Part shown: positions 1 through 64,000 of the stretch, in pieces | Layout of the letters: the number at the start of each line of letters is the position of its first letter | Position numbering within the stretch: position 1 is the stretch's first letter | From: Janthinobacterium silvisoli | Lineage (GTDB): Bacteria > Pseudomonadota > Gammaproteobacteria > Burkholderiales > Burkholderiaceae_D | NCBI RefSeq assembly: GCF_014200725.1 | Contig: NZ_JACHCL010000001.1 | Span: 1-64,000, forward strand | Direction of reading: 5' to 3' | Length of the DNA stretch: 64,000 bases | The notes under the pieces: model-generated | Told to the model about the DNA's origin: nothing | The model's input: only the letters and a program-made list of their open reading frames with translations | Database searches by the model: none | Position numbers and translations under genes: made by a program

Positions 1-24
1 CTGGATACGGCCACATCAGTTCAA

Positions 25-1434
25 TCACGGATTGGCACCGGCCGTCACCGAAGAAAAACTTAACGTAGTGTCCGGGATGGGTTGACCACTACAAAACGTC
101 GTTCGATACACGACCTCGTCGGGCTTCATTTGGAATGCCTCTAACTTGCCGACAACATGCCAGGACTCATTCAGTTCAGCCTGTCCGGAGCTAAGCGCAA
201 TCGCACGCTCGATACTCAACCTATCTTCTGCCGCCAAGAGAGGCGCAAAGGCCTCAGTGACGATGGGGTCCCCGGCCAGTAACTCCGTAAATCCGGCATC
301 TGGACTATTGTTGTCCTCTTGCCAGCCCGAATTGAGAGAATCCCAAGTTAAGCGCGCGCTAACAACCGGACCGATTGTATTAGCTTGTACCGCAGGGCCA
401 TCGTTCACAACTTTCGGGACAGTCAGCTCGAACACCGCCTCGTCGTAATGAAAAAGAAGCACATGGCGTCGCTTCTCAAGAAGCGCGTAATAAAGGCCAC
501 GCGAATCATTTCGAAGAACTTCCTCGTCATGAGTCGAGCAACGGTCGTGCGGTAAATACCATGCGGAGCCGCCGATGTTATTCCATCTTTCCTCCTCGTC
601 ACCATGGCCATATTGCAATATGTTCCGAGCCCAGTTCAAGCAGATGATGTCGCAATTGGAAAGGCCTGGCTGCTTAGAAAACGTGTCGGCACGGTATTGA
701 CGATAATCTAAATGGCGCGGATTGGGGTTGAGCTGGATATGGACTAGGGTAGCTCGGTCTGTTAGCTGTCGGCACAAATCACGGTTCTGCGGCAGAGTAA
801 AAGCATCGGAGCAGATTATTGCCGAAAGACCAAGCAAATTGTCGGCATTCTTAAATTGATAGATGACGCTGCCGATTTTGAGATGCTCGTTCTCGAGAAA
901 ATGCGGGTCGCGGGATGGGCCAGTTTTGAACTGGAAAATAACCACTTTTCTGGCATTTCCTGTCGCGTCGTTCGTACAAAAACAATACGCCACAGCGTCA
1001 TAGTAGGTGCCTTGGACAGCTGGCCCATCAATGGGTTCATGAATGACTGTGCACCGTCCCGCCACACTTGCTGTGAACTGCTTCAACGCGGACGGAGTCA
1101 GGCTTTCACATCCCAGTATCCATATCGCCCGGGCTTGGGGAAACACCTCCTCAAAAATGCACGCCTCTAGAGTCTCAATCGGCACACAATATTCGGGAGC
1201 AACCGCGAGCTGATTTCCTCTTTCCGCGGCTAACGTGAGAAATCGCTTACAGCGCAAAGCGCCATCACTTCCCAGCCAGTGGCCAATTCGTCGCTCATCG
1301 GCAAAAATGGGACCAGACGGCTGCAGCAACAATCCCCGATAGCTCTGATGGGTCGGCGCAAGTACCTCAAGTTCCGTTGGCATTAATCCCACTTCCCGAA
1401 GTACGTCCGCTACTAGTCTGCATCTAACTGCCAA
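25..1434 (-). CDS. Nitrilase-fold (carbon-nitrogen hydrolase-like) protein, function unknown
   Basis: A 469-residue protein without signal peptide or membrane segments. Three short motifs sit in the order and spacing of the nitrilase superfamily Glu-Lys-Cys triad: APEYCVP (Glu81), FQFKTGPS (Lys170) and AIICSDAF (Cys208). From this I infer an amidase or nitrilase-like fold, but substrate and reaction cannot be told. The C-terminal part (about 330-469) is not recognised and may be a separate domain. Nitrilase domains are known in some bacterial defence proteins, for example fused to reverse transcriptases, so an accessory role is possible but unproven. It is divergent from the GNAT-like gene at 1607, and both lie in a patch that looks AT-richer than the rest of the window. 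The downstream neighbour is outside the window. Confidence 0.55.
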   Translation of the reverse strand: MAVRCRLVADVLREVGLMPTELEVLAPTHQSYRGLLLQPSGPIFADERRIGHWLGSDGALRCKRFLTLAAERGNQLAVAPEYCVPIETLEACIFEEVFPQARAIWILGCESLTPSALKQFTASVAGRCTVIHEPIDGPAVQGTYYDAVAYCFCTNDATGNARKVVIFQFKTGPSRDPHFLENEHLKIGSVIYQFKNADNLLGLSAIICSDAFTLPQNRDLCRQLTDRATLVHIQLNPNPRHLDYRQYRADTFSKQPGLSNCDIICLNWARNILQYGHGDEEERWNNIGGSAWYLPHDRCSTHDEEVLRNDSRGLYYALLEKRRHVLLFHYDEAVFELTVPKVVNDGPAVQANTIGPVVSARLTWDSLNSGWQEDNNSPDAGFTELLAGDPIVTEAFAPLLAAEDRLSIERAIALSSGQAELNESWHVVGKLEAFQMKPDEVVYRTTFCSGQPIPDTTLSFSSVTAGANP

Positions 1435-1606
1435 TATATACCCCGCAAAAATTTGATGTAAAATATAAATCTATTTCCTGAGTGTACATTTTTTACTCAA
1501 TCAAATTTACACCAATTGTCACACTCAAATTTTCCTTCTTACTTTTTTGAAACGACCGTACCATATTCGAGATAGTGAACCTAGCAGCGCCGTTTGCGGA
1601 GAATGA
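1435..1606. promoter_or_regulatory. AT-rich divergent intergenic region
   Basis: This 172-base stretch separates two divergent starts (1434 minus, 1607 plus) and must hold both promoters. It is strikingly AT-rich compared with the intergenic regions further right. I could not pick out confident -35/-10 pairs or an operator. Confidence 0.35.
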
Positions 1607-2245
1607 ATGGTGTATTTATCGAGCATTTTTAAATTTTTCAGGCCACCTAAGCAAAACGATGACCTAACCATATCAAAAGCCAAATTGGATGCAGGGGAAC
1701 CGCTGCGGATTGTATCGGCGTCCGACGCTGACGCCGAATTCTTAGTGACCTCGTACAGCAGAGCCACATCCGAAGGTACGGTCGCCCAGACTTCAGACGT
1801 AATACGTTTTATCGAACAATGTTTAAGCGTCTCGAAGAGAGAGAAAAAGCACGGGCCACATCAACATCCGTTCATTGCAGGTCAACCGCCAACAAGGCCC
1901 GTTGACGACATTTTTATTATTAAGGTTGATGAAATTTCCATTGGGGTTCTCTGGCTACGTGACCACAATGATCGAAATATAGCCCCCGAATCGTTTGGAG
2001 AATTAATTTTCCTCTGGTTTCGTCCGGAACTTCGAGGATTTAAGTGCTGGCCTCACGTCGACAGATTTGCTAAAAGCTGGGTACAGGAGAAAAAGAAAAC
2101 CTGCTTGGTCGGTCGATGTTTGAGGCCTTCCAGACGAATGGCTGAACTATTTGAACGTTCCGGCTATCAATTGGAAGGGATGTCGCCAAAGGGAATGAGC
2201 GTACACATCTGGAGGCCAGCGAGAAAAGCTAAGCGCTGGGCTTGA
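1607..2245 (+). CDS. GNAT-like N-acetyltransferase fold protein
   Basis: A 212-residue soluble protein. The second half has the look of a GNAT fold: a strand ending in IGVLWLR (about 130-136), then FGELIFLWFRPELRG (about 148-162), resembling motif A, and a C-terminal MAELFERSGYQLEG segment like the motif B strand-helix-strand of acetyltransferases. The usual R/Q-x-x-G-x-G/A acetyl-CoA loop is degenerate (PELRGFKC), so activity is uncertain. Codon use is AT-richer than in the genes to the right. It is divergent from the nitrilase-like gene, which hints at a two-gene accessory module, but partnership is inference. Acceptor substrate unknown. Confidence 0.45.
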   Translation: MVYLSSIFKFFRPPKQNDDLTISKAKLDAGEPLRIVSASDADAEFLVTSYSRATSEGTVAQTSDVIRFIEQCLSVSKREKKHGPHQHPFIAGQPPTRPVDDIFIIKVDEISIGVLWLRDHNDRNIAPESFGELIFLWFRPELRGFKCWPHVDRFAKSWVQEKKKTCLVGRCLRPSRRMAELFERSGYQLEGMSPKGMSVHIWRPARKAKRWA

Positions 2246-2739
2246 GCAATATTAAATCCGATACTTAGGCTGAACACTGAATGGTATTACGTTTATCATA
2301 CGTGGCAACTTGGACCAAGCCCTAGGTATTTCGTAAAACCGGCGAACCCTATAGAAGCAATGATTAATTCAATTCCTGGAAATTCGTCGCTTTAAAAATC
2401 AAAGTCTTACGTGCGAAGTTTAAACGAAAACCTCAATTAATCGGTAGTTCCTTAGGTTTTCAACAGAAAGCGGAAAGGTGTGCTCCGCCGCGCTTTTTGT
2501 GCCCATGACCACCAAATTTTTATCAAAAGAGAGATCTATGTCCATTATCAAGAATTCGTATATCAGCCCCCTCCATAGAAAAATCGTACATATGAGGCGG
2601 TCAGCTCGCTCTTGATTTGACAAAGATGGTTTTTTATGCCAAATAACAGTAGACTTCATGCCCAAGTTGCGTAACCGTCGAGGCTGATAGCGCTTGTGAT
2701 AACGCGGTAGCGCTGTAGTGATTTTTGAAAGTGGTGTGA
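2246..2739. other. AT-rich gene-free stretch at the edge of the accessory patch
   Basis: About 490 bases between the GNAT-like gene and the diguanylate cyclase. The composition is clearly lower in GC than the sequence that follows. A minus-strand frame of 81 codons (2420-2665) is open here, but it begins at TTG without a good ribosome site and resembles nothing I recognise. I see no tRNA, direct repeat or integrase remnant. The composition changes near 2700, which probably marks a junction between transferred and core sequence. Confidence 0.4.
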
Positions 2740-3918
2740 GTGCTGAGAATCGACGTATCGTCCCTGTTCATGACCATGACACTCAATCTGTTGATCATGG
2801 CAGTGGCCCTGCCTTATTTCATGGGGCGGGAAAACCGGGCGGCGCGTTACGCGCAAACTGGGATCATGCTGCAAACGGCAGGCTGGATTTTCCTGCTGTT
2901 ATCGAGCACTTGCCAGCGGGGTGGCTGGGCCGACCAGCTGTTATCCATCCTGGCGATGGCCAGCGTATCGTCTGGCATGGTATTCAATGCCATGGCCTTC
3001 GAGCTATGGTGCGGCCGCAAGCCGACCGCCTACGTTCCCGCCATCATCGCCGTCCTCATGACCACCGGCTATGGTATCGGCTTTTCCCACTATGCATTTC
3101 GGGTCGGCTGGTCCAACGGCTTGCTGGCCTTGCAGATTGCCACCGTGATAGTGAGCCTGTGCCGCACCCCACAGATACCGATTGGACGCTGGCGCTGGTT
3201 ACTGGTCATATCGTTGTCGGTACAGATGGTGGTGCTGGCCTTGCGCGGCGTGCTGGGCGCATTTTACACGGCCGAATTTCCGAATTTCTATGCACCCCAC
3301 CTGGTCAACCAGATATTTGCCTTGTCATCCAACGCGATGATGGTGCTGTCCGTGGTGGCCATCCTGCTGGCGCACCGCGACGAGATGGCGCGCGAACTGG
3401 AACGCCTGGCGACACAAGACGGCCTGACGGGCGCCTTGAACCGCCGTGCCTGGCTGCTGCAGTCACGCATCGATCTGGCCAGCAGCTTGCGCTACCGCCA
3501 GCCTGTCGGCGTGCTGATGCTGGACCTCGATTACTTCAAGCAGATCAACGACACGCACGGCCATGCCGTTGGCGACCGGGCCTTGCAGCTTTTCGTGACC
3601 GGCTTGCGGGCCGTGAGCCGCGCCGGCGACCTGTTCTGCCGTTATGGCGGCGAAGAATTCTGCGTATTGCTCAACTGTGCCGACCTGGCCGCGGTGAAGG
3701 CTTACGACGAACGGCTGCGCCTCTGGTTGCAGCAGCACTCGGCGGGAGAGCTGGGCTTCGCGCTGTCCTACAGCGCCGGCATTGCGATGTGCCAGCGCGA
3801 TGTCAACACCGGCATCGAGAGCGACACCATCGAGAGCATGCTGCAGCGCGCAGACATTGCCCTGTACCAGGCCAAGTCGCATGGACGCGGCTGTACGCTG
3901 GCCTGGTATCCCGTATAA
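2740..3918 (+). CDS. Membrane-bound diguanylate cyclase (GGDEF)
   Basis: Makes cyclic di-GMP from two GTP. The first 210 residues form about six hydrophobic segments, a membrane sensor module of unassigned type. A GGDEF domain follows (about 222-392) with the signature GGEEF at 303-307 and a product-inhibition I-site RAGD at 294-297, five residues before it as in the canonical RxxD arrangement. The metal- and GTP-binding DLDYFKQIND segment (262-271) is intact, so the enzyme should be active. The frame opens at GTG 2740; an in-frame ATG at 2770 is an alternative start. Cyclic di-GMP commonly controls exopolysaccharide output, so a link to the locus further right is plausible, but nothing in the sequence proves it. 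Confidence 0.9.
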   Translation: MLRIDVSSLFMTMTLNLLIMAVALPYFMGRENRAARYAQTGIMLQTAGWIFLLLSSTCQRGGWADQLLSILAMASVSSGMVFNAMAFELWCGRKPTAYVPAIIAVLMTTGYGIGFSHYAFRVGWSNGLLALQIATVIVSLCRTPQIPIGRWRWLLVISLSVQMVVLALRGVLGAFYTAEFPNFYAPHLVNQIFALSSNAMMVLSVVAILLAHRDEMARELERLATQDGLTGALNRRAWLLQSRIDLASSLRYRQPVGVLMLDLDYFKQINDTHGHAVGDRALQLFVTGLRAVSRAGDLFCRYGGEEFCVLLNCADLAAVKAYDERLRLWLQQHSAGELGFALSYSAGIAMCQRDVNTGIESDTIESMLQRADIALYQAKSHGRGCTLAWYPV

Positions 3919-4008
3919 CACCAGCATCCATGCACCTTGCCAGACTGTCATCGCGCCGTCATATCGCAGCGGTACAGTCGCGTCCTTTGAATCTTTGTGA
4001 GGATGGCA

Positions 4009-6120
4009 ATGAAAACAAATTCGATGGTGACCGCAATGGTCGCGGCGCTGGCTGGCGTAGGCCTGGCTGGCTGTAACGGCAGTTCCAATACGCCACAAAC
4101 GCCAGCCATTCCAGAGGGCACCACAGTGACCCTGGCCTTGCTGGAAACCACGGACATCCATTCGAATGTGCTCGGCTACAACTACTATGCGCTGGCCGAA
4201 GATACCAGCCTGGGCCTGGACCGCACGTCGACCCTGATCCAGGGCGCGCGCGCGGAAAATCCAAACAATATCCTGCTCGACGATGGCGATGTCATCCAGG
4301 GCACCTTGCTGGCCGACCTGCAAGCCGTCGCCACGCCCGTGCCCTGTTCCGGCACCTTGGCCGTACACAAGGCCATGAATGCGCTCAAGTATGACGCAGG
4401 CGGCATGGGCAACCACGAATTCAACTATGGCTTGCCTTTCCTGTCGCAAATTACCAATACCGATTTCGGCATACCTGGCGTGGTAAAACCTGCCGGCACC
4501 TGTGGCGCGCCAGCGTATCCATCCGTGCTCAGCAACGTGGTTGGCGTAGCCAGCGGCAAGCCTATCTTCCAGCCCTATGTGCTGTTGCCCCGCGATTTCG
4601 CCGCCGTCGCGCCCGATGGCAGCAAGCTCAAGGTCAAGATCAATGTGGGCGTGATGAGTTTTGTGCCGCCGCAAATCCTCGAATGGGATCAAAAAGTGCT
4701 GGCAGGCAAGGTCAGCGTGACGGGCGTGCAGGAAGCGGCCAAGCAATATGTGCCCGAGCTGCGCAGCAAGGGCGCCGACCTGGTGGTGGCCCTGTCGCAC
4801 GGCGGCTTGGACACCAGCTCCTACAGCCCGAAAATGGAAAACGGCAGCTACCACCTGACCACCACGGGCATCGATGCGCTGATGATAGGCCATTCGCACT
4901 TGATTTTCCCGCAAGGCAAGGAAAAAGGCGCGGCCGCGCTGGACGCTTCGTTCGCCTCCTTCCCGGCCAGCGCCAAGATCGACCCCGTCAACGGTTTCGT
5001 CAATGGCGTGCCGACGGTGATGGCGCAAAGCTGGGGCCGTCGCCTCGGTATCATCAAGATGACCCTGGCCTACCAGGGCGGTCGGTGGGTGGTGCAGCAA
5101 ACCAAGACCAGCGTGGAATCGCGCGGCTTCAAGTACACCGATGGCACCACCCTGGTGCAAGCCGACCCCGCCATCGCACCGCTGGTCGCCACCGAACACG
5201 CCGCCACCATTGCCTACGCCAGACAGCCGCTGGGCATCAGCACGGATTTCGAAATGTCGGCCTATTTCGCGCTGGCGGGCGACGTCAGCGCGATCCAGCT
5301 GGTCAACCAGGCACAGCTGGACTATGTGAAAAATTTCATCGCCACCAGCACCGATGCCACCCTCGCCAGCTACAAGAACATCCCCGTGATTTCCTGCAGC
5401 GCGCCATTCAAGGCGGGCCGCAACGGGCCGTCCGACTTCACGGACGTGGCGTCTGGCGCCACGCCGGCCGCACCGGTCGGCTTGCAAGTGCGTAATCCTG
5501 GCGACTTGTATTTGTACAGCAATAACAATCTGCAAGCCGTGAAGATCAAGGGCTCGGACTTGCGTGCCTGGCTGGAAACGTCGGCCAAGCAGTTTGCCCA
5601 GATCGACCCCAGCAAAACGGCCGAGCAAGACCTGGTGCCCTCGTATGGCACGATCTATAACTACGACGTGTTCTACGCGGAAAACAATGCCTTGACGTAC
5701 CAGATCGACGTGACGAAGCCAGCCGGCAGCCGCATCGTCAACCTGACGTACAAGGGCGCGCCAGTGCTGGACGGCGATGATTTCATCGTCGCCACCAACG
5801 ACTACCGCGCCGGTGGTGGCGGCGCCGTGCCCGGCATCGATGGCAGCAAAACCATCATCAAGTCGCCGGACGCCAACCAGGCTGTCGTCAGCAATTACCT
5901 GGCCGCCCTCAGCAGCAAGGGTGGCAAGGTGACCCTGGCGGCGAATGGCAGCGCGCGCAGCTGGAGCTTCGTCAAGACAGCAACCAGCGGCCCCGTGATC
6001 CTTCGCTCGGCCCCCGGCCACCTGGCGCTGGCCAAAGGCAGCGGAATTGCCAACGTGGTGGCCGAAGGCGGACTAGACGCCAGCGGCTTTGCCAAATATG
6101 CAATTGACCTGAGCAAATAG
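4009..6120 (+). CDS. CpdB/UshA-type bifunctional 2',3'-cyclic-nucleotide phosphodiesterase/3'-nucleotidase lipoprotein
   Basis: A 703-residue exported phosphoesterase that should release nucleosides from extracellular nucleotides. The N-terminus is a lipoprotein signal with lipobox LAGC (Cys22). The calcineurin-like metal site is visible as ETTDIHSN near the start, DDGDVIQG, GNHEFNYG, ALSHGG and GHSH. The C-terminal half is the 5'-nucleotidase substrate-binding domain. ATG 4009 is preferred over GTG 3997 and ATG 4003 because a GTGAGGA ribosome site ends six bases before it and the signal peptide then starts MKTNS. It lies 90 bases after the diguanylate cyclase. A 5'-nucleotidase cannot be excluded; the cyclic phosphodiesterase reading rests on overall similarity. 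Confidence 0.82.
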   Translation: MKTNSMVTAMVAALAGVGLAGCNGSSNTPQTPAIPEGTTVTLALLETTDIHSNVLGYNYYALAEDTSLGLDRTSTLIQGARAENPNNILLDDGDVIQGTLLADLQAVATPVPCSGTLAVHKAMNALKYDAGGMGNHEFNYGLPFLSQITNTDFGIPGVVKPAGTCGAPAYPSVLSNVVGVASGKPIFQPYVLLPRDFAAVAPDGSKLKVKINVGVMSFVPPQILEWDQKVLAGKVSVTGVQEAAKQYVPELRSKGADLVVALSHGGLDTSSYSPKMENGSYHLTTTGIDALMIGHSHLIFPQGKEKGAAALDASFASFPASAKIDPVNGFVNGVPTVMAQSWGRRLGIIKMTLAYQGGRWVVQQTKTSVESRGFKYTDGTTLVQADPAIAPLVATEHAATIAYARQPLGISTDFEMSAYFALAGDVSAIQLVNQAQLDYVKNFIATSTDATLASYKNIPVISCSAPFKAGRNGPSDFTDVASGATPAAPVGLQVRNPGDLYLYSNNNLQAVKIKGSDLRAWLETSAKQFAQIDPSKTAEQDLVPSYGTIYNYDVFYAENNALTYQIDVTKPAGSRIVNLTYKGAPVLDGDDFIVATNDYRAGGGGAVPGIDGSKTIIKSPDANQAVVSNYLAALSSKGGKVTLAANGSARSWSFVKTATSGPVILRSAPGHLALAKGSGIANVVAEGGLDASGFAKYAIDLSK

Positions 6121-6146
6121 ATCTAAGTAAATAAGTAAAACAGGCC

Positions 6147-6169
6147 GGGGCAGGCTGCATGCCTGCTCC
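6147..6169 (+). terminator. Hairpin between nucleotidase and Sel1 genes
   Basis: An inverted repeat with nine-base arms (6147-6155 and 6161-6169, one mismatch) and a TGCAT loop lies 26 bases after the nucleotidase stop. No T-run follows, so it may be an attenuating hairpin rather than a true intrinsic terminator. Confidence 0.3.
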
Positions 6170-6197
6170 AGTCCCCGATTCCAGGAAGCAGACTACG

Positions 6198-6890
6198 ATG
6201 AAACATTATCTGTCCCTCACCGCGCTTGCGCTGGCCGCCACGCTGGCCGCTTGCCAGTCATCCACGCCGCCAACCTCGGCCGAAATCGAGGCAAGCGCCA
6301 TGCAGGCGCGCCAGGCCAGCGACGCCAGGGCCGAGCACCGCGTGCGCCACTGGGCCAAACAGGGCTTGCCCGTGGCCGAGCGCGAACTGGCGCTGGTCTA
6401 CCAGCCCCGTGCCGAACGCCGCCACGAAGCTTTGCAGCTGTTTGAACAGGCGGCCCGCGCCGGCGACACGGAAGCGGCCTTCGAACTGGGCCAGATGCTG
6501 CGGCAAACACAGCCCGGGCAAGCCTGGCGGTGGTACCGCCAGGCGGCCGAACAAAAGCATGCCAAAGCGGCGCTAATGCTGGGCTTGCTGGCGGCCAATG
6601 GCGAAGGTGTGCCGCAAGACCAGGCCGAGGCCGCCCGCTGGCTGGCCGTTTCCAGCGAACTGGGCAATGCCCACGCCATGTTTTTGCTGTACAACGCCTA
6701 CCGCGAGGGCCGCGGCGTAACACCCGACCTGCTCAAAAGCCGCGCGCTGCTGGAAGAATCGGCCCACCACGAATACCCGCCCGCCCTGCAGGAACTGGCA
6801 ATGACCGTGCAAGCGGACGATGCCTTGCACGCCAGCCATTTATTGAAGGAAGCAACCGAACACCGGCATAACAACTGGAATAAGTTCTAG
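6198..6890 (+). CDS. Sel1-repeat lipoprotein
   Basis: A 230-residue predicted lipoprotein: signal segment MKHYLSLTALALAA followed by lipobox LAAC (Cys19). The mature part is helical with Sel1/TPR-like repeats from about residue 90, including a clear ANGEGVPQDQAEAARWL unit and a following YREGRGV unit. Sel1 proteins act as protein-protein scaffolds, often at the cell envelope; the partner here is unknown. ATG 6198 is chosen because AGGAAGC precedes it and the signal peptide starts there; the open frame reaches further upstream. Its stop overlaps the stop of the convergent MocR gene by four bases. Confidence 0.75.
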   Translation: MKHYLSLTALALAATLAACQSSTPPTSAEIEASAMQARQASDARAEHRVRHWAKQGLPVAERELALVYQPRAERRHEALQLFEQAARAGDTEAAFELGQMLRQTQPGQAWRWYRQAAEQKHAKAALMLGLLAANGEGVPQDQAEAARWLAVSSELGNAHAMFLLYNAYREGRGVTPDLLKSRALLEESAHHEYPPALQELAMTVQADDALHASHLLKEATEHRHNNWNKF

Positions 6891-8329
6891 GCAGTGCTTG
6901 CCTGACGGGCCAGCATGGCCAGCCTGCCCAGCAAGGACCCATATAGCTCGGGTGCCGTGTTGCCATAACCGATCACCAGGCCATTGTCTTCGTCTTTCGG
7001 CGCCAGTGAAAAGCCGGACAAGGGCGAAACAGCCATGCCATAAGCCTGGGCCGCGGCGGCAATGACGCTGTCGGGAAAGGCTGGCGGCAGGCGCACGGTC
7101 AGGTGCATGCCGCAATGGCCGCCCTCTACCGTGTGCGGCACGTCAAAGTGATGGACCAGCGCCGCGCGCAAGGATTGCTGGCGGGCACGGTACAGCCTGC
7201 GCATGCGGCCCAGGTGGCGCGCATACTGGCCGCTGTCGATAAAGTGCGCCATGGCCAGCTGCTCGTGACGGTGTCCGCCGCGCAACATCGCCGCCAACGG
7301 TGCTTGCGCCACGGCCAACAACGCTGGCGGCAGCACCAGGAAACCCAGCCGCAGCGCGGGAAACATGGTCTTGCTGAAGGTGCCTACATACAGCACGGGA
7401 CCATCGCCAGGCAGTCCCTGCATGGCGGCCACCGGTTCACCGGCGTGGCGAAATTCGCTATCGTAATCATCTTCGATCAGCCACGCGCCATGCGCGCGCG
7501 CCGCTGCTATCAGCTGCAAACGGCGCGGCACGGGCAGCACCGCACCCAGCGGATACTGATGGGCCGGCGTGGTATACACCAGGCGCGGCGGGTACTCACG
7601 CCAATCCTCGGGCGTGGCCGTCAGACCGTGTCCATCGACCCGCATCGGCAAGATCCGCAAGTCGCCCGCCTGCATGGCCGCCTTGATGCCGCGGTAGCCA
7701 GGATCTTCCACCCAGACAATATCTCCGGGATTCGTCAGTAGCCGCACGCACAAGGTCAGCGCTTCCTGCGCGCCTTCCGTGATGACGATCTGTTCCGCGC
7801 TGCAGCGCACGCCGCGCGCGACGGCCAGGTAGCGGGCAATCGCCGCCCGCAAGGCAGGCTCACCGGCCGGATCGCCATAGCCGAGTGCTGCCGTGTTGCC
7901 TTGATAAGCCACGTCCAGGGCCCGGCGCCAGGCGGCCAGCGGAAATTGCGGCAGCGCCGGTTCGCCCGGCCGCAGCGCCGCCGGCCTGTGCATCGCCAAC
8001 GGTGCAGTAAACTGCGCCACGCGCCGGGCCAGCACGGGCGCCGCTGACTGCGCCGGCCGCTCTTCCCGGTGCGACTGGGCCGCCACTTGCGTGCCTTGCC
8101 GGCGCGCCAGCACATACCCTTCCACGGCCAATTGATCATAGACCGCGCTGACAGTATTGCGCGCAATGCCCAGGGTAGCGGCCAGGGCGCGTGAACCGGG
8201 CAGGCTGCTTCCGGCTGGCAATTCGCCACCGAGGATAGCGGTCTTCAGGCGTGCATGCAGTTGGCGCTGCAAGGGAGCGGCGTCGGCAGCGCGCGACAGC
8301 GGCAGTTCCAAAAAGGTTTGTGGATGCAT
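6887..8329 (-). CDS. MocR/PdxR-family transcriptional regulator (GntR HTH plus aminotransferase-like domain)
   Basis: A 480-residue chimera typical of the MocR family. Residues about 10-80 form a GntR-type winged helix (LQRQLHARLKTAIL, then LAATLGIARNTVSAVYDQL). The remainder is a fold-type I PLP aminotransferase domain with the PLP lysine in GTFSKTMFP and the conserved VEDPGYRG and DDYDSEFR segments. Such proteins usually sense PLP or an amino-acid-like ligand and control a divergent gene. Here the divergent gene is the GNAT acetyltransferase at 8462, which is the likely target. The intervening region contains repeated GGTGCC elements (listed separately). Ligand unknown. Confidence 0.88.
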   Translation of the reverse strand: MHPQTFLELPLSRAADAAPLQRQLHARLKTAILGGELPAGSSLPGSRALAATLGIARNTVSAVYDQLAVEGYVLARRQGTQVAAQSHREERPAQSAAPVLARRVAQFTAPLAMHRPAALRPGEPALPQFPLAAWRRALDVAYQGNTAALGYGDPAGEPALRAAIARYLAVARGVRCSAEQIVITEGAQEALTLCVRLLTNPGDIVWVEDPGYRGIKAAMQAGDLRILPMRVDGHGLTATPEDWREYPPRLVYTTPAHQYPLGAVLPVPRRLQLIAAARAHGAWLIEDDYDSEFRHAGEPVAAMQGLPGDGPVLYVGTFSKTMFPALRLGFLVLPPALLAVAQAPLAAMLRGGHRHEQLAMAHFIDSGQYARHLGRMRRLYRARQQSLRAALVHHFDVPHTVEGGHCGMHLTVRLPPAFPDSVIAAAAQAYGMAVSPLSGFSLAPKDEDNGLVIGYGNTAPELYGSLLGRLAMLARQASTA

Positions 8330-8353
8330 GACATTGATCGTGAGCTAGTCTGT

Positions 8354-8442
8354 GGCACCATCAAATATACAGGATGTGGATCTTGTTATGGTGCCTCGAT
8401 AGCCGTATCGTGCCTATCTGGAGCCGGCATGGTGCCGGTGCC
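8354..8442. promoter_or_regulatory. Candidate MocR operator cluster (GGTGCC repeats)
   Basis: The space between the MocR and GNAT starts holds GGCACCAT (8354-8361) and its exact inverse ATGGTGCC (8388-8395). ATGGTGCC occurs again at 8429-8436, followed directly by GGTGCC (8437-8442). MocR regulators bind paired direct or inverted repeats in such divergent promoters. Assignment as operator is inference from position and repetition. Confidence 0.45.
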
Positions 8443-8461
8443 ATCCTGTAGAAAGCGCACC

Positions 8462-9187
8462 ATGTCTTCCTTTTTCAACCAACTGCAGCAGCCGATAGGC
8501 GCCCCGCTCCCCGACTGGACTACCCGCCCCCGTCCTGAACGCATCAGTTTACAGGGGCGTTACTGCCGCCTGGAAGCGCTCGACGCCGGACGCCACGCCA
8601 GCGACCTGTATCAAGCCTATGCACAGGCGCCCGATCACAGGGGCTGGACCTATATGGTCAGCGGCCCGTTCACGGATGCGGCCGGCTACCGTGCCTATGC
8701 GGAACTGGCCGCGCAAAGCATGGACCCGCTGCATTTTGCCGTGATCGAGCTGCGTAGCGGACGCGCCGTGGGCACACTGGCGCTGATGCGCATCGACCCG
8801 GCCAATGGGGCCATCGAAGTGGGCCACGTCATGTTTTCTCCCAGGCTGCAGCGCACGCCGATTTCCACCGAAGCCCAGTTCCTGCTGATGCGCCATGCTT
8901 TCGACACCCTGGGCTACCGCCGCTATGAATGGAAGTGCGACCACCTGAACGCGCCATCGCGGCAAGCGGCGCTGCGTCTGGGCTTTCAATTCGAAGGGAT
9001 CTTCCGCCAGGCCAGCGTCTACAAGGGCCGAAGCCGCGACACGGCCTGGTTTTCCATCATCGACAGCGAGTGGCCGGCCTTGCGCTCTGCTTTCCTGCAA
9101 TGGCTGGCGCCAGACAATATGTTGGCCGACGGAGTCCAGCGACAGTCGCTGGCCAGCATGCGGGAGCGCTGCAGCCAGTCATTTTAA
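8462..9187 (+). CDS. GNAT family N-acetyltransferase (RimJ/RimL-like)
   Basis: A 241-residue acetyltransferase of the RimJ/RimL type, which transfers acetyl from acetyl-CoA to an amine. Visible family landmarks are VGTLALMRIDP, the core strand IEVGHVMFSP, and the C-terminal segment NAPSRQAALRLGFQFEG with the usual Asn and Gly-Phe. The ATG at 8462 is used because the protein then starts MSSFFNQL and lines up with the family; the longer frame runs back through the operator region and into the MocR gene. Divergent from the MocR regulator, which probably controls it. Substrate unknown: it could be a small amine or antibiotic-like molecule. Confidence 0.82.
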   Translation: MSSFFNQLQQPIGAPLPDWTTRPRPERISLQGRYCRLEALDAGRHASDLYQAYAQAPDHRGWTYMVSGPFTDAAGYRAYAELAAQSMDPLHFAVIELRSGRAVGTLALMRIDPANGAIEVGHVMFSPRLQRTPISTEAQFLLMRHAFDTLGYRRYEWKCDHLNAPSRQAALRLGFQFEGIFRQASVYKGRSRDTAWFSIIDSEWPALRSAFLQWLAPDNMLADGVQRQSLASMRERCSQSF

Positions 9188-9465
9188 TTAACATTCATTG
9201 CGCTGCGTCAATCGTGTTGGGGGTGATATCGTCGTCAGGCTATGATGGGTTTGCTGCCTTCGATGGCGGCGCCGGGATGCTGTCGGTCCCGGAAAGGATT
9301 ACACTGAAATTGCTTTTTAGAAATTGCCATTCTGGACCAGCCCGGTGAGCTTCACGCATCCCAGCCAGTGTTAAAGAGCAGGTAGGGGAAAGGCGCGGAG
9401 ATAAGCGTCACAACGCGCGTGCGCATCAGGCCGGTTCGTTGCCCTTCTCATTCAGAAAGAGTCCA

Positions 9466-10902
9466 ATGAAAAAGCTCACCACCGCCGCTGGCGCGCCTGT
9501 CGTCGACAATCAAAACATCCAGACCGCGGGGCCACGTGGTCCCGCCCTGCTGCAAGATGTCTGGTTCCTGGAAAAACTGGCCCATTTCGACCGCGAAGTC
9601 ATCCCTGAACGCCGCATGCACGCGAAGGGATCGGGGGCTTACGGCACGTTTACCGTCACGCACGACATCACGCGCTACACGCGCGCCAAGATTTTTTCAG
9701 CCGTGGGCAAGAGCACGCCGATGTTTGCGCGTTTTTCCACGGTGGCTGGTGAGCGGGGCGCGGCCGATGCGGAACGCGATATCCGAGGCTTCGCCCTGAA
9801 GTTTTATACGGAAGAAGGCAACTGGGACTTGGTCGGCAACAATACGCCCGTCTTCTTCATGCGCGACCCGCTGAAGTTCCCCGACCTGAACCACGCCATC
9901 AAGCGCGATCCGCGCACCGGTTTGCGTAGCCCCAACAGCAACTGGGACTTCTGGACTTCGCTGCCCGAAGCGCTGCATCAGGTGACCGTGGTCATGAGCG
10001 ACCGGGGCTTGCCGCGCAGTTTCCGCCACATGCATGGCTTTGGCAGCCATACTTTCAGCTTCCTGAATGCGCAAAATGAGCGTTTCTGGGTCAAGTTCAC
10101 CTTCAAGACCCAGCAGGGAATCCAAAACCTGACGGATGCGGAAGCCGAGGCGCTGGTGGGGCAAGACCGCGAAAGTTCACACCGCGACCTGTATGAAAGC
10201 ATCGAAAACAAGGATTTCCCGCGCTGGACCCTGTACGTGCAGATCATGCCCGAAAAAGAGGCAGGCACCTACCACCTCAACCCCTTCGACCTGTCGAAGG
10301 TGTGGCCGCACGGCGACTATCCGCTGATTGAAGTGGGCGTGCTGGAACTGAACCGCAACGCAGAAAATCACTTTGCCGAAGTGGAGCAAGCGGCCTTCAA
10401 CCCGGCCAATGTAGTGCCAGGCATCAGCTTTTCACCCGACAAGATGTTGCAGGGACGGCTGTTTTCCTATGGCGATGCGCAGCGCTACCGCCTGGGCGTC
10501 AATCATGCCCACATTCCCGTCAACGCCCCGAAGTGCCCATTTCACAGCTATCACCGCGATGGACAAATGCGCGTCGATGGCAACCTGGGCGGCACCCTGG
10601 CGTACGAACCGAACAGCAAGCAGGAATGGGCTGAACAGCCCGATTTCCGCGAACCGCCATTGAGTCTCGAAGGCGCGGCCGACCACTGGAACCACCGCGT
10701 CGATGAAGATTATTATTCGCAGCCGCGCGCCCTCTTCCGACTGATGACGCCAGCACAGCAGCAAGTGCTGTTCGAGAACACGGCGCGCGCCATTTCCGGC
10801 GCGTCACCCGAAGTCAAGGCCCGCCATATCGGCAACTGTACCCTGTGCGACCCGGCCTATGGCGCAGGCGTGGCGGAAGCGATTGGCAGACTGAGCAAGT
10901 AA
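9466..10902 (+). CDS. katA: Monofunctional haem catalase
   Basis: Converts hydrogen peroxide to water and oxygen in the cytoplasm. The 478-residue length fits the small-subunit clade. The distal His lies in [12 protein letters not shown] (His52), the catalytic Asn in GNNTPVFF, and the proximal haem Tyr in [14 protein letters not shown]. The signature [12 protein letters not shown] is complete. ATG 9466 is preceded by AGAAAGAG. Upstream, 278 bases separate it from the GNAT gene; they hold a GAAATTGC direct repeat but no operator I can name. A strong hairpin follows the stop. The symbol is used in the general sense for this clade. Confidence 0.95.
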
Positions 10903-10917
10903 GCATCAGCATTTGCG

Positions 10918-10946
10918 AGAACCGGCGTCGTTCAGACGCCGGTTCT
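10918..10946. terminator. Strong bidirectional hairpin after catalase
   Basis: Perfect 12-base arms AGAACCGGCGTC (10918-10929) and GACGCCGGTTCT (10935-10946) enclose a GTTCA loop. It sits 15 bases after the catalase stop and 18 bases before the stop of the convergent small gene, so it can end transcription from both sides. A clear T-run is lacking. Confidence 0.7.
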
Positions 10947-10964
10947 TGCAGACGATGGATATCT

Positions 10965-11282
10965 CTAGCCCTGCAGGATATCGATCTGGCCCGTAATGTT
11001 CGTTTCCACGGCATAGCCCTCCACCTGGTGCGGCACGCGCTGCCGGACGGAGGCATCGCGCACATATAGCACGATGGTTTCCTCACCACGCATGTTTTGC
11101 CCCAGGCTCACACCTTCCACACCCTCGATGGCCATCAGGGCGCGCTCATTGCGCCGCTTCGCCGCTTCCAGCCTGCCGTGCGCGACGGAGGGCGCCACCA
11201 TGCCGCCACTGTCGGGCAGGTAAGGCATGGCCGCGTCTTCGGCCAGCATATAAGGATCTTGCATGAATTTACTTTTTGACAT
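10965..11282 (-). CDS. Small protein resembling part of the neighbouring protease's N-terminal domain
   Basis: A 105-residue protein with no signal peptide. The start at 11282 is strongly supported by GAGGAGGAAAAC just before ATG, although the frame stays open further upstream. From about residue 50 the pattern V-x-GVSLG, then IVLYVRD, then NITGQIDI closely parallels NIQGVSIG, LTLYVAE and VVTGVIDA in residues 91-160 of the protease encoded just upstream (11386-12567). It therefore looks like a stand-alone copy of that pre-protease domain. It could be an inhibitor, a chaperone or a shared binding module; none can be chosen from sequence. It lies 103 bases after the protease gene on the same strand. 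Confidence 0.7.
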   Translation of the reverse strand: MSKSKFMQDPYMLAEDAAMPYLPDSGGMVAPSVAHGRLEAAKRRNERALMAIEGVEGVSLGQNMRGEETIVLYVRDASVRQRVPHQVEGYAVETNITGQIDILQG

Positions 11283-11385
11283 GTTTTCCTCCTCTGTCGT
11301 GCGCAACGCTGCCGACAACACTTCATCATGGTGCAAAACAGGCGCTTGCGCAAGCCGGGATGCTACCCTGCCCATCGACGCTTGC

Positions 11386-12567
11386 TCAGGTGTACAGGTT
11401 GATATCTAACGCTAACACCACCCGCCGCATCTGGTTGGCAAACGTGATATTGCCGCCGCCGGCAAACAGCAGGCCGACCGGGTTGCGCTGCTGGTTCCAG
11501 GTCCAGATCGACGAACCGGAATCGCCGCCCGCGCTGAAGGCGCCGTTCAAGCCCTGGATCGCGATCTGGTCCTGGAATAGCGCGATCCTGCCGCTGCCGT
11601 AATTGACATTGATGGTCGCCCCCAGACCCGTGATGCGCCCCTGCGTCAGTTGCGTGGTACGCCCGGATTTGCCGACCAGCATGCCCAGCGCCGGCGCCAC
11701 CAGCGCGCTGCTGATGCGGAAATAGGCCGGCACGCCGCCACTGAGAAACACCAGTTCGGGCCGCACGCGGTCTGGCCATGCCCAGCCGGTGGCGCAATCG
11801 ACAAAGTTGACGCCACCGCTGAAATTGATCGGCACGAAACGTTCCAGGGTCGCAATCTGGTCCTGAGGACATTTTCCGCCGTCGATAGAGCCTGGCTGCA
11901 CGATGCAATCGCCAAACGCGCCGCCATTCGAATTGGCCAGCACATGATTGTTACTGAGGATCATCAGGCGGCTGTTGCGCGGCGCGCTGCGGCCCACCGC
12001 CAGGCAGGCGATGCTGCCAGCCGTGATGCGGAAATGCCCTACCGATACGCCGCCCGGTGCCGGGCGCAGGCGAAAACGGTGCGGCTGGGCGTCGATCACA
12101 CCGGTGACGACGATGTTGATGGGCACATTATCGCTGGCAATGGCACGGATGCCCATCGCTGACACGATGGCCGCCTTGGCCCGGTCGACCGAAGTCGGCT
12201 CGGCCACATACAAGGTCAGTGCCGGCAGGCCAGGCTCGCCCGACGAGCTATGGCTGGCGCCTTCACCCAGGCCGATCGACACGCCCTGGATATTGCCCGC
12301 GTCGTTGAACGCATCGGCGGCGCGTACGCCAGCCGCCTGCACGATGGCCGCGCGCATGCCGTCTTCGATGCTGCGCTTCATCTCCAGCAACTCCATGCCG
12401 ACGCCGGCCAGGGCATCCTGGACTTCCGTCACGGACGCGCTCTCCACGCCGAATTCGCTCTCGCCGGGTAGCGAAAATTGTCCCACGGCTTCTTCATCAT
12501 CGGCGCTTTGCGCCTTGCCGGTGCCGCCTCCGGGTGGCGTGCTGAATCCTTGCTCATTGCCCATCAT
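11386..12567 (-). CDS. Trypsin-fold serine protease with N-terminal GVSxG domain
   Basis: A 393-residue protein. Residues about 45-160 form a domain shared with the small downstream protein. The rest is a chymotrypsin-like protease with catalytic candidates His208 (ILSNNHVLA), Asp257 (VNFVDCATG) and Ser350 (SAGGDSGSS). No N-terminal signal peptide is visible: the first 45 residues are Gly/Ser/acidic and flexible. It is therefore either cytoplasmic or exported by an unusual route. A GAGGAG ribosome site precedes the twin ATG at 12567/12564. Target proteins are unknown. The pairing with a free copy of its own prodomain-like region is the most notable feature. Confidence 0.78.
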   Translation of the reverse strand: MMGNEQGFSTPPGGGTGKAQSADDEEAVGQFSLPGESEFGVESASVTEVQDALAGVGMELLEMKRSIEDGMRAAIVQAAGVRAADAFNDAGNIQGVSIGLGEGASHSSSGEPGLPALTLYVAEPTSVDRAKAAIVSAMGIRAIASDNVPINIVVTGVIDAQPHRFRLRPAPGGVSVGHFRITAGSIACLAVGRSAPRNSRLMILSNNHVLANSNGGAFGDCIVQPGSIDGGKCPQDQIATLERFVPINFSGGVNFVDCATGWAWPDRVRPELVFLSGGVPAYFRISSALVAPALGMLVGKSGRTTQLTQGRITGLGATINVNYGSGRIALFQDQIAIQGLNGAFSAGGDSGSSIWTWNQQRNPVGLLFAGGGNITFANQMRRVVLALDINLYT

Positions 12568-12810
12568 TTTGTTCTCCTCGCGGGTGGTCTCCCATCAGCA
12601 GTGTGGGCCGCTAAGGAGCGCCGATATTGATCTGGATTCAAGGCTACGACGACCTGAGTACATCAGAAATAGTTTCAAAACAACCATACAAATAGTTCCA
12701 CCTTTTTGCTTGAGCGAGATCAGGCGTGCGGCAGGGGTTGGCCTCCTTAGCTCCCTATACTGAGAGGTAAGGCTGGAATCGAGGGCCTGGCCACTGCACG
12801 GATGGGAGCA

Positions 12811-14847
12811 ATGACGACATTTCGAACGACAGCAAAGACAACAAATGCGACAGCAAATGGCGACGCGACCGTCGATCACGTGGCTGATGGCTACGCCGAT
12901 GGCGCGGCTATCGATGAAACATCGCAGCGTGCCCATCTCATGCGCCGCATGGAAGCGTTCACGGCGGAACACCGGGTAGATCGCTGGGATGGCACCTTCA
13001 GCGATTTTGTCACGCACATCCTGCCCGGCAGCGCCGCCCAGCTGGCCCGCAATGCACACCAATACCTGTGGGACATGATGCGCTGGAGCGGCCATGCCGA
13101 TAGTGGTGGCCATTTCCGCTGCCGTTTGTTCGACGATGAACTGTTCGGCATCGATGAAGCGATCGACCGCGTGGCCGCCTATTTCAAGGCGGCGGCCGCC
13201 GGTTCCGAGGTGGGCCGGCGCATGCTGTTGCTGCTGGGTCCGCCTTCGGGCGGCAAATCAACCCTGGTGATCCTGCTCAAGCGGGGCCTGGAAGAATACA
13301 GCCGCACGCAGGAAGGCGCCGTATATGGCATCGCGGGCTGTCCCGTGCACGAATCACCGCTGCACCTGGTGCCGCAAACCATGCGTGCAGCCTTCCGCGA
13401 CGGCTATGGCGCCGATATCCAGGGCGAATTATGCCCCCATTGCCGCGCCCGCCTCGAAGAGCAGCACCATGGCGACTTTTTGCGCATGCCCGTCGAGCGC
13501 ATCATGATCTCGGAGGCGGGCCGCTGTGGCGTGGGTACCTATGCGCCGCACGACCCCAGCACGGCCGACCTGGCGGACCTGGTCGGCTCCATCGACCTGT
13601 CGAAAGTGGCGCAATACGGCGACGAAGGCGATCCGCGTGCCTGGTCGTGGTCGGGCGCCGTGTATGCGGCCAGCCGCGGCATGCTGGAAATGATAGAAAT
13701 CCTCAAGGTCAAGCGCGAGTTCCTGTATCTGCTGCTGACCCTGACGCAGGAAAAGAATGTCAAGGTGTCGCGCTTCCCCCTGATCTACCTGGACGAATGC
13801 ATCCTTGCACATACGAATCTGGCGGAATTTCGCAAGTTTTTGCAAGAAAGCGAGAATGAAGCCTTGCTCGACCGTATGGTGATCGTGCAAGTGCCCTACA
13901 CGCTCAATTACCGCGAGGAAGCGCGTATCTACCGCAAGCTGATCCTGTCTGCCGCGCCCGCCTTCCGCAATGTGCACCTGGACCCGCACGTGCTGCACGC
14001 GGCAGCGGTGTTCGCCATTTTAAGCCGCATGCAGGAAGGCGAGGACAAGGAAAGCGAACTCGTCAAAAAACTGCGCATCTACGCCGATGAAGAAGTGGAA
14101 GACTTGAACCAGGCCGAAGTGCGGCGCCTGCGCGACAGGGACAAGGCGCCCGAAGAAGGCCTGGCCGGCGTCTCGCCCCGTTTCGTCATCAATGCGCTGT
14201 CGCACGCCATCATTTCCGCGCAACGCAACAGCCTCTCCACCATGGACGTGCTGCTGGCCCTGAAAGACAGTATCGAGAACGATGCGCGCATCGAGCCACG
14301 GCGCAAGCGCAAATGGATCGATTACCTGGTACTGACACGCAAGGATTTTTATAACCGCTGGGTCAAGGCCGATGTGCACAAGGCCTTGTTCGTGTCCTTC
14401 GAGCAGGAAGCGCAGGACTTGCTGAACAAGTATCTAGATGAAGTGGAAGCGATGCTGGACAACCGCCAGCTCCGTGACCCGATCACCAATGAAGAGCGGC
14501 GGCCCGATGAACGTTTCCTGCGCGCCGTGGAAGAGAAAATCCATATCACCGATTCCGGCAAGCAATCGTTCCGCCAGGAAGTGGTACGCAAGGCCATGGG
14601 CGCCTTCAAGCGCGGTGAACCATTTGGACTGGGCAGCCATGTGCAACTGCATGACGCGGTACAGCAATACCTGTTCGAACAGCGGCGCGACGTGCTGCGC
14701 CTGGTCAGTTCGGCCAAGCGCCCGGACGATGACGTACGGACCAAGATTTCCGCTGTCGAACAGCGCCTGGTCGATGAATATGGCTATGACGCCCACAGCG
14801 CGCGTGAAGCGCTCAACTATGTCACCACCTTGCTGGCACAGGAATAA
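12811..14847 (+). CDS. prkA: PrkA/YeaG family serine protein kinase
   Basis: A 678-residue cytoplasmic AAA-like kinase of the PrkA family, made in stationary phase and nutrient stress in other proteobacteria. The Walker A loop is GPPSGGKSTL, in an LLLLGPPSGGKS context. The C-terminal kinase-like region follows, with FVINALSHA and the Asn/Arg-rich EEGL segments. It is a little longer than enteric YeaG (about 640) because of a Thr/Ala/Asp-rich N-terminal extension of some 35 residues. ATG 12811 is preferred over 12802 because GGGAG lies just before it. First gene of the prkA-yeaH-spoVR operon; its stop overlaps the next start by one base. Confidence 0.92.
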   Translation: MTTFRTTAKTTNATANGDATVDHVADGYADGAAIDETSQRAHLMRRMEAFTAEHRVDRWDGTFSDFVTHILPGSAAQLARNAHQYLWDMMRWSGHADSGGHFRCRLFDDELFGIDEAIDRVAAYFKAAAAGSEVGRRMLLLLGPPSGGKSTLVILLKRGLEEYSRTQEGAVYGIAGCPVHESPLHLVPQTMRAAFRDGYGADIQGELCPHCRARLEEQHHGDFLRMPVERIMISEAGRCGVGTYAPHDPSTADLADLVGSIDLSKVAQYGDEGDPRAWSWSGAVYAASRGMLEMIEILKVKREFLYLLLTLTQEKNVKVSRFPLIYLDECILAHTNLAEFRKFLQESENEALLDRMVIVQVPYTLNYREEARIYRKLILSAAPAFRNVHLDPHVLHAAAVFAILSRMQEGEDKESELVKKLRIYADEEVEDLNQAEVRRLRDRDKAPEEGLAGVSPRFVINALSHAIISAQRNSLSTMDVLLALKDSIENDARIEPRRKRKWIDYLVLTRKDFYNRWVKADVHKALFVSFEQEAQDLLNKYLDEVEAMLDNRQLRDPITNEERRPDERFLRAVEEKIHITDSGKQSFRQEVVRKAMGAFKRGEPFGLGSHVQLHDAVQQYLFEQRRDVLRLVSSAKRPDDDVRTKISAVEQRLVDEYGYDAHSAREALNYVTTLLAQE

Positions 14848-16133
14848 TGATGCAGCAGGCAGATAGCGCAGATGCCGATGATGAGGGCGCTGGCGACGCT
14901 GGCATGCCCATGTCGCAGCCATGGTATGCCCTGTTTTCGCGCGGTGCACGCGACTGGCTGCGCCATAACCAGAAGGTGCGTGATGCCGTGCAGGCGTACT
15001 TGCCGGAACTGATCGCCGGCCCCGACCTGATCAGCAGGCCCCAGCAGCGTAGCGTGCAAGTGCCCGTGCACTTGCTGGAACACGCGCACTTCCGCCTGGC
15101 GCAGCCACGCAGCAAGCTCGGCGCAGGCCAGGGAGCAGGCCAGCCCGGCGATATCCTGCGCGCCGCGCGGCCTCTGGGCATGGAGGGGGAGCCAGCAGAA
15201 GGCGACAGCGGCAATGGCGAAGGCGAACTGCGTTTGCTGCTGGAGTTTGCCGTCGACGACATCATGGACTGGCTGTGGGAGGAACTGAAGCTGCCCCACC
15301 TGAAGCCGCGCCACCTGAGTACCATCGCCGACGTGGCGTACGTACGCGCTGGCTGGGACAAGCACGGCGCCCGTTCGCGACTGGACCGGCGGCGCACCAT
15401 GAAAGAAGCCATCAAGCGGCGCGCAATACAGGGGCAGATACCGGAATATACGCAAGAGTCTACGCAAAAACGTACGCAGGAGCATACGCAGAAACGTGGC
15501 CAACAGCAGCCAGCCGCCTTCACGAATGATGACTTGCGTTTTCGGCAATTGCTGCTCAAGCCACGGCCCAGCGCGAATGCCGTGGTCTTCTTCGTGCTGG
15601 ACGTGTCGGCCAGCATGGCGCAAGCCGAGCGCCGGCTGGCCAAATCATTCTTTTTCTTTGCGCTGCAAGGATTGCGCCGCAGTTATGCCCGGGTGGAAAC
15701 GCGTTTCATCGCCCATACCACGCGGGCCTGGGAATTCTCGGAGGAAGAGTTTTTTCAAGTCAATGGCATGGGCGGCACCATCGCTTCCGGCGCCTTTCGT
15801 CTCGCTCATGAATTGCTGAACGAACACTACGCGCCTGGCCAGTACAACGCCTACCTGTTCTATGCCTCCGATGGCGAAAACTTCAGCGAAGACCGCAGCG
15901 CGGCCAGCCTGGCACTCAGCGAACTGCTGCCCTTGCTCAATTACATGGGCTATGTGGAAACTGTTCCCGGCACACCGCACACCATGGAAACCGAGATGCA
16001 TCGCCTGTGTGCCGAGCAGCAACGGCATGGCTTGCCCCTGCAGAGCAGCATCCTGGCCAAGACAGACGATGTCTGGAGCGCCATCCGCACCTTCTTTCAA
16101 CACGAAGGCGAACACGCACAGGAGGCGCCATGA
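14847..16133 (+). CDS. yeaH: YeaH/YhbH family protein (DUF444)
   Basis: A 428-residue partner of PrkA with a von Willebrand A-like C-terminal half: FFVLDVSASMAQ resembles the metal-ion-dependent adhesion motif DxSxS, and the segments FIAHTTRAWEF and GGTIASGAFRLA follow as in the family. Its start codon overlaps the prkA stop (TAATG), showing translational coupling, and its stop overlaps the spoVR start (ATGA). A 48-base run of four 12-base units in its middle encodes a T-Q-E/K repeat (listed separately). Exact biochemical role is not established in the family. Confidence 0.92.
   Translation: MMQQADSADADDEGAGDAGMPMSQPWYALFSRGARDWLRHNQKVRDAVQAYLPELIAGPDLISRPQQRSVQVPVHLLEHAHFRLAQPRSKLGAGQGAGQPGDILRAARPLGMEGEPAEGDSGNGEGELRLLLEFAVDDIMDWLWEELKLPHLKPRHLSTIADVAYVRAGWDKHGARSRLDRRRTMKEAIKRRAIQGQIPEYTQESTQKRTQEHTQKRGQQQPAAFTNDDLRFRQLLLKPRPSANAVVFFVLDVSASMAQAERRLAKSFFFFALQGLRRSYARVETRFIAHTTRAWEFSEEEFFQVNGMGGTIASGAFRLAHELLNEHYAPGQYNAYLFYASDGENFSEDRSAASLALSELLPLLNYMGYVETVPGTPHTMETEMHRLCAEQQRHGLPLQSSILAKTDDVWSAIRTFFQHEGEHAQEAP
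15447..15494 (+). repeat. Four in-frame 12-base repeats encoding YTQE-STQK-RTQE-HTQK
   Basis: Four units of the form NNN-ACG-CAR-RAR follow one another within yeaH, giving a charged Thr-Gln-Glu/Lys linker of 16 residues between the N-terminal region and the vWA-like domain. The regular unit suggests expansion by slippage; the linker is probably flexible or coiled. Confidence 0.7.
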
Positions 16134-17533
16134 AAGATGAAGCGGCGACGCTGGCCAGTTATGCGGCGCGTATCGAAGCGCTTGCGCTGGCGCTGGGGCT
16201 CGATTTCCATCGAGTCGATTTTGAGCTGGTACCGAACCATTTCATGGCCGAAATCGCGATTTATGGCTTGCCGGTACGCATGCGCCACTGGTCGTTTGGC
16301 GTGCGCTACATCCACCAGCTGGTACAGCAAAAGATGGGCAACTCGCATATTTTCGAAGTCATGTTTCCCGGTGATCCATGCCACGCCTATATGGCGCAGA
16401 GCAATTCCGTAGCGGAAAACACCCTGGTCACGGCGCATGTGCTGGGGCACGCGGACTTTGCCCGCCGTAATCAACTGTTTACCCGCTTCAGCACCATGGC
16501 CGGCACGCACATCGTGGAAGAAAGCGCGGCGCGGGCGCACCGTATCGAACTGGCTTTGCAGCGCCATGGAGCAGACAGGGTGGAAGCCATACTGGATGCG
16601 GCGTTGGCGCTGGAGCAGCATGTCGACGTCAACCTGCCGCTGCACCGCGCGCGCTACGCCGGGCAGGCCAGCGCCGGCCCCCCTCCTCCATCGGCTCCGC
16701 CTGATACACCGCTGGCCCCCTTTTCACAGCGCTACCAGCATTTGCCCGGTGAGCAGGCCGCGGTGACGCCGCCAACGGCGCGCCTCTTGCTGCCGCCGCA
16801 GCCGGAAAATGACTTGCTGTGGTTTATTGCGCAATATGGGCCGGAACTGGAAGACTGGGAGCGCGATATTTTCCTGGCCGTACGTGTCGAGTCATTTTAT
16901 TTCTACCCTGTCTATGCCTGCCAGATCATGAACGAAGGCTGGGCCTCCTACTGGCATGCGCGCTTGCTGCGCGAAGCACACTTCCTGCCACCGTCGCTAT
17001 ATCTGTCGGCCATCAAGTCGCATTCGGACGTGGTGCGGCCGTATGCCGGGGAGCGGCAACTGGCACTGTCACTCAATCCCTATCACCTGGGTTTTTGCAT
17101 GTGGGAAGACATCATCGAACGCCAGGGACTGGAAAAAGCGCGCCAGATTTGCCGCGACGATGACGATTTCAGCTTTATCCGCAACTATCTGGATGCAGAA
17201 CTGGCCGACAAGCTGGGCCTGTTTGTGCACGAAAGCCACCGCGACGGCGAGACACGGCTGGCCAGCCGCGACATTCACGCGATACGCGAAGCGATCCTGG
17301 CGCCCAAATATAACTATGGCGCACCGTGCATCGCCGTCAGCTTGCTGAACGATGATGGCAGCCTGGTGCTACGGCACGACCACCAGCGCGATGGCCGTGG
17401 CCTGGACCTGGAACAGGCTGAGCGCGTGCTGGCGTATGTGGCCAGGGTGTGGCGCCGGCCCGTGACCCTGCACACGGCCGACTTTCGCGGTACGGCACGC
17501 GTGCTCGGCAGTGCACGGGCAACGCCGGCCTAG
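16130..17533 (+). CDS. spoVR: SpoVR family protein
   Basis: A 467-residue protein of the SpoVR/YcgB family, third member of the conserved prkA-yeaH-spoVR set. Typical family segments include ELVPNHFMAEIA, VLGHADFARRNQLF, a central MNEGWASYWHARLL, and ALSLNPYHLGF. ATG 16130 overlaps the yeaH stop and is preceded by AGGAGG; the frame is open further upstream inside yeaH but that part is not SpoVR-like. Function outside spore formers is unclear, although it acts with the kinase in stress or stationary-phase physiology. Only 33 bases separate its stop from that of the convergent epimerase gene. Confidence 0.93.
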   Translation: MKDEAATLASYAARIEALALALGLDFHRVDFELVPNHFMAEIAIYGLPVRMRHWSFGVRYIHQLVQQKMGNSHIFEVMFPGDPCHAYMAQSNSVAENTLVTAHVLGHADFARRNQLFTRFSTMAGTHIVEESAARAHRIELALQRHGADRVEAILDAALALEQHVDVNLPLHRARYAGQASAGPPPPSAPPDTPLAPFSQRYQHLPGEQAAVTPPTARLLLPPQPENDLLWFIAQYGPELEDWERDIFLAVRVESFYFYPVYACQIMNEGWASYWHARLLREAHFLPPSLYLSAIKSHSDVVRPYAGERQLALSLNPYHLGFCMWEDIIERQGLEKARQICRDDDDFSFIRNYLDAELADKLGLFVHESHRDGETRLASRDIHAIREAILAPKYNYGAPCIAVSLLNDDGSLVLRHDHQRDGRGLDLEQAERVLAYVARVWRRPVTLHTADFRGTARVLGSARATPA

Positions 17534-17566
17534 CGTTGCAAAGGACGGGAGAACGGACAGACAAAA

Positions 17567-18673
17567 TCAAGCCTGGCCCGCCAGCACGCGCGCCTGGCCG
17601 CCATCGGCTTGCCCCAAGCGTTCGGCCGCGGCATACCAGGCGATGGTTTTGCGTAAGCCCTGACGCAAATCGTGCGTGGGCGAGTAGCCCAGCAAACGGG
17701 CTGCCTTGCCGATATCGGCTTGCGAATGGCGCACATCGCCATCGCGAAAGCCGCTGTACTGCGGTGCTTGCGGCAACAGTTGCGGGCAGCTCAGGCGCAG
17801 CATGGCTTGCATGGATGCATGCAGCTCCGTCAGGCTGGTACGGGCGTTGACGGCAACGTTATATACCTGGTTGATGGCGGCCGGGTCAGTGCTGGTGGCG
17901 GCCAGGATATTGGCTTGCACGGCATTGTCGACAAAGCAGAAATCGCGGCTGGTGGCGCCATCGCCATAGATATGTACGCTCTGTTCGGCCAGCATGGCGC
18001 TAATCCAGCGGGGAATCACGGCAGCGTACGCGCCCAGCGGGTCTTGCCGGGGGCCGAAGACATTGAAATAGCGCAGGCCCACCGTGTCGACGCCGTAGCA
18101 GCGTGCATACACTTGCGCGTACAGCTCGTCGATGTACTTGCTCAAGGCATACGGCGACAGGGGCGCACCGATCTGCGATTCCACTTTCGGCAAGGCCGGG
18201 TGGTCGCCATACGTGGCGCTCGACGCCGCATATACAAAACGCTGTACCTTCGCCGCGTGGGCAGCTGTCAGCATATTTAAAAAACCGCTGACATTGACGG
18301 CGTGGCACAGCAGCGGGTCTTCCAGCGAGCGCGAAACAGAGCCCAGCGCGGCCTGGTGCAGCACGAAGTCGATCCCGCCACAAGCGGCAGTGCACGTGTC
18401 GCCATCGCGGATATCACCTTCGATGAAATCAAAGCGTTTCCACGCGTTCTCGCCTACGCTGGCCTGCACCTGTTCCAGATTGTGCCGATGGCCAGTCATG
18501 AAATTATCGAGTCCCCGTACATGCTGGCCCAGAGACAACAGGGTTTCCAGCAGATGCGAACCGATGAAACCGGCCACGCCCGTCACCAGCCAGCGCCGTG
18601 GCGTATCGGCCAGTTCCGCGCACGCGCGGCCATAAGCCTGCGCGCCAGTGTTAACCGTCATCGCGGCCGCCAT
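17567..18673 (-). CDS. UDP-N-acetylglucos(aminuronic) acid 4-epimerase, TviC/WbpP type
   Basis: An extended short-chain dehydrogenase/reductase that inverts C4 of UDP-GlcNAc or UDP-GlcNAcA, supplying GalNAc(A)-type sugars for polysaccharide. The Rossmann signature [14 protein letters not shown] is near residue 30, the catalytic Tyr-x-x-x-Lys is SPYALSKY, and [24 protein letters not shown] is characteristic of the WbpP/TviC branch. The start at 18673 overlaps the upstream gene's stop as TGATG; ATG 18685 and 18661 are alternatives. Cotranscribed with the TviB-like dehydrogenase, the two together resemble the Vi-antigen precursor pathway. Confidence 0.88.
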
Positions 18674-19965
18674 CACAGCCGCCACACATGCAGGCCACCC
18701 TGCTCAAGCAGGCGGGCATCAAAATGCGACTTGATATCGATAAAGCAACCACTCTCCACCACCTTGTCCTGGTAGTCGCTGAGCGGCCGGGCCAGCAGCG
18801 CCTGGTGCAACACGGCGCTGATCAACGCTTCGGCCTGCGGCAGCTGTTCCCAGCTTTCCAGCACGACCCCGTATTCTTCCAGCGCCTCGTGGCCATCGGC
18901 CACCGGGTCGTGCACATGCACTTGCACGCCATACGATTGCAATTCATGAATCATGTCGACTACCTTGGAGTTGCGCAAATCGGGACAGTTTTCCTTGAAG
19001 GTCAGGCCCAGCACATTCACATGCGAGCCTTTCAGCTTGAAGCCTGCGCGCACCATTTCCTTGATGGTTTTTTCAGCCACGAACTTGGCCATGCCATCGT
19101 TGATGCGGCGCCCGGCCAGAATCACGTGGGGGTGGTAACCGAGCATTTCGGCCTTGTGCGTCAGATAATAAGGATCGACGCCGATGCAATGGCCACCCAC
19201 CAGGCCAGGGCGGAACGGCAGGAAATTCCATTTGGTGCCAGCCGCCTGCAGCACTTCGGCCGTATCGATGCCGATGCGGTCGAAAATAATGGCCAGTTCA
19301 TTCATCAGCGCGATATTCAAATCGCGCTGGGTGTTCTCGATCACCTTGGCCGCCTCCGCCACGCGGATGCTGGACGCCCGGTGCACGCCGGCCTCGACCA
19401 CGCCTTCGTACAATTGCGCCACCTGTTCCAGGGTGGCCGCATCGTCGCCGGACACCACCTTGCGGATGGTGCACAAGGTGTGCTCGCTGTCGCCGGGGTT
19501 GATGCGTTCGGGCGAAAACCCGACGTGGAAATCGTCGTGCCAGCGCAGGCCAGAATGGCTTTCCAGCAAGGGAATGCAGATTTCTTCGGTGGCGCCCGGA
19601 TACACGGTGGATTCGAAGATGACGATCGCGCCCCGTTTCATATGGCGGCCCACGGCGGCGCTGGCGCCGGCCAGCGCCGTGAAATCGGGATTGTGCGCGC
19701 TGTCGACGGGCGTGGGCACGGCCACGATGATGAAGTCAGCCAATTGCAGTTCGGCCGGATCGCAGCCGACGCTCAGCCATTGCGCGGCGCGCAGCCGGGC
19801 TTCGCTGATTTCTCCGGTCGGGTCGATATAGCGCCGGTAGCTTTCCACCTTGCGCTCGGACAAGTCAAACCCTATCGTACGCTGGCGCGTACCGAACGCC
19901 GCCGCCAGCGACAGGCCCACGTAGCCCAGCCCTACCACTGCCACCACGCCCGCTTGCCTGTCCAT
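18673..19965 (-). CDS. UDP-N-acetylglucosamine 6-dehydrogenase, TviB/WbpA type
   Basis: Oxidises UDP-GlcNAc (or a 2-epimer) at C6 to the uronic acid with two NAD+. The 430-residue protein begins with the NAD fold [14 protein letters not shown] (residues 8-21). It carries the catalytic Cys in [20 protein letters not shown] (Cys260) and the conserved [15 protein letters not shown] 19965 is chosen because GGAG precedes it and the NAD fold then starts near the N-terminus; the longer open frame crosses the divergent promoter. It is divergent from prsT across 218 bases that contain an FNR-type palindrome. Confidence 0.9.
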
Positions 19966-20085
19966 AGTGTTTGCTCCGAATCGTTGCTGATTCGGAAATT
20001 CTACGAGCGCAGGCCCAGCCATTCTTGAGCAGGAACAAGCAAGGCCTGCTGCTGGCAGCAAGGCAGGCAGGCAATTGGCGGGCCG

Positions 20086-20099
20086 TTGAGCGCAATCAA
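20086..20099. promoter_or_regulatory. FNR/ANR-type palindrome between tviB-like gene and prsT
   Basis: TTGAG-CGCA-ATCAA matches the FNR/ANR consensus TTGAT-N4-ATCAA at nine of ten fixed positions. Its centre is 91 bases before the prsT ATG. A weak -10-like TACTCT (20122-20127) would place a transcription start about 41 bases from the centre, the classic position for activation. Role as operator is inferred. Confidence 0.5.
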
Positions 20100-20183
20100 T
20101 GAGATCGACGCCCATCTTTTTTACTCTAGAGCTTCCCTTTTCCTTTCCGTTCTTTTCTGCGCGCGTCCCCACCGGAGATTTCC

Positions 20184-22976
20184 ATGGCCCTGGCCTGTTC
20201 GCCCTCGCACCGTATCCTGCCTGCCATGGCCTTGTGCGCCATCTTGCTGCCAGGTCTGTTGACCGCCTGCCATGGCACGCAAAGCAGCGACAGCCTGCTG
20301 GCCGACGCGCAGCAATACCGCCAGAAGGGCGAGGCACGGGCCGCCATCATCCAGTTGAAGAATGTCTTGCAGAAAGATCCGGAAAACAGCCAGGCACGCC
20401 TGCTGCTGGGCGATATCTATATCGAAACAGGCGAAGTGTTGTCTGCCGAGAAAGAGCTGCGCAAGGCCAAGACCCTGGGCGCGCCTGCCGGGCAAGTGAT
20501 GCCCTTGCTGGGCAAGGCCTGGCTGATGCAAGGCCAGTTCGACAAGGTCTTGAGCGACTTGCCCGATGAGGCAGCCCAGCCGCAGTCCAGCCCGCAGTCC
20601 ATCCTCTCATTGCGCGGCCAAGCCTTGCTCTCACTGGGGCGGCAGGATGAAGCGCGCGCCTTGTTTACACGCATGCTGCAGGCCCAGCCCGGGCAGACGG
20701 ACGCCCTGCTGGGCCTGGCGCGCATCGCCGCGCTGGACCAGCAAGTGCCGCAAGCCGAGTTGCTGGTCGCGCAAGTGCTGAAGCATCAGCCCGCCAATCT
20801 CGAGGCGCTGCGCCTGCAGGGGGACCTGCTGCGCCTGCAAGGCAAGCGTGACGCCGCGCGCCAGGCTTACGCGCAGATCATTCAGTTCAAGCCCACCAAT
20901 ACGCAAGCCCACATCGACCTGGCCAACCTCGATATCGAGCAAACACGTTACAAGGAAGCGAGCGAGCAACTGGCGGCGGCCCGCAAGACGGCGCCCGACA
21001 ATGTGGGCCTGCTGCAGACGCAGGCGCTGCTCGATTTCCGGCAAGGCAAAAACAAGGCGGCGCTGGAAGCCTTGCAACTGGTGCTCAAGGTAGCGCCCGA
21101 GCATATGCCGGCCGTGCTGCTGGCAGCCGCCGTGCAACTGGCGCTGGGCTCGCCACAACTGGCGGAAGGCTATCTGCAGCGCTTTCTCGCCGTCTATCCG
21201 CAGCACTTGTATGCCAACAAGATGATGGCGTCGATCCAGCTCTTGCGCGGCAACCCCGATGCAGCCATCGACCTGTTGCTGCCGCTGCTGAAAACGGCTC
21301 CCGACGACGTGGAACTGCTGTCGCTGGCAGGCGAAGCACATTTGCGGGCGCGCCGCTACGACAAGGCCAGCGCCTACTTTGAAAAGGCCAGCCTGCTGGC
21401 GCCCGACACGGCCAAGCTGCATGCAGCGCTGGGCGTAAGCCGCCTGGGCATGGGCGAAACGGGACGCGCCATTAATGAACTGGAGCGCGCTACCGTACTC
21501 GATGGCAAGATGCCACAGGCCGGCGCCATGCTGGTGCTGACCTTGCTGCGCAACAAGGAAAATACCAAGGCCCTGGCCGCCGTGCAAAGCATGGAACGGC
21601 AACAAGGCGGCAATCCGCTGTTGCTGAACCTGAAAGGCGGCGTCTACCTTGCCCTGCAAGACTATCCTGCGGCGCGCGCTGCTTTCGAGCAGGCGCTGCG
21701 CCTGTCCCCCGCCTACCTGCCAGCACTGTCCAACCTGGCGCAAATCGATCTGGCCGAAAAGCAGCCGGAGCGGGCCAGGCAGCGCTTCGAGGCAGCCCTG
21801 GCAAAAGATCCGAAAAATGCCGGAATCAGCTCGGCGCTGGCCAAGCTGGCGGCGGCGCAGGGCAAGCTGCCCGAGGCGCAGCGCTGGCTGGAAAAAGCCC
21901 ACGCAGATAATCCGGACGCCTTGCCGACGGTCCTGCTGCTGAGCAACTTCTATCTGCAGACAGGCGCGCCGCAAAAGGCCCTGGCGCTGGCGCGCACCGT
22001 ACAGAGCAGCCATCCCGGCGATGTCGATGCGCTGGCCTTGCGGGCCCAGGTGGAATACAGCGCGGGCCAGCTGCAGGCAGCGCTCGACAGTTATCAGCAA
22101 CTGGCCACAGTGCAGACCACATCCGCGCCCTTGCAGATGCGCATCGCCAGCCTGCAGCTGGCCTTGAACGACCAGGCCAGCGCACTGCACGCCGCGAAGC
22201 GGGCGCAAGTGCTTGATCCCGGTCTGCTGGACGCCCAGGTGATCGAGTCCAGCCTGCAACTGGCCATGAACCGCCCGCGCGAAGCGCTGGCCGTCGCCCG
22301 CAAGATACAGCAGCAACGGCCCAGGCTGGCGGCTGGCTACAAACTGGAGGGCGACGTGCTGATGGTGCAAAAGCAGCCACAGCAGGCATTCAAGCTGTAT
22401 CAACAAGCCTTTCAGATCAGCAATATCGGCCCGCTGCAGGTGCAGATGTACAAGGCGCTGCGCCAGGCGGGACAGGACAAGCAGGCCGATCAAGGCATGG
22501 CGGAATGGCTGGCGGCGCATCCGGACGACATGGCCACGCGCAGCTACCTGGCTGGCAGCAAGCTGGCCAGCAAGCAATACCGGGCTGCCATCGAACACTA
22601 TCAGCACATCATTGCCAAGGATAGTGGCAACGTGGTGGCGCTGAACGACCTGGCCTGGGCTTACCAGCAAGAAAAGGATAGCCGCGCACTGGCCACGGCC
22701 GAACAGGCCCACAAGCTGGCGCCCGAGAATGCTGCCGTACTCGATACCCTGGGCTGGATCAGCCTGGAACAGGGCGACGTCAAGCGGGCCACAAGCTTGC
22801 TGCGCAAGGCAGCCGGGCTGGCGCCGAAGTCGCCGGAAATCCAGTATCACCTGGGCGTGGCGCTGGTGAAATCAGGCGACAAGCCGGGAGCCCGCAAGCA
22901 ACTCGAACAGTTGCTTGCCAACACCAAGGAATTCCCGCAGCGGGCCGACGCGCAAGCCTTGCTGGCCCAGCTATAG
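20184..22976 (+). CDS. prsT: PEP-CTERM/XrtA system TPR-repeat lipoprotein PrsT
   Basis: A 930-residue outer-envelope lipoprotein consisting almost entirely of tetratricopeptide repeats after a signal with lipobox LTAC (Cys29). The length and the opening DSLLADAQQYRQKGEARAA, with a short helix-repeat ladder to the end, match the TPR lipoprotein (TIGR02917) that marks exosortase A loci. It is thought to scaffold polysaccharide or PEP-CTERM protein export; the molecular partner is unknown. ATG 20184 follows CGGAG. It heads an operon with the O-ligase-like gene three bases downstream and a secreted protease. An FNR-type site lies upstream. Confidence 0.9.
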   Translation: MALACSPSHRILPAMALCAILLPGLLTACHGTQSSDSLLADAQQYRQKGEARAAIIQLKNVLQKDPENSQARLLLGDIYIETGEVLSAEKELRKAKTLGAPAGQVMPLLGKAWLMQGQFDKVLSDLPDEAAQPQSSPQSILSLRGQALLSLGRQDEARALFTRMLQAQPGQTDALLGLARIAALDQQVPQAELLVAQVLKHQPANLEALRLQGDLLRLQGKRDAARQAYAQIIQFKPTNTQAHIDLANLDIEQTRYKEASEQLAAARKTAPDNVGLLQTQALLDFRQGKNKAALEALQLVLKVAPEHMPAVLLAAAVQLALGSPQLAEGYLQRFLAVYPQHLYANKMMASIQLLRGNPDAAIDLLLPLLKTAPDDVELLSLAGEAHLRARRYDKASAYFEKASLLAPDTAKLHAALGVSRLGMGETGRAINELERATVLDGKMPQAGAMLVLTLLRNKENTKALAAVQSMERQQGGNPLLLNLKGGVYLALQDYPAARAAFEQALRLSPAYLPALSNLAQIDLAEKQPERARQRFEAALAKDPKNAGISSALAKLAAAQGKLPEAQRWLEKAHADNPDALPTVLLLSNFYLQTGAPQKALALARTVQSSHPGDVDALALRAQVEYSAGQLQAALDSYQQLATVQTTSAPLQMRIASLQLALNDQASALHAAKRAQVLDPGLLDAQVIESSLQLAMNRPREALAVARKIQQQRPRLAAGYKLEGDVLMVQKQPQQAFKLYQQAFQISNIGPLQVQMYKALRQAGQDKQADQGMAEWLAAHPDDMATRSYLAGSKLASKQYRAAIEHYQHIIAKDSGNVVALNDLAWAYQQEKDSRALATAEQAHKLAPENAAVLDTLGWISLEQGDVKRATSLLRKAAGLAPKSPEIQYHLGVALVKSGDKPGARKQLEQLLANTKEFPQRADAQALLAQL

Positions 22977-22979
22977 ATA

Positions 22980-22997
22980 ATGAGCATGAGCATGAGC
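22980..22997 (+). repeat. Triple ATGAGC hexamer at the start of the O-ligase-like gene
   Basis: Three tandem ATGAGC units encode MSMSMS and supply several in-frame start codons (22980, 22986, 22992, then ATG at 22998, 23004 and 23013). Changes in unit number would keep the frame. Confidence 0.75.
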
Positions 22998-25415
22998 ATG
23001 GCGATGGCCAGCATGGCAGCGCGCCTGCTGGCCTTGCTGGCGGGCGCTGCCTTTGTCTACGCGCTGCGTTTTTATCCATTCGGCCACGGCTGGCCCAGCT
23101 GGCTGTTCGCCGCCTTGCTGCCGATCTATTTCCTGCTGCTGTGCTGGCGCCCCCCGCTTTGGCTGTTTTGCCTGCCAGCGCTATTACCTGTACTCGACCT
23201 GGCGCCCTGGACAGGCTGGTTTTTCTTCGAAGAAATCGACCTGCTGCTCTTGCTCACCGTCGCCTGCGGCTACTGGCAATGGCACAAGAGCCCCCCCTCC
23301 ATGCGCATATCGCCCGCCGCCCGCGCATGGCTGCTGCTGTGCTGCCTGGCCTGGCTGGCGGCGCTGCTGCGGGGCTTGCTGCCGCTGCCGCCCCTGGACG
23401 CCAACGCCTGCAATAATTACCTGAGTTCCTGTAACAGCTTGCGCCTGGGTAAAGCCTGGGCCTGGGCCATGCTGTTGCTGCCCTTGCTGCTGCGCGATGC
23501 GGATCAGCATGGCGTGCGCCGCTACGCCTTGCCCGGTGTATTGACGGGCCTGGCGCTAGTGGCCGGCTGTGCGTTGTGGGAACGGGCAACGTTTCCCGGC
23601 CTGTTCAATCTGTCCAGCGATTACCGCATCACGGCGCCGTTTTCTGCCATGCATACGGGCGGCGCCGCCCTCGATGGCTATCTGGCGCTGGCCCTGCCGA
23701 TTGCCGTGCTGTGGCTGGTGCGGGCGCGCTCGCGCTGGCAAAGCGCCGCCGCCCTGCTGCTACTGGCGCTGACCTTGCATGCCGCGCTGGCCACATTTTC
23801 GCGCGGGCTGTATGCAGCCATGCTGGCGGCAAGCTTGCTGGGCCTGATCCAGGCGTTTACCGGTATTCCACTGGCCCAGCGTGTAGAAAAACAAGCGAGA
23901 GGCGGCCGCACGGCGCTGTCCCTGCTGCTGGCGACCGCCGTGGCCATCATCCTGGCCGCCACCTTCAGCGCCGCCGGCTACCGTGGCTTGCTCGCTGCCG
24001 TGGTCCTGCTCAGCGCTTCCTTCGTGCTGGCGGCACAAGCGCTGCCGTGGCGATTGGCGCCCGCCAGCGTCGCGTGCGCACTGGCCATCGAAGGTCTGCT
24101 GGCCATGCTATGGCCAAGTGCAGTCGATGGCTGGCTGAAAGCGCCTTATTTCCTGTTTTTATTGTCGGCACTACTGCTGAGCGGGGCATTATGGCCAAGG
24201 ATGACAGCACACAAGCAGACCTGGAATTGCCTCGCGATGATGGCGTGGACCATGCTGGCCTGCAATCTTGCCTGGATCGGCTGGCACTGGGCCGGTAAAC
24301 CAGCCCTGCCCTCGGCCGCCCTGGCGGTGCTGCTGGCCGCCTGCATGCTAGGCAACCGCCGCCTTTGCCCGCCGTTGTGGCGTTTGGGACGCGGCAGCCT
24401 CAGCCTGGCAGGCGCGGCAGCCGTGCTGCTGTCGCTGGCGATTCCCATTTCAGCCAGCTATTACGCCAACGAACGCTTCGCTACCAGCGCCGGCGACTTG
24501 CAGGGCCGGCTGCGCCACTGGCGGCAAGCGCTGGACATGATGCCGTCGGACTGGGCCAGCCAGACTGCCGGCATGGGCCTGGGCACTTTTCCCGCCACGT
24601 ACTTTTGGCACAACCCCTTGCGCGATGTGCCAGCCCGTATTTCCTACCTCGATGAAGGCGGTAACCGCTACCTGCGCCTGGCCAGCCCCGGCTATAGCGC
24701 AGGTTATGGCGAATTACTGAGACTGTTGCAAAGGATCACCGTGCTGCCGGACACCGCTTATGTACTGGCCATGGACGCGCGCCGCACAGAAGCCATGCCC
24801 GTGCTGCAAGTACGGCTGTGCCAGCGGCAACTGCTGTACGCGCAAAATTGCATCGCTGTTCCCTTGCGCTTGCGTCCGGGCGACGGCCAGTGGCAACACT
24901 ATGAACTGGCCTTTAATAACGCCGGTCTGGGTGCCGGCAACTGGCTGCTGCGCCCGCCAGTACAGCTGGAACTGGCCGCCAGCGGCACGGCCAGCTCGTC
25001 CGTGATCGATATCGATAATCTCAGCCTGCGTGGAGCCGATGGTCTGGAACGCATCAGTAACGGGCAATTCACGCACGCCAACAATGCCTGGTTTTTCAGC
25101 AGCGACCATCATCACTTGCCCTGGCATATCAAGAACCTGCTGCTGCAACTATACCTTGAGTCAGGCGTGTGCGGCGTGCTGGCGATGCTCGGTTTGCTGG
25201 TACTGGCCGCTTCCCGCTTGTTGCGCCAGCGCAAGCAAGATCACTCCAGCGTGGCCATCCTGGCCGCCATCCTCGCTTTCCTGGTGGTGGGCCTGTTCGA
25301 CAGCCTGCTCGACGTACCGCGCATCGCCCTGCTGTTTTACCTGCTGCTACTGGTCGCACTGTTGCAGCCGGCCAGCCCCACCCCGCTACCGCACCATGAA
25401 AGGGCGCCGCCATGA
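22980..25415 (+). CDS. O-antigen ligase/Wzy-like membrane protein with inserted carbohydrate-binding-like domain
   Basis: An 811-residue inner-membrane protein with about a dozen hydrophobic segments, probably polymerising or attaching polysaccharide in the periplasm. The Wzy/WaaL core is marked by ATFSRGLYAAML (271-282) and by RLRHWRQALDMM...GMGLGTFP (510-537). Between about 553 and 697 the usual periplasmic loop is enlarged by a soluble beta-rich segment with YLRLASPGYSAGYGEL, WQHYELAFN and VIDIDNLSLRG, resembling a CBM4/9 jelly-roll. The loop then closes with the ligase-type HHHLPWHIKNLLLQLYLESG. It starts three bases after the prsT stop and overlaps the protease start by ATGA. Which substrate it joins is unknown. 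Confidence 0.78.
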   Translation: MSMSMSMAMASMAARLLALLAGAAFVYALRFYPFGHGWPSWLFAALLPIYFLLLCWRPPLWLFCLPALLPVLDLAPWTGWFFFEEIDLLLLLTVACGYWQWHKSPPSMRISPAARAWLLLCCLAWLAALLRGLLPLPPLDANACNNYLSSCNSLRLGKAWAWAMLLLPLLLRDADQHGVRRYALPGVLTGLALVAGCALWERATFPGLFNLSSDYRITAPFSAMHTGGAALDGYLALALPIAVLWLVRARSRWQSAAALLLLALTLHAALATFSRGLYAAMLAASLLGLIQAFTGIPLAQRVEKQARGGRTALSLLLATAVAIILAATFSAAGYRGLLAAVVLLSASFVLAAQALPWRLAPASVACALAIEGLLAMLWPSAVDGWLKAPYFLFLLSALLLSGALWPRMTAHKQTWNCLAMMAWTMLACNLAWIGWHWAGKPALPSAALAVLLAACMLGNRRLCPPLWRLGRGSLSLAGAAAVLLSLAIPISASYYANERFATSAGDLQGRLRHWRQALDMMPSDWASQTAGMGLGTFPATYFWHNPLRDVPARISYLDEGGNRYLRLASPGYSAGYGELLRLLQRITVLPDTAYVLAMDARRTEAMPVLQVRLCQRQLLYAQNCIAVPLRLRPGDGQWQHYELAFNNAGLGAGNWLLRPPVQLELAASGTASSSVIDIDNLSLRGADGLERISNGQFTHANNAWFFSSDHHHLPWHIKNLLLQLYLESGVCGVLAMLGLLVLAASRLLRQRKQDHSSVAILAAILAFLVVGLFDSLLDVPRIALLFYLLLLVALLQPASPTPLPHHERAPP

Positions 25416-26161
25416 AAACCCTGCTGCTATGCCTCTGCTTCATGTTGACGCCAGCCCATGCAGATACCCTGGAACAAGTGATCGCCAGGGTCAAACCCGC
25501 GATCGTCGGCATCGGCAGTTTGCAACCGACGCGCGCGCCGGCCATCAGCTTCATCGGCACCGGTTTCGTCACCGGCGATGGCTTGAGTGTGCTGACCTGC
25601 GCCCACGTGATGCAGAAATTGCTGGACGCCAATCCGGGCGAACAGATCGGCATCCTTACGGGCCACGGCGATAGCGCCCGCTTCCGCCCCGCCAAGGTGC
25701 AGGCGATCGATATGGAACACGACCTGGCGCTGCTGCGCCTGGCCGGGGAACCACTGCCTGCCCTGCAGCTGGGCGACGCCGGCAGCGTGCGCGAAGGCCA
25801 GGCCATGGCCTTCACGGGTTTTCCGCTAGGCATACTACTGGGCTTGCATCACGTCACGCACCGCGCCACCGTGTCTGCGCTCACGCCCGTCGTCATGCCC
25901 AGCGAAAACGCGCAGCGGCTGGACGCCAGGCGCCTGGCGCAGCTGCAAAAATCGCCCTACACTGTGTTCCAGCTCGATGCGACAGCATATCCGGGCAGCA
26001 GCGGCAGCCCCTTGTATGATCCTGAAACCGGTCTCGTCTACGGTATCGTCAACATGGTGTATATCAAAGGATTGAAAGAAAGCGCCATCAGCACGCCCAG
26101 CGGCATCAGCTATGCCATTCCAGGTCTGCACATGCAGGCGCTGCTACTCAAAAACCAATAG
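25412..26161 (+). CDS. Periplasmic trypsin-like (S1C-like) serine protease in the exosortase operon
   Basis: A 249-residue secreted protease: a short signal peptide ending TPAHA (about residue 17), then a chymotrypsin fold with candidate triad His65 (LTCAHVM), Asp104 (MEHDLALLRL) and Ser197 (YPGSSGSPLY). There is no PDZ domain, so it is shorter than DegP/DegS. The start overlaps the stop of the O-ligase-like gene (ATGA), so it is translated together with it and with prsT. Likely role: processing or quality control of envelope proteins of this pathway; that is inference. Its stop lies three bases from the stop of the convergent acyltransferase gene. Confidence 0.8.
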   Translation: MKTLLLCLCFMLTPAHADTLEQVIARVKPAIVGIGSLQPTRAPAISFIGTGFVTGDGLSVLTCAHVMQKLLDANPGEQIGILTGHGDSARFRPAKVQAIDMEHDLALLRLAGEPLPALQLGDAGSVREGQAMAFTGFPLGILLGLHHVTHRATVSALTPVVMPSENAQRLDARRLAQLQKSPYTVFQLDATAYPGSSGSPLYDPETGLVYGIVNMVYIKGLKESAISTPSGISYAIPGLHMQALLLKNQ

Positions 26162-26164
26162 CGT

Positions 26165-26911
26165 TCAGTTACGTCCCAGGCGCAAGCGGTCCGTAATGCC
26201 AGGCTCATCCCATGTAGGAAAAAAAAAGGGGTAAAACGATCGTTCACCCCCATGTTGTTCCATCAAGCCCCCGTATTTGCGGATCTGCTCTCCCATATAG
26301 CCCAGATCTAGTCGTAGCAGCACGGCCGGCGCCCCCACGCGCGTACATTCGCGCTCGCCGCCAAAATCCTTGAATCCCAGCATGCGCTTGTAAAACACCA
26401 CGTGGCGCGGATTGACTTCAATCACGTAGTCGGTAAAACCATGAATATTATGGGCATAGATATAAGAAATATGAATCAGGGCGGCAAATACGCGCTTGCT
26501 GACGCCCTTGTCGATGGCCAGGCGCGACGGTTCGCACAGCAGCCGTCCCTGCACGCGCAACTCATCGAGCTTGTCGCGGAAATTTTCGTCGGCCGGCAGG
26601 CCGGTCTCGTCATTGTCCAGGCAGAGCGTCATGGTGCCGACGGTGGAGCCGGCGGTTTCTGCAAACAGGGTGATCTTGTTGAGTGCATGCTGGACGCCGG
26701 GATCGACGGCATAGCCGCGCCAGCCATACATCTTGCGTATCAGCAAGCTGGCTGCTTCGCGGCGTCCGCGCGAGTTGGCCATGCGGATATGAAAGCGCTG
26801 CAAATCAATTTCATGCTCCATGGCAGGATCGATCCTGCCCTCGCCCACCACCAGGTCGCTGAAGCCGCCAGGCGTATCGAAAGAAATAATAGGTTCATCT
26901 TCAAAGCTCAT
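26165..26911 (-). CDS. PEP-CTERM/exosortase-associated acyltransferase (FeeM-type N-acyl amino acid synthase fold)
   Basis: A 248-residue cytoplasmic protein of the family annotated as exosortase-associated acyltransferase (TIGR03694), related to N-acyl amino acid synthase FeeM and to acyl-homoserine lactone synthases. Recognisable parts are NSRGRREAASLLIRKMYG, ETAGSTVGTMTL, EPSRLAID near the middle, and VNPRHVVFYKRMLGF, a GNAT-type C-terminal motif. It would join a fatty acyl group from ACP to an amine; the acceptor is unknown. The 214 bases between it and the export gene hold an AT-rich promoter-like region with TATACT on the minus strand. Its position beside the exosortase genes is typical for the family. 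Confidence 0.85.
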   Translation of the reverse strand: MSFEDEPIISFDTPGGFSDLVVGEGRIDPAMEHEIDLQRFHIRMANSRGRREAASLLIRKMYGWRGYAVDPGVQHALNKITLFAETAGSTVGTMTLCLDNDETGLPADENFRDKLDELRVQGRLLCEPSRLAIDKGVSKRVFAALIHISYIYAHNIHGFTDYVIEVNPRHVVFYKRMLGFKDFGGERECTRVGAPAVLLRLDLGYMGEQIRKYGGLMEQHGGERSFYPFFFPTWDEPGITDRLRLGRN

Positions 26912-27125
26912 CTTGTCCTCGCTATCAATGGCTGTCCATGCCGAGACGGACTGAAGCCAATGCCTTGTGACAAGAGGAAAACAGGAGAAGTTCCCGCCGA
27001 GCGCAAAAAAACCAAAGAAATTATCAGGAACTGGCTAGAAAAATATCTTTTAATTTACCGGAGAGTATAAAACGACAAATAAAGTGTATTTCTGACAGCG
27101 CTGGCAAGATTGCTGGAGCTGCAGC

Positions 27126-27746
27126 TTAAAACAGGCTTTCGGGGATCAGCAGCACGTCGCCGGGCCGCATCATGACGTTGGCAGAAATATCGCCATCTTT
27201 CAGCAAGTCATCGATACGCACGCGCAACTGCTGTTGCTTGCCTTCCCGCACGCGGATGATGCTGGCCTTGTTGCCTGCTGCAAAATCGGTAATGCCGCCC
27301 ACGGTGATCAGCACATCCATCAGCGACATGCCCAGCCGGTAAGGCAGCGCCTGCGGCTTGGCCGCTTCGCCGATCACCCTGATCTGTTCCGCGTAGGGCC
27401 CGGAAAAATTGGTGACGATCACCGTCACCACCGGTTGCTGGATGAACTTGCCCAGCGCCTGTTCGATATCACGCGCCAGCTGGGTCGAGGTCTTGCCGCT
27501 GGCCGGCAAGTCTTCCACCAGCGGCGTGGTGATCTTGCCGTCGGGCCGCACCGCCACCGTCAGCGACACCTCGGGGTTGCGCCAGACAAGGATATTGACG
27601 GAGTCCCCCGGCCCGATCAGGTAGTCGTGCAAGGGAACAGGATCGTCAAATGGCGCCAGCGCGTAGCGCGTGCGGCAACCCGCCAGCACACCCGCTGCCG
27701 CCAGGGCCAGCATCTTTCCCAGCATTGCACGGCGAAACGGAATCAT
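27126..27746 (-). CDS. XrtA/PEP-CTERM-associated polysaccharide export lipoprotein (Wza-like)
   Basis: A 206-residue outer-membrane polysaccharide export protein of the short, exosortase-associated kind (TIGR03027). The lipobox is LAGC (Cys24). The export domain begins with DYLIGPGDSVNILVWRNPEVS and contains VRPDGKITTPLVEDL; the SLBB-like part follows with GGITDFAAGNKASIIR and ends MRPGDVLLIPES. It lets polymer cross the outer membrane together with the chain-length protein. Unlike the usual arrangement it is not in the same operon as the chain-length gene but divergent from it; the 248-base intergenic region carries an FNR-type palindrome. Confidence 0.9.
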   Translation of the reverse strand: MIPFRRAMLGKMLALAAAGVLAGCRTRYALAPFDDPVPLHDYLIGPGDSVNILVWRNPEVSLTVAVRPDGKITTPLVEDLPASGKTSTQLARDIEQALGKFIQQPVVTVIVTNFSGPYAEQIRVIGEAAKPQALPYRLGMSLMDVLITVGGITDFAAGNKASIIRVREGKQQQLRVRIDDLLKDGDISANVMMRPGDVLLIPESLF

Positions 27747-27846
27747 GCGGGCCCTCTTCGAGTCGATGGAGCGGTCATCAGGCCGCCAGGATTAGCCAGG
27801 CTGGGCCGCGAACTTCCTATGATTATTAAAACGCGGCAAGTGATCC

Positions 27847-27860
27847 TTGAGGCGTATCAA
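27847..27860. promoter_or_regulatory. FNR/ANR-type palindrome before the chain-length operon
   Basis: TTGAG-GCGT-ATCAA, nine of ten fixed positions of TTGAT-N4-ATCAA. It lies in the divergent region between the export and chain-length genes. A TATACT (27900-27905) downstream would give a start roughly 60 bases from the site centre, near the upstream-activator position known for FNR. Operator role is inferred. Confidence 0.5.
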
Positions 27861-27994
27861 GAGGCCTTCATCTGAGGAAATTTTTCTAGCAAGCAGTCCT
27901 ATACTTTGCTTACTCGACAAGAGAAAAGTTCCCGGCCATAGGCGCGACCAAGCGATTGATTGTTACCTGAAGGAAGCGATATGGAGGTTGCGAC

Positions 27995-29524
27995 ATGGAG
28001 GAATTAATACAGCAATTACTTTCCAGTCTCAAGGGGATCTGGAAGTATCGCTGGCATGCCATGCTGGTGGCCTGGCTGGTGGCCATCGCCGGCTTCATCA
28101 AGGTCATCAGCCTGCCCGACGACTATCAAACCACGGCACGCGTATTTGTCGATACGCAAACCATCTTGAAACCGCTGATGGCCGGCATGACCAGCGTGCC
28201 GAACACGGAACAGCAAGTGGCCATCATGAGCCGCACCCTGCTCAGCCGTCCCAACGTGGAACGCGTGATACGCATGGTCGACCTCGACATCGACTCGAAG
28301 ACGGTGCGCGAACATGAAGCCCAGCTCGATGACCTGATGAGCCGCATCAAGATCAGCGGCACCAATGCCTTCGACATCTACACCATCAGCTACAGCGGCA
28401 GGCAGCCCAGGGTTGTGCGCGACGTGGTGCAAAGCCTGCTGACCATCTTTGTCGAAGGCAGTTTCCAGGGCAAGAAAGGCGATACGCAAAAAGCCGTGCA
28501 ATTTATCGATGAACAGATCAAGAACTATGAAGAGAAGCTGAGCGCGGCGGAAAACCTGCTCAAGGATTTCAAGATACGCAACAACTTGCTGCTGCCGCGC
28601 CAGGGCATCGATTACGGCAGCCAGCTGCTGATGTCGTCCGATAGCCTGAATAATGCCAGGCTGGAATTGCTGGAAGCGGAGCAGTCACGCAAGGCCATTC
28701 AGAGCCAGATCGAAGGCGATGAGCCGGTGCTGGACCTGGAACCGAGCGCCTCGGCCATCAGCAATCCCGAACTCGACGAGCGCATTGCCGCCATCAACAA
28801 GAATCTCGACAGCTTGGCGCTGCAATATACGGAGTTGCATCCAGACATCATTTCCTCGCGGCGGCTGGTGGCACAACTGGAACAGCGCAAGATCGAGGAA
28901 AGCAAGCTGCGCGCGGCCTCTGGCGATCCTGGCAAGAATTACAGCCCGATGCTGCAGCAACTGAAGGTGGCGCTGACGGAAGCCGACGCCAGGGTGGCCG
29001 CCATCAAGGCCAGGGTGCAGGAATTTAATGCGCGCAATGAACGCCTGCTGGCGCAAAGCAATGCCGTGCCCGAGGTGGAATCGCAGCTGGCGCAGCTGAA
29101 CCGCGACTACATCATCAACAAGGATAACTATGAAAAGCTGATCGGCCGGCGCGAAGCGGCCAAGCTGTCGGGCGAGCTCAGCTCGACCACCGACATGATG
29201 GCCTTCCGCATCATCGATCCGCCTACCGTGTCATTCAAGCCCATCGGCCCGAACCGGCCCTTGCTATTTAGTGCAGCCATGGCGGCCGCCCTCGGTGCAG
29301 GCGCCGCTGCCGCACTCTTGATCAGCCAGATCCGTCCCACTTTCCTCAGCCCCTCCGAATTGCGCGGCGCCACCGGTTTGAGCGTGCTGGGCACAGTCTC
29401 GATGAACTGGACCACCGTGCAGCAGGTGCGCCGCAAGCGCGCCCGCTACGGCTTTGGCGCCTGCCTTGGTGGCCTGTTCCTGCTGTACGGCGGCGTAATG
29501 GCGGCAGCGCTGCTGAAATTCTAG
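27995..29524 (+). CDS. XrtA-system polysaccharide chain-length determinant (Wzz/GNVR type)
   Basis: A 509-residue inner-membrane co-polymerase of the exosortase-associated type (TIGR03007). It has an N-terminal membrane segment (WHAMLVAWLVAIAGFIKVI), the Wzz-type PDDYQTTARVFVDTQTILKPL, a long periplasmic coiled coil (about 170-385) and a second membrane pair near the C-terminus, with the IDPPTVSFKPIGPNRPLL motif that leads into it. It has no kinase domain; that function is the next gene. ATG 27995 is preceded by GGAGG. First gene of a plus-strand run to 44559, with short gaps or overlaps throughout. An FNR-type site lies upstream. Confidence 0.93.
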   Translation: MEELIQQLLSSLKGIWKYRWHAMLVAWLVAIAGFIKVISLPDDYQTTARVFVDTQTILKPLMAGMTSVPNTEQQVAIMSRTLLSRPNVERVIRMVDLDIDSKTVREHEAQLDDLMSRIKISGTNAFDIYTISYSGRQPRVVRDVVQSLLTIFVEGSFQGKKGDTQKAVQFIDEQIKNYEEKLSAAENLLKDFKIRNNLLLPRQGIDYGSQLLMSSDSLNNARLELLEAEQSRKAIQSQIEGDEPVLDLEPSASAISNPELDERIAAINKNLDSLALQYTELHPDIISSRRLVAQLEQRKIEESKLRAASGDPGKNYSPMLQQLKVALTEADARVAAIKARVQEFNARNERLLAQSNAVPEVESQLAQLNRDYIINKDNYEKLIGRREAAKLSGELSSTTDMMAFRIIDPPTVSFKPIGPNRPLLFSAAMAAALGAGAAAALLISQIRPTFLSPSELRGATGLSVLGTVSMNWTTVQQVRRKRARYGFGACLGGLFLLYGGVMAAALLKF

Positions 29525-29543
29525 ACCCAGGCCCGGAGGCATC

Positions 29544-30386
29544 ATGGATAGCAAAGACGAGTACCCGGAGACACCCAGCCTGCCGCCGGCGGACGTGGCG
29601 GAGGCGCCGCAAGCTTATGCAGTTAACCAAACCGGCCAGGCCAAGCAGGCCGGCCATACCGCATCGCCGCGCTACCGCGAGCTGAACCTGGCGACCTTGC
29701 AGGCGCAGGGCATGGTCACGCACGATGGCGGTCGCACCTCGGTGGCCGAGGATTTCCGCATCATCAAGCGGCCGCTGCTGCGCAAGGCGCGCGCCAGCGG
29801 ACCGGAGGCCATCCGCCATGGCAACCTGATCGTCGTCACCAGCGCCATTCCCGGCGAAGGCAAGACTTACTGCGCCGTCAACCTGGCGATGAGCATCGCC
29901 ATGGAAATGGATATCACGGTGCTGCTGGTGGACGCCGACGTGGCGCGCCCGTCCGTACTGAAAGTGCTGGGCCTGCCGCCGGAACCGGGCCTGATGGATG
30001 TGCTGCTCGACGACCAGCTGGAGATGGCCGACGTGATCCTGAAAACCAATGTCAGCACCCTGAGCATCCTGCCTGCCGGGCGCAGCAACAAGCATGCGAC
30101 GGAATTGCTGGCCAGCCGCGCCATGAGCCGGCTGCTGGCCGAGATCGCCAGCCGCTATGCGGACCGCATCGTCGTGTTCGACTCGCCGCCGCTGTTGATC
30201 ACCAGCGAAGCCCACGCGCTGGTGGGACAGATGGGGCAAGTGGTGATGGTGGTGGAGGCGGAAACGACCACCCAGCACGCTGTCAAGGAAGCGCTGCGCC
30301 AGATCGAATCGTGCGAACACATCCACCTGATCTACAACAAGACCAGGTCCTTCCCCGGCAACGACTACTATGGTTATTACGACTAG
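29544..30386 (+). CDS. XrtA-associated tyrosine autokinase (BY-kinase)
   Basis: A 280-residue cytoplasmic bacterial tyrosine kinase of the stand-alone type (TIGR03018), which works with the chain-length protein to control polymer length. Walker A is TSAIPGEGKTYCAVN (about 97-111), Walker A' is LLVDADVARPS and Walker B is IVVFDSPPLL. The C-terminus ends in a short Tyr cluster (DYYGYYD) that is the expected autophosphorylation site. GGAGG precedes ATG 29544. The final 17 bases overlap the next gene. Confidence 0.93.
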   Translation: MDSKDEYPETPSLPPADVAEAPQAYAVNQTGQAKQAGHTASPRYRELNLATLQAQGMVTHDGGRTSVAEDFRIIKRPLLRKARASGPEAIRHGNLIVVTSAIPGEGKTYCAVNLAMSIAMEMDITVLLVDADVARPSVLKVLGLPPEPGLMDVLLDDQLEMADVILKTNVSTLSILPAGRSNKHATELLASRAMSRLLAEIASRYADRIVVFDSPPLLITSEAHALVGQMGQVVMVVEAETTTQHAVKEALRQIESCEHIHLIYNKTRSFPGNDYYGYYD

Positions 30387-31923
30387 CCATGGTGGCCGCC
30401 TTCCCCTTGCGGCCGGCGCGCCTGGCCTGGCGCTGGCCTTGTTAATCGCGCTCCCCGTTCCCGCCAGTGCCGTCGACTGGCTGGCCGTGCCCTCGCTGCG
30501 CCTGCGCGAAAGCTATACCGATAACGCCTTGCTGGCGCCGCCAGGCCAGGCGCAGTCCGATTTCATCACGGAAATTGCGCCCGCAATCGGCCTGATCGGC
30601 ACCGGCCCGCGCCTGCAAGTGCACCTGGACGCCACCTGGCGCCAATTCCGCTACCAGCACCGACCCGCTAGCGACAGGCAGGAACTGCAGGCGTCCGCGA
30701 ACGCCGAACTACTCAAGGACTGGTTCCATCTCGATAGCGCGGCCAGCATCAGCGAGCACAGTATTTCCCCCTTCGGTGCGCAAGTGATCAACGGGCTGCC
30801 GCCGCCGCAAAACGCCAGCACGGTGCGCACCGTCACCATCAGCCCGTATCTGCGCCACCGTTTCAGCAGCCTGGGTACGGCCGAGCTGCGCTACACGCGC
30901 AACGCGGTTTCCAGCGGCGGCGGCCTGCTGTCCATGCACAGCGATGAAGTCCAGTTGCTGCTCAATGGCGCGCCGCGCGGCGCCGGCTGGAGCTGGAACG
31001 CCAGCTACGATGCGCGCCGCACGCAAGACAGCAAGCTGGCGCCGCAGCGCACGGAACGCAGCAGCGTGGGCCTGCGTTATCCGTTCAACAGCCGCTGGTC
31101 GGCCACCGCCAGCGCCGGCCAGGAAAAGGAAGGCTACGCCGATAGCTCCAGCTCAGGCAAGGACCCGCAAGGGCGCTTCTGGTCGCTGGGCGGCGTGTGG
31201 ACGCCATCGCCGCGCACCAGCGTGGCCTTCAGCACCGGCCGGCGCTTCTTTGGCAAGACGTATAGCCTGGACGCAGCTTTCCGGCAGCGCCATGCGAGCT
31301 GGTCGGCGCAATACAGCGAAGACATCACCACCATGCCCGCACAATTTTTGCGGCTGGGCAACCAGGACGCGGCCAGCCTGCTCGACCAGCTATGGACCGG
31401 CCTGGTGCCCGATGCGCGCGAGCGGCGCCTGCGCATCGACGCCTTTTTGCTCTATGCCGGCGGCCTGGGCTCGCAAGGCGCCATCAATTACTTCAGCCAC
31501 CGCTACTTCCTGCAAAAGCAGCTGACCTTGAGCATGGCGCGCGCCACGCCCAAAAGCACGCTGGTCTTTGGCCTGAATGCGGTCGACCGCACGGCGCAAA
31601 CCAATAGCGGCATCAACAGCGGCTTGCTGCCCGACCTCGATTTCGGCAGCGAAGAGCGCACGCGCCAGGTGGGCAGCAATCTCGGCTGGACCTGGCAAGC
31701 TTCGCCGCGCAACAGCGTCAGCGCCAATGCCGGTTACTCCACCATCCGTTCGCTGAGCGTGCCACGGCGCGACAACAATTTCACGCTTACCAGCGCTGTC
31801 AGCCGCACCATCAAGCCGAAAATGACCGCCTCCATCGAGCTGCGGCATACGCAGCACAGCAGCACGCGCGGCGGCGCTTTCCGTGAAAACGGCGTCAGCG
31901 CCACGCTCACCATGCAATTCTGA
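30370..31923 (+). CDS. PEP-CTERM-associated outer-membrane beta-barrel protein (TIGR03016 type)
   Basis: A 517-residue outer-membrane protein: signal peptide to about residue 35 (LPVPASAVD), then alternating beta strands rich in aromatic and Ser/Arg residues to a terminal Phe (SATLTMQF), the hallmark of a barrel inserted by BAM. The opening PSLRLRESYTDNALLAP is typical of the exosortase-associated barrel family. It may form or support the export channel. The start overlaps the kinase gene by 17 bases and no later ATG in frame fits a signal peptide. Confidence 0.88.
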   Translation: MVITTSHGGRLPLAAGAPGLALALLIALPVPASAVDWLAVPSLRLRESYTDNALLAPPGQAQSDFITEIAPAIGLIGTGPRLQVHLDATWRQFRYQHRPASDRQELQASANAELLKDWFHLDSAASISEHSISPFGAQVINGLPPPQNASTVRTVTISPYLRHRFSSLGTAELRYTRNAVSSGGGLLSMHSDEVQLLLNGAPRGAGWSWNASYDARRTQDSKLAPQRTERSSVGLRYPFNSRWSATASAGQEKEGYADSSSSGKDPQGRFWSLGGVWTPSPRTSVAFSTGRRFFGKTYSLDAAFRQRHASWSAQYSEDITTMPAQFLRLGNQDAASLLDQLWTGLVPDARERRLRIDAFLLYAGGLGSQGAINYFSHRYFLQKQLTLSMARATPKSTLVFGLNAVDRTAQTNSGINSGLLPDLDFGSEERTRQVGSNLGWTWQASPRNSVSANAGYSTIRSLSVPRRDNNFTLTSAVSRTIKPKMTASIELRHTQHSSTRGGAFRENGVSATLTMQF

Positions 31924-31935
31924 GGAGACACTGCC

Positions 31936-33078
31936 ATGTGCGCCTGCCCCGATTTCCACTTGCTATGCGTAGTCGCCGCGCGTCCCAACCTGATGAAGAT
32001 GGCGCCCATCCTGGCCGCCCTGGAACGCCAGGCGCCCACCGTGCGCGTCACCTTGCTGCACACCGGCCAGCATTATGACCCGGCGATGAGTGGCCAAGTA
32101 TTTACTGCGCTGGGCATGCGCGCGCCCGACATCAGCCTGGACGTGGGTTCGGGCAGCCATGCGCAGCAAACGGCGGAAATCATGCGCCGCTACGAAGCGG
32201 TGCACCTGGCCATGCAGCCCGCACTCGATGCGGTGATGGTGGTGGGCGACGTTAACTCCACCCTGGCTTGCGCACTGGTGGCAGCCAAGCTGGGCACGCC
32301 CGTGATCCACGTCGAAGCGGGGCTGCGCAGCGGCGACCGCAGTATGCCGGAAGAAATCAACCGGCTGCTGACGGACCAGCTGTCCGGTTTATTGCTGACC
32401 AGCGAGAGCGGCGCCCAGGCCAATCTGCTACGCGAAGGCATCGCCGGGGAGCGCATCCGGTTTGTGGGCAATGTCATGATTGACAGCCTGCTGCTGCAAT
32501 TGCCGCGTGCCATATCGCCTGAAAACACCTTGCAGAACTACGGCCATCCCTGCCCGCCCGCGTACGGCCTGCTGACTTTGCACCGGCCGTCGAACGTGGA
32601 TGACGGCGGGCGCCTTAGCGCGCTGCTGCTGGCGATGGTGCAACTATCCAGGCAATTGCCCTTGCTGTTTCCGATCCACCCGCGCACCTTGTCCATGCTG
32701 CGGCAAACGGGCCTGGAAAACTTGTTCGAGCAGCACGCCATCGTGCCGCTGCCGCCGCTGGGCTACCTGGAAATGCTGGGACTGATGCAAGGCGCACGCC
32801 TGGTGCTGACCGATTCGGGCGGCATCCAGGAAGAAACCACGGCGCTGGGCGTGCCCTGCCTGACCCTGCGCGACAATACGGAACGCCCCGTCACGGTGGA
32901 CGAAGGCACCAATACCGTGGCCGGCACGGCGCCGGAAACCATCCTGACGCTGGCGCACAACATCCTGGAGACAGGCGGCAAGCGGGGCCGCATCCCGGAA
33001 TACTGGGATGGCCATGCGGCCGGGCGCGTCGCCGACGCCACCTTGCAATGGCTGAGCCAGCGGCGGGGTGTGCAATGA
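31936..33078 (+). CDS. wecB: UDP-N-acetylglucosamine 2-epimerase (non-hydrolysing)
   Basis: Interconverts UDP-GlcNAc and UDP-ManNAc. The 380-residue protein has the GT-B-like epimerase fold with VVAARPNLMKMAPI, HTGQHYD, the catalytic region VIHVEAGLRSGDRSMPEEINR and the UDP-binding TDSGGIQEE. GAGG lies before ATG 31936. Together with the TviB/TviC-type pair at 17.6-20 kb it shows that the polymer contains N-acetylated amino or aminouronic sugars. Its stop overlaps the deacetylase start (ATGA). The symbol is given by family; its role here is exopolysaccharide, not enterobacterial common antigen. Confidence 0.92.
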   Translation: MCACPDFHLLCVVAARPNLMKMAPILAALERQAPTVRVTLLHTGQHYDPAMSGQVFTALGMRAPDISLDVGSGSHAQQTAEIMRRYEAVHLAMQPALDAVMVVGDVNSTLACALVAAKLGTPVIHVEAGLRSGDRSMPEEINRLLTDQLSGLLLTSESGAQANLLREGIAGERIRFVGNVMIDSLLLQLPRAISPENTLQNYGHPCPPAYGLLTLHRPSNVDDGGRLSALLLAMVQLSRQLPLLFPIHPRTLSMLRQTGLENLFEQHAIVPLPPLGYLEMLGLMQGARLVLTDSGGIQEETTALGVPCLTLRDNTERPVTVDEGTNTVAGTAPETILTLAHNILETGGKRGRIPEYWDGHAAGRVADATLQWLSQRRGVQ

Positions 33079-33920
33079 ACGCCAGCATCACGAATGCCCT
33101 GACCATCGATGTCGAGGATTATTTCCAGGTCTCCGCCTTTGCGCCGCATATCGCCCGCGCCGACTGGCCCGGCATGCCTTGCCGCGTGGAAGCCAATATC
33201 GAGCGCATCCTGCTCTTGCTGGAAGCGCGGCAGATTCACGCCACCTTCTTTACCCTGGGCTGGATCGCCGAGCGCTACCCGGTCATGCTGCGCAGCATCG
33301 CTGCGGCAGGACATGAAGTGGCCAGCCACGGTTATGGCCACTTGCGGACGTCCGAACAGTCGCGGGCCGATTTCGCGCACGATGTGCGTTTGAGCAAAAC
33401 CATCCTCGAACAATTGACGGGCATGGCCGTACTCGGTTACCGGGCGCCCAGCTTTTCCATCAACGGCAGCAACCTGTGGGCCTTCGACGTCTTGCAGGAA
33501 ACGGGCTACCGCTACAGTTCCAGCATCTATCCGATCCGCCACGACCATTACGGCATGCCCGATGCGCCCCGTTTCGCCTGGCGCCCGCGCGGTGTGCATG
33601 GCGTGCTGGAATTGCCGATCAGCACCGTGCGTGTGGGCCGCCGCAACTTTCCAGCCGGCGGCGGTGGGTATTTCCGATTGCTGCCCTATCCCGTCTCGCG
33701 CTGGCTCTTGCGACGGATCAACTCGTTCGACGGGCAAGCTGGCATATTCTATTTTCATCCCTGGGAGCTGGATCCGGGGCAACCACGCCCAGCCGGCCTG
33801 GGCTGGAAAACCCGATTCCGGCACTACCTGAACCTGCAGCGGATGGAAGCAAGACTGACGCGGCTGGCTGGCGATTTTCGCTGGGACCGCATGGACTGCA
33901 TTTTTCTCGAGAGCCTATGA
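33075..33920 (+). CDS. XrtA-system polysaccharide deacetylase (NodB family)
   Basis: A 281-residue deacetylase of the exosortase-associated type (TIGR03006), expected to remove N-acetyl groups from sugar residues. Visible NodB motifs are TIDVEDYFQ (metal Asp pair), ATFFTLGWIAERYP, GHEVASHGYGH (metal His) and GYRAPSFSI. It ends with the typical FYFHPWELDPGQPR. No signal peptide is seen. ATG 33075 overlaps the epimerase stop; the longer frame starts inside that gene. Its end overlaps the FemAB start. Confidence 0.92.
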   Translation: MNASITNALTIDVEDYFQVSAFAPHIARADWPGMPCRVEANIERILLLLEARQIHATFFTLGWIAERYPVMLRSIAAAGHEVASHGYGHLRTSEQSRADFAHDVRLSKTILEQLTGMAVLGYRAPSFSINGSNLWAFDVLQETGYRYSSSIYPIRHDHYGMPDAPRFAWRPRGVHGVLELPISTVRVGRRNFPAGGGGYFRLLPYPVSRWLLRRINSFDGQAGIFYFHPWELDPGQPRPAGLGWKTRFRHYLNLQRMEARLTRLAGDFRWDRMDCIFLESL

Positions 33921-35002
33921 TGGATATGGCGGTTTCCTCCCACGCTCCCCCCCGCCCCGCCAGCGCGCTCGACGTGCGCCGGCTGCAAGCGCACGACCAT
34001 GTCCGTTGGGACGACTTCGTGCAAACCTGTCCGGAAGCGACCTTTTTTCACCGGGCCGGCTGGCAAACGGTGATGGAACAGGGCTTCGGCCATGACAGCT
34101 ATTTTTTGTATGCGGAACAAGCTGGAAACATCGTTGGCGTGTTGCCACTGGCCCATATCCGCAGCCGTTTATTCGGCAACGCACTGGTCTCGCTGCCGTT
34201 TTGCGTCTACGGCGGCATCGCCAGCAGCAATCGCGCCGCCCGACTGGCGCTCGACGAAGCGGCGCAAATGCTGGCGCAGCAATTGCACGTGGGCCACCTG
34301 GAATACCGCCAGCGCGATCAGCTTGACAGTAGCGAGCAGCCTGGCTGGCTCGGCAAGCCGCTGTATGCGACTTTTCGCCGCTCCCTGCAGGCAGATGAAC
34401 AGGATAATCTGCTGGCGATACCCCGCAAGCAGCGCGCCGTGGTGCGCAAGGGTAGCGCAGCGGGCTTGCACAGCAGCCTGGACGATGATCTCGACCGCTT
34501 CTTCGCGCTCTACGCGGGCAGCCTGCACCGGCTGGGCACGCCGGTCTTCGCGCGCCGCCATTTCGCCTTGCTGCGCACGGTGTTCGGCGACGATTGCAGC
34601 GTAATGACCGTATGCCAGGGAAGCCAGGCGCAAGCGAGCGTGATGACGTTTTATTTCCGCGATGAAGTACTGCCCTATTATGGCGGCGGCAGCGTGCTGG
34701 CGCGCGACACAGGCGCCAACGACTTCATGTACTGGGAACTGATGCGGCGCGCCGGCGCACGCGGCTATCGATTGTTCGACTTTGGCCGCAGCAAGGTCGG
34801 CACGGGTGCTTACGATTTCAAGAAAAACTGGGGCTTTACGGCGCAGCCCTTGCCGTACGCCTACAAGCTGGTGGCCGCCAAGTCATTGCCGGACACCAAT
34901 CCGCTCAATCCCAAATACCGCTGGTTCATCCGTGCCTGGCGGCGCCTGCCGCTGCCGCTGGCCAACCTGCTGGGACCGCATATCTTGCGGCAACTGGGCT
35001 GA
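33917..35002 (+). CDS. FemAB-family XrtA/PEP-CTERM-associated acyl-/aminoacyltransferase-like protein
   Basis: A 361-residue double-GNAT protein of the FemAB type (TIGR03019). Typical segments are TFFHRAGWQTVMEQGFGHDSY, VGVLPLAHIRSRLFG, a central RKGSAAGLHSSLDDDLDRFF, and RLFDFGRSKVGTGAYDFKKNWGF near the end. In Gram-positives FemAB adds amino acids to peptidoglycan using aminoacyl-tRNA; in exosortase loci it probably decorates the polysaccharide or its lipid carrier with an amino acid, which would fit the amidotransferase genes here. Start ATG 33917 or 33920; both overlap the preceding stop. Confidence 0.9.
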   Translation: MMDMAVSSHAPPRPASALDVRRLQAHDHVRWDDFVQTCPEATFFHRAGWQTVMEQGFGHDSYFLYAEQAGNIVGVLPLAHIRSRLFGNALVSLPFCVYGGIASSNRAARLALDEAAQMLAQQLHVGHLEYRQRDQLDSSEQPGWLGKPLYATFRRSLQADEQDNLLAIPRKQRAVVRKGSAAGLHSSLDDDLDRFFALYAGSLHRLGTPVFARRHFALLRTVFGDDCSVMTVCQGSQAQASVMTFYFRDEVLPYYGGGSVLARDTGANDFMYWELMRRAGARGYRLFDFGRSKVGTGAYDFKKNWGFTAQPLPYAYKLVAAKSLPDTNPLNPKYRWFIRAWRRLPLPLANLLGPHILRQLG

Positions 35003-35004
35003 CC

Positions 35005-36267
35005 ATGCGCGAACTGCTCTATCTGACACACCGTCTGCCGTATCCCCCCAACAAGGGCGACAAGATACGTTCCTGGCATATCCTGCAATACCTGAGCCGG
35101 CATTTCCGCGTGCACCTGGGCTGCTTCATCGACAACGAGGAAGACTGGGAACATACGCGGCGGGTGGCCGGCCTGTGCGCCAGTACCCGCTTCATCGACT
35201 TGCGGCGCCATGCGGCGCGCTGGCGCGCCATGCAAGCCTTGTTGTCGCGGCAATCGATGAGCGTGCACTATTACCGCGACAAACAGTTGCTGGCATGGGT
35301 CAATGATCTGCTGGCGGGCGGCGGCGTGCGCCACGCGCTGGCCTATTCGGGACCGATGGCGCAATATATCGATGGCAGCGCAGGCCGGACGCTGCACCGC
35401 GTGATCGATTTTGTCGATGTCGATTCCGACAAATGGCGCCAGTATGCCGACAGCAAGCCCTGGCCGGTGTCGCTGCTGTACCGGCGCGAATCGCAGATGC
35501 TGCTGCACTACGAGCGCCATATCGCACAGCAATTTTCGGCCGCCAGCTTTGTCTCGCAGGCAGAAGCCAACCTTTTTCGCCTGAGCGCCCCGCTGGCGCG
35601 CCGCAAGACGGGCCATTTCAATAACGGGGTCGATGCCGACTACTTCGCGCCGGGGCAGCCGTCCGGCGCTTCGCCCTACCCTGACGGTGCACAAGTGCTG
35701 GTATTTACGGGCGCCATGGATTACTGGCCGAACGTCGATGCCGCGCGCTGGTTCGTGCAGCAGGTATGGCCAGCCCTGCGCTACCGCCACCCCGCATTGC
35801 TGTTCTATATCGTGGGCAGCCATCCGGCGGCGCAGGTGCGCGAGCTGGTCAGGGTACCCGGCGTGATGGTGACGGGCACGGTACCCGATGTGCGGCCCTA
35901 TATCGCCGGCGCCATCCTGGCCGTGGCGCCGCTGCGCATTGCACGCGGCGTGCAAAACAAGGTGCTAGAAGCGATGGCGATGGGAAAAACCGTGCTGGCC
36001 TCGCCGCAGGCACTGGAAGGCATCGTCGCGCAGCCAGGGCTGGAACTGTTGCTGGCCCGCGATGAAATCGAATTCATCCACCATGCGACGCGCGTGCTGC
36101 AACAAGGCACGGCACAGGGCGCGATGGGGGCCGCCGCCCGCCATCTGGTGTTGCAGGACTACAATTGGGAACGCAACCTGCAAAGCCTGGGCGCCATGCT
36201 GGGTGTACCGGTACAGGCTGGCGCCCAGCAGGCCGGGCAGCCGCAACCCACGCAGGAACCGTCGTGA
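35005..36267 (+). CDS. XrtA-system glycosyltransferase, TIGR03087 type (GT4 fold)
   Basis: A 420-residue GT-B glycosyltransferase of the first exosortase-associated type. The N-terminus begins LYLTHRLPYPPNKGDKIRSW, diagnostic for this family; the C-terminal nucleotide-sugar half has FTGAMDYWPNVDAARWFV and APLRIARGVQNKVLEAMAMGK with the catalytic E-x7-E pattern region. It is predicted cytoplasmic and adds one sugar to the lipid-linked repeat. Its stop overlaps the exosortase start (GTGA). Confidence 0.92.
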   Translation: MRELLYLTHRLPYPPNKGDKIRSWHILQYLSRHFRVHLGCFIDNEEDWEHTRRVAGLCASTRFIDLRRHAARWRAMQALLSRQSMSVHYYRDKQLLAWVNDLLAGGGVRHALAYSGPMAQYIDGSAGRTLHRVIDFVDVDSDKWRQYADSKPWPVSLLYRRESQMLLHYERHIAQQFSAASFVSQAEANLFRLSAPLARRKTGHFNNGVDADYFAPGQPSGASPYPDGAQVLVFTGAMDYWPNVDAARWFVQQVWPALRYRHPALLFYIVGSHPAAQVRELVRVPGVMVTGTVPDVRPYIAGAILAVAPLRIARGVQNKVLEAMAMGKTVLASPQALEGIVAQPGLELLLARDEIEFIHHATRVLQQGTAQGAMGAAARHLVLQDYNWERNLQSLGAMLGVPVQAGAQQAGQPQPTQEPS

Positions 36268-37790
36268 GCATGACGCCTGACAGCGTTGCCGCGGCGGCCA
36301 GGCCAGTCAGCCTTACCCCGCGGGTGCTGTTGCTGGCCATGCTGCTGGCGGTGTTGCTGCTGTATCACGCCACCTTTTGGACTATGCTGGAAATATGGTC
36401 GCGCTCGCAAACCTTTGCGCACGGCTTCCTGATCGTCCCCATCAGTATCTGGCTGGCCTGGCGCCAGCGCGCACGCCTGGCCGTGCTGCCACCGCAAGCG
36501 AGCCTGACAGGACTATTGCTGCTGGCTGGCTGCGGCCTGGCCTGGCTACTGGCCAATGCCGCCAACGTGCAGGTGGTAGAACAATATGCGGCCACCGCCA
36601 TGCTGCCGGCCTGCGTGTGGGCGATCCTGGGCTGGCCCGCCGTGCGCCTGCTGGCCTTTCCACTCGCCTATCTGTTTTTGGCCGTGCCGTTTGGTGAAGT
36701 CTTCATCGAACCGCTGATCGATTTCACGGCCAGCTTTACCGTGGCCGCGCTGCAATTGACGGGTATCCCGGTGTTTCGCGACGGAAGCAATTTCTATTTG
36801 CCCAGCGGCAGCTGGTCCGTCGTCGAGGCTTGCAGCGGCTTGCGCTACCTGATCGCCTCGCTGGCCCTGGGCGCCCTGTTCGCCCATCTCAATTGCCACA
36901 GCCGGGGCCGCCGCCTGGCCGTCATGGCCGCAGCACTGGTGGTGCCCATCATAGCCAATGGCGTACGCGCCTATCTGATCGTCATGCTGGGCCACCTGAG
37001 CAATATGCGCCTGGCCGTGGGTATCGACCACCTGGTCTATGGCTGGCTGTTTTTCGGCCTAGTGGCGCTGGTGCTGTTCTGGTGCGCCACCCGCTGGCGC
37101 GAACGGCCCCTCGCTGCCGCGACAGCCACGCCAACCGTTGCATCGCGGCCAGCGGCGAGCATCAGGGTCCTGCTGGCCAGCCTGGCCATCGCGGCGCTGT
37201 GGCCGGGCCTGGCCTGGTTGCACCGGGATGAGGCGGCAGCGGCGATGCCGGCAGCTCCTCTCGCGCTGGCCGCGCCACCCGGATGGCAAAAGCTGGAAGC
37301 GCCGCCGGCCTGGCGCGCGCCGGTAGCTGGCCACCCGCTGCAATGGCTGGCCAGCTACCGCCAGGAAACTGGCAAGGTCAACCTGCAATTGTCCTGGTTT
37401 GCCCGGCAAGCGCCTGATGCGGAACTGCTGACACACCAGGCCCAGCCTTACGGCGAGACATGGAGTTTACTGCAACACCAGAAACGCACAATCAAGGTAG
37501 GCGGGCGCGGCCTGACCGTGCGCGAAGCCATGCTGGGCCATGGCGGCGAACGGATGCTGGTCTGGCGCTTTTACCGCCAGGGCGGCGTGACCACGGCCAA
37601 CCCGGTACTGGTCAAGCTGCTGCTGGCCAGGGGCAAGCTGCTGGGCACGCGCCAGGATGGCGCCGACCTGATCGTTTCCACCGCCTACGACGAACTGGCG
37701 CCGCCGCCGCGCCCGCAACTGCAGGCTTTCCTGCAGGCCGCCCTGCCCATGATCGAACAGCGCTTGCAGGAGTTGCCGCATGAACGCTGA
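36264..37790 (+). CDS. xrtA: Exosortase A (XrtA/EpsH) fused to EpsI domain
   Basis: A 508-residue polytopic membrane protein. Residues about 20-280 are the exosortase: eight or so membrane segments with the proposed catalytic Cys190 in VEACSGLRYL, Arg235 in NGVRAYLIV and His256 in GIDHLVYGW. These enzymes cut and re-attach PEP-CTERM proteins at the cell surface. Residues about 300-508 form the periplasmic EpsI domain (PPGWQKL..., WFARQAPDAELLTH) that is often a separate gene. GTG 36264 is used because it overlaps the preceding stop and gives the family-length N-terminus; ATG 36270 is equally possible. No PEP-CTERM substrate is encoded in this window. Confidence 0.95.
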   Translation: MSMTPDSVAAAARPVSLTPRVLLLAMLLAVLLLYHATFWTMLEIWSRSQTFAHGFLIVPISIWLAWRQRARLAVLPPQASLTGLLLLAGCGLAWLLANAANVQVVEQYAATAMLPACVWAILGWPAVRLLAFPLAYLFLAVPFGEVFIEPLIDFTASFTVAALQLTGIPVFRDGSNFYLPSGSWSVVEACSGLRYLIASLALGALFAHLNCHSRGRRLAVMAAALVVPIIANGVRAYLIVMLGHLSNMRLAVGIDHLVYGWLFFGLVALVLFWCATRWRERPLAAATATPTVASRPAASIRVLLASLAIAALWPGLAWLHRDEAAAAMPAAPLALAAPPGWQKLEAPPAWRAPVAGHPLQWLASYRQETGKVNLQLSWFARQAPDAELLTHQAQPYGETWSLLQHQKRTIKVGGRGLTVREAMLGHGGERMLVWRFYRQGGVTTANPVLVKLLLARGKLLGTRQDGADLIVSTAYDELAPPPRPQLQAFLQAALPMIEQRLQELPHER

Positions 37791-38964
37791 CCTTGACCTC
37801 TCTGTCCCACCCCTGATCGTGCACGTCATCCACCAGCTCGATGTGGGCGGGCTCGAAAACGGCCTTGTCAACCTGATCAACCACATGCCGCCGGGGCGCT
37901 ACCGGCACGCCATCGTCTGCCTGAAAAGCGCTACCACATTCCGCCAGCGCCTGACGGCGGGCGGCGTCGACATCATCAGCCTCGACAAGCGCGAAGGCAA
38001 GGACCCGGCCCATTACCTGCGCCTGTACCGCACCTTGCGGCAGCTGCGGCCCAGCCTGGTCCACACGCGCAACCTGGGCTGCATCGAAGCGCAGCTGCTC
38101 GCTTGCCTGGCCGGTGTGCGTCTGCGCGTGCATGGCGAGCACGGGCGCGATATCGACGACTTGCACGGAAAGAGCCGCAAATACCGGCTGCTGCGCAAAC
38201 TGATGCGGCCACTGGTGCAGCACTTCATCGCCGTCAGCGCCGACCTGGGCGCCTGGCTGGTGGACACCATCGGCGCCGCGCCGTCCACCGTCACGCAAAT
38301 CGGCAATGGGGTCGACAGCGTGCAGTTCCACCCGCGCCTGGGGCCGCCCGCCGCTGTCGGTCCACCGGGTTTCATGTGCAATGGCGCCTATGTGATCGGC
38401 AGCGTGGGCCGCATGGCCGCCGTCAAGGATTTCGACAACCTGGTGCGCGCCTTCTTGCTGCTGCTGGCGCAACCGGGCGCGCGCTCGCGCCTGCGCCTGA
38501 TGCTGATCGGCGATGGTCCCAGCCGCCAGGCCTGCCTGGACTTGCTTGCGCAGGCCGGTGCGCAAGACCTGGCCTGGCTGCCTGGCGCGCGCGACGACGT
38601 GGCGCAGCTGATGCGCGCCATGGATCTGTTCGTGCTGCCATCGCTGGCCGAAGGCAGTTCCAACACCATCCTCGAGGCGATGGCGACGGGGCTGCCGGTG
38701 GTGGCGACGAATGTGGGCGGCAATGCCGAACTGGTGCAGTCCGGCTGGACCGGCACCCTGGTGCCGCCGCGCTCGCCAGAAATGCTGGCCGACGCCATGC
38801 TCGATTACTACAGCATGCCCGAACTGGGGCCGCGCCAGGGTGCGCGCGGCCGGCGCCGGGTGCTGGCCGAACACAGCCTGCTGGCCATGGCTGGCGCCTA
38901 CCTGGCCGTGTACGATCGCCTGACGGGCGCCCCCGTACCCGATCCGCTTTCCACCTTCCCTTGA
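37780..38964 (+). CDS. XrtA-system glycosyltransferase, TIGR03088 type (GT4)
   Basis: A 394-residue GT4 enzyme of the second exosortase-associated type. The N-terminus VHVIHQLDVGGLENGLVNLIN is diagnostic; the donor half has IGSVGRMAAVKDFDNLVRAF and LPSLAEGSSNTILEAMATGLPVVAT with the E-x7-E motif. It is cytoplasmic and acts on the lipid-linked repeat. The start overlaps the end of the exosortase gene by 11 bases, indicating tight coupling. Confidence 0.93.
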   Translation: MNADLDLSVPPLIVHVIHQLDVGGLENGLVNLINHMPPGRYRHAIVCLKSATTFRQRLTAGGVDIISLDKREGKDPAHYLRLYRTLRQLRPSLVHTRNLGCIEAQLLACLAGVRLRVHGEHGRDIDDLHGKSRKYRLLRKLMRPLVQHFIAVSADLGAWLVDTIGAAPSTVTQIGNGVDSVQFHPRLGPPAAVGPPGFMCNGAYVIGSVGRMAAVKDFDNLVRAFLLLLAQPGARSRLRLMLIGDGPSRQACLDLLAQAGAQDLAWLPGARDDVAQLMRAMDLFVLPSLAEGSSNTILEAMATGLPVVATNVGGNAELVQSGWTGTLVPPRSPEMLADAMLDYYSMPELGPRQGARGRRRVLAEHSLLAMAGAYLAVYDRLTGAPVPDPLSTFP

Positions 38965-38974
38965 AAGGTAGCCC

Positions 38975-40915
38975 ATGTGCGGCATCGTCGGCATCTTTGA
39001 TTTGCAGGGCCAGCGCGACATCGATGCGCTACAGCTGCTGCGCATGAACCACAGCCTGCGCCACCGGGGGCCGGACGAAGATGGTTTGCACTGTGAGCCA
39101 GGACTGGGGCTGGGCCACCGGCGCCTGTCCGTGATCGACATGGCCAGCGGACAGCAGCCGCTGTTCAACGCCGACCGCAGCGTGGCCATCGTCTTCAATG
39201 GCGAAATCTATAATTACCGGCTGCTGATGGCCGAGCTGCGCCAGTTCGGCCACGTGTTCCGCACCCATAGCGACACGGAAGTCATCGTGCACGCCTGGGA
39301 ACAATGGGGCGAACAATGCGTCGAGCGCCTGCGCGGCATGTTTGCCTTCGCCCTGTGGGACCGCCGCCGACACCTGCTGTTCCTGGCGCGCGACCGGCTC
39401 GGCGTCAAGCCCCTGTATTACGGCCAGGCCAGCGACGGCACCTTGCTGTTCGGCTCCGAGCTGAAAGCCTTGCTGGCCCACCCGGCCATGCCGCGCACGC
39501 TAGACCCGCTGGCGGTGGAAGACTATTTCGCGTATGGCTACGTGCCCGAGCCGCGCAGCATCTTCCAGCATGCCTTGAAACTGCCGCCCGGCCACACCCT
39601 GAGCATCCGCGCCGGCCAGCCGCTGCCCGCGCCGCGCCAGTACTGGGACGTGCCGTTCACGCCGCACGCGCACGCCAGCGAAGCGCAGGCGGGCGACGAA
39701 TTGCTGGCGCGCCTGCGCGAAGCGGTGCGCATCCGCATGGTAGCCGAAGTGCCGCTGGGCGCATTCCTGTCGGGCGGCGTCGATTCCAGCGCCGTCGTCG
39801 CCATGATGGCGGGCGCCAGTGTGTCTCCGGTCAACACCTGCTCGATCGCGTTTGGCGACCCGGCCTTTGACGAAACCCGCCATGCGGAGCTGGTGGCGCG
39901 CCGCTACGGCACCCAGCACCACACCCTGCAGGCCGGGCAAGACGATTTCCAGCTGATCGACTTGCTGGCCAATCTATATGACGAACCGTTCGCCGACAGT
40001 TCGGCCATGCCCACCTACCGCGTCTGCCAGCTGGCCCGCCAGCGGGTGACGGTGGCCCTGTCAGGCGATGGCGGCGATGAAAGCCTGGCCGGCTACCGGC
40101 GCTACCGGCTGCATGCGCGCGAAGAAAAAGTGCGCAGCATGTTGTCAAGCAGCCTGCGCCAGTCGCTGTTCGGCACCCTGGGCCGGCTGTATCCCAAGGC
40201 GGACTGGGCGCCCCGCTTCCTGCGCGCCAAAACCACCTTCGAAGGCCTGGCGCGCGATACCACCGACGCCTATTTTCATAGCGTCAGCATCCTGGGCGAC
40301 GCCATGCGGGCGCGCCTGTTCAGTCCCGCACTGCGGCACCAGCTGCAAGGCTACCGCGCGGTGGAAGTGCTGCGCCGCCACGCCGCCGCCAGCCCGGCGC
40401 CAGACGCCCTGTCGCAAGTGCAGTACCTGGACCTGAAAACCTATCTGCCGGGCGACATTTTGACCAAGGTGGACAGGGCCAGCATGGCGCATGCGCTGGA
40501 AGTGCGCTCACCGTTGCTCGACCATGAACTGGTGGCCTGGATGTCGGGCCTGCCGGCCCACTTCAAGCTGCATCGCGGCGAGGGCAAATACCTGTTCAAG
40601 AAAACCCTGCGCCCGCTGCTGCCCGACAGCCTGCTGTACCGCCAGAAGATGGGTTTTTCCGTGCCGCTGGCCAGCTGGCTGCGCGGCCCGCTGCGCCAGC
40701 GCCTGCAAGATCGCTTGCTCGGTCCCACCCTGGCCCAGTGCGGCCTGTTCGAGATGGATTACGTACGCCATCTGATCGAACAGCATGGCTCGGGCCGGCG
40801 CGACTACAGCGCGCCCTTATGGTCGCTGCTGATGTTTGAAGCGTTTTTGCGGCAGGTGCTGCCGGTGGCTGCCACGCCCACGATTGTCATCGCGCCGGCC
40901 ATGGCACTGGATTGA
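38975..40915 (+). CDS. XrtA-system amidotransferase 1 (asparagine-synthetase type)
   Basis: A 646-residue glutamine-dependent amidotransferase of the exosortase-associated AsnB-like family (TIGR03108). All class II glutaminase landmarks are intact: nucleophile Cys2 (MCGIVGIF), RHRGPDEDG, and FNGEIYN. The synthetase half has the PPi loop SGGVDSSAV and SGDGGDESLAGYRRY. It likely amidates a carboxyl group of the polymer or a linked amino acid, fitting uronic acids in the polysaccharide. AAAGG lies before ATG 38975. Compare the second AsnB-like protein at 58932-60833, in which these glutaminase motifs are lost. Confidence 0.92.
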   Translation: MCGIVGIFDLQGQRDIDALQLLRMNHSLRHRGPDEDGLHCEPGLGLGHRRLSVIDMASGQQPLFNADRSVAIVFNGEIYNYRLLMAELRQFGHVFRTHSDTEVIVHAWEQWGEQCVERLRGMFAFALWDRRRHLLFLARDRLGVKPLYYGQASDGTLLFGSELKALLAHPAMPRTLDPLAVEDYFAYGYVPEPRSIFQHALKLPPGHTLSIRAGQPLPAPRQYWDVPFTPHAHASEAQAGDELLARLREAVRIRMVAEVPLGAFLSGGVDSSAVVAMMAGASVSPVNTCSIAFGDPAFDETRHAELVARRYGTQHHTLQAGQDDFQLIDLLANLYDEPFADSSAMPTYRVCQLARQRVTVALSGDGGDESLAGYRRYRLHAREEKVRSMLSSSLRQSLFGTLGRLYPKADWAPRFLRAKTTFEGLARDTTDAYFHSVSILGDAMRARLFSPALRHQLQGYRAVEVLRRHAAASPAPDALSQVQYLDLKTYLPGDILTKVDRASMAHALEVRSPLLDHELVAWMSGLPAHFKLHRGEGKYLFKKTLRPLLPDSLLYRQKMGFSVPLASWLRGPLRQRLQDRLLGPTLAQCGLFEMDYVRHLIEQHGSGRRDYSAPLWSLLMFEAFLRQVLPVAATPTIVIAPAMALD

Positions 40916-40918
40916 ATC

Positions 40919-42133
40919 ATGCGCATCCTGCACATCCTCGACCATTCCCTGCCGCTGCATAGCGGCTACACCTTCCGCACCATCGCCATCCTGGGCCAGC
41001 AGCGCTTGCTGGGCTGGGAAACGGCGCAGCTGACCAGCGCAAAACACGGGCGCACGGAAGCAGACGAGCAAGACATCGATGGCTGGCACTTCTACCGCAC
41101 GGCGCCCAGCCGGCACTGGTGGATGCACCTGCCCGTGCTGCGCCAGTACGGCGTGATCCTGGGGCTGGCGCAACGCTTGCGCCAACTGGCGCAGCAGTTG
41201 AAACCCGACATCCTGCACGCCCATTCACCGGCGCTGAACGCCATCGCCGCCTTGAGCGTGGGCCGTGCGCTCGGTATCCCCGTGGTGTATGAAGTGCGCG
41301 CCTTCTGGGAAGATGCGGCCGCCGACCATGGCAGCAGCCGGCCCGGCGGCCTGCGCTACCGGCTGACGCGGGCGCTGGAAGACCATGCGCTGCGGCGCGC
41401 CGACGCCATCACCACCATCTGCGAAGGCTTGCGGCGCGACCTGTGCCAGCGCGGCGTGCCGCCACAAAAAATCACCGTGATACCCAACGCCGTCGATGCC
41501 GCCAGTTTTCAAGGCAGCGAAAATGCGGCGCTAGTTTCAGCCCTGGGCTTGCAAGGCCATACTGTGATCGGCTTCATCGGCTCGTTCTATGCCTACGAAG
41601 GCCTGGCCCTGCTGCTGCGCGCCATGCCGCGCATGCTGGCCGCGCAACCCACGCTGCGCCTGCTGCTGGCAGGCGGCGGTCCGCAGGAACAGGCGCTGAT
41701 CGCGCTGGCGCGTGAACTCGGCATTGTCAATCAGGTGATCTTCGCCGGCCGCGTGCCGCACAGCCAGGTGGCCGCCTATTACCAAATGATCGACGTGCTC
41801 GTGTATCCGCGCCTGCCGATGCGCTTGACGGAACTGGTCACGCCATTAAAACCGCTCGAAGCGATGGCGCAAGGCTGCCTGGTGGCCGCCTCCGACGTCG
41901 GTGGCCACCGCGAACTGATCACGCATGGCCAGACGGGCATGCTGTTTCGCGCCGGCGACGCCAATGCGCTGGCGCAGACCGTACTGAGCCTGCTGCTGAC
42001 GCCAAACAGTTGGCCCGCCCTGCGCCGCAATGCCCGCGCCTGGGTGGAACAGGAACGCAACTGGGCCGGCAGCGTGCGCCGCTACTCCGCCGTGTATGCG
42101 CGCCTGGCGCTGGCGGCGGGCAGCGTGCCATGA
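40919..42133 (+). CDS. XrtA-system glycosyltransferase, TIGR04063 type (GT4)
   Basis: A 404-residue GT4 glycosyltransferase. The N-terminus MRILHILDHSLPLHSGYTFRT is the signature of the third exosortase-associated family. The acceptor half has HAHSPALNAIAALSVG and VVYEVRAFWEDAA; the donor half has GFIGSFYAYEGL and KPLEAMAQGCLVAASDVGG. It is cytoplasmic. It starts three bases after the amidotransferase stop and overlaps the following fusion gene by ATGA. Confidence 0.93.
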   Translation: MRILHILDHSLPLHSGYTFRTIAILGQQRLLGWETAQLTSAKHGRTEADEQDIDGWHFYRTAPSRHWWMHLPVLRQYGVILGLAQRLRQLAQQLKPDILHAHSPALNAIAALSVGRALGIPVVYEVRAFWEDAAADHGSSRPGGLRYRLTRALEDHALRRADAITTICEGLRRDLCQRGVPPQKITVIPNAVDAASFQGSENAALVSALGLQGHTVIGFIGSFYAYEGLALLLRAMPRMLAAQPTLRLLLAGGGPQEQALIALARELGIVNQVIFAGRVPHSQVAAYYQMIDVLVYPRLPMRLTELVTPLKPLEAMAQGCLVAASDVGGHRELITHGQTGMLFRAGDANALAQTVLSLLLTPNSWPALRRNARAWVEQERNWAGSVRRYSAVYARLALAAGSVP

Positions 42134-44559
42134 AACTGGCCGGCCTGCGCATCGCGCTGGTGGGGCCGCTGCCGCCACCGGCCGGCGGCATGGCCAATCA
42201 GACGCTGCAACTGGCAGCCCTGCTGCGGGCCGATGGCGCCAAGGTGACGCTGATGGCCGTCAACGGGCCTGTCCTACCACCGTGGCTGGCGCGCATCCGT
42301 TATCTGCGCGCGGCGCTGCGCCTGCCGCTGCACCTGTGTCGGCTGTGGCGGGCGGCCGATACGGTCGACCTGTTCCACATCATGGCCAACTCGGGCTGGT
42401 CATGGCATCTGCACGCAGCGCCCGCCCTGTGGATCGCCAGCATCAAGGGCAAACCGGCACTACTCAATTACCGGGGTGGCGAGGCGGCAGCCTTCTTTGC
42501 CCGCTCGCCGCGCTTGGTCGCCCTCAGCCTGCGCCGCGCCAGCGCCATCGTGGTGCCCTCGCGCTTCCTGGCCGACGTCTTCGAACAATACGGCCATACC
42601 GCGCATGTCGTGCCCAATATCGTCGACCTGGCCCGCTTTACTCCCGGTCCGCGCAGGTCCACTTTTGGTGATGGCCCCGTCATCCTGGTCGCCCGCCATC
42701 TGGAAACGCTGTACGACAACGCCAGCGCCGTGCGCACATTTGCCATCGTCCACGCCAGCATGCCTTCGGCCCGCCTGGTGCTGGCCGGCGACGGCCCGGA
42801 ACGGGCAGCATTGACACGATTGGCATTAGCGTTGAAGGTGCCCGTACACTTTGCCGGCCATGTCGACAATTGCGCCATGCAGGCGCTATACAGGTCATGC
42901 GACATGGTGCTCAATCCCAGCCTGGCCGACAATATGCCCATCTCCGTGCTGGAAGCTCAGGCGTGCGGCCTGCCCATCGTCAGCACCAGGGTGGGCGGCA
43001 TACCCGCGCTGCTGCAAGACCAGGTCACGGCGCTGCTGGTGGCGCCCGGTGACAGCGGCGCCATGGCGGCGTCTATCCTGTCGCTGCTGCGCGATCCGGA
43101 ACGCGCCCGCCGGCTGGCACAAGCGGGCCTGGCGCAGGTGGCGCAATATGACTGGCCGGCGATAGCGCCGCTGCTGCTGGCCCACTACCGGCGCATCCGC
43201 GCCATTGCGCGCCCCAGTCCCTACACGCGGCTGGTGACACGCTGGCTGTTTCCGCTGCACGAGCGACTTAAACGCCACCACAGCACGTCTTTGCTGCGCG
43301 AACTGGAACGCTCGCAATGGTGGAGTCCGGAAAGGCTAGAAGCATGGCAGGTGGAACGCCTGCGCGCCCTGCTGCTGCACGCACGTGCGCATGTGCCGTA
43401 CTACCAGGCGCTGTTCGCCCGCTGCGGCTTCGATCCCGCCAAAATAAATAGTCTGGCGGACCTGGCGCGCCTGCCGCTGCTGCGCAAGGCCGACATTGCG
43501 GCGGCCCGCGACAGCTTCAAGTCGGGCCAGGCGGTGGGTTTGCGGCCGTTCGCCACGGGCGGCTCCAGTGGCGAACCGCTGCTGTTTTTCCTGGGCCGGC
43601 GCCGCATCAGCCACGATATCGCCGCCAAATGGCGCGCCACGCGCTGGTGGGGCGTGGATATCGGTGACCGCGAAGCCGTGCTGTGGGGTTCGCCCATCGA
43701 ACTGCATGCGCAAGACCGCATGCGCCGCCTGCGTGACTGGCTGCTGCGCAGCAGCCTGCTGCCCGCCTTCGCCATGTCGCCGGCCCGTATCGATGGCTAT
43801 ATCGCCCAACTGCGCCGCCTGCGCCCGCGCATGCTGTTCGGCTATCCATCGGCGCTGTGCCGCATCGCCAGCCACGCCCGCGCGCACAATACCTCACTCG
43901 ACGGCATCGGCGTGAAGGTTGCCTTCGTCACGTCCGAGCGCCTGTATGACGCGCAGCGCGAGCAGATCGCCAGCGCCTTCGGCTGCCAGGTGGCGAATGG
44001 CTATGGCGGGCGCGATGCCGGCTTCATCGCCCACGAATGCCCGGAAGGCGGCATGCACGTCACGGCCGAAGACCTGATCGTGGAAATCGTCGACGCCGGC
44101 GGCCAGCAACTGCCCACCGGCAGTACGGGCGAAATCGTCATCACCCACCTGGGCACGCAAGACTACCCCTTCATCCGCTACGCCACCGGCGACGTGGGCG
44201 CGCTGGGAACGGCCCCCTGCACTTGCGGGCGCGGCTTGCCGCTGCTGCAAAAACTGGAAGGGCGCAGCACGGACTTTCTCACGGCGCAAGATGGCACCGT
44301 GATGCATGGCCTGGCGCTGGTCTACATCGTGCGCGAACTGCCGCAAGTGCGCAGTTTCAAAATCATTCAGGAAAGCCTGCTGCTCACGCGCGTGCTGCTG
44401 GTCTGCCTGCCGCGCCTGGACGATACCACGCGGACCCTCATCGTCACGGGCTTCCAGGCCAGGCTGGGCGCGCAAGTGACGATCGCCATCGAAGAAGTCA
44501 ACGACATCGCGGCGGAAGCCTCGGGTAAATACCGCTATGTGATCAGCAAGGTGGTTTGA
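42130..44559 (+). CDS. Fusion of a GT4 glycosyltransferase and a CapK/phenylacetate-CoA-ligase-like adenylating enzyme
   Basis: An 809-residue protein made of two enzymes that are usually separate genes in exosortase loci. Residues about 1-355 form a GT4 glycosyltransferase (LVGPLPPPAGGMANQ, VLAGDGPERAAL, SLADNMPISVLEAQACGLPIVST). Residues about 365-809 form a CapK-type adenylate-forming enzyme (LLLHARAHVPYYQALF, ATGGSSGEPLLFFLG, PRMLFGYPSALCRIA, NGYGGRDAGFIAHECPEGGMH). The frame is continuous with no sign of a stop or restart, so it looks like a true fusion. ATG 42130 overlaps the preceding stop. Last gene of the run begun at 27995. CapK homologues modify capsules by an unclear activated-acid chemistry. 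Confidence 0.9.
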   Translation: MKLAGLRIALVGPLPPPAGGMANQTLQLAALLRADGAKVTLMAVNGPVLPPWLARIRYLRAALRLPLHLCRLWRAADTVDLFHIMANSGWSWHLHAAPALWIASIKGKPALLNYRGGEAAAFFARSPRLVALSLRRASAIVVPSRFLADVFEQYGHTAHVVPNIVDLARFTPGPRRSTFGDGPVILVARHLETLYDNASAVRTFAIVHASMPSARLVLAGDGPERAALTRLALALKVPVHFAGHVDNCAMQALYRSCDMVLNPSLADNMPISVLEAQACGLPIVSTRVGGIPALLQDQVTALLVAPGDSGAMAASILSLLRDPERARRLAQAGLAQVAQYDWPAIAPLLLAHYRRIRAIARPSPYTRLVTRWLFPLHERLKRHHSTSLLRELERSQWWSPERLEAWQVERLRALLLHARAHVPYYQALFARCGFDPAKINSLADLARLPLLRKADIAAARDSFKSGQAVGLRPFATGGSSGEPLLFFLGRRRISHDIAAKWRATRWWGVDIGDREAVLWGSPIELHAQDRMRRLRDWLLRSSLLPAFAMSPARIDGYIAQLRRLRPRMLFGYPSALCRIASHARAHNTSLDGIGVKVAFVTSERLYDAQREQIASAFGCQVANGYGGRDAGFIAHECPEGGMHVTAEDLIVEIVDAGGQQLPTGSTGEIVITHLGTQDYPFIRYATGDVGALGTAPCTCGRGLPLLQKLEGRSTDFLTAQDGTVMHGLALVYIVRELPQVRSFKIIQESLLLTRVLLVCLPRLDDTTRTLIVTGFQARLGAQVTIAIEEVNDIAAEASGKYRYVISKVV

Positions 44560-44580
44560 CACCGTGGCCTGACAATAACA

Positions 44581-45945
44581 TCAAAGCTTCCCATCCCCGG
44601 CTTCGGCGCCCCCGGCAAAATCCTGAACGGCGTAGCGGACGGGCTGCGACGGCAGCATCAGCATCGGCGCACTGCTGGCACCGGCGCTGACCAGCACCTG
44701 ATCCACGGGAATCGCATCGTCTTCCTCGCCAGCCAGGAAGGCTTGCACCAGGCGCGTGCCTGATGCTGGCAGCAAGTCTTGCGGCACCGGCACCGGCTTG
44801 CGGTGCATGATGGCCAGCCAGCCGGGCCGGCCGCCAGCCTGCACAGTGGGTGGATGCACGACTTGCAGGTCGACTGAACCGGCCAGCAAGCCCACCACCA
44901 GCGGTTTACCGTGGCGCATCAGGACCATGGACTGGCCCTGCGCCTTGGGCGCCGCGATGGCATACAGGTCGGCGTCGGGACGGTTCATCGGCACCGGCGA
45001 AAGCCCGGCCTGGTCGATCGTCAACGGGTCGATCCCCGTGACCCGCTTCAGGCGCTCGGCCATCATCGCGACCTTGCCGCCTTCGGCCGCAATCGGCCAT
45101 TCGGCAATATGGTGCTCGCCCACATACACCAGGACCTTGGCGCCCGGGTACTGCTTTACCGCCCGTCGGATGAGGTTATCGGCCTGGTCCTGCTCGCGCT
45201 GGCCCTGCGCCGCTATCGGGTCTTTGGCATAGTCGGTACGCGTCGATTCGTATGCCACGGGCCGGTAGCCGAGCGCGAGCGACTGGCGGATAAAATCGGC
45301 AAACACCGGGTCGTCCAGATAATAGCCGCTGGACTGGCGTGGATAGCCATCGGCCGCCAGCTTCGCCATCCTGCTGAGCGATGCCGCATCCTCGGCGTCG
45401 CGTTTCAAGGCTTCGGCTGCCAGCACGGTATAGCCCAGCGGGCGCAAGGCGCGCGCCACTTCAAGCCCGAAAGCCCGGCCGCGTGGATCCAGATGGTTTT
45501 CATCGAGGATAACGATGCTGGTCTGCTTGGCGCGCCGGACGATTTCGGGAATGGCGGCCACCGCATCTGCCGCACGCAGATCGGCGACCTGTTCGGCGGG
45601 CATCTTGAAATCGGCGCCTTTCGCCGGGTTGAAGGTCGGCACACCCGTCATGCAGGACATCACCTGCGCCCACTGATCGACCACATCCGGGTCATTGATC
45701 TGCTCCACCCGCTGGACGCCCAGCCGCTTGAGCATGCCGAAGCTAGCGGCTAGATATTTGCCGTGCGATGCATCGCTGATCGATTGCTTATAAGCTTCCA
45801 GCAGCGTGTCGTTGTCCAACTGCTTGATTGCCTGTGCCGCAGCCGATGTTGGGGCGGTCAGGGATGACTGGGCCATCGCCGTCACCGTCATGACCGGCGC
45901 GGTGATGACGGCCAGGGCAGCAGTCATGGCTAACTTGAAACGCAT
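44581..45945 (-). CDS. Secreted TIKI/EreA/ChaN-superfamily-like protein
   Basis: A 454-residue exported protein with signal peptide to about residue 25 (VTAMAQ). Two short motifs suggest the TIKI/erythromycin-esterase/ChaN superfamily: ILDENHLDPRGRAF (Glu149, His151) and LVYVGEHHIAEWP (about 268-280), both Glu/His metal- or acid-base-type sites. A FLRPLGYTVLAAEAL-like strand between them also fits. Predicted hydrolase of unknown substrate. It does not belong to the exosortase locus by sequence, and its stop faces the GT4-CapK stop. It is divergent from a LysR gene 232 bases away, which may regulate it. Confidence 0.6.
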   Translation of the reverse strand: MRFKLAMTAALAVITAPVMTVTAMAQSSLTAPTSAAAQAIKQLDNDTLLEAYKQSISDASHGKYLAASFGMLKRLGVQRVEQINDPDVVDQWAQVMSCMTGVPTFNPAKGADFKMPAEQVADLRAADAVAAIPEIVRRAKQTSIVILDENHLDPRGRAFGLEVARALRPLGYTVLAAEALKRDAEDAASLSRMAKLAADGYPRQSSGYYLDDPVFADFIRQSLALGYRPVAYESTRTDYAKDPIAAQGQREQDQADNLIRRAVKQYPGAKVLVYVGEHHIAEWPIAAEGGKVAMMAERLKRVTGIDPLTIDQAGLSPVPMNRPDADLYAIAAPKAQGQSMVLMRHGKPLVVGLLAGSVDLQVVHPPTVQAGGRPGWLAIMHRKPVPVPQDLLPASGTRLVQAFLAGEEDDAIPVDQVLVSAGASSAPMLMLPSQPVRYAVQDFAGGAEAGDGKL

Positions 45946-46177
45946 GTGTACGTCCTATCGATGTGTTTGGTGCAATCTATCCGATTCTAGCAGCCGCGGT
46001 TTGAGCGTGTATAGCATTAGCAATCTCATCATTATCGGCTGGCCCGGAATAACATTGGCAGCCAACAGCGGACGGTCGTGTGCATCACAGAAACCGAACA
46101 AATTCCGGCATTGCAAATCCGAGTGCACGGTTTTATGTACAATGCCAGCCCTGTCATCACCATCAACAGGCATCACC

Positions 46178-47077
46178 GTGAACCAATTACTCGCCATGCG
46201 GACCTTTGTGCGGGTCGTGGAAACCGGCTCGTTCAGCCGCACGGCCGACCAGTTGAGCTTGCCTCGCTCCACCGTCAGCAAGCTCATCAACGATCTGGAA
46301 CGGCATCTGGGCATCAGGCTGATGCAGCGCACCACGCGCGCCGTCGCGCCCACCTCGGATGGCTTGGAATACTACAGCCACGCTGCGCGCCTGATCGCCG
46401 ATCTCGATTCGGTGGACACGGCCGCACGCAGCAACAAGCTCAAGCCGGGCGGCCATCTGCGCATCGACGCGCCCGCCTCGTTCGCCAATTGCCTGCTGAT
46501 CCCCGCGCTGCCCGATTTTCACCGGCTTTACCCGGACATCACCATCGCGCTGGGCATCAGCGACCGCGCCGTTAATATCGTCGGTGAAGGCGTCGACTGC
46601 GTACTACGCGCAGGCAAGCTCGACGAGCTGGGCATGATAGGCCGCAAAATCACCGACTTGCACTACATCACTTGCGCCGCGCCCGCGTATCTGGAGCGCA
46701 TGGGCACACCCGCGTCGCCATTGGATTTGCAGCAGGGCCACGTGCAGGCCGGCTACTTTTTTGCCGCCTCGGGCAAGCTGGACGCGCTGGTATTTGAACA
46801 GGCAGCGCAGCGCCACACCTTGGCCAGCACGGTGTTTTCGACGAATGACGGCAATGGCCTGAAAGAAATGCTGCTGGCCGGGCTGGGCATCGGCCAGCAC
46901 TTCCAGCGCGTAATGCAACCGTATCTCGATGCGGGCCAGCTGGTGCAGATCTTGCCGCAATGGACGCGGCCAGCCATCGCGCTGCATGTGCTGTATCCAC
47001 CGAACCGCTATCAAAATGCCCGGCTAAAAGTGTTTATCGACTGGCTGATGTTGACTTTTGGCGAGGCCTTAGCTTAG
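46178..47077 (+). CDS. LysR-family transcriptional regulator
   Basis: A 299-residue regulator. The helix-turn-helix lies at residues about 3-60 (TFVRVVETGSFSRTADQL, then STVSKLINDLERHLGIRLMQRTTR); the effector domain follows from about 90. GTG 46178 is preferred because it gives MNQLLAMRTFVRVVE, the usual LysR N-terminus; ATG 46196 is an alternative, and the open frame reaches back far into the divergent gene. It is divergent from the TIKI/EreA-like gene, the likely target, and its stop abuts the stop of the RidA gene. Effector unknown. Confidence 0.92.
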   Translation: MNQLLAMRTFVRVVETGSFSRTADQLSLPRSTVSKLINDLERHLGIRLMQRTTRAVAPTSDGLEYYSHAARLIADLDSVDTAARSNKLKPGGHLRIDAPASFANCLLIPALPDFHRLYPDITIALGISDRAVNIVGEGVDCVLRAGKLDELGMIGRKITDLHYITCAAPAYLERMGTPASPLDLQQGHVQAGYFFAASGKLDALVFEQAAQRHTLASTVFSTNDGNGLKEMLLAGLGIGQHFQRVMQPYLDAGQLVQILPQWTRPAIALHVLYPPNRYQNARLKVFIDWLMLTFGEALA

Positions 47078-47482
47078 TTAGTCAGGCAGTATCGCCGTCA
47101 CGCGTATCTCAATGCGCATTTGCGGCAATCCCAGCGCCGCCACGCCCGTCTCCGTCCAGATCGGCGAATGCTGCGGCATATAGTGGCGGAACATACGCGT
47201 CATGGTCTGGTTCACTTCCGGCGGGAAACCACCCACATGGTAGGAATTGACGTGCACCACGTGTTCCCACTGCGTTCCCGCCGTGGCCAGGGTGCGGTCC
47301 AGGTTCTTGAAGGCCTGGACGATCTCATTCTCAATGGATGCCGGGAAATTCAACTCATCGTCCCAGCCGCCCTGGCCGGAGGTTTCCACGCGGTTGCCGA
47401 TTTTTACGGCCTGCGAATAATGCAGCTCCTTTTGCAACAGCGGGCCATAACCGGGAGTGAGGAAAAATTCGGGCTTGCTCAT
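47078..47482 (-). CDS. RidA family protein (YjgF/UK114)
   Basis: A 134-residue small enzyme of the RidA superfamily, which hydrolyses reactive enamines/imines made by PLP enzymes. The family-type ETSGQGGWD near the substrate pocket, IVQAFKNLDRTLATAG in the helix, and RIEIRVTAILPD with the conserved Arg at the C-terminus are visible. It is convergent with the LysR gene with no gap. Confidence 0.9.
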   Translation of the reverse strand: MSKPEFFLTPGYGPLLQKELHYSQAVKIGNRVETSGQGGWDDELNFPASIENEIVQAFKNLDRTLATAGTQWEHVVHVNSYHVGGFPPEVNQTMTRMFRHYMPQHSPIWTETGVAALGLPQMRIEIRVTAILPD

Positions 47483-47737
47483 GGACTTCCTTTGCTTGTT
47501 TATGCAATACGATCATCAAAAAATTTCCGCATCCGGGCTGACTGACTTGCCCGATGCCTGAAACTGATGAGCATCTTATTGAATTAAAACAAGCAACAAC
47601 AGACAGGATTTATGCCATGACTATCCATGCATATGGATAATAAAATGCTTGCGATGAGCCATGCCGTCCTCACTTCGCACACCTTATCGAAAGCCTTGCA
47701 ATGGGCTACACTGACGTTTCAATGGCGGGGAGACAAC

Positions 47738-48085
47738 ATGGCATCACAGCAAGGCACGGTGGATTTTCTGCTGGACCAGATGGCGGGCGCGGGCGGCATC
47801 AGCGCGAGGAAGATGTTTGGTGAATATGGAGTGTATTGTGACGGCAAGATGTTCGCCATCGTCGCCGACGACCAGTTATTCATCAAGCCAACTGAGGCTG
47901 GGCGGGCATGGATTACTGCGCAAGGCAGCTTGCAGGAAGCACCGCCCTACCCGCAAGCCAAACCGTATTTCCTGATAGCTGGCGAGCTGTGGGACGAGCG
48001 CGACTGGCTGTCCCAGCTGGCCCGGCGCACGGCCGATGCCTTGCCGGCGCCGAAACCCAAGCCACCGACGAAAGCGCGGAAATAA
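47738..48085 (+). CDS. TfoX/Sxy N-terminal domain protein
   Basis: A 115-residue protein with the TfoX/Sxy N-terminal domain: ISARKMFGEYGVYCDGKMFAIV followed by LFIKPTEAG and PYFLIAGELWDE. In competence-regulating TfoX there is also a C-terminal domain, which is absent here, so this is the short stand-alone type of unclear role. ATG 47738 is preceded by GGGGAG; the frame is open 37 codons further upstream but those codons are not family-like. The C-terminus is a Pro/Lys tail. Confidence 0.88.
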   Translation: MASQQGTVDFLLDQMAGAGGISARKMFGEYGVYCDGKMFAIVADDQLFIKPTEAGRAWITAQGSLQEAPPYPQAKPYFLIAGELWDERDWLSQLARRTADALPAPKPKPPTKARK

Positions 48086-48170
48086 GCTTTAGTTTGCGAT
48101 TGCTATTAACACTATTTCCCCCACAAGCAAAGACTGGGGTAAAAATGTATAGAACTATCTCACAACAGTA

Positions 48171-49175
48171 TTAGTCAGTCAGCACGCTATTGCCGCAAAC
48201 CTTGCCCTGCCGGTAGCAGTCCAGGTTGTGATAGGTGATGGCGGCGATTTCGCGCAGGGCTTCGATGGTGAAGAAGCCCTGGTGGCCTGTGACCAGGACG
48301 TTGGGGAAGGTCATCAGGCGCTGGAAGATGTCGTCGTCGATGATGTCGGATGAGCGGTCCTGGAAGAACAGGCTGCTTTCCTGTTCGTAGACGTCGATGG
48401 CAAGCGAACCGAGCTGGCGCGATTTCAGGGCGTCGATGACGGCGCCTGTGTCGATCAGGCCGCCGCGCGAGGTGTTGACCAGCATGGCGCCTGTCTTCAT
48501 CAGCGGCAAGGTGTCGGCGCCGATCATGTGGCGCGTGCTGTCCATCAGCGGGCAATGCAGGGAGACGATGTCGGACTCGGCCAGTAGTTGCGGCAGTTCC
48601 GCCAGGGTGCCCAGGCCGTCAAACGCTGGGGCCGGATACGGATCGTGGCCCAGCACGCGGCAGCCAAAACCTTTGAAGATGCGGGCCGTGGCCAGACCAA
48701 TCTTGCCCAGGCCGACGATGCCCACCGTCTTTCCGTGCAAGGTGGAGCCGAGCAAGCCGTCGAGGGCAAAATTGCCTTCGCGCACGCGGGCATAGGCGCG
48801 GTGCGTGTGGCGGTTCAGGGTTTGCACCAGCGCCAGGGTGTGTTCGGCCACGGCTTCCGGTGAATAGGCAGGCACGCGGGCGACGAAAAAGCCCAGGCGC
48901 TTGGCTGCGTCCAGGTCCAGGTTGTTGTAGCCGGCGCAGCGCAAGAGGATGGCGCGCACGCCGTAGCCGTGCAGCGCTTCCAGCACGGGCGCATCGAGCA
49001 CGTCGTTGACGAAGACGCAGACGGCGTCGGCGCCTTGCGCCAGGACCACGGTTTCCTGTTCCAGCAAGGCGCTGTGATAAATCAGTTCGATGCCGGCCGC
49101 GTCCGGTTGCGAGGGCAAGGCTTCATCGAAGAAGCGGCGGTCGTAGGGCTGGCTGCCAAAAAAGGCGATTTTCAT
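48171..49175 (-). CDS. ldhA: D-lactate dehydrogenase (2-hydroxyacid dehydrogenase family)
   Basis: Reduces pyruvate to D-lactate with NADH. The 334-residue protein has the NAD fold TVGIVGLGKIGLATARIF, the catalytic Arg in NTSRGGLIDT, Glu in AIDVYEQESSLFF and His in VTGHQGFFT. The EQESSLFFQDRSSDIIDDD segment is characteristic of bacterial fermentative D-LDH. Apparently a single-gene unit; 101 bases separate it from the SGNH-like gene upstream on the same strand. Other 2-hydroxyacids are possible substrates. Confidence 0.9.
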   Translation of the reverse strand: MKIAFFGSQPYDRRFFDEALPSQPDAAGIELIYHSALLEQETVVLAQGADAVCVFVNDVLDAPVLEALHGYGVRAILLRCAGYNNLDLDAAKRLGFFVARVPAYSPEAVAEHTLALVQTLNRHTHRAYARVREGNFALDGLLGSTLHGKTVGIVGLGKIGLATARIFKGFGCRVLGHDPYPAPAFDGLGTLAELPQLLAESDIVSLHCPLMDSTRHMIGADTLPLMKTGAMLVNTSRGGLIDTGAVIDALKSRQLGSLAIDVYEQESSLFFQDRSSDIIDDDIFQRLMTFPNVLVTGHQGFFTIEALREIAAITYHNLDCYRQGKVCGNSVLTD

Positions 49176-49277
49176 GGGGCGTCCTGGTTGGATTGCGCAG
49201 GCAAAATCAATTGCCGCATGTCAAAACGCCATCATAGCGTATGCCCATGCTTGCACGCTACACACGAAGTCAAGACC

Positions 49278-50468
49278 TTAATCCTTTTCTCGTGGCGCAG
49301 CGAGCGCAGCCCGCACGAAGGCCGTTTCTTCCAGATGAGTCTGGTGATAGCGGTCACGCGCGGCCCGCATGGCCGCATGGTGAGCCGGCAGGCTGGCGGG
49401 TTTGAGTTCGACGCCAAAATCATCAGGCGGCACCGGTTCGCCGCCAAACAGCCGCGCCAGGACCAGATGGCCGACGTTGTCGCGGTAATGTGATGCTTCC
49501 CAGTAATAGCGCATTTCGCGCTGGCCACTTACTTGCGGGATGGTTTCGCTGGTAATGCTGTTGTAACCGGAAAAATCGAACAGGCGCACATCGCAGCCCT
49601 GCTCACGCTGGCGCTGGGCCAGTTGCGCCAGGCTGGCTTGCCACTGTTCCATGGCCAGCCACTTGCCGCGCCAATACAGGGCGTCCATGCTCAAAGCATG
49701 CGTGGGATTGATGTACAGGCGCAAGCGCGTGCCGCCACGGCACAGCTTGGCGATGCTGGTCTCAAACGCTTGCAGCGCGGGGGCGGTAGGGCCCAGGCCA
49801 TCGCTAAATTCTTGCAGGCGCGGCCGCATGGCGCGCGCCGTGCCGATCCAGCCATAGCTGGGCTTGCTGATGCAGGACTGGTCGCGCTGGCCTTGCAAAG
49901 CCAGGCTGGACAGGCACACGCCGCCATAACTGCCGCTGAGGATGCGCCAGCTGTCGTGCGTCATGTCCAGCGTCAAGCCCCGCTTCAGGTTGAGCAGCGC
50001 GCGGCGCGCAAAAAAAGCGGGGCCACCATCGGTCAGGCCCGGCTCCACGCCGGCCGAGCCCAATTCCATGGAAAACGATGGGGCATCGATGCCCCACACC
50101 AAGGTATCGACATGGCTGACCCTGGCCGCATGTCCGGCCAGGCGCATGGCGTCGCCGATGGACGCGCCCGAGACAGCGCTATTGAACACCGTCAAACCGC
50201 CAAACAAGGGCCGCACGGCCGTGGGCAAGCCGATTTCCGTGCGCGAGTTGCCGATGTACACGACGGCTGGGCGGTAGCGGGCCACGGCATAGCTCTTGCC
50301 CCAGACACTCAATTTTTCATAGGTGGGACGCAAGCGCTGCAGCAAGGGGCTTTCCCACTGGTGCAGCAGATACGGGTCGATCCGGTAATTCAGGGCCGAG
50401 ACAGCGGCCAGCGCGATCAGCACGCAAGCGCAAAACCAGAGCAGATAGCGGCGGGCGGCAGTATCCAT
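49278..50468 (-). CDS. SGNH/AlgX-J-like protein, partner of MBOAT acyltransferase
   Basis: A 396-residue protein with one N-terminal membrane anchor (LLWFCACVLIALAAVSAL) and a periplasmic SGNH-type domain: VYIGNSRTEIGLP fits block I (GxSR/GDS-like), and YYWEASHYRDNVGHLVL near residue 320-340 carries the Asp/Ser-x-x-His of the catalytic end. Such proteins transfer acetyl groups delivered by an MBOAT protein to polysaccharide. The MBOAT gene ends two bases before this start, so the two are coupled. Which sugar is acetylated is unknown. Confidence 0.78.
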   Translation of the reverse strand: MDTAARRYLLWFCACVLIALAAVSALNYRIDPYLLHQWESPLLQRLRPTYEKLSVWGKSYAVARYRPAVVYIGNSRTEIGLPTAVRPLFGGLTVFNSAVSGASIGDAMRLAGHAARVSHVDTLVWGIDAPSFSMELGSAGVEPGLTDGGPAFFARRALLNLKRGLTLDMTHDSWRILSGSYGGVCLSSLALQGQRDQSCISKPSYGWIGTARAMRPRLQEFSDGLGPTAPALQAFETSIAKLCRGGTRLRLYINPTHALSMDALYWRGKWLAMEQWQASLAQLAQRQREQGCDVRLFDFSGYNSITSETIPQVSGQREMRYYWEASHYRDNVGHLVLARLFGGEPVPPDDFGVELKPASLPAHHAAMRAARDRYHQTHLEETAFVRAALAAPREKD

Positions 50469-50470
50469 GG

Positions 50471-52006
50471 TCAGAATTGAAAGTAGAGAAATTCACTGAC
50501 CCGGTTCATGCCAAAGATGCAGGCGATGAATAGCGCGGCCAGGCCCACGCTCCAGCGCCGCGTGGGCCGCCAGTTGACATTCCAGCGGCCAGGTGGCTGG
50601 AATATTCTTTCAATCGCAGGCTCGTAATGACAGAATATTTCTTGCGTATTGGGCGCCTTGAAGGCCAGCAACATAGCGCCCAGCAGCAATGGCAAGCCGG
50701 GTCCGGCCAGCTCTATCCAGCGGATGCCGTCGAAAATGGGATGCAGTCCCCATGACGCCAGCACGGCGCCTTGCCCGGCCAGTCCGCGTGGCAGGCTGAC
50801 ACCGTTGGCGCCGAACAGCGCACCGAGGATATCCCAGGCGGTGGCCACGTCGGGGGCGCGGAAGAAAATCCAGGCCAGCATGACGGCAAAAAAGGTCAGC
50901 AGGCCCGGCCACCAGCGCCCTGCTCGTGCTTCGCCAAACAGATGGCGCCAGGCTTGCTGCAGCACCAGATACAGGCCATGCAAGCCGCCCCAGATAATAA
51001 AAGTCCAGCCGGCGCCATGCCACAGGCCGCCCAGCAGCATGGTCAGCATGAGGTTGCGGTAGCGCAGCAGCGTGCCACGCCGGCTGCCGCCCAGGGTGAT
51101 GTAGAGATAGTCGCGCAGGAAACGCGACAAGGTCATGTGCCAGCGGCGCCAGAAGTCGGCAATATTGGCGGCCTTGTACGGTGAATTGAAGTTCAGCGGC
51201 AGCTTGACGCCAAACAGCCGCGACAGGCCGATGGCCATGTCGGAATAGCCGGAGAAATCGAAATACAGCTGGAAGGTGTAGGCCAGCACGCCTATCCATG
51301 CCTCGATCAGGGTCGGCTCGGCGCCAGCCGCGAAGATGGGAATGGCCAGCGGCGACAGGTTGTCGGCAATCAGCACTTTCTTGGCCAGCCCTACCACGAA
51401 GATCGACAGGCCGATGGCAAAGTTGGCCGCATGCGGGCGGCTGTTGGTGGGGTCGGCAAATTGCGGCATCATGTCGCGGTGGTGCAGTACGGGGCCGGCA
51501 ATCAGGTGGGGAAAGTAGCTGACGAACAGCACATAGTGAATAAAACGGTATTCACGCACTTCGCCCCGGTAGCAATCGACCAAAAAGGCAATCTGCGTGA
51601 AGGTGAAGAAAGAGATACCGATCGGCAGCAAAATCTGCAAGTCGGCCCAATGCAGGCCGCCAGCTGCATTCACGCTATCGATAAAGAAATTCGCGTATTT
51701 ATAGTAGGCCAGCAAGCCCAGGTTCAAGGCCAGCGCCAGCACCAGTAGACGCTTGCGCACCGGTCCTGTGCTGGCGGCAATCGCCCGGCCGCTGGCATAA
51801 TTGACGCTGATCGAGGCTAACAGCAGTGGCAGATAACGCAGCTCCCACCAGGCATAAAAAAATAGCGAGGCGGCCGCCAGCCAGGCAGCAGACGCCAGCG
51901 CGCGCCATCCCGTTTGCCGATGGCGGCCCAGGCGGCCCAGCAAAAAATAGCCGGCCAGCACGATTGGCAAATAGCAAAACAGAAACCCAAACGAATTAAA
52001 TAGCAT
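50471..52006 (-). CDS. MBOAT family O-acyltransferase (AlgI/DltB type)
   Basis: A 511-residue membrane protein with about ten segments that carries acyl groups across the inner membrane for polysaccharide O-acetylation. Family landmarks are FNSFGFLFCYLPIVLAGYF at the start, FSGYSDMAIGLSRLFGVKLPLNFNSPY, WHMTLSRFLRDYLYITLGGSRRG, and the conserved His in LLGGLWHGAGWTFIIWGGLHG. It overlaps the preceding glycosyltransferase gene by 11 bases and is followed two bases later by its SGNH-like partner. Confidence 0.93.
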   Translation of the reverse strand: MLFNSFGFLFCYLPIVLAGYFLLGRLGRHRQTGWRALASAAWLAAASLFFYAWWELRYLPLLLASISVNYASGRAIAASTGPVRKRLLVLALALNLGLLAYYKYANFFIDSVNAAGGLHWADLQILLPIGISFFTFTQIAFLVDCYRGEVREYRFIHYVLFVSYFPHLIAGPVLHHRDMMPQFADPTNSRPHAANFAIGLSIFVVGLAKKVLIADNLSPLAIPIFAAGAEPTLIEAWIGVLAYTFQLYFDFSGYSDMAIGLSRLFGVKLPLNFNSPYKAANIADFWRRWHMTLSRFLRDYLYITLGGSRRGTLLRYRNLMLTMLLGGLWHGAGWTFIIWGGLHGLYLVLQQAWRHLFGEARAGRWWPGLLTFFAVMLAWIFFRAPDVATAWDILGALFGANGVSLPRGLAGQGAVLASWGLHPIFDGIRWIELAGPGLPLLLGAMLLAFKAPNTQEIFCHYEPAIERIFQPPGRWNVNWRPTRRWSVGLAALFIACIFGMNRVSEFLYFQF

Positions 52007-53096
52007 GGCGCCTCCTGCCCCTCCCGGCCAAGGCCGTCAGCGAGCCAGCGCCAGCCTGCAAGCCGAAATAGCAATCGGCTATCTGGCTGGCCACCCTATC
52101 CCAGGTAAATTGTTCGACCAGCGCCTGCACGGCGGCCCGCTCGGGGCGCTGCGCCACCAGTTGTTCGATGGCCAGCCTTTGCGCCTGGCCATCGTCCCAG
52201 CGCACCTTGCGCAGCGCAAACGCGGAAGCAGGCAAGTCCAACGCGCTTTGCGCCGTCATCACCACGGGCGTGCCGGCCGCCAGTGCTTCCAGCACGGACA
52301 GCGGAAACACTTCACCCTGGCTGGGCAAGGCCGCCACGGCGGCCGCGTTAAAGGCGCTGGCCAGCAGCGGATCGGCATGGTCGAGCGGCCCCAGCCAGCT
52401 CACATGGCGCAAGGCCAGCAATTGCTGCAAATACGCCTGATCGGCACGCGGCGCGGCGCCGATCAGTACCACGGGCAAGTTGCTACCGGCCAGCGCCTGC
52501 GCCAGCCCCAGCTGGTTTTTATACGGAGAAATGCTGCCGACCATCAGCACGAACGGCCGGTCTATACCCGTTTCACGCCGGAACAAGTCGCTATTGGCCG
52601 TAAAGAAATGCGGATTGATGCCATTGGGAAAGACGCGTATCTTGCTCTCTTCCATGCCAAAGCCGTCGATGATGGCAGTACGCTCGGCCTCGCCCAGCGC
52701 GATCACCAGGCTGGCCAGCTGCAGGGCGCGCTTGCTTTGAGCGTAACTGGTTTGCACCATCCAGTCCGTCAGGCGGCCAGCCAACCGGTCAACCAGCCGG
52801 GCGCGCCAGGCGGCGGCGCGGTTCCAGCCAGGTGACAGCAGCGGCGACAGCACGACCGGCAAACCCAGTTCGCAGGCCGTTTCCACGATGCGGTAATTGC
52901 CGTTGATCGCAGAAAAAACATGTATGACGTCGTAATCGCTCAGGTAGCCGTGATTGGCGTCGACCAGTTGCACCTGCAGCGAGCGCGGTGTGCGCGGCAT
53001 GACGCGGTTCAGGGCCGCAATGGTTTCGCGCACCTGGATCTGCAAGCCACCGTCGCGCTGGAATAGCATCGGGTAAGACAATATGCCGACACGCAT
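51996..53096 (-). CDS. Glycosyltransferase family 4 protein
   Basis: A 366-residue cytoplasmic GT4 enzyme. The acceptor half begins MRVGILSYPMLFQRDGGLQIQ; the donor half has FVLMVGSISPYKNQLGLAQAL and LPSQGEVFPLSVLEALAAGTPVVMT with the catalytic E-x7-E pattern. The start at 53096 follows AAAGGATC and gives the normal length. It lies between the flippase and MBOAT genes in the minus-strand operon. Confidence 0.9.
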   Translation of the reverse strand: MRVGILSYPMLFQRDGGLQIQVRETIAALNRVMPRTPRSLQVQLVDANHGYLSDYDVIHVFSAINGNYRIVETACELGLPVVLSPLLSPGWNRAAAWRARLVDRLAGRLTDWMVQTSYAQSKRALQLASLVIALGEAERTAIIDGFGMEESKIRVFPNGINPHFFTANSDLFRRETGIDRPFVLMVGSISPYKNQLGLAQALAGSNLPVVLIGAAPRADQAYLQQLLALRHVSWLGPLDHADPLLASAFNAAAVAALPSQGEVFPLSVLEALAAGTPVVMTAQSALDLPASAFALRKVRWDDGQAQRLAIEQLVAQRPERAAVQALVEQFTWDRVASQIADCYFGLQAGAGSLTALAGRGRRRHAI

Positions 53097-53115
53097 GGTG
53101 ATCCTTTCAAGGCAT

Positions 53116-54579
53116 TCAATGTGAGTTCGAGGCAAACACGCGGCCGCTCAGCTTGCGCAGCAACAGCAGGAATTCGGTGGCGATATCGTGCTTCAGCAAA
53201 AAGATGCCGGCCATCCAGCAAGCCAGCATCGACAGCGCCGTGACGGACAGCGCCAGCAACGGCGTCACGTGCGGATGCCAGACCAGCATGCATAGCGGCG
53301 GCGGCGCCGTCAGCACACAGAGCACCAGGCTCTTGCGCAAAGCCTGGAACAGGACGCGCCACTCCAGGCCACTCAAACGCCGCAAACAGCCATAGATCAG
53401 CCAGCTACGCAGCAAGGTGCTCGCTACTACGCCCCAGGCCACGGCCAGCAGTCCGAACGGTGCCGCCCCCAGCAAGACCGCCACCCGCAACAGCCCGGCC
53501 CAGGCATCGAGCCTGGCCTGGGCGCGCATCTGCCCGGTTGCCACGAACAGATAGCGGGCCATGCTGAACATGCTAAGCACTGCCGACGACAGGCACATGA
53601 TGCTGATCAAGGGCGCGCTGGCGCTCCATTGCTCGCCGTACAACACCTTGACCAAGGGCAAGGCCATGCAGGCCAGGAACAGGAAAAACGGCCATGACAG
53701 CGCCGTCATGCAGCTGATCGTGCGCAAGTAGACCGGCACTGCCCCGCCCTCCTCGCGATTATCACGATTACGCAAGGCAAACAGAGGAAACACCACGGGT
53801 GAAATGGCGCTGGTAATGGCCTGGTTGAAAATACCGAGCATGCTTTGCGCCTTGCCGAACAGAGCCAGGCTTTCGATATCGATCAGCTTGCCAATGATGA
53901 GGTCGGGCGCCACCAGGCCCGCCTCGTCGATCAGCCCGCCTCCCGTGGAATAGGCGCCAAAGGTAACGATGGCCTTCATGCCGCGCCGCGACGGCAGCCA
54001 CGGCAATTCACGGGGACGCACCAGCAGGCTGGTCAGCAAGGAAGCCAGCGAGCCGGCCAGCACGGCGCCGACCAGGCTCATGTAACTGCAGCCGAGCAGC
54101 GCCAGGCTCACGCCGACCAGCAGATTGGTGACGCTATTGGCCGCGTTGATGGCATAGATTGCGCGAAAACGCAGTTGCCGCCGCAACATGGGCAAGGTCA
54201 AGGCGCTGAACGGTATCAGCAGGAAATTAATCGACAATAGTTGCAGCACCAGCTTGAGCCGTGGTTCCTCGTAGAAATGCGCGAGCGGAGCGCTGGCCGC
54301 CAGCACCAGCGCCGCCAGCAGCCAGGCCACGATCAGGCTGGTTGCCAGCGCGGCGCGCAGCTTGTGCATGTCCAGCGTCTTTTCCTGGATCAGATACTGG
54401 CCCACGCCGAAATCGCGCACCACCTGGGCCAGGGCCACCAGCACCGCGCCCAGCGAATACACGCCCACCTCGGCCGGGGTCAACAGACGCGACAGCACCA
54501 TGGTAGCCGCCATACCCAATAGCAGCACCGTGTATTTTTCAGCGAATGAAAACAGAAAGGAATGGCGCGTGGCATTCAT
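53116..54579 (-). CDS. Oligosaccharide flippase (Wzx, MOP superfamily)
   Basis: A 487-residue inner-membrane protein with about 12-14 hydrophobic segments, expected to flip the lipid-linked repeat to the periplasm. The N-terminus FAEKYTVLLLGMAATMVLSRLLTPAEVGVYSLG is typical of the WzxC-type flippases, and the RDFGVGQYLIQEK segment follows as in that branch. It would work with the O-ligase/polymerase-like proteins at 22980 and 56829. Second gene of the minus-strand operon, 21 bases after the GT fusion gene. Confidence 0.92.
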   Translation of the reverse strand: MNATRHSFLFSFAEKYTVLLLGMAATMVLSRLLTPAEVGVYSLGAVLVALAQVVRDFGVGQYLIQEKTLDMHKLRAALATSLIVAWLLAALVLAASAPLAHFYEEPRLKLVLQLLSINFLLIPFSALTLPMLRRQLRFRAIYAINAANSVTNLLVGVSLALLGCSYMSLVGAVLAGSLASLLTSLLVRPRELPWLPSRRGMKAIVTFGAYSTGGGLIDEAGLVAPDLIIGKLIDIESLALFGKAQSMLGIFNQAITSAISPVVFPLFALRNRDNREEGGAVPVYLRTISCMTALSWPFFLFLACMALPLVKVLYGEQWSASAPLISIMCLSSAVLSMFSMARYLFVATGQMRAQARLDAWAGLLRVAVLLGAAPFGLLAVAWGVVASTLLRSWLIYGCLRRLSGLEWRVLFQALRKSLVLCVLTAPPPLCMLVWHPHVTPLLALSVTALSMLACWMAGIFLLKHDIATEFLLLLRKLSGRVFASNSH

Positions 54580-54600
54580 GGCGCGGTCCGGCCGGGCGCG

Positions 54601-56685
54601 CTACACCAGTCCCGCATAAAAGCCCCGCAATTGCTGCTCCAGCCTGCGCATGGAATAACGCTGCTCCGCCTCGATCCTGGCCTGCCTGCCCATCTCGCTG
54701 CGCCGTGGTCGGTCTTGCAGCAAGGCGGCCACGGCCTCGCAAGCCATCTCGGCATCATCGAGCGGCAGCAGCAAGCCGCCGCGGCTGCCACGCAAAATAT
54801 CGCTACTGCCTGGCACATCGGTGCCCACGGCCGGCACGCCACAGGCCATCGCCTCGATGGTGGAAATACCAAAACCTTCATTTTTACTGAGCAGCAGATG
54901 CAGGTCGAAGGCCGGCATCAATAAGTCGATGCGCTGCTGGAAGCCGGTAAACAAGACGCACCCGCCCAGCCCTGCGGCCTGGACTTGCAGCCGCAGCATC
55001 GCTTCCAGCGGCCCCGTGCCGGCCAGCACCAGATACAGGTTTGGGAAGCGCGGCTGCAAGCGGATAAACAGCGCCAGTAGTTCCTGCGGCCGTTTTTGCG
55101 CCGACAGCCGCGCCACCGAGCCGAGCACCAGCGCGTCTTGCGGCAAGCGCAGCTGCCGGCGGGCTTGCTCGCGCCGGGCGAGCGACACGATGAAACGGTC
55201 CGTATCGACGCCATTCGGTATCACGGCCAGCCGCGTGCCGGGCGCCAGCCAGTCGCGGTACAGGGCCAGGAAGTGCTGCATGGATGAGAGCGAGACGGCG
55301 TACACGCCCTTCACGCCGCGAAACGCTTCGCGCATCAACGGTTGCTGCCAGGCGCTCAAGGTTTCCAGCGGGAAGGCATTGTGCACGCTGATCACGGTAG
55401 GCAAGCGGCACTGCCTGGCTTGCCACAGGATGGACGCGCCATAGGTAGTCCAGCAAAACGCCACATGCACCAGGTCGGGCCGGTAGCGCCGCAGCCGCCA
55501 GGCGCCCAGCAGCTTGGCACGCAGCAAGTTTACCCTGCGCCATGCCCAGTGCTCGATGAATAGCGGCGGCTCGTAAATACTGACCCGCAACTGCTCCGCT
55601 TTCAAGCCTTGCGCCCAGGCCTGAAAACCGGGAAAGCGGCGCAGCGCCAGCATGCTGTGGTAACCGGCCGCGTCCAGCACGCGCGCTTCCTGCGCCATGC
55701 GCAGCTCCATGCCGCCCAGCTCGCCGGAATAACTGCTGATCACGATACGGGGCAGCCGCTTGCGCCGTCCCCGCCAGGCTTCATGGAAAAAGCCGCGCAA
55801 GGAGGCCATTTCCCAGCGCCGCTGGAACAAAGCCTCCCGGTCGCGCCGCAACCAGTCGGACACGCTACCTGCCAGGTGGCGGACATATAGTCCCAGCATC
55901 CAGCGGGGCACTCCCAGCAGCTCCACAGTTTGCTCGGGCATATGCAGCCGGCACTTGCCCCGTCCAAACAGATAGGCGCGGTGCACTATCCAGGCCATGT
56001 CTACCTGATGCGTGCGTATGATATGCGAGACCCTGGCCTGGGGACAAAACCAGGGCAGATGGCCAGACTGGAACATATCCAGGTTCAGGCGCGTTTCACT
56101 GCCCATGGCGTAACTGGCCCCCTTGGGACCGATGCTTTCGTCATAGCGGGCGCCCGTCTCGAACATACGGCGCCGTATCGCCATATTGGCGCCCCATACC
56201 AGGCCTGGATACACGGGACCATCGCGCAGCGCGGGGCTGGTCACGCCCCAGGTCAGGCCCTCCGGTGTCAGGCGCAACAGCCATGGCGCGGGTGGCACCC
56301 GCCAGGCGGGCACGATGGCGCCGCCAAACAGGGCGCGGCCCGGATGCAGCCTTGCACAGTGGACCATGCGGCGCAGCCAGTCGCAGGCGGGAATGGCGTC
56401 ATCGTCGCCAAACATGAACAGGTCGCTGCCATCGCCCATCTGGAGTAAGCCCAGTGCCACGGCGTCGTTCAGGGCGGCGCTCCTGCCGCGCCGCGCCACG
56501 TAGAGCGTGGTGAGCGGCAAGCGTCCATGGAAACGCTGCAGTACGGCGGCCGTGCCATCGCTGCTGCCATTGTCGGCCACGATCAGCCGCCAGCCACCCG
56601 GTGGCGCCTGCAGGGCCGTATAGGCTTGCAGCACTTCGGGCAGGGTTCCAGCGCCATTGTAGGTAGGCATGAGAACGGTCAACAA
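54601..56685 (-). CDS. Fusion glycosyltransferase: GT2 domain plus GT4 domain
   Basis: A 694-residue protein with two glycosyltransferase domains in one frame. Residues about 1-300 are GT2 (GT-A fold): VLMPTYNGAGTLPEVLQ, VADNGSSDG, and the DDD metal motif in FMFGDDDAIP. Residues about 313-694 are GT4 (GT-B fold): IVISSYSGELGGMELRM, AVIPNGVDTDRFI, LVLAGTGPLEAML and LSKNEGFGISTIEAMACGVPAVGT. It may add two successive sugars. It is the first gene of the minus-strand operon and divergent from the O-ligase gene at 56829. Confidence 0.92.
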   Translation of the reverse strand: MLTVLMPTYNGAGTLPEVLQAYTALQAPPGGWRLIVADNGSSDGTAAVLQRFHGRLPLTTLYVARRGRSAALNDAVALGLLQMGDGSDLFMFGDDDAIPACDWLRRMVHCARLHPGRALFGGAIVPAWRVPPAPWLLRLTPEGLTWGVTSPALRDGPVYPGLVWGANMAIRRRMFETGARYDESIGPKGASYAMGSETRLNLDMFQSGHLPWFCPQARVSHIIRTHQVDMAWIVHRAYLFGRGKCRLHMPEQTVELLGVPRWMLGLYVRHLAGSVSDWLRRDREALFQRRWEMASLRGFFHEAWRGRRKRLPRIVISSYSGELGGMELRMAQEARVLDAAGYHSMLALRRFPGFQAWAQGLKAEQLRVSIYEPPLFIEHWAWRRVNLLRAKLLGAWRLRRYRPDLVHVAFCWTTYGASILWQARQCRLPTVISVHNAFPLETLSAWQQPLMREAFRGVKGVYAVSLSSMQHFLALYRDWLAPGTRLAVIPNGVDTDRFIVSLARREQARRQLRLPQDALVLGSVARLSAQKRPQELLALFIRLQPRFPNLYLVLAGTGPLEAMLRLQVQAAGLGGCVLFTGFQQRIDLLMPAFDLHLLLSKNEGFGISTIEAMACGVPAVGTDVPGSSDILRGSRGGLLLPLDDAEMACEAVAALLQDRPRRSEMGRQARIEAEQRYSMRRLEQQLRGFYAGLV

Positions 56686-56730
56686 GGTAGTGCCTCCTTC
56701 GTCTTACCATGGCAACACTCTTCACAGCAA

Positions 56731-56781
56731 TGTACTGAGCAGTGTACTGAGCCACTCCACCGGCTCCTTGCGCGGCATCAA
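56731..56781. promoter_or_regulatory. Direct repeat and degenerate FNR-like palindrome in the divergent promoter
   Basis: TGTACTGAGC occurs twice (56731-56740 and 56743-56752). Next to it TTGCG-CGGC-ATCAA (56768-56781) has a perfect right half and two mismatches in the left half of the FNR/ANR pattern. The spacing to either gene does not give a good -10 element, so the palindrome is weak evidence alone. Confidence 0.3.
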
Positions 56782-56828
56782 GGCTCAGCCCGTCGTCTCG
56801 GCCCGTCATTCAAAGCAGAGCAGGTTCC

Positions 56829-58082
56829 ATGCGCGATCTCCTCGTCACCCTCGTGATCTTCGGCTCCCTGCCTTTCATCCTGAAGTCGCCCGCGATTGGC
56901 GCACTGATGTGGGTCTGGGTCAGCGTGATGAATCCGCACACCCAAGGCTGGGGTTTTGCCACGCACTTGCCGTTCGCCTTCATCATCGCGATCGCCACCA
57001 TGTTCAGCCTGCTGATTTCGCGCACGCCCAAAAGCCTGCCGCTGACGCCCATCAGCTTGCTGCTACTGGCGTTTGTTGTCTGGATGAATATCACGGCCCC
57101 GTTTGCGCTCTTGCCCGAAGCGTCCTGGGTGCAATGGAACAAGGTCATGAAGATCATGCTGATGAGTTTTGTGGTGATGATGGTGATACGCACGCGGCAA
57201 GATATTCTGCGCCTGGTCTGGGTGCTGGCCGGCTCGATCGGCTATTACGGCGTGAAAGGCGGCATCTTTACTATCCGCAGCGGCGGCACGGAGCGGGTCT
57301 GGGGACCGGAGGAAACTTTTATCGGTGACAACAACGCGCTGGCCCTGGCCCTGATCATCACCATCCCCTTGATGTTTTATCTACAGCAAAACACCGACAA
57401 ACGCTGGCTGCGCCACGGCTTGAGCGCGGCCATGCTGCTGTCCGCATTGGCTGCGCTGGGCTCGTATTCGCGCGGCGCGCTGCTGGCGATTGCAGCCATG
57501 TGTCTGTTCATGTGGATCAAGAGCGGCAGGAAAGTGGCGCTGGGCGCGGTGCTGTGCCTGCTCACGCCGCTGCTGCTGGCCTTCATGCCCGACCGTTGGT
57601 CGGAACGCATGGATACGATCAATACTTATCAGGAAGACAGTTCCGCGCTGGGCAGGCTGAACGCCTGGCAAATGGCCTGGAACCTGGCGCGCGACCGTTT
57701 CCTGGGCGGCGGCTTCGAAGTGTCCGATCCGGGTATCTTTGCCCGTTATGCACCGAACCCGATGGATGTGCACGCGGCGCACAGCATTTATTTCCAGGTA
57801 TTGGGCGAACACGGTTTTGTGGGCCTTGCAATTTACCTGGCGCTGGGCATCGCCACCTGGCGCGCAGCAAGCCGCATCATCAAGCTCACGCGCAACGCCG
57901 CCGAGCTGCGCTGGGCGCTGGGCCTGGCGACGATGATACAGGCAAGCATGATCGGCTTTGCCGTGGGCGGCGCCTTCCTCAGCCTGCTGTATTTCGACAT
58001 GCCCTATTATTTGATGGCCGTGCTGATCGCCACGCGCATCGTGGTCGAGCGCCAGTTGCTGACCGGGCAAATCCAGTCATGA
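56829..58082 (+). CDS. Putative O-glycosylation ligase, exosortase A-associated (TIGR03097 type)
   Basis: A 417-residue membrane protein of the Wzy/WaaL-like family tied to exosortase A. It has about ten hydrophobic segments. Diagnostic stretches are MRDLLVTLVIFGSLPFILKSPAIGALMW, GYYGVKGGIFTIRSGG, VWGPEETFIGDNNALALAL, the ligase-type LGSYSRGALLAI and AAHSIYFQVLGEHGFVGL. It probably polymerises or transfers the polysaccharide in the periplasm, possibly to protein. ATG 56829 has GCAGAGCAGG before it. Its stop overlaps the deacetylase start (ATGA). Confidence 0.93.
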   Translation: MRDLLVTLVIFGSLPFILKSPAIGALMWVWVSVMNPHTQGWGFATHLPFAFIIAIATMFSLLISRTPKSLPLTPISLLLLAFVVWMNITAPFALLPEASWVQWNKVMKIMLMSFVVMMVIRTRQDILRLVWVLAGSIGYYGVKGGIFTIRSGGTERVWGPEETFIGDNNALALALIITIPLMFYLQQNTDKRWLRHGLSAAMLLSALAALGSYSRGALLAIAAMCLFMWIKSGRKVALGAVLCLLTPLLLAFMPDRWSERMDTINTYQEDSSALGRLNAWQMAWNLARDRFLGGGFEVSDPGIFARYAPNPMDVHAAHSIYFQVLGEHGFVGLAIYLALGIATWRAASRIIKLTRNAAELRWALGLATMIQASMIGFAVGGAFLSLLYFDMPYYLMAVLIATRIVVERQLLTGQIQS

Positions 58083-59014
58083 ACACCGCCAGCCTCTCGA
58101 TCCTGATCTATCACCGCGTGCTGGCCCGGCCCGACCCGCTGTTTCCCGGCGAAGTCGACGCCCGCCTGTTCGAACGGCAATTAAGACTGCTCAAATATTT
58201 TTTCACGCCGCTGCCCCTGCCGCAAGCCTTGCAGCGCCTGCAGGATGGCAGCTTGCCGCCACGCGCGGCCTGCATCACCTTCGACGACGGTTACGCGGAC
58301 AATGCGCAAATAGCCTTGCCGCTGCTGCAAAAACACGGCTTGCACGCAACTTTCTTTATTGCCAGCGGCTATCTGGATGGCGGACGGATGTGGAATGACT
58401 GCCTGATCGACGCCGTACGGCGTGCTCCCGCCCCCCGCCTGGACTTGCGCGAGCTGGGCCTCGATTGCTGGCCTATCGGCACGCTGGCACAGCGCTCTGC
58501 CGCCATCGCGGCCCTGCTGGCCAAACTCAAATACCTGCCGTGCAGGCAGCGCCAGGCGCTGTCGGAACAGGTCAGCCTGCGGGCGGGCGGCTGGCCCGGC
58601 AGGGAAACGGAACCCATGCTGACAGTGGCACAATTGCGGGCGCTACATCAGGCCGGCATGCAGATCGGCGCGCACACGGTGCGCCACCCCATCCTGTCGG
58701 CACTGCCGGAGCGGCAGGCATGCCAGGAAATCGTCGATGGCAAGACCCAGCTGGAACAGTGGCTGCAAACTCCGGTGGATCTGTTTGCGTATCCGAACGG
58801 CAAGCGGGACCGCGATTACGGTGCGCGCCATGTCGCCATGGTCAGGGAACTGGGCTTTACGGCGGCCGTGGCCACGGACTGGGGCGCCAGCCGGCCAGGT
58901 CCGCAGCTGGACCTGTACCAGCTGCCCCGCTTTACGCCGTGGGATCGAGGACGGTTGATGTTTCTGTGGCGGTTGCGGCAGAACCTGCGGCAAACGCCGC
59001 CGGATGCAAGCTGA
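58079..59014 (+). CDS. Polysaccharide deacetylase family protein (NodB)
   Basis: A 311-residue NodB-type deacetylase: ACITFDDGYADN carries the catalytic and metal Asp, ATFFIASGYLDGG follows, and IGAHTVRHPIL carries the metal His pair. No clear signal peptide. ATG 58079 is used because it overlaps the O-ligase stop; the open frame upstream lies within that gene. It is a second deacetylase besides 33075-33920 and belongs to the general PgaB/NodB kind rather than the XrtA-specific one. Its last 83 bases overlap, on the opposite strand, the end of the AsnB-like gene. Confidence 0.9.
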   Translation: MNTASLSILIYHRVLARPDPLFPGEVDARLFERQLRLLKYFFTPLPLPQALQRLQDGSLPPRAACITFDDGYADNAQIALPLLQKHGLHATFFIASGYLDGGRMWNDCLIDAVRRAPAPRLDLRELGLDCWPIGTLAQRSAAIAALLAKLKYLPCRQRQALSEQVSLRAGGWPGRETEPMLTVAQLRALHQAGMQIGAHTVRHPILSALPERQACQEIVDGKTQLEQWLQTPVDLFAYPNGKRDRDYGARHVAMVRELGFTAAVATDWGASRPGPQLDLYQLPRFTPWDRGRLMFLWRLRQNLRQTPPDAS

Positions 59015-60833
59015 GCCATTGCTCCAGCATCATCAGGATCCACACCATGGTACCGTGATACGCCGGGTGTTCCTGCAGCAAACGTCCTTGCAAGTCGGAA
59101 ATGAAGGCGGGCCGCACGATGCCGCGCCGGCGCAGCTGGCTCAGATTATCGAAGGCGAAGTCGCGCAAGCCCGCATGACTGTGCAGCCACAGGCCGAACG
59201 GCAAGCCGAAACCGTGCTTTTTCTTGTGCAGGATCGCATTTGGCAAGGTGCCGGCCAGCGCGCGCTTGAAAAACGGCCGCAGCTGCCTGCCGTGCAACTT
59301 GTCGGCAGGCGCCAGGCTAGCCGCAAAGGCCACCATTTCATCGTCCAGGAAGGGAAAAGCCGCTTCCACGCCGGCCAGCTCACAAGCCTTGCGCACCTTG
59401 GGCAAGTCATTGTCAGCCAGGGTAAAACGCATGTCCAGCGCCAGCAATTGATTAATCTGGCTCAACTTCAAGTCTTGCCGTTGCCAATAGGCGCCGTTCA
59501 GGCAGGCAGGCGCCACGCCGGGGTCGATGGTCTCGATAAAGCCGTCTTCCAGCACCGTGCGGTAGCCATAGCGCTGCAACAGATTATAGCTTTCCATACG
59601 GGCCGGCAAAGGCTGGCTGGCTTGCTCGATATAGCTGCGCAGCTTGTCGGCCAGCTTCCACGGCCTGCTATTGTGCTGGCGGAACAGCAATGGCTCGATG
59701 ACAGCCTGGCGCAGCATCGCAGGCAAGTTTTCATAGCGCGACAGCAAGGCCTGGTGCGCATAACGCTCATTTCCGCCAAACAGTTCATCGCCGCCATCGC
59801 CGCCCAGCAGGCGCGTCACGCCATCCTGGTGCGCCATCTGTGCACAATAAAAGGCGGGAATCGCCGAGGCGTTGCCGAATGGCTGGTCGAATACGGCGGC
59901 CAGTTGCGGGATTGCCTCCAGCACGTCTTCGGCCGTGACATAGCGTTCATGGTGGCTGCTGCCCGTATGGCGGGCGGCCAGGCGCGCATACGCCATTTCA
60001 TCATAGCCGGGCGCATCAAAGCCGATCGAATAGGTGCGCGCGCTCTGGCCCGTCACTTGCGCCATCAGCGCGGCGATGCTGGAACTGTCGGTGCCGCCGC
60101 TCAAAAAGGCGCCCGTGGTTTCCGCATCGCCGCCCAGGCAACGTTCCACCGCCTGCCGCAGGATGCGCAGGAATGCCCGTTCCTGCGCCGCGCCGCCGGC
60201 ATGGGCCGCCTCCTTGAACAGCATATCCCAGTACTTGCCCTTGCACAGCTTGCCCTGCTGTACATGCAGATATTCGCCAGGCAATAATCGCTGCTGGCCC
60301 AGGTAAGCCGTGGCCGGGCCCGGCACCATATGAAAGTACAAATAGTTATACAGCGCCTGCGGATCGAGCGCGGTCCGCACGGCAGGATGGGCCAGCATGG
60401 CATCGTGCGAAGAAGCAAAAAACAGCCCCTGCGCATGGCTGGCATAGCTGAGCGGGTGCTGGCCCGTGCGGTCCACGGCCAGCAAGGCGGTACCTGAAAA
60501 TTCATCGAGGATGGCCAGCGCAAATGGCCCGGACAGGGAAATACAGGCGGCCACCCCCTTGCCCAGCCACAACGGCGCCAGACGGCGCGCCACGTCCAGG
60601 CTGGAGCCGTCCAGTTCGGGCCGACCCCAGATAGCCACCAGTAAACCTTCTTTTTGATACACGTGGCTGGCGCCTGCACAAGCAGCCACGGCCACGGCGC
60701 TGCCATGCCCCGTGCGCAGTTGCACGGGCACCCGGTCGTAGCGGGCCAGCGGTTCCGCCATGGCGGCCAGCACCAGCTCATGCTCTGGCGTACCGTCCCC
60801 GCTCAGGGTCAACCAGCCGCACAGGCCGCTCAT
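58932..60833 (-). CDS. Asparagine-synthetase-like protein with degenerate glutaminase domain
   Basis: A 633-residue AsnB-like protein. The C-terminal adenylating half is intact: PPi loop FLSGGTDSSSIAAL, then LLGGDGGDELFGGNERYAHQ. The N-terminal class II glutaminase domain is recognisable (FASSHDAMLAHPAVRTALD) but lacks the essential residues: Cys is at position 5 (MSGLCGW) instead of 2, and neither RGPD nor NGEIYN is present. It probably does not hydrolyse glutamine but joins an adenylated acid to another amine, as in beta-lactam synthetase-like relatives. Start 60833 overlaps the decarboxylase stop (ATGA). The three minus-strand genes look like one pathway. Confidence 0.85.
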   Translation of the reverse strand: MSGLCGWLTLSGDGTPEHELVLAAMAEPLARYDRVPVQLRTGHGSAVAVAACAGASHVYQKEGLLVAIWGRPELDGSSLDVARRLAPLWLGKGVAACISLSGPFALAILDEFSGTALLAVDRTGQHPLSYASHAQGLFFASSHDAMLAHPAVRTALDPQALYNYLYFHMVPGPATAYLGQQRLLPGEYLHVQQGKLCKGKYWDMLFKEAAHAGGAAQERAFLRILRQAVERCLGGDAETTGAFLSGGTDSSSIAALMAQVTGQSARTYSIGFDAPGYDEMAYARLAARHTGSSHHERYVTAEDVLEAIPQLAAVFDQPFGNASAIPAFYCAQMAHQDGVTRLLGGDGGDELFGGNERYAHQALLSRYENLPAMLRQAVIEPLLFRQHNSRPWKLADKLRSYIEQASQPLPARMESYNLLQRYGYRTVLEDGFIETIDPGVAPACLNGAYWQRQDLKLSQINQLLALDMRFTLADNDLPKVRKACELAGVEAAFPFLDDEMVAFAASLAPADKLHGRQLRPFFKRALAGTLPNAILHKKKHGFGLPFGLWLHSHAGLRDFAFDNLSQLRRRGIVRPAFISDLQGRLLQEHPAYHGTMVWILMMLEQWLSLHPAAFAAGSAATATETSTVLDPTA

Positions 60834-62053
60834 ACCAGCACCTCGGCCGGCAAGGGATGGCTGAGGAAGGCCGTGGGACTGGCCGTCAAACCATACGCGC
60901 CCGACTGGAACACCACCACCAGGTCGCCCGCGTCGGCCCGTGCCATCTCCATCTGGTCGGCCAGCAAGTCCAGCGGCGTACACAGGGGTCCGACCACGGA
61001 TGCCCGCTCGCGTTCGCCGCCATATAAACGGTTGCCGATGGCGACCGGATAATTCTTGCGTATCAGCTGGCCAAAGTTGCCGGACGCGGCCAGATGATGG
61101 TGCAGTCCGCCATCGGTAATAAGAAACACTTGCCCATGCGACAGCTTGCGTTCGATCACCTTGCACACATAAATACCCGCTTCGGCCACCAGATAGCGGC
61201 CCAGCTCGATATTCAGGCGCGTATCGGGCGAGACCGCCTGTAAGCGGTCCAGCTGCCGCTGCAAGCCGTCGGCCAGCGGCGTCAGGTCCAGCGCCTGGTC
61301 GCCAGGAAAATACGGCACGCCAAAGCCGCCGCCAATATTGAGCACGCGCATCGGGCCAGGCGCATGATCGGCCAGGCGCAAGGCCAGTTCCACGCTTTGT
61401 CCCTGCGCTTCGGCCAGGGCCGTGGCCCACAGGTTTTGCGAGCCCGAATAAATATGAAAGCCTTCAAATACCAGTCCCATCTCCGGAATGCGCGCCAGCA
61501 AGGCCGGCACCAGCTCCACATCGACACCAAACGGCTGCGCGCCGCCGCCCATGCGCATGCCGGCGCGGCGCAGGGAAAAATCGGGATTCACGCGTACTGC
61601 CACCCTGCCAGCCAGACCCAGCCGTTCACTGGCCAGCGCCACTCTTTCCAGTTGAGCCATCGACTCAATATTGATCAGCACGCCGGCAGCCACCGCGCAA
61701 GCGAGCTCGCCATCGCCCTTGCCCGGCCCTGCAAAGCTGATGCGCTGCGGTGGCATGGTGGTATCGAGGGCGATGGCCAGTTCACCGCCCGAAGCCACAT
61801 CGATGCCATCGACCAGGCCCGCCAGGCATTGCACCACGGCCGGCATGGGATTGGCCTTCATCGCATAGTGCAGGTGCACAGCAGCCGGCAGCGTGGCCCG
61901 CAGAGCGGCCACGCGGCGCGCGATATGCTGGCGTTCATACGCATAAAACGGCGTGCGGCCCACCCGCTGGGCCAAACGCGTCAGCGCCATGCCGCCCAGC
62001 TCCAGCATGTCGGCATCCACCGCGAACTGCGCCTGCCGTGCATGCGCGATCAT
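60830..62053 (-). CDS. PLP-dependent decarboxylase, exosortase A-associated (TIGR03099 type)
   Basis: A 407-residue fold-type III (alanine-racemase-fold) decarboxylase related to diaminopimelate and ornithine decarboxylases. PLP Lys66 lies in HYAMKANPM; the glycine-rich phosphate site is NIGGGFGVPYF, and the active-site Cys motif is GPLCTPLDLLAD. It likely makes an amine from an amino acid. ATG 62053 overlaps the ligase stop; the longer frame is inside the ligase gene. Its place between the acyl-CoA ligase and AsnB-like gene suggests it supplies an amine for coupling. Confidence 0.9.
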   Translation of the reverse strand: MIAHARQAQFAVDADMLELGGMALTRLAQRVGRTPFYAYERQHIARRVAALRATLPAAVHLHYAMKANPMPAVVQCLAGLVDGIDVASGGELAIALDTTMPPQRISFAGPGKGDGELACAVAAGVLINIESMAQLERVALASERLGLAGRVAVRVNPDFSLRRAGMRMGGGAQPFGVDVELVPALLARIPEMGLVFEGFHIYSGSQNLWATALAEAQGQSVELALRLADHAPGPMRVLNIGGGFGVPYFPGDQALDLTPLADGLQRQLDRLQAVSPDTRLNIELGRYLVAEAGIYVCKVIERKLSHGQVFLITDGGLHHHLAASGNFGQLIRKNYPVAIGNRLYGGERERASVVGPLCTPLDLLADQMEMARADAGDLVVVFQSGAYGLTASPTAFLSHPLPAEVLV

Positions 62054-63657
62054 GGGTGGTCTCCATAGGCGGCCGCCAGTTCGGCCGCCAGCAGCGGCCG
62101 GTCGATCTTGCCGTTCGGGTTGCGCGGCAAGCAATCGCCGCGGATCACGATGTAGACGGGCACCATGTAGGCAGGCAAGCGCAGGCGGCAGGCAGCCAGC
62201 AGCGCATCGCGGCTCAGTTCTACGCCGGGCGCGGCGGTCACCAGCAAGGCGATGGCCGAGCCCAGCACCGGGTGCGGCACACCGAGCGCCGCCGCTTCGC
62301 CCACCAGGCCGCTGGCATACGCTACCTCTTCAACCTCGGCCGGGCTGACGCGATAGCCCGACGTTTTGATCATGTCGTCGCTACGGCCGACAAAATATAG
62401 GTAGCCGTCCGCATCGCGGCGCACCGTGTCGCCCGACCACACGGCCAGTTCCGGCACCACCAGGCCCGTGGCTTGCGGCGGCAAGGGCTTGAAACGCTCT
62501 GCCGTACGGACCGCATCGTTCCAGTAACCAAGCGCTACCAGCGCGCCGCGATGCACCAGTTCACCGGGTTCGTCCGCCTCGCACTCGCTGCCGTCGGGGC
62601 GCAGCACCAGTACTTCAGCGTTCGGGATGGCCTTGCCGATGGAATCGGGCCGCCGTTCCAGCTGTTCCGGCGCCAGGTACGTCGAACGGAACGCTTCGGT
62701 CAAGCCATACATCAGGAAAATCTGCGTGCGCGGCAGGGATAAACGCAAACGCTCGACGCTAGAGCGCTGCATCACGCCACCCGAATTGGTGATGTAGCGC
62801 AGCGGTGAAGACAATGGCCAGCTCAGCTGCGACAACTGTATCCACAAGGGCGGCACGGCGGCCAGGCCCGTGATCGCTTCCTGTTCCACCGTTTCAATGA
62901 TGTCGCGCAGCAGCAGGTAATTCATCAACACGGCGCAGGCGCCGCTGGCAAAAGCTGTCGTCAGCTGGCTCAAGCCATAGTCAAAACTGAGTGGCAAGAC
63001 GCACAGGATGCGGTCTTGCGGCGTGTTGCGCAGATAACTGGCAACGCTGAGCGCGCCGGCCACCATATTACGGTGCGACAAGACCACGCCCTTGGGCCGG
63101 CCCGTGCTGCCCGAGGTGTACAAAATGGCCGCCATGTCGGTGTCGACCACGGCGTGCGGCGCCATCGGGATATCGGCGCCGGCCGCCAGCAAGGATTGCC
63201 AGGCCATCATGGGCAGCGCACTGGCGGGATGCTCATCAAGCTGATTACCCGTGACCACAATGGTGCGCAAGTCCGGACAGGCCGCCAGCGCCGGCGCCAG
63301 CTGGGCCAGCCGTTCGCGCGAGGTGACCAGGATGCTGACGTTGCAATCGGCAAGTATATAAGCGACCTGCTGCGCCTTGAGCAAGGGATTGACGGGCACG
63401 AACACCCCGCCGGCGGCCGCCGTACCAAACATGGCCGTCACATTTTCAGGGCATTTTTCCAGGTAAACGGCGACTCTTTCCGCGCGTCGCAGGTCCAGGC
63501 TCAGCAAGGCGGAAGCGCAGTCGCGCACGCGGCGCGCCAGTGCTGCATAACTGAGCAGCGTTTCCTGGGCCGGGTAGGCAGCGGGATAAGACAAGGCCGG
63601 TGTGCCAGGTGCACGCTGCGCCGCCTCGAAGATAAAGTCATGTACGAATGTCGCCAT
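62050..63657 (-). CDS. Acyl-CoA ligase (AMP-forming), exosortase A-associated (TIGR03098 type)
   Basis: A 535-residue ANL-superfamily enzyme that activates a carboxylic acid as acyl-AMP. The phosphate loop is ILYTSGSTGRPKGVV, followed by FLMYGLTEAFRSTYL, the hinge region GRSDDMIKTSGYRVSPAEVEEV and the catalytic Lys in PRNPNGKIDRP. ATG 63657 follows GGGGCG and gives the family start; the frame remains open 40 codons upstream through the promoter region. First gene of the three-gene minus-strand operon. A perfect FNR-type palindrome lies 120 bases upstream. Acid substrate unknown. Confidence 0.92.
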   Translation of the reverse strand: MATFVHDFIFEAAQRAPGTPALSYPAAYPAQETLLSYAALARRVRDCASALLSLDLRRAERVAVYLEKCPENVTAMFGTAAAGGVFVPVNPLLKAQQVAYILADCNVSILVTSRERLAQLAPALAACPDLRTIVVTGNQLDEHPASALPMMAWQSLLAAGADIPMAPHAVVDTDMAAILYTSGSTGRPKGVVLSHRNMVAGALSVASYLRNTPQDRILCVLPLSFDYGLSQLTTAFASGACAVLMNYLLLRDIIETVEQEAITGLAAVPPLWIQLSQLSWPLSSPLRYITNSGGVMQRSSVERLRLSLPRTQIFLMYGLTEAFRSTYLAPEQLERRPDSIGKAIPNAEVLVLRPDGSECEADEPGELVHRGALVALGYWNDAVRTAERFKPLPPQATGLVVPELAVWSGDTVRRDADGYLYFVGRSDDMIKTSGYRVSPAEVEEVAYASGLVGEAAALGVPHPVLGSAIALLVTAAPGVELSRDALLAACRLRLPAYMVPVYIVIRGDCLPRNPNGKIDRPLLAAELAAAYGDHP

Positions 63658-63776
63658 TGTTTCGCCCCTGTATTTCAACCCTGTTATGGAGCCCCGGCAA
63701 ACGGCTGCGCTCCCCGATGCACAGGCAGACCAGCCCACGCATCCCGCTATGATTGAGAAAAATGACAACACGGACA

Positions 63777-63790
63777 TTGATTTTTATCAA
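63777..63790. promoter_or_regulatory. Perfect FNR/ANR-type palindrome
   Basis: TTGAT-TTTT-ATCAA matches the consensus TTGAT-N4-ATCAA at all ten fixed positions. It lies between the acyl-CoA ligase operon (minus) and the partial gene at 63853 (plus). On the minus strand AATCAT (63754-63749), four of six to the -10 consensus, would place a start 41.5 bases from the centre, the activating position. No similarly good -10 is seen on the plus strand. Confidence 0.6.
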
Positions 63791-63852
63791 CTAATGCAAC
63801 AAGCGCGACAGCTTGAGACAGCGCAACACTGACCCGCTCCCCCCACGCTCTA

Positions 63853-64000
63853 ATGGACAGCGTAGACCAACCCGCCGCAGCGAGCACACTGTCCATGTCA
63901 ATCAGCACCACAGGCCGCATCCGCAACAGCATCGCCGAATTGGGCTGGCGCGATGCCGTCTGGCACGCGCTGGCGCGCCTGCTGCAGCGCGTGCCGGGCA
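63853..64000 (+). CDS. Partial gene cut by the window edge, unidentified
   Basis: An open frame from ATG 63853 (or ATG 63895) runs off the end. The 49 visible residues contain RNSIAELGWRDAVWHALARLLQ, an amphipathic helix of no recognised family. A stop lies upstream in frame, so the start cannot be much earlier. Exosortase loci often carry a GNAT acetyltransferase at this place next to the ligase-decarboxylase pair, but too little is visible to say. Divergent from the acyl-CoA ligase operon, with the FNR-type site between. Confidence 0.55.
   Translation, partial: MDSVDQPAAASTLSMSISTTGRIRNSIAELGWRDAVWHALARLLQRVPG

Follow-up and report, generated by a model that had tools for sequence, protein, structure and literature searches.

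Conserved FNR-type boxes at the divergent promoter regions of an XrtA exopolysaccharide locus suggest coupling of slime production to low oxygen in Janthinobacterium

The window analyzed in this study is a stretch of 64,000 nucleotides at the start of a Janthinobacterium contig, and it contains an exopolysaccharide locus of the exosortase A (XrtA) type. The exosortase A profile TIGR03109 matched with 341 bits against a cut-off of 208 bits, and further XrtA-associated families were matched in the locus. A precursor operon on the minus strand (17567-19965; TIGR03026, PF01370) encoded an epimerase and a nucleotide-sugar dehydrogenase. It was followed by prsT (TIGR02917, 827 bits) with two genes 3' of it on the plus strand (20184-26161) and by the export protein of the XrtA system on the minus strand (27126-27725; TIGR03027). 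The chain-length/XrtA operon (27995-44559, plus strand) began with genes for a chain-length determinant, an autokinase, an outer-membrane protein, an epimerase and a deacetylase, and continued with FemAB, glycosyltransferases, exosortase A (36165-37790) and an amidotransferase, as identified by profiles TIGR03007, 03018, 03016, 03006, 03019, 03087, 03109, 03088, 03108 and 04063. Glycosyltransferase, flippase, MBOAT and other genes (48171-56670, minus strand; Pfam) were assumed to form a single operon, and a putative XrtA-associated O-ligase lay at 56829-58082 on the plus strand (TIGR03097). The last operon (58932-63657, minus strand) carried an XrtA-associated AMP-forming ligase, a decarboxylase and an amidotransferase; here TIGR03098 and TIGR03099 exceeded their cut-offs, and the amidotransferase profile TIGR03108 remained below its own. 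The prsR (720 bits) and prsK genes were located at 79-82 kb of contig C1.

The initial annotation had reported four palindromes resembling the FNR consensus TTGAT-N4-ATCAA. All four were present, at 20086, 27847, 56768 and 63777, with agreement at 9, 9, 8 and 10 of 10 positions, respectively, and each lay in a divergent intergenic region. The box at 20086-20099 (TTGAGCGCAATCAA, plus strand) is in a predicted class II position for prsT, and the prsT -10 hexamer TACTCT (20122-20127, plus strand) was found 22 nt past it. In the same region, a weaker box at 20025-20038 (minus strand; TTGAG-CAGG-AACAA on the plus strand) is the predicted class II site of the nucleotide-sugar dehydrogenase operon, with the -10 hexamer TAGAAT at 19998-20003 (minus strand), which was assigned from sequence and conservation. 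The box at 27847-27860 (minus strand; TTGAGGCGTATCAA on the plus strand) is predicted as class II for the export gene, whose -10 hexamer AATCAT lies at 27819-27824 (minus strand). Toward the chain-length/XrtA operon, with its -10 hexamer TATACT at 27900-27905 (plus strand), the same box would be centered at about -58.5, which is off the standard class I position (-61.5). The degenerate box at 56768-56781 (minus strand; TTGCGCGGCATCAA on the plus strand) is predicted as class II for the glycosyltransferase operon (-10 TACACT, 56741-56746, minus strand), and the perfect consensus at 63777-63790 (TTGATAAAAATCAA on the minus strand) as class II for the ligase/decarboxylase operon (-10 AATCAT, 63749-63754, minus strand). 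A second weak box, TTGAG-ACAG-CGCAA (63813-63826, plus strand), is a possible class II site for a plus-strand operon from about 63895. Its -10 hexamer TCTAAT (63849-63854, plus strand) overlaps the ATG called at 63853; thus the gene probably starts at 63895. The two weaker boxes (TTGAG-N4-AACAA and TTGAG-N4-CGCAA) agreed with the consensus at 7-8 of 10 positions.

To judge these sites against chance, we counted the core TTGA-N6-TCAA. The initial annotation had expected it well under once in 64 kb, and this held against dinucleotide shuffles (4 matches in the window vs 0.41 expected; at least 4 in 0 of 100 shuffles) but not against the rate of the genome itself. The whole genome (5.90 Mb) contained 204 cores compared with 31 matches of a reversed control pattern, which corresponds to 2.2 per 64 kb and a probability of 0.18 for four or more per window, so the core count in the window is ordinary by itself. 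One of the four cores, at 50182, had been overlooked previously and is coding according to our gene calls; the other three fell in the non-coding 7% of the window past base 2700 (P = 0.0013). The unusual feature of the sites is their placement and conservation rather than their number. Genome-wide, 41 of 69 TTGAT/TTGAG-N4-ATCAA sites were intergenic vs 19% of the bases in the same stretches, indicating that such sites occur at many other promoters too. As a separate observation, 4 of 24 PEP-CTERM genes had a putative box (P of about 1e-4 to 1e-3, with a background of 1-2% that is a rough estimate).

Conservation in relatives, on which the initial annotation had made its proposal depend, was found at all four boxes. 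In each of the four XrtA divergent regions, a genus-conserved box and a -10 hexamer, likewise conserved, lay 21-22 nt apart, and both elements were present at this distance in 33/36 (27847), 36/37 (63777), 13/13 (20086) and 7/7 (56768) loci. Of the 13 Janthinobacterium loci compared at 20086, 12 retained TTGA-N6-TCAA (the exception, L068, reads TTGCG), and all 13 had TANNNT at 21-22 nt. The weaker box at 20025, with 2-3 mismatches and TA[GA]AAT at a distance of 21 nt, was present in every one of these loci except L072 (12/13). The 27847 core occurred in all 36 genus loci examined and was the most conserved 14-mer of its region. The export-gene hexamer [AG]ATCAT lay 21-22 nt from it in 33 of them (G022 and G014 have AAGCAT, and G001 lacks the hexamer), and on the chain-length side TATA[AC]T was found at 39-41 nt in 36/36. 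At the 56768 position, five of six relatives had TTGA-N6-TCAA, and TA[CG]ACT followed at 21-22 nt in 7/7 loci. At 63777, a box with 0-1 mismatch and AATCAT at 22 nt was present in 36 of the 37 genus loci compared; it was exact in 31/37 and not found at G001. This count omits G034 (partial match) and G027 and G031 (without an orthologue). The weak box at 63813 had 3 mismatches in 29 of 30 loci and 2 in the remaining one, with TCTAAT at 21-22 nt in 30/30. In the most diverged loci, the box arms stayed constant and the middle varied, as in TTGACCTGAATCAA and TTGACATGCCTCAA. Among the stretches of six relatives (462 kb in total), 25 of 32 cores fell inside the four XrtA regions (3/5 in G012); this assignment, like the TACCCT of L080, was made by eye. 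The control divergent regions of the window are few, namely four, and were compared in the same six stretches. The 8330 region had no orthologue there. No conserved box was found at 45946, which had a close orthologue in a single stretch, or at 47483, with one to three orthologues, and the 12568 region (prkA) had a weaker, conserved box.

The chain-length box was also traced outside the genus. Among the closest orthologues in other genera, 10 of 11 carried it, in many cases matching the consensus exactly, and had TATAAT at a distance of 39-40 nt. A wider set of 65 chain-length regions gave 12 clear matches. Two of 14 matches in 40 of these regions (L230 and L238) were rejected as chance-like, having no TTGA arm or a poor hexamer, as were both matches (L311 and L326) in the 25 further regions. 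No core was found within 420 nt of prsT in 23/23 named Oxalobacteraceae loci outside Janthinobacterium. Five genomes possessed two XrtA loci: one locus was boxed at the chain-length and ligase genes (10/10 promoters), and the other had cores at 0 of 10 promoters. Such genomes provide an internal control.

The proposal also called for an FNR/ANR-type regulator in the genome, and a [4Fe-4S]-type FNR was found. In C1:1-82000, no HTH_Crp_2 gene exceeded the cut-off, and the whole genome encoded nine HTH_Crp_2 proteins above it. The FNR gene (C9:57353-58108 of G000) scored 268.8 bits with NF008365 against the curated cut-off of 228 bits. The protein contains the CxxCx5C motif (CSTCSMHQLC) and an aligned fourth cysteine, matches solved FNR structures, and has the recognition helix IESVSR of the E-x-x-SR pattern; an orthologue occurred in 40 of 40 genus genomes. 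The ccoN gene is a canonical FNR target. In this genome, it carried the box TTGATGTGGATCAA with TACTCT, the hexamer of prsT, 22 nt further, which is the layout of the XrtA promoters. The CRP site is TGTGA-N6-TCACA, and the boxes did not fit it, having the arms TTGA/TCAA in all conserved loci.

Taken together, the XrtA boxes are probably bound by an FNR-type dimer acting in trans, for which the [4Fe-4S] FNR encoded in this genome is the most likely candidate. Judging from the -10 hexamers and the transcription starts these predict, the boxes would be centered at about -40.5 to -41.5, the class II position. At low oxygen, the FNR cluster would stay intact and the XrtA operons would be activated, including those for precursor synthesis, PrsT, polymer export, glycosyltransferase/flippase and ligase/decarboxylase. 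The 27847 box may act in both directions, from a class II position on the export gene and from a more distant, class I-like one on the chain-length/exosortase A operon. The fixed-spacing footprints and the boxing of one of two loci supported the earlier suggestion that a single FNR-type regulator is shared by the operons for precursor synthesis, export, assembly and modification.

Alternatively, L017 (C1:1239347-1240168), a Cys-less paralogue of the FNR type, might bind the same boxes, either by itself or jointly with FNR. Oxygen would then not be the direct signal, or FNR would work via a FixK-like second tier. L017 lacks CxxCx5C and reached 157.3 bits, below the 228-bit FNR cut-off. Its recognition helix ETVSR retains E-x-x-SR and is similar to that of FNR, its gene cluster is preceded by a core site, and 16 of the 17 tested genomes encoded a Cys-less paralogue. 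In G197, which encodes two of these paralogues but lacks FNR, a 9/10 box (TTGACCGATATCAA) precedes the chain-length gene at -122 without the TATAAT layout. However, G171 has FNR and a box with TATAAT at 40 nt but no Cys-less paralogue, and the XrtA boxes have their layout in common with ccoN, a classic FNR target. We consider binding by the paralogue unlikely.

It is very unlikely that another CRP/FNR-type protein, for example a c-di-GMP-responsive one, uses the sites or that FNR represses there. Bcam1349 and Clp are CRP/FNR proteins with other ligands that control polysaccharides in other systems. The nine HTH_Crp_2 proteins offer candidates, and the cited parts of PMC4686702 link CRP/FNRKx to cellulose, but the other five CRP-type proteins with a readable helix lacked the E-x-x-SR pattern, and the box-to--10 spacing fits an activating class II site that leaves the -10 itself uncovered. 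Control by PrsK/PrsR and sigma-54, with the boxes incidental or minor, appears highly improbable. Both genes are present, and PrsR has been linked to sigma-54 elements upstream of PEP-CTERM genes (PMC1569441, in the part cited). Against this, -24/-12 elements (TGGCAC-N5-TTGCW) occurred 5 times in the window with at most one mismatch vs 5.4 expected, with none in the four XrtA divergent regions and 0 in L163, and prsT and the EPS genes of Aquincola were not RpoN1-dependent in the cited part of PMC9850573. Four cores per 64 kb are ordinary given 204 genome-wide, but that the palindromes arose by chance in AT-rich intergenic DNA can practically be dismissed in view of the fixed-spacing conservation, the recurrence in other genera and the boxing of one of two paralogous loci.

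A conserved FNR-type box stands at each divergent promoter region of this locus, and control by FNR would tie the floc or biofilm matrix to oxygen, which is set by aeration in activated sludge and drops across any biofilm. More tentatively, a family-wide oxygen-to-matrix circuit is possible, in which one Oxalobacteraceae lineage of XrtA loci and some of its PEP-CTERM cargo genes have turned into a core FNR regulon and a second XrtA locus of the same genomes lies outside it. If true, the polymer and part of its co-sorted proteins would be made together as oxygen falls. The mechanism is known, and the exosortase target is apparently undescribed: in the literature covered, which included few subscription-journal papers, no exosortase locus was found to be described as controlled by FNR.

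Several known systems resemble the present one. As in the PrsK/PrsR-sigma-54 system (PMC1569441, PMC9850573, in the parts cited), an XrtA/PEP-CTERM setting with prsT, prsR and prsK was found; that system has sigma-54 elements before cargo genes, whereas here sigma-70-like -10 hexamers and FNR-type boxes precede polymer operons. In Aquincola, a PEP-CTERM gene is run by sigma-54, and the EPS genes and prsT seem independent of it (PMC9850573, same part). Komagataeibacter CRP/FNRKx likewise pairs a CRP/FNR-family protein with a polysaccharide operon but differs in protein, signal and polymer, according to the cited part of PMC4686702. Pseudomonas Anr is an FNR orthologue linked to attachment or biofilm (PMC3797731, PMC12459779); the evidence in the cited parts apparently consists of mutant phenotypes, whereas here the boxes lie directly on polymer operons. 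The FNR of E. coli and the Fnr1/Fnr3 regulons of Herbaspirillum seropedicae have in common with our system a TTGAT-N4-ATCAA-type box, class II spacing (predicted here), a four-cysteine [4Fe-4S]-type FNR and the ccoN target. The paper on the H. seropedicae regulon (PMC5934665) mentions "polysaccharide" 0 times in its main text. Unlike in the known FNR/Anr regulons, the putative targets in Janthinobacterium are exopolysaccharide/exosortase operons.

The XrtA (exosortase A) exopolysaccharide locus extended from about 17.6 kb to beyond the end of the window, which covers the initial 64 kb of contig C1 in a 5.90 Mb genome. The closest named relatives of this genome belonged to Janthinobacterium. 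Gene calls and family scans assigned to it an epimerase, a dehydrogenase, PrsT, an export protein, a chain-length determinant and an autokinase. Further genes encoded XrtA, glycosyltransferases, an amidotransferase, an O-ligase, an AMP-forming ligase, a decarboxylase and hydrolases 1 and 2, and prsR/prsK of the same locus were found beyond the window, at 79-82 kb of the contig. An FeeM-like N-acyl amino acid synthase (PF21926) was encoded inside the locus at 26165-26911. The contig start (1-2700) was low in GC, with 52% GC over the first 4 kb and no gene called, and may be acquired DNA.

The initial annotation had named FNR-type sites at 20086, 27847, 56768 and 63777, and all four were located at these positions in the window sequence. 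It had also expected the core TTGA-N6-TCAA well under once in 64 kb by chance. The core occurred 204 times genome-wide, compared with 31 copies of a reversed control pattern; thus, the four cores in the window were ordinary in number given the genome-wide rate (P = 0.18), but their placement was unusual, since three of the four lay in the non-coding DNA that makes up 7% of the sequence beyond base 2700 (P = 0.0013). Based on gene calls made here, 41 of 69 TTGAT-N4-ATCAA and TTGAG-N4-ATCAA sites genome-wide were intergenic, whereas intergenic DNA made up 19% of the stretches considered. These results indicated that such sites are in wide use across the genome and not at the XrtA locus alone.

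The sites proved to be conserved in relatives. At 27847, between the export gene and the chain-length operon, the core was retained in 36/36 loci examined (35 genus genomes with the orthologue, and G063), and across 30 aligned loci no other 14-mer of the region was conserved as well as the box (0.955 versus a mean of 0.656). A plus-strand TATA[AC]T lay 39-41 nt off the box in 36/36, and a minus-strand [AG]ATCAT 21-22 nt off it in 33/36; the exceptions were AAGCAT in G022 and G014 and no hexamer in G001. At 63777, before the ligase/decarboxylase operon, 36 of the 37 genomes sampled from the 40 of the genus had a box deviating from the consensus at no more than one position, with AATCAT 22 nt off it, and the match was exact in 31/37; the box was not found in G001, where the unboxed ligase shares a contig with a second, unboxed chain-length gene. 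The prsT core at 20086 was present in 12/13 Janthinobacterium loci, with TANNNT at 21-22 nt in 13/13. At 56768, the TTGCG arm was found here and in G012, and TTGA-N6-TCAA in five other relatives, with TA[CG]ACT 21-22 nt off the box in 7/7 loci. Two weaker boxes had their own -10 at 21-22 nt, counted without a shuffle control (20025, 12/13 loci; 63813, 30/30 loci). With these spacings, the boxes would be centred between about -40.5 and -41.5, which is the class II position of FNR-type activator sites.

Around prsT in 13 named Janthinobacterium loci (13.8-22.8 kb), 25 cores were detected. Twelve preceded prsT, and the other 13 were found some 6-7.8 kb further downstream, at a place confirmed as the chain-length promoter in 11/13 (the other two were partial alignments). 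In total, 25 of 32 cores in the stretches of six relatives (462 kb combined) fell inside the four XrtA regions. The remaining four divergent regions in the window provided a thin control set: one had no orthologue, and at two more the small number of relatives carrying the genes showed no conserved box. The fourth, before the PrkA/DUF444/SpoVR operon, carried a conserved box matching 8 of 10 positions (TTGAGCGAGATCAG, 12710-12723). Its form was TTGAGCGA[GC]ATCA[GT] in the three relatives with the orthologue, and TATACT lay 23 nt past the box in those relatives and 32 nt past it here, suggesting that this is perhaps another FNR-type promoter. A further core, TTGACGTGCATCAA, was observed roughly 300 nt upstream of a hydroxylase-like gene in the vicinity of prsR (L163 14350-14363, contig position 76350), with TTGACGTACATCAA as its counterpart in G012.

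The genome encoded an FNR-type regulator, as the initial annotation had supposed. Nine HTH_Crp_2 matches exceeded the cut-off, none of them in C1:1-82000, and one was a [4Fe-4S]-type FNR (268.8 versus a cut-off of 228 bits) with the motif CSTCSMHQLC, matched in 40/40 genus genomes at 83-100% identity. Upstream of ccoN (TIGR00780, 779 bits) we found TTGATGTGGATCAA with TACTCT 22 nt past it, the same layout as at prsT. The boxes could also be read by a Cys-less FNR-like paralogue, whose recognition helix matches that of FNR; within L165 1644-4168, its gene follows those of a UspA-like protein and a NarL-type regulator, with the core TTGACAATTATCAA upstream of the cluster. Among 17 genomes tested, the paralogue type occurred in 16, the exception being G171, and FNR exceeded the cut-off in 15, with none in G197. 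The G171 FNR scored just below the cut-off (227.4 bits), yet has CSHCAFKALC. Because G171, with FNR and no Cys-less paralogue, has a box with TATAAT, and G197, without FNR, has a 9-of-10 box without TATAAT, FNR is favoured, though not proven, as the predicted reader.

Outside the genus, 65 full-length chain-length matches were obtained from 145 genomes of the family. In 40 of these regions, a TATAAT-like hexamer spaced 38-41 nt from a box (≤2 mismatches) was present 14 times, where shuffles expect 0.14; the remaining 25 yielded 2 such matches. Clear boxes were found in 12/65, 10 of these among the 11 closest orthologues, and named loci of Rugamonas rubra (L080) and Oxalobacteraceae BJB404 (L073) carried the chain-length box. 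By eye, ATGATT or ATCATT lay 22 nt upstream of the box in L214 and L216, both with a divergent upstream gene, and was not seen in the rest of the 11 closest or in L228 and L232, which have no such gene. The prsT box had no core counterpart in 23/23 named Oxalobacteraceae loci outside Janthinobacterium; the Rugamonas prsT region contained TTGTGCCGGATCAA with TACCCT 22 nt past it (by eye). The core was present in 5/21 ligase regions outside the genus. In five genomes (G135, G073, G113, G194 and G169), the XrtA ligase and the chain-length gene were each present twice. Their boxed locus carried the core at both the chain-length gene (L217, L218, L219, L223, L224) and the ligase (L299-L303), the latter with AATGAT/AATCAT at 22 nt in 4/5. 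The second locus carried no core at the chain-length gene (L306, L308, L305, L233, L231) or the ligase (L295, L298, L283, L286, L285), the best matches having 2-4 mismatches.

A core box was also found upstream of 4 of the 24 PEP-CTERM matches above the cut-off (L258, L261, L274 and L275), at -50, -76, -118 and -314, with the exact consensus before L274 and L275; a fifth PEP-CTERM gene had an upstream non-core site with one mismatch. Our literature search found no report of FNR control of any exosortase locus. In the available text of earlier studies, PEP-CTERM genes have been linked to PrsR and sigma-54 (PMC1569441), and in Aquincola a PEP-CTERM gene was RpoN1-dependent, while the EPS genes and prsT apparently were not (PMC9850573).
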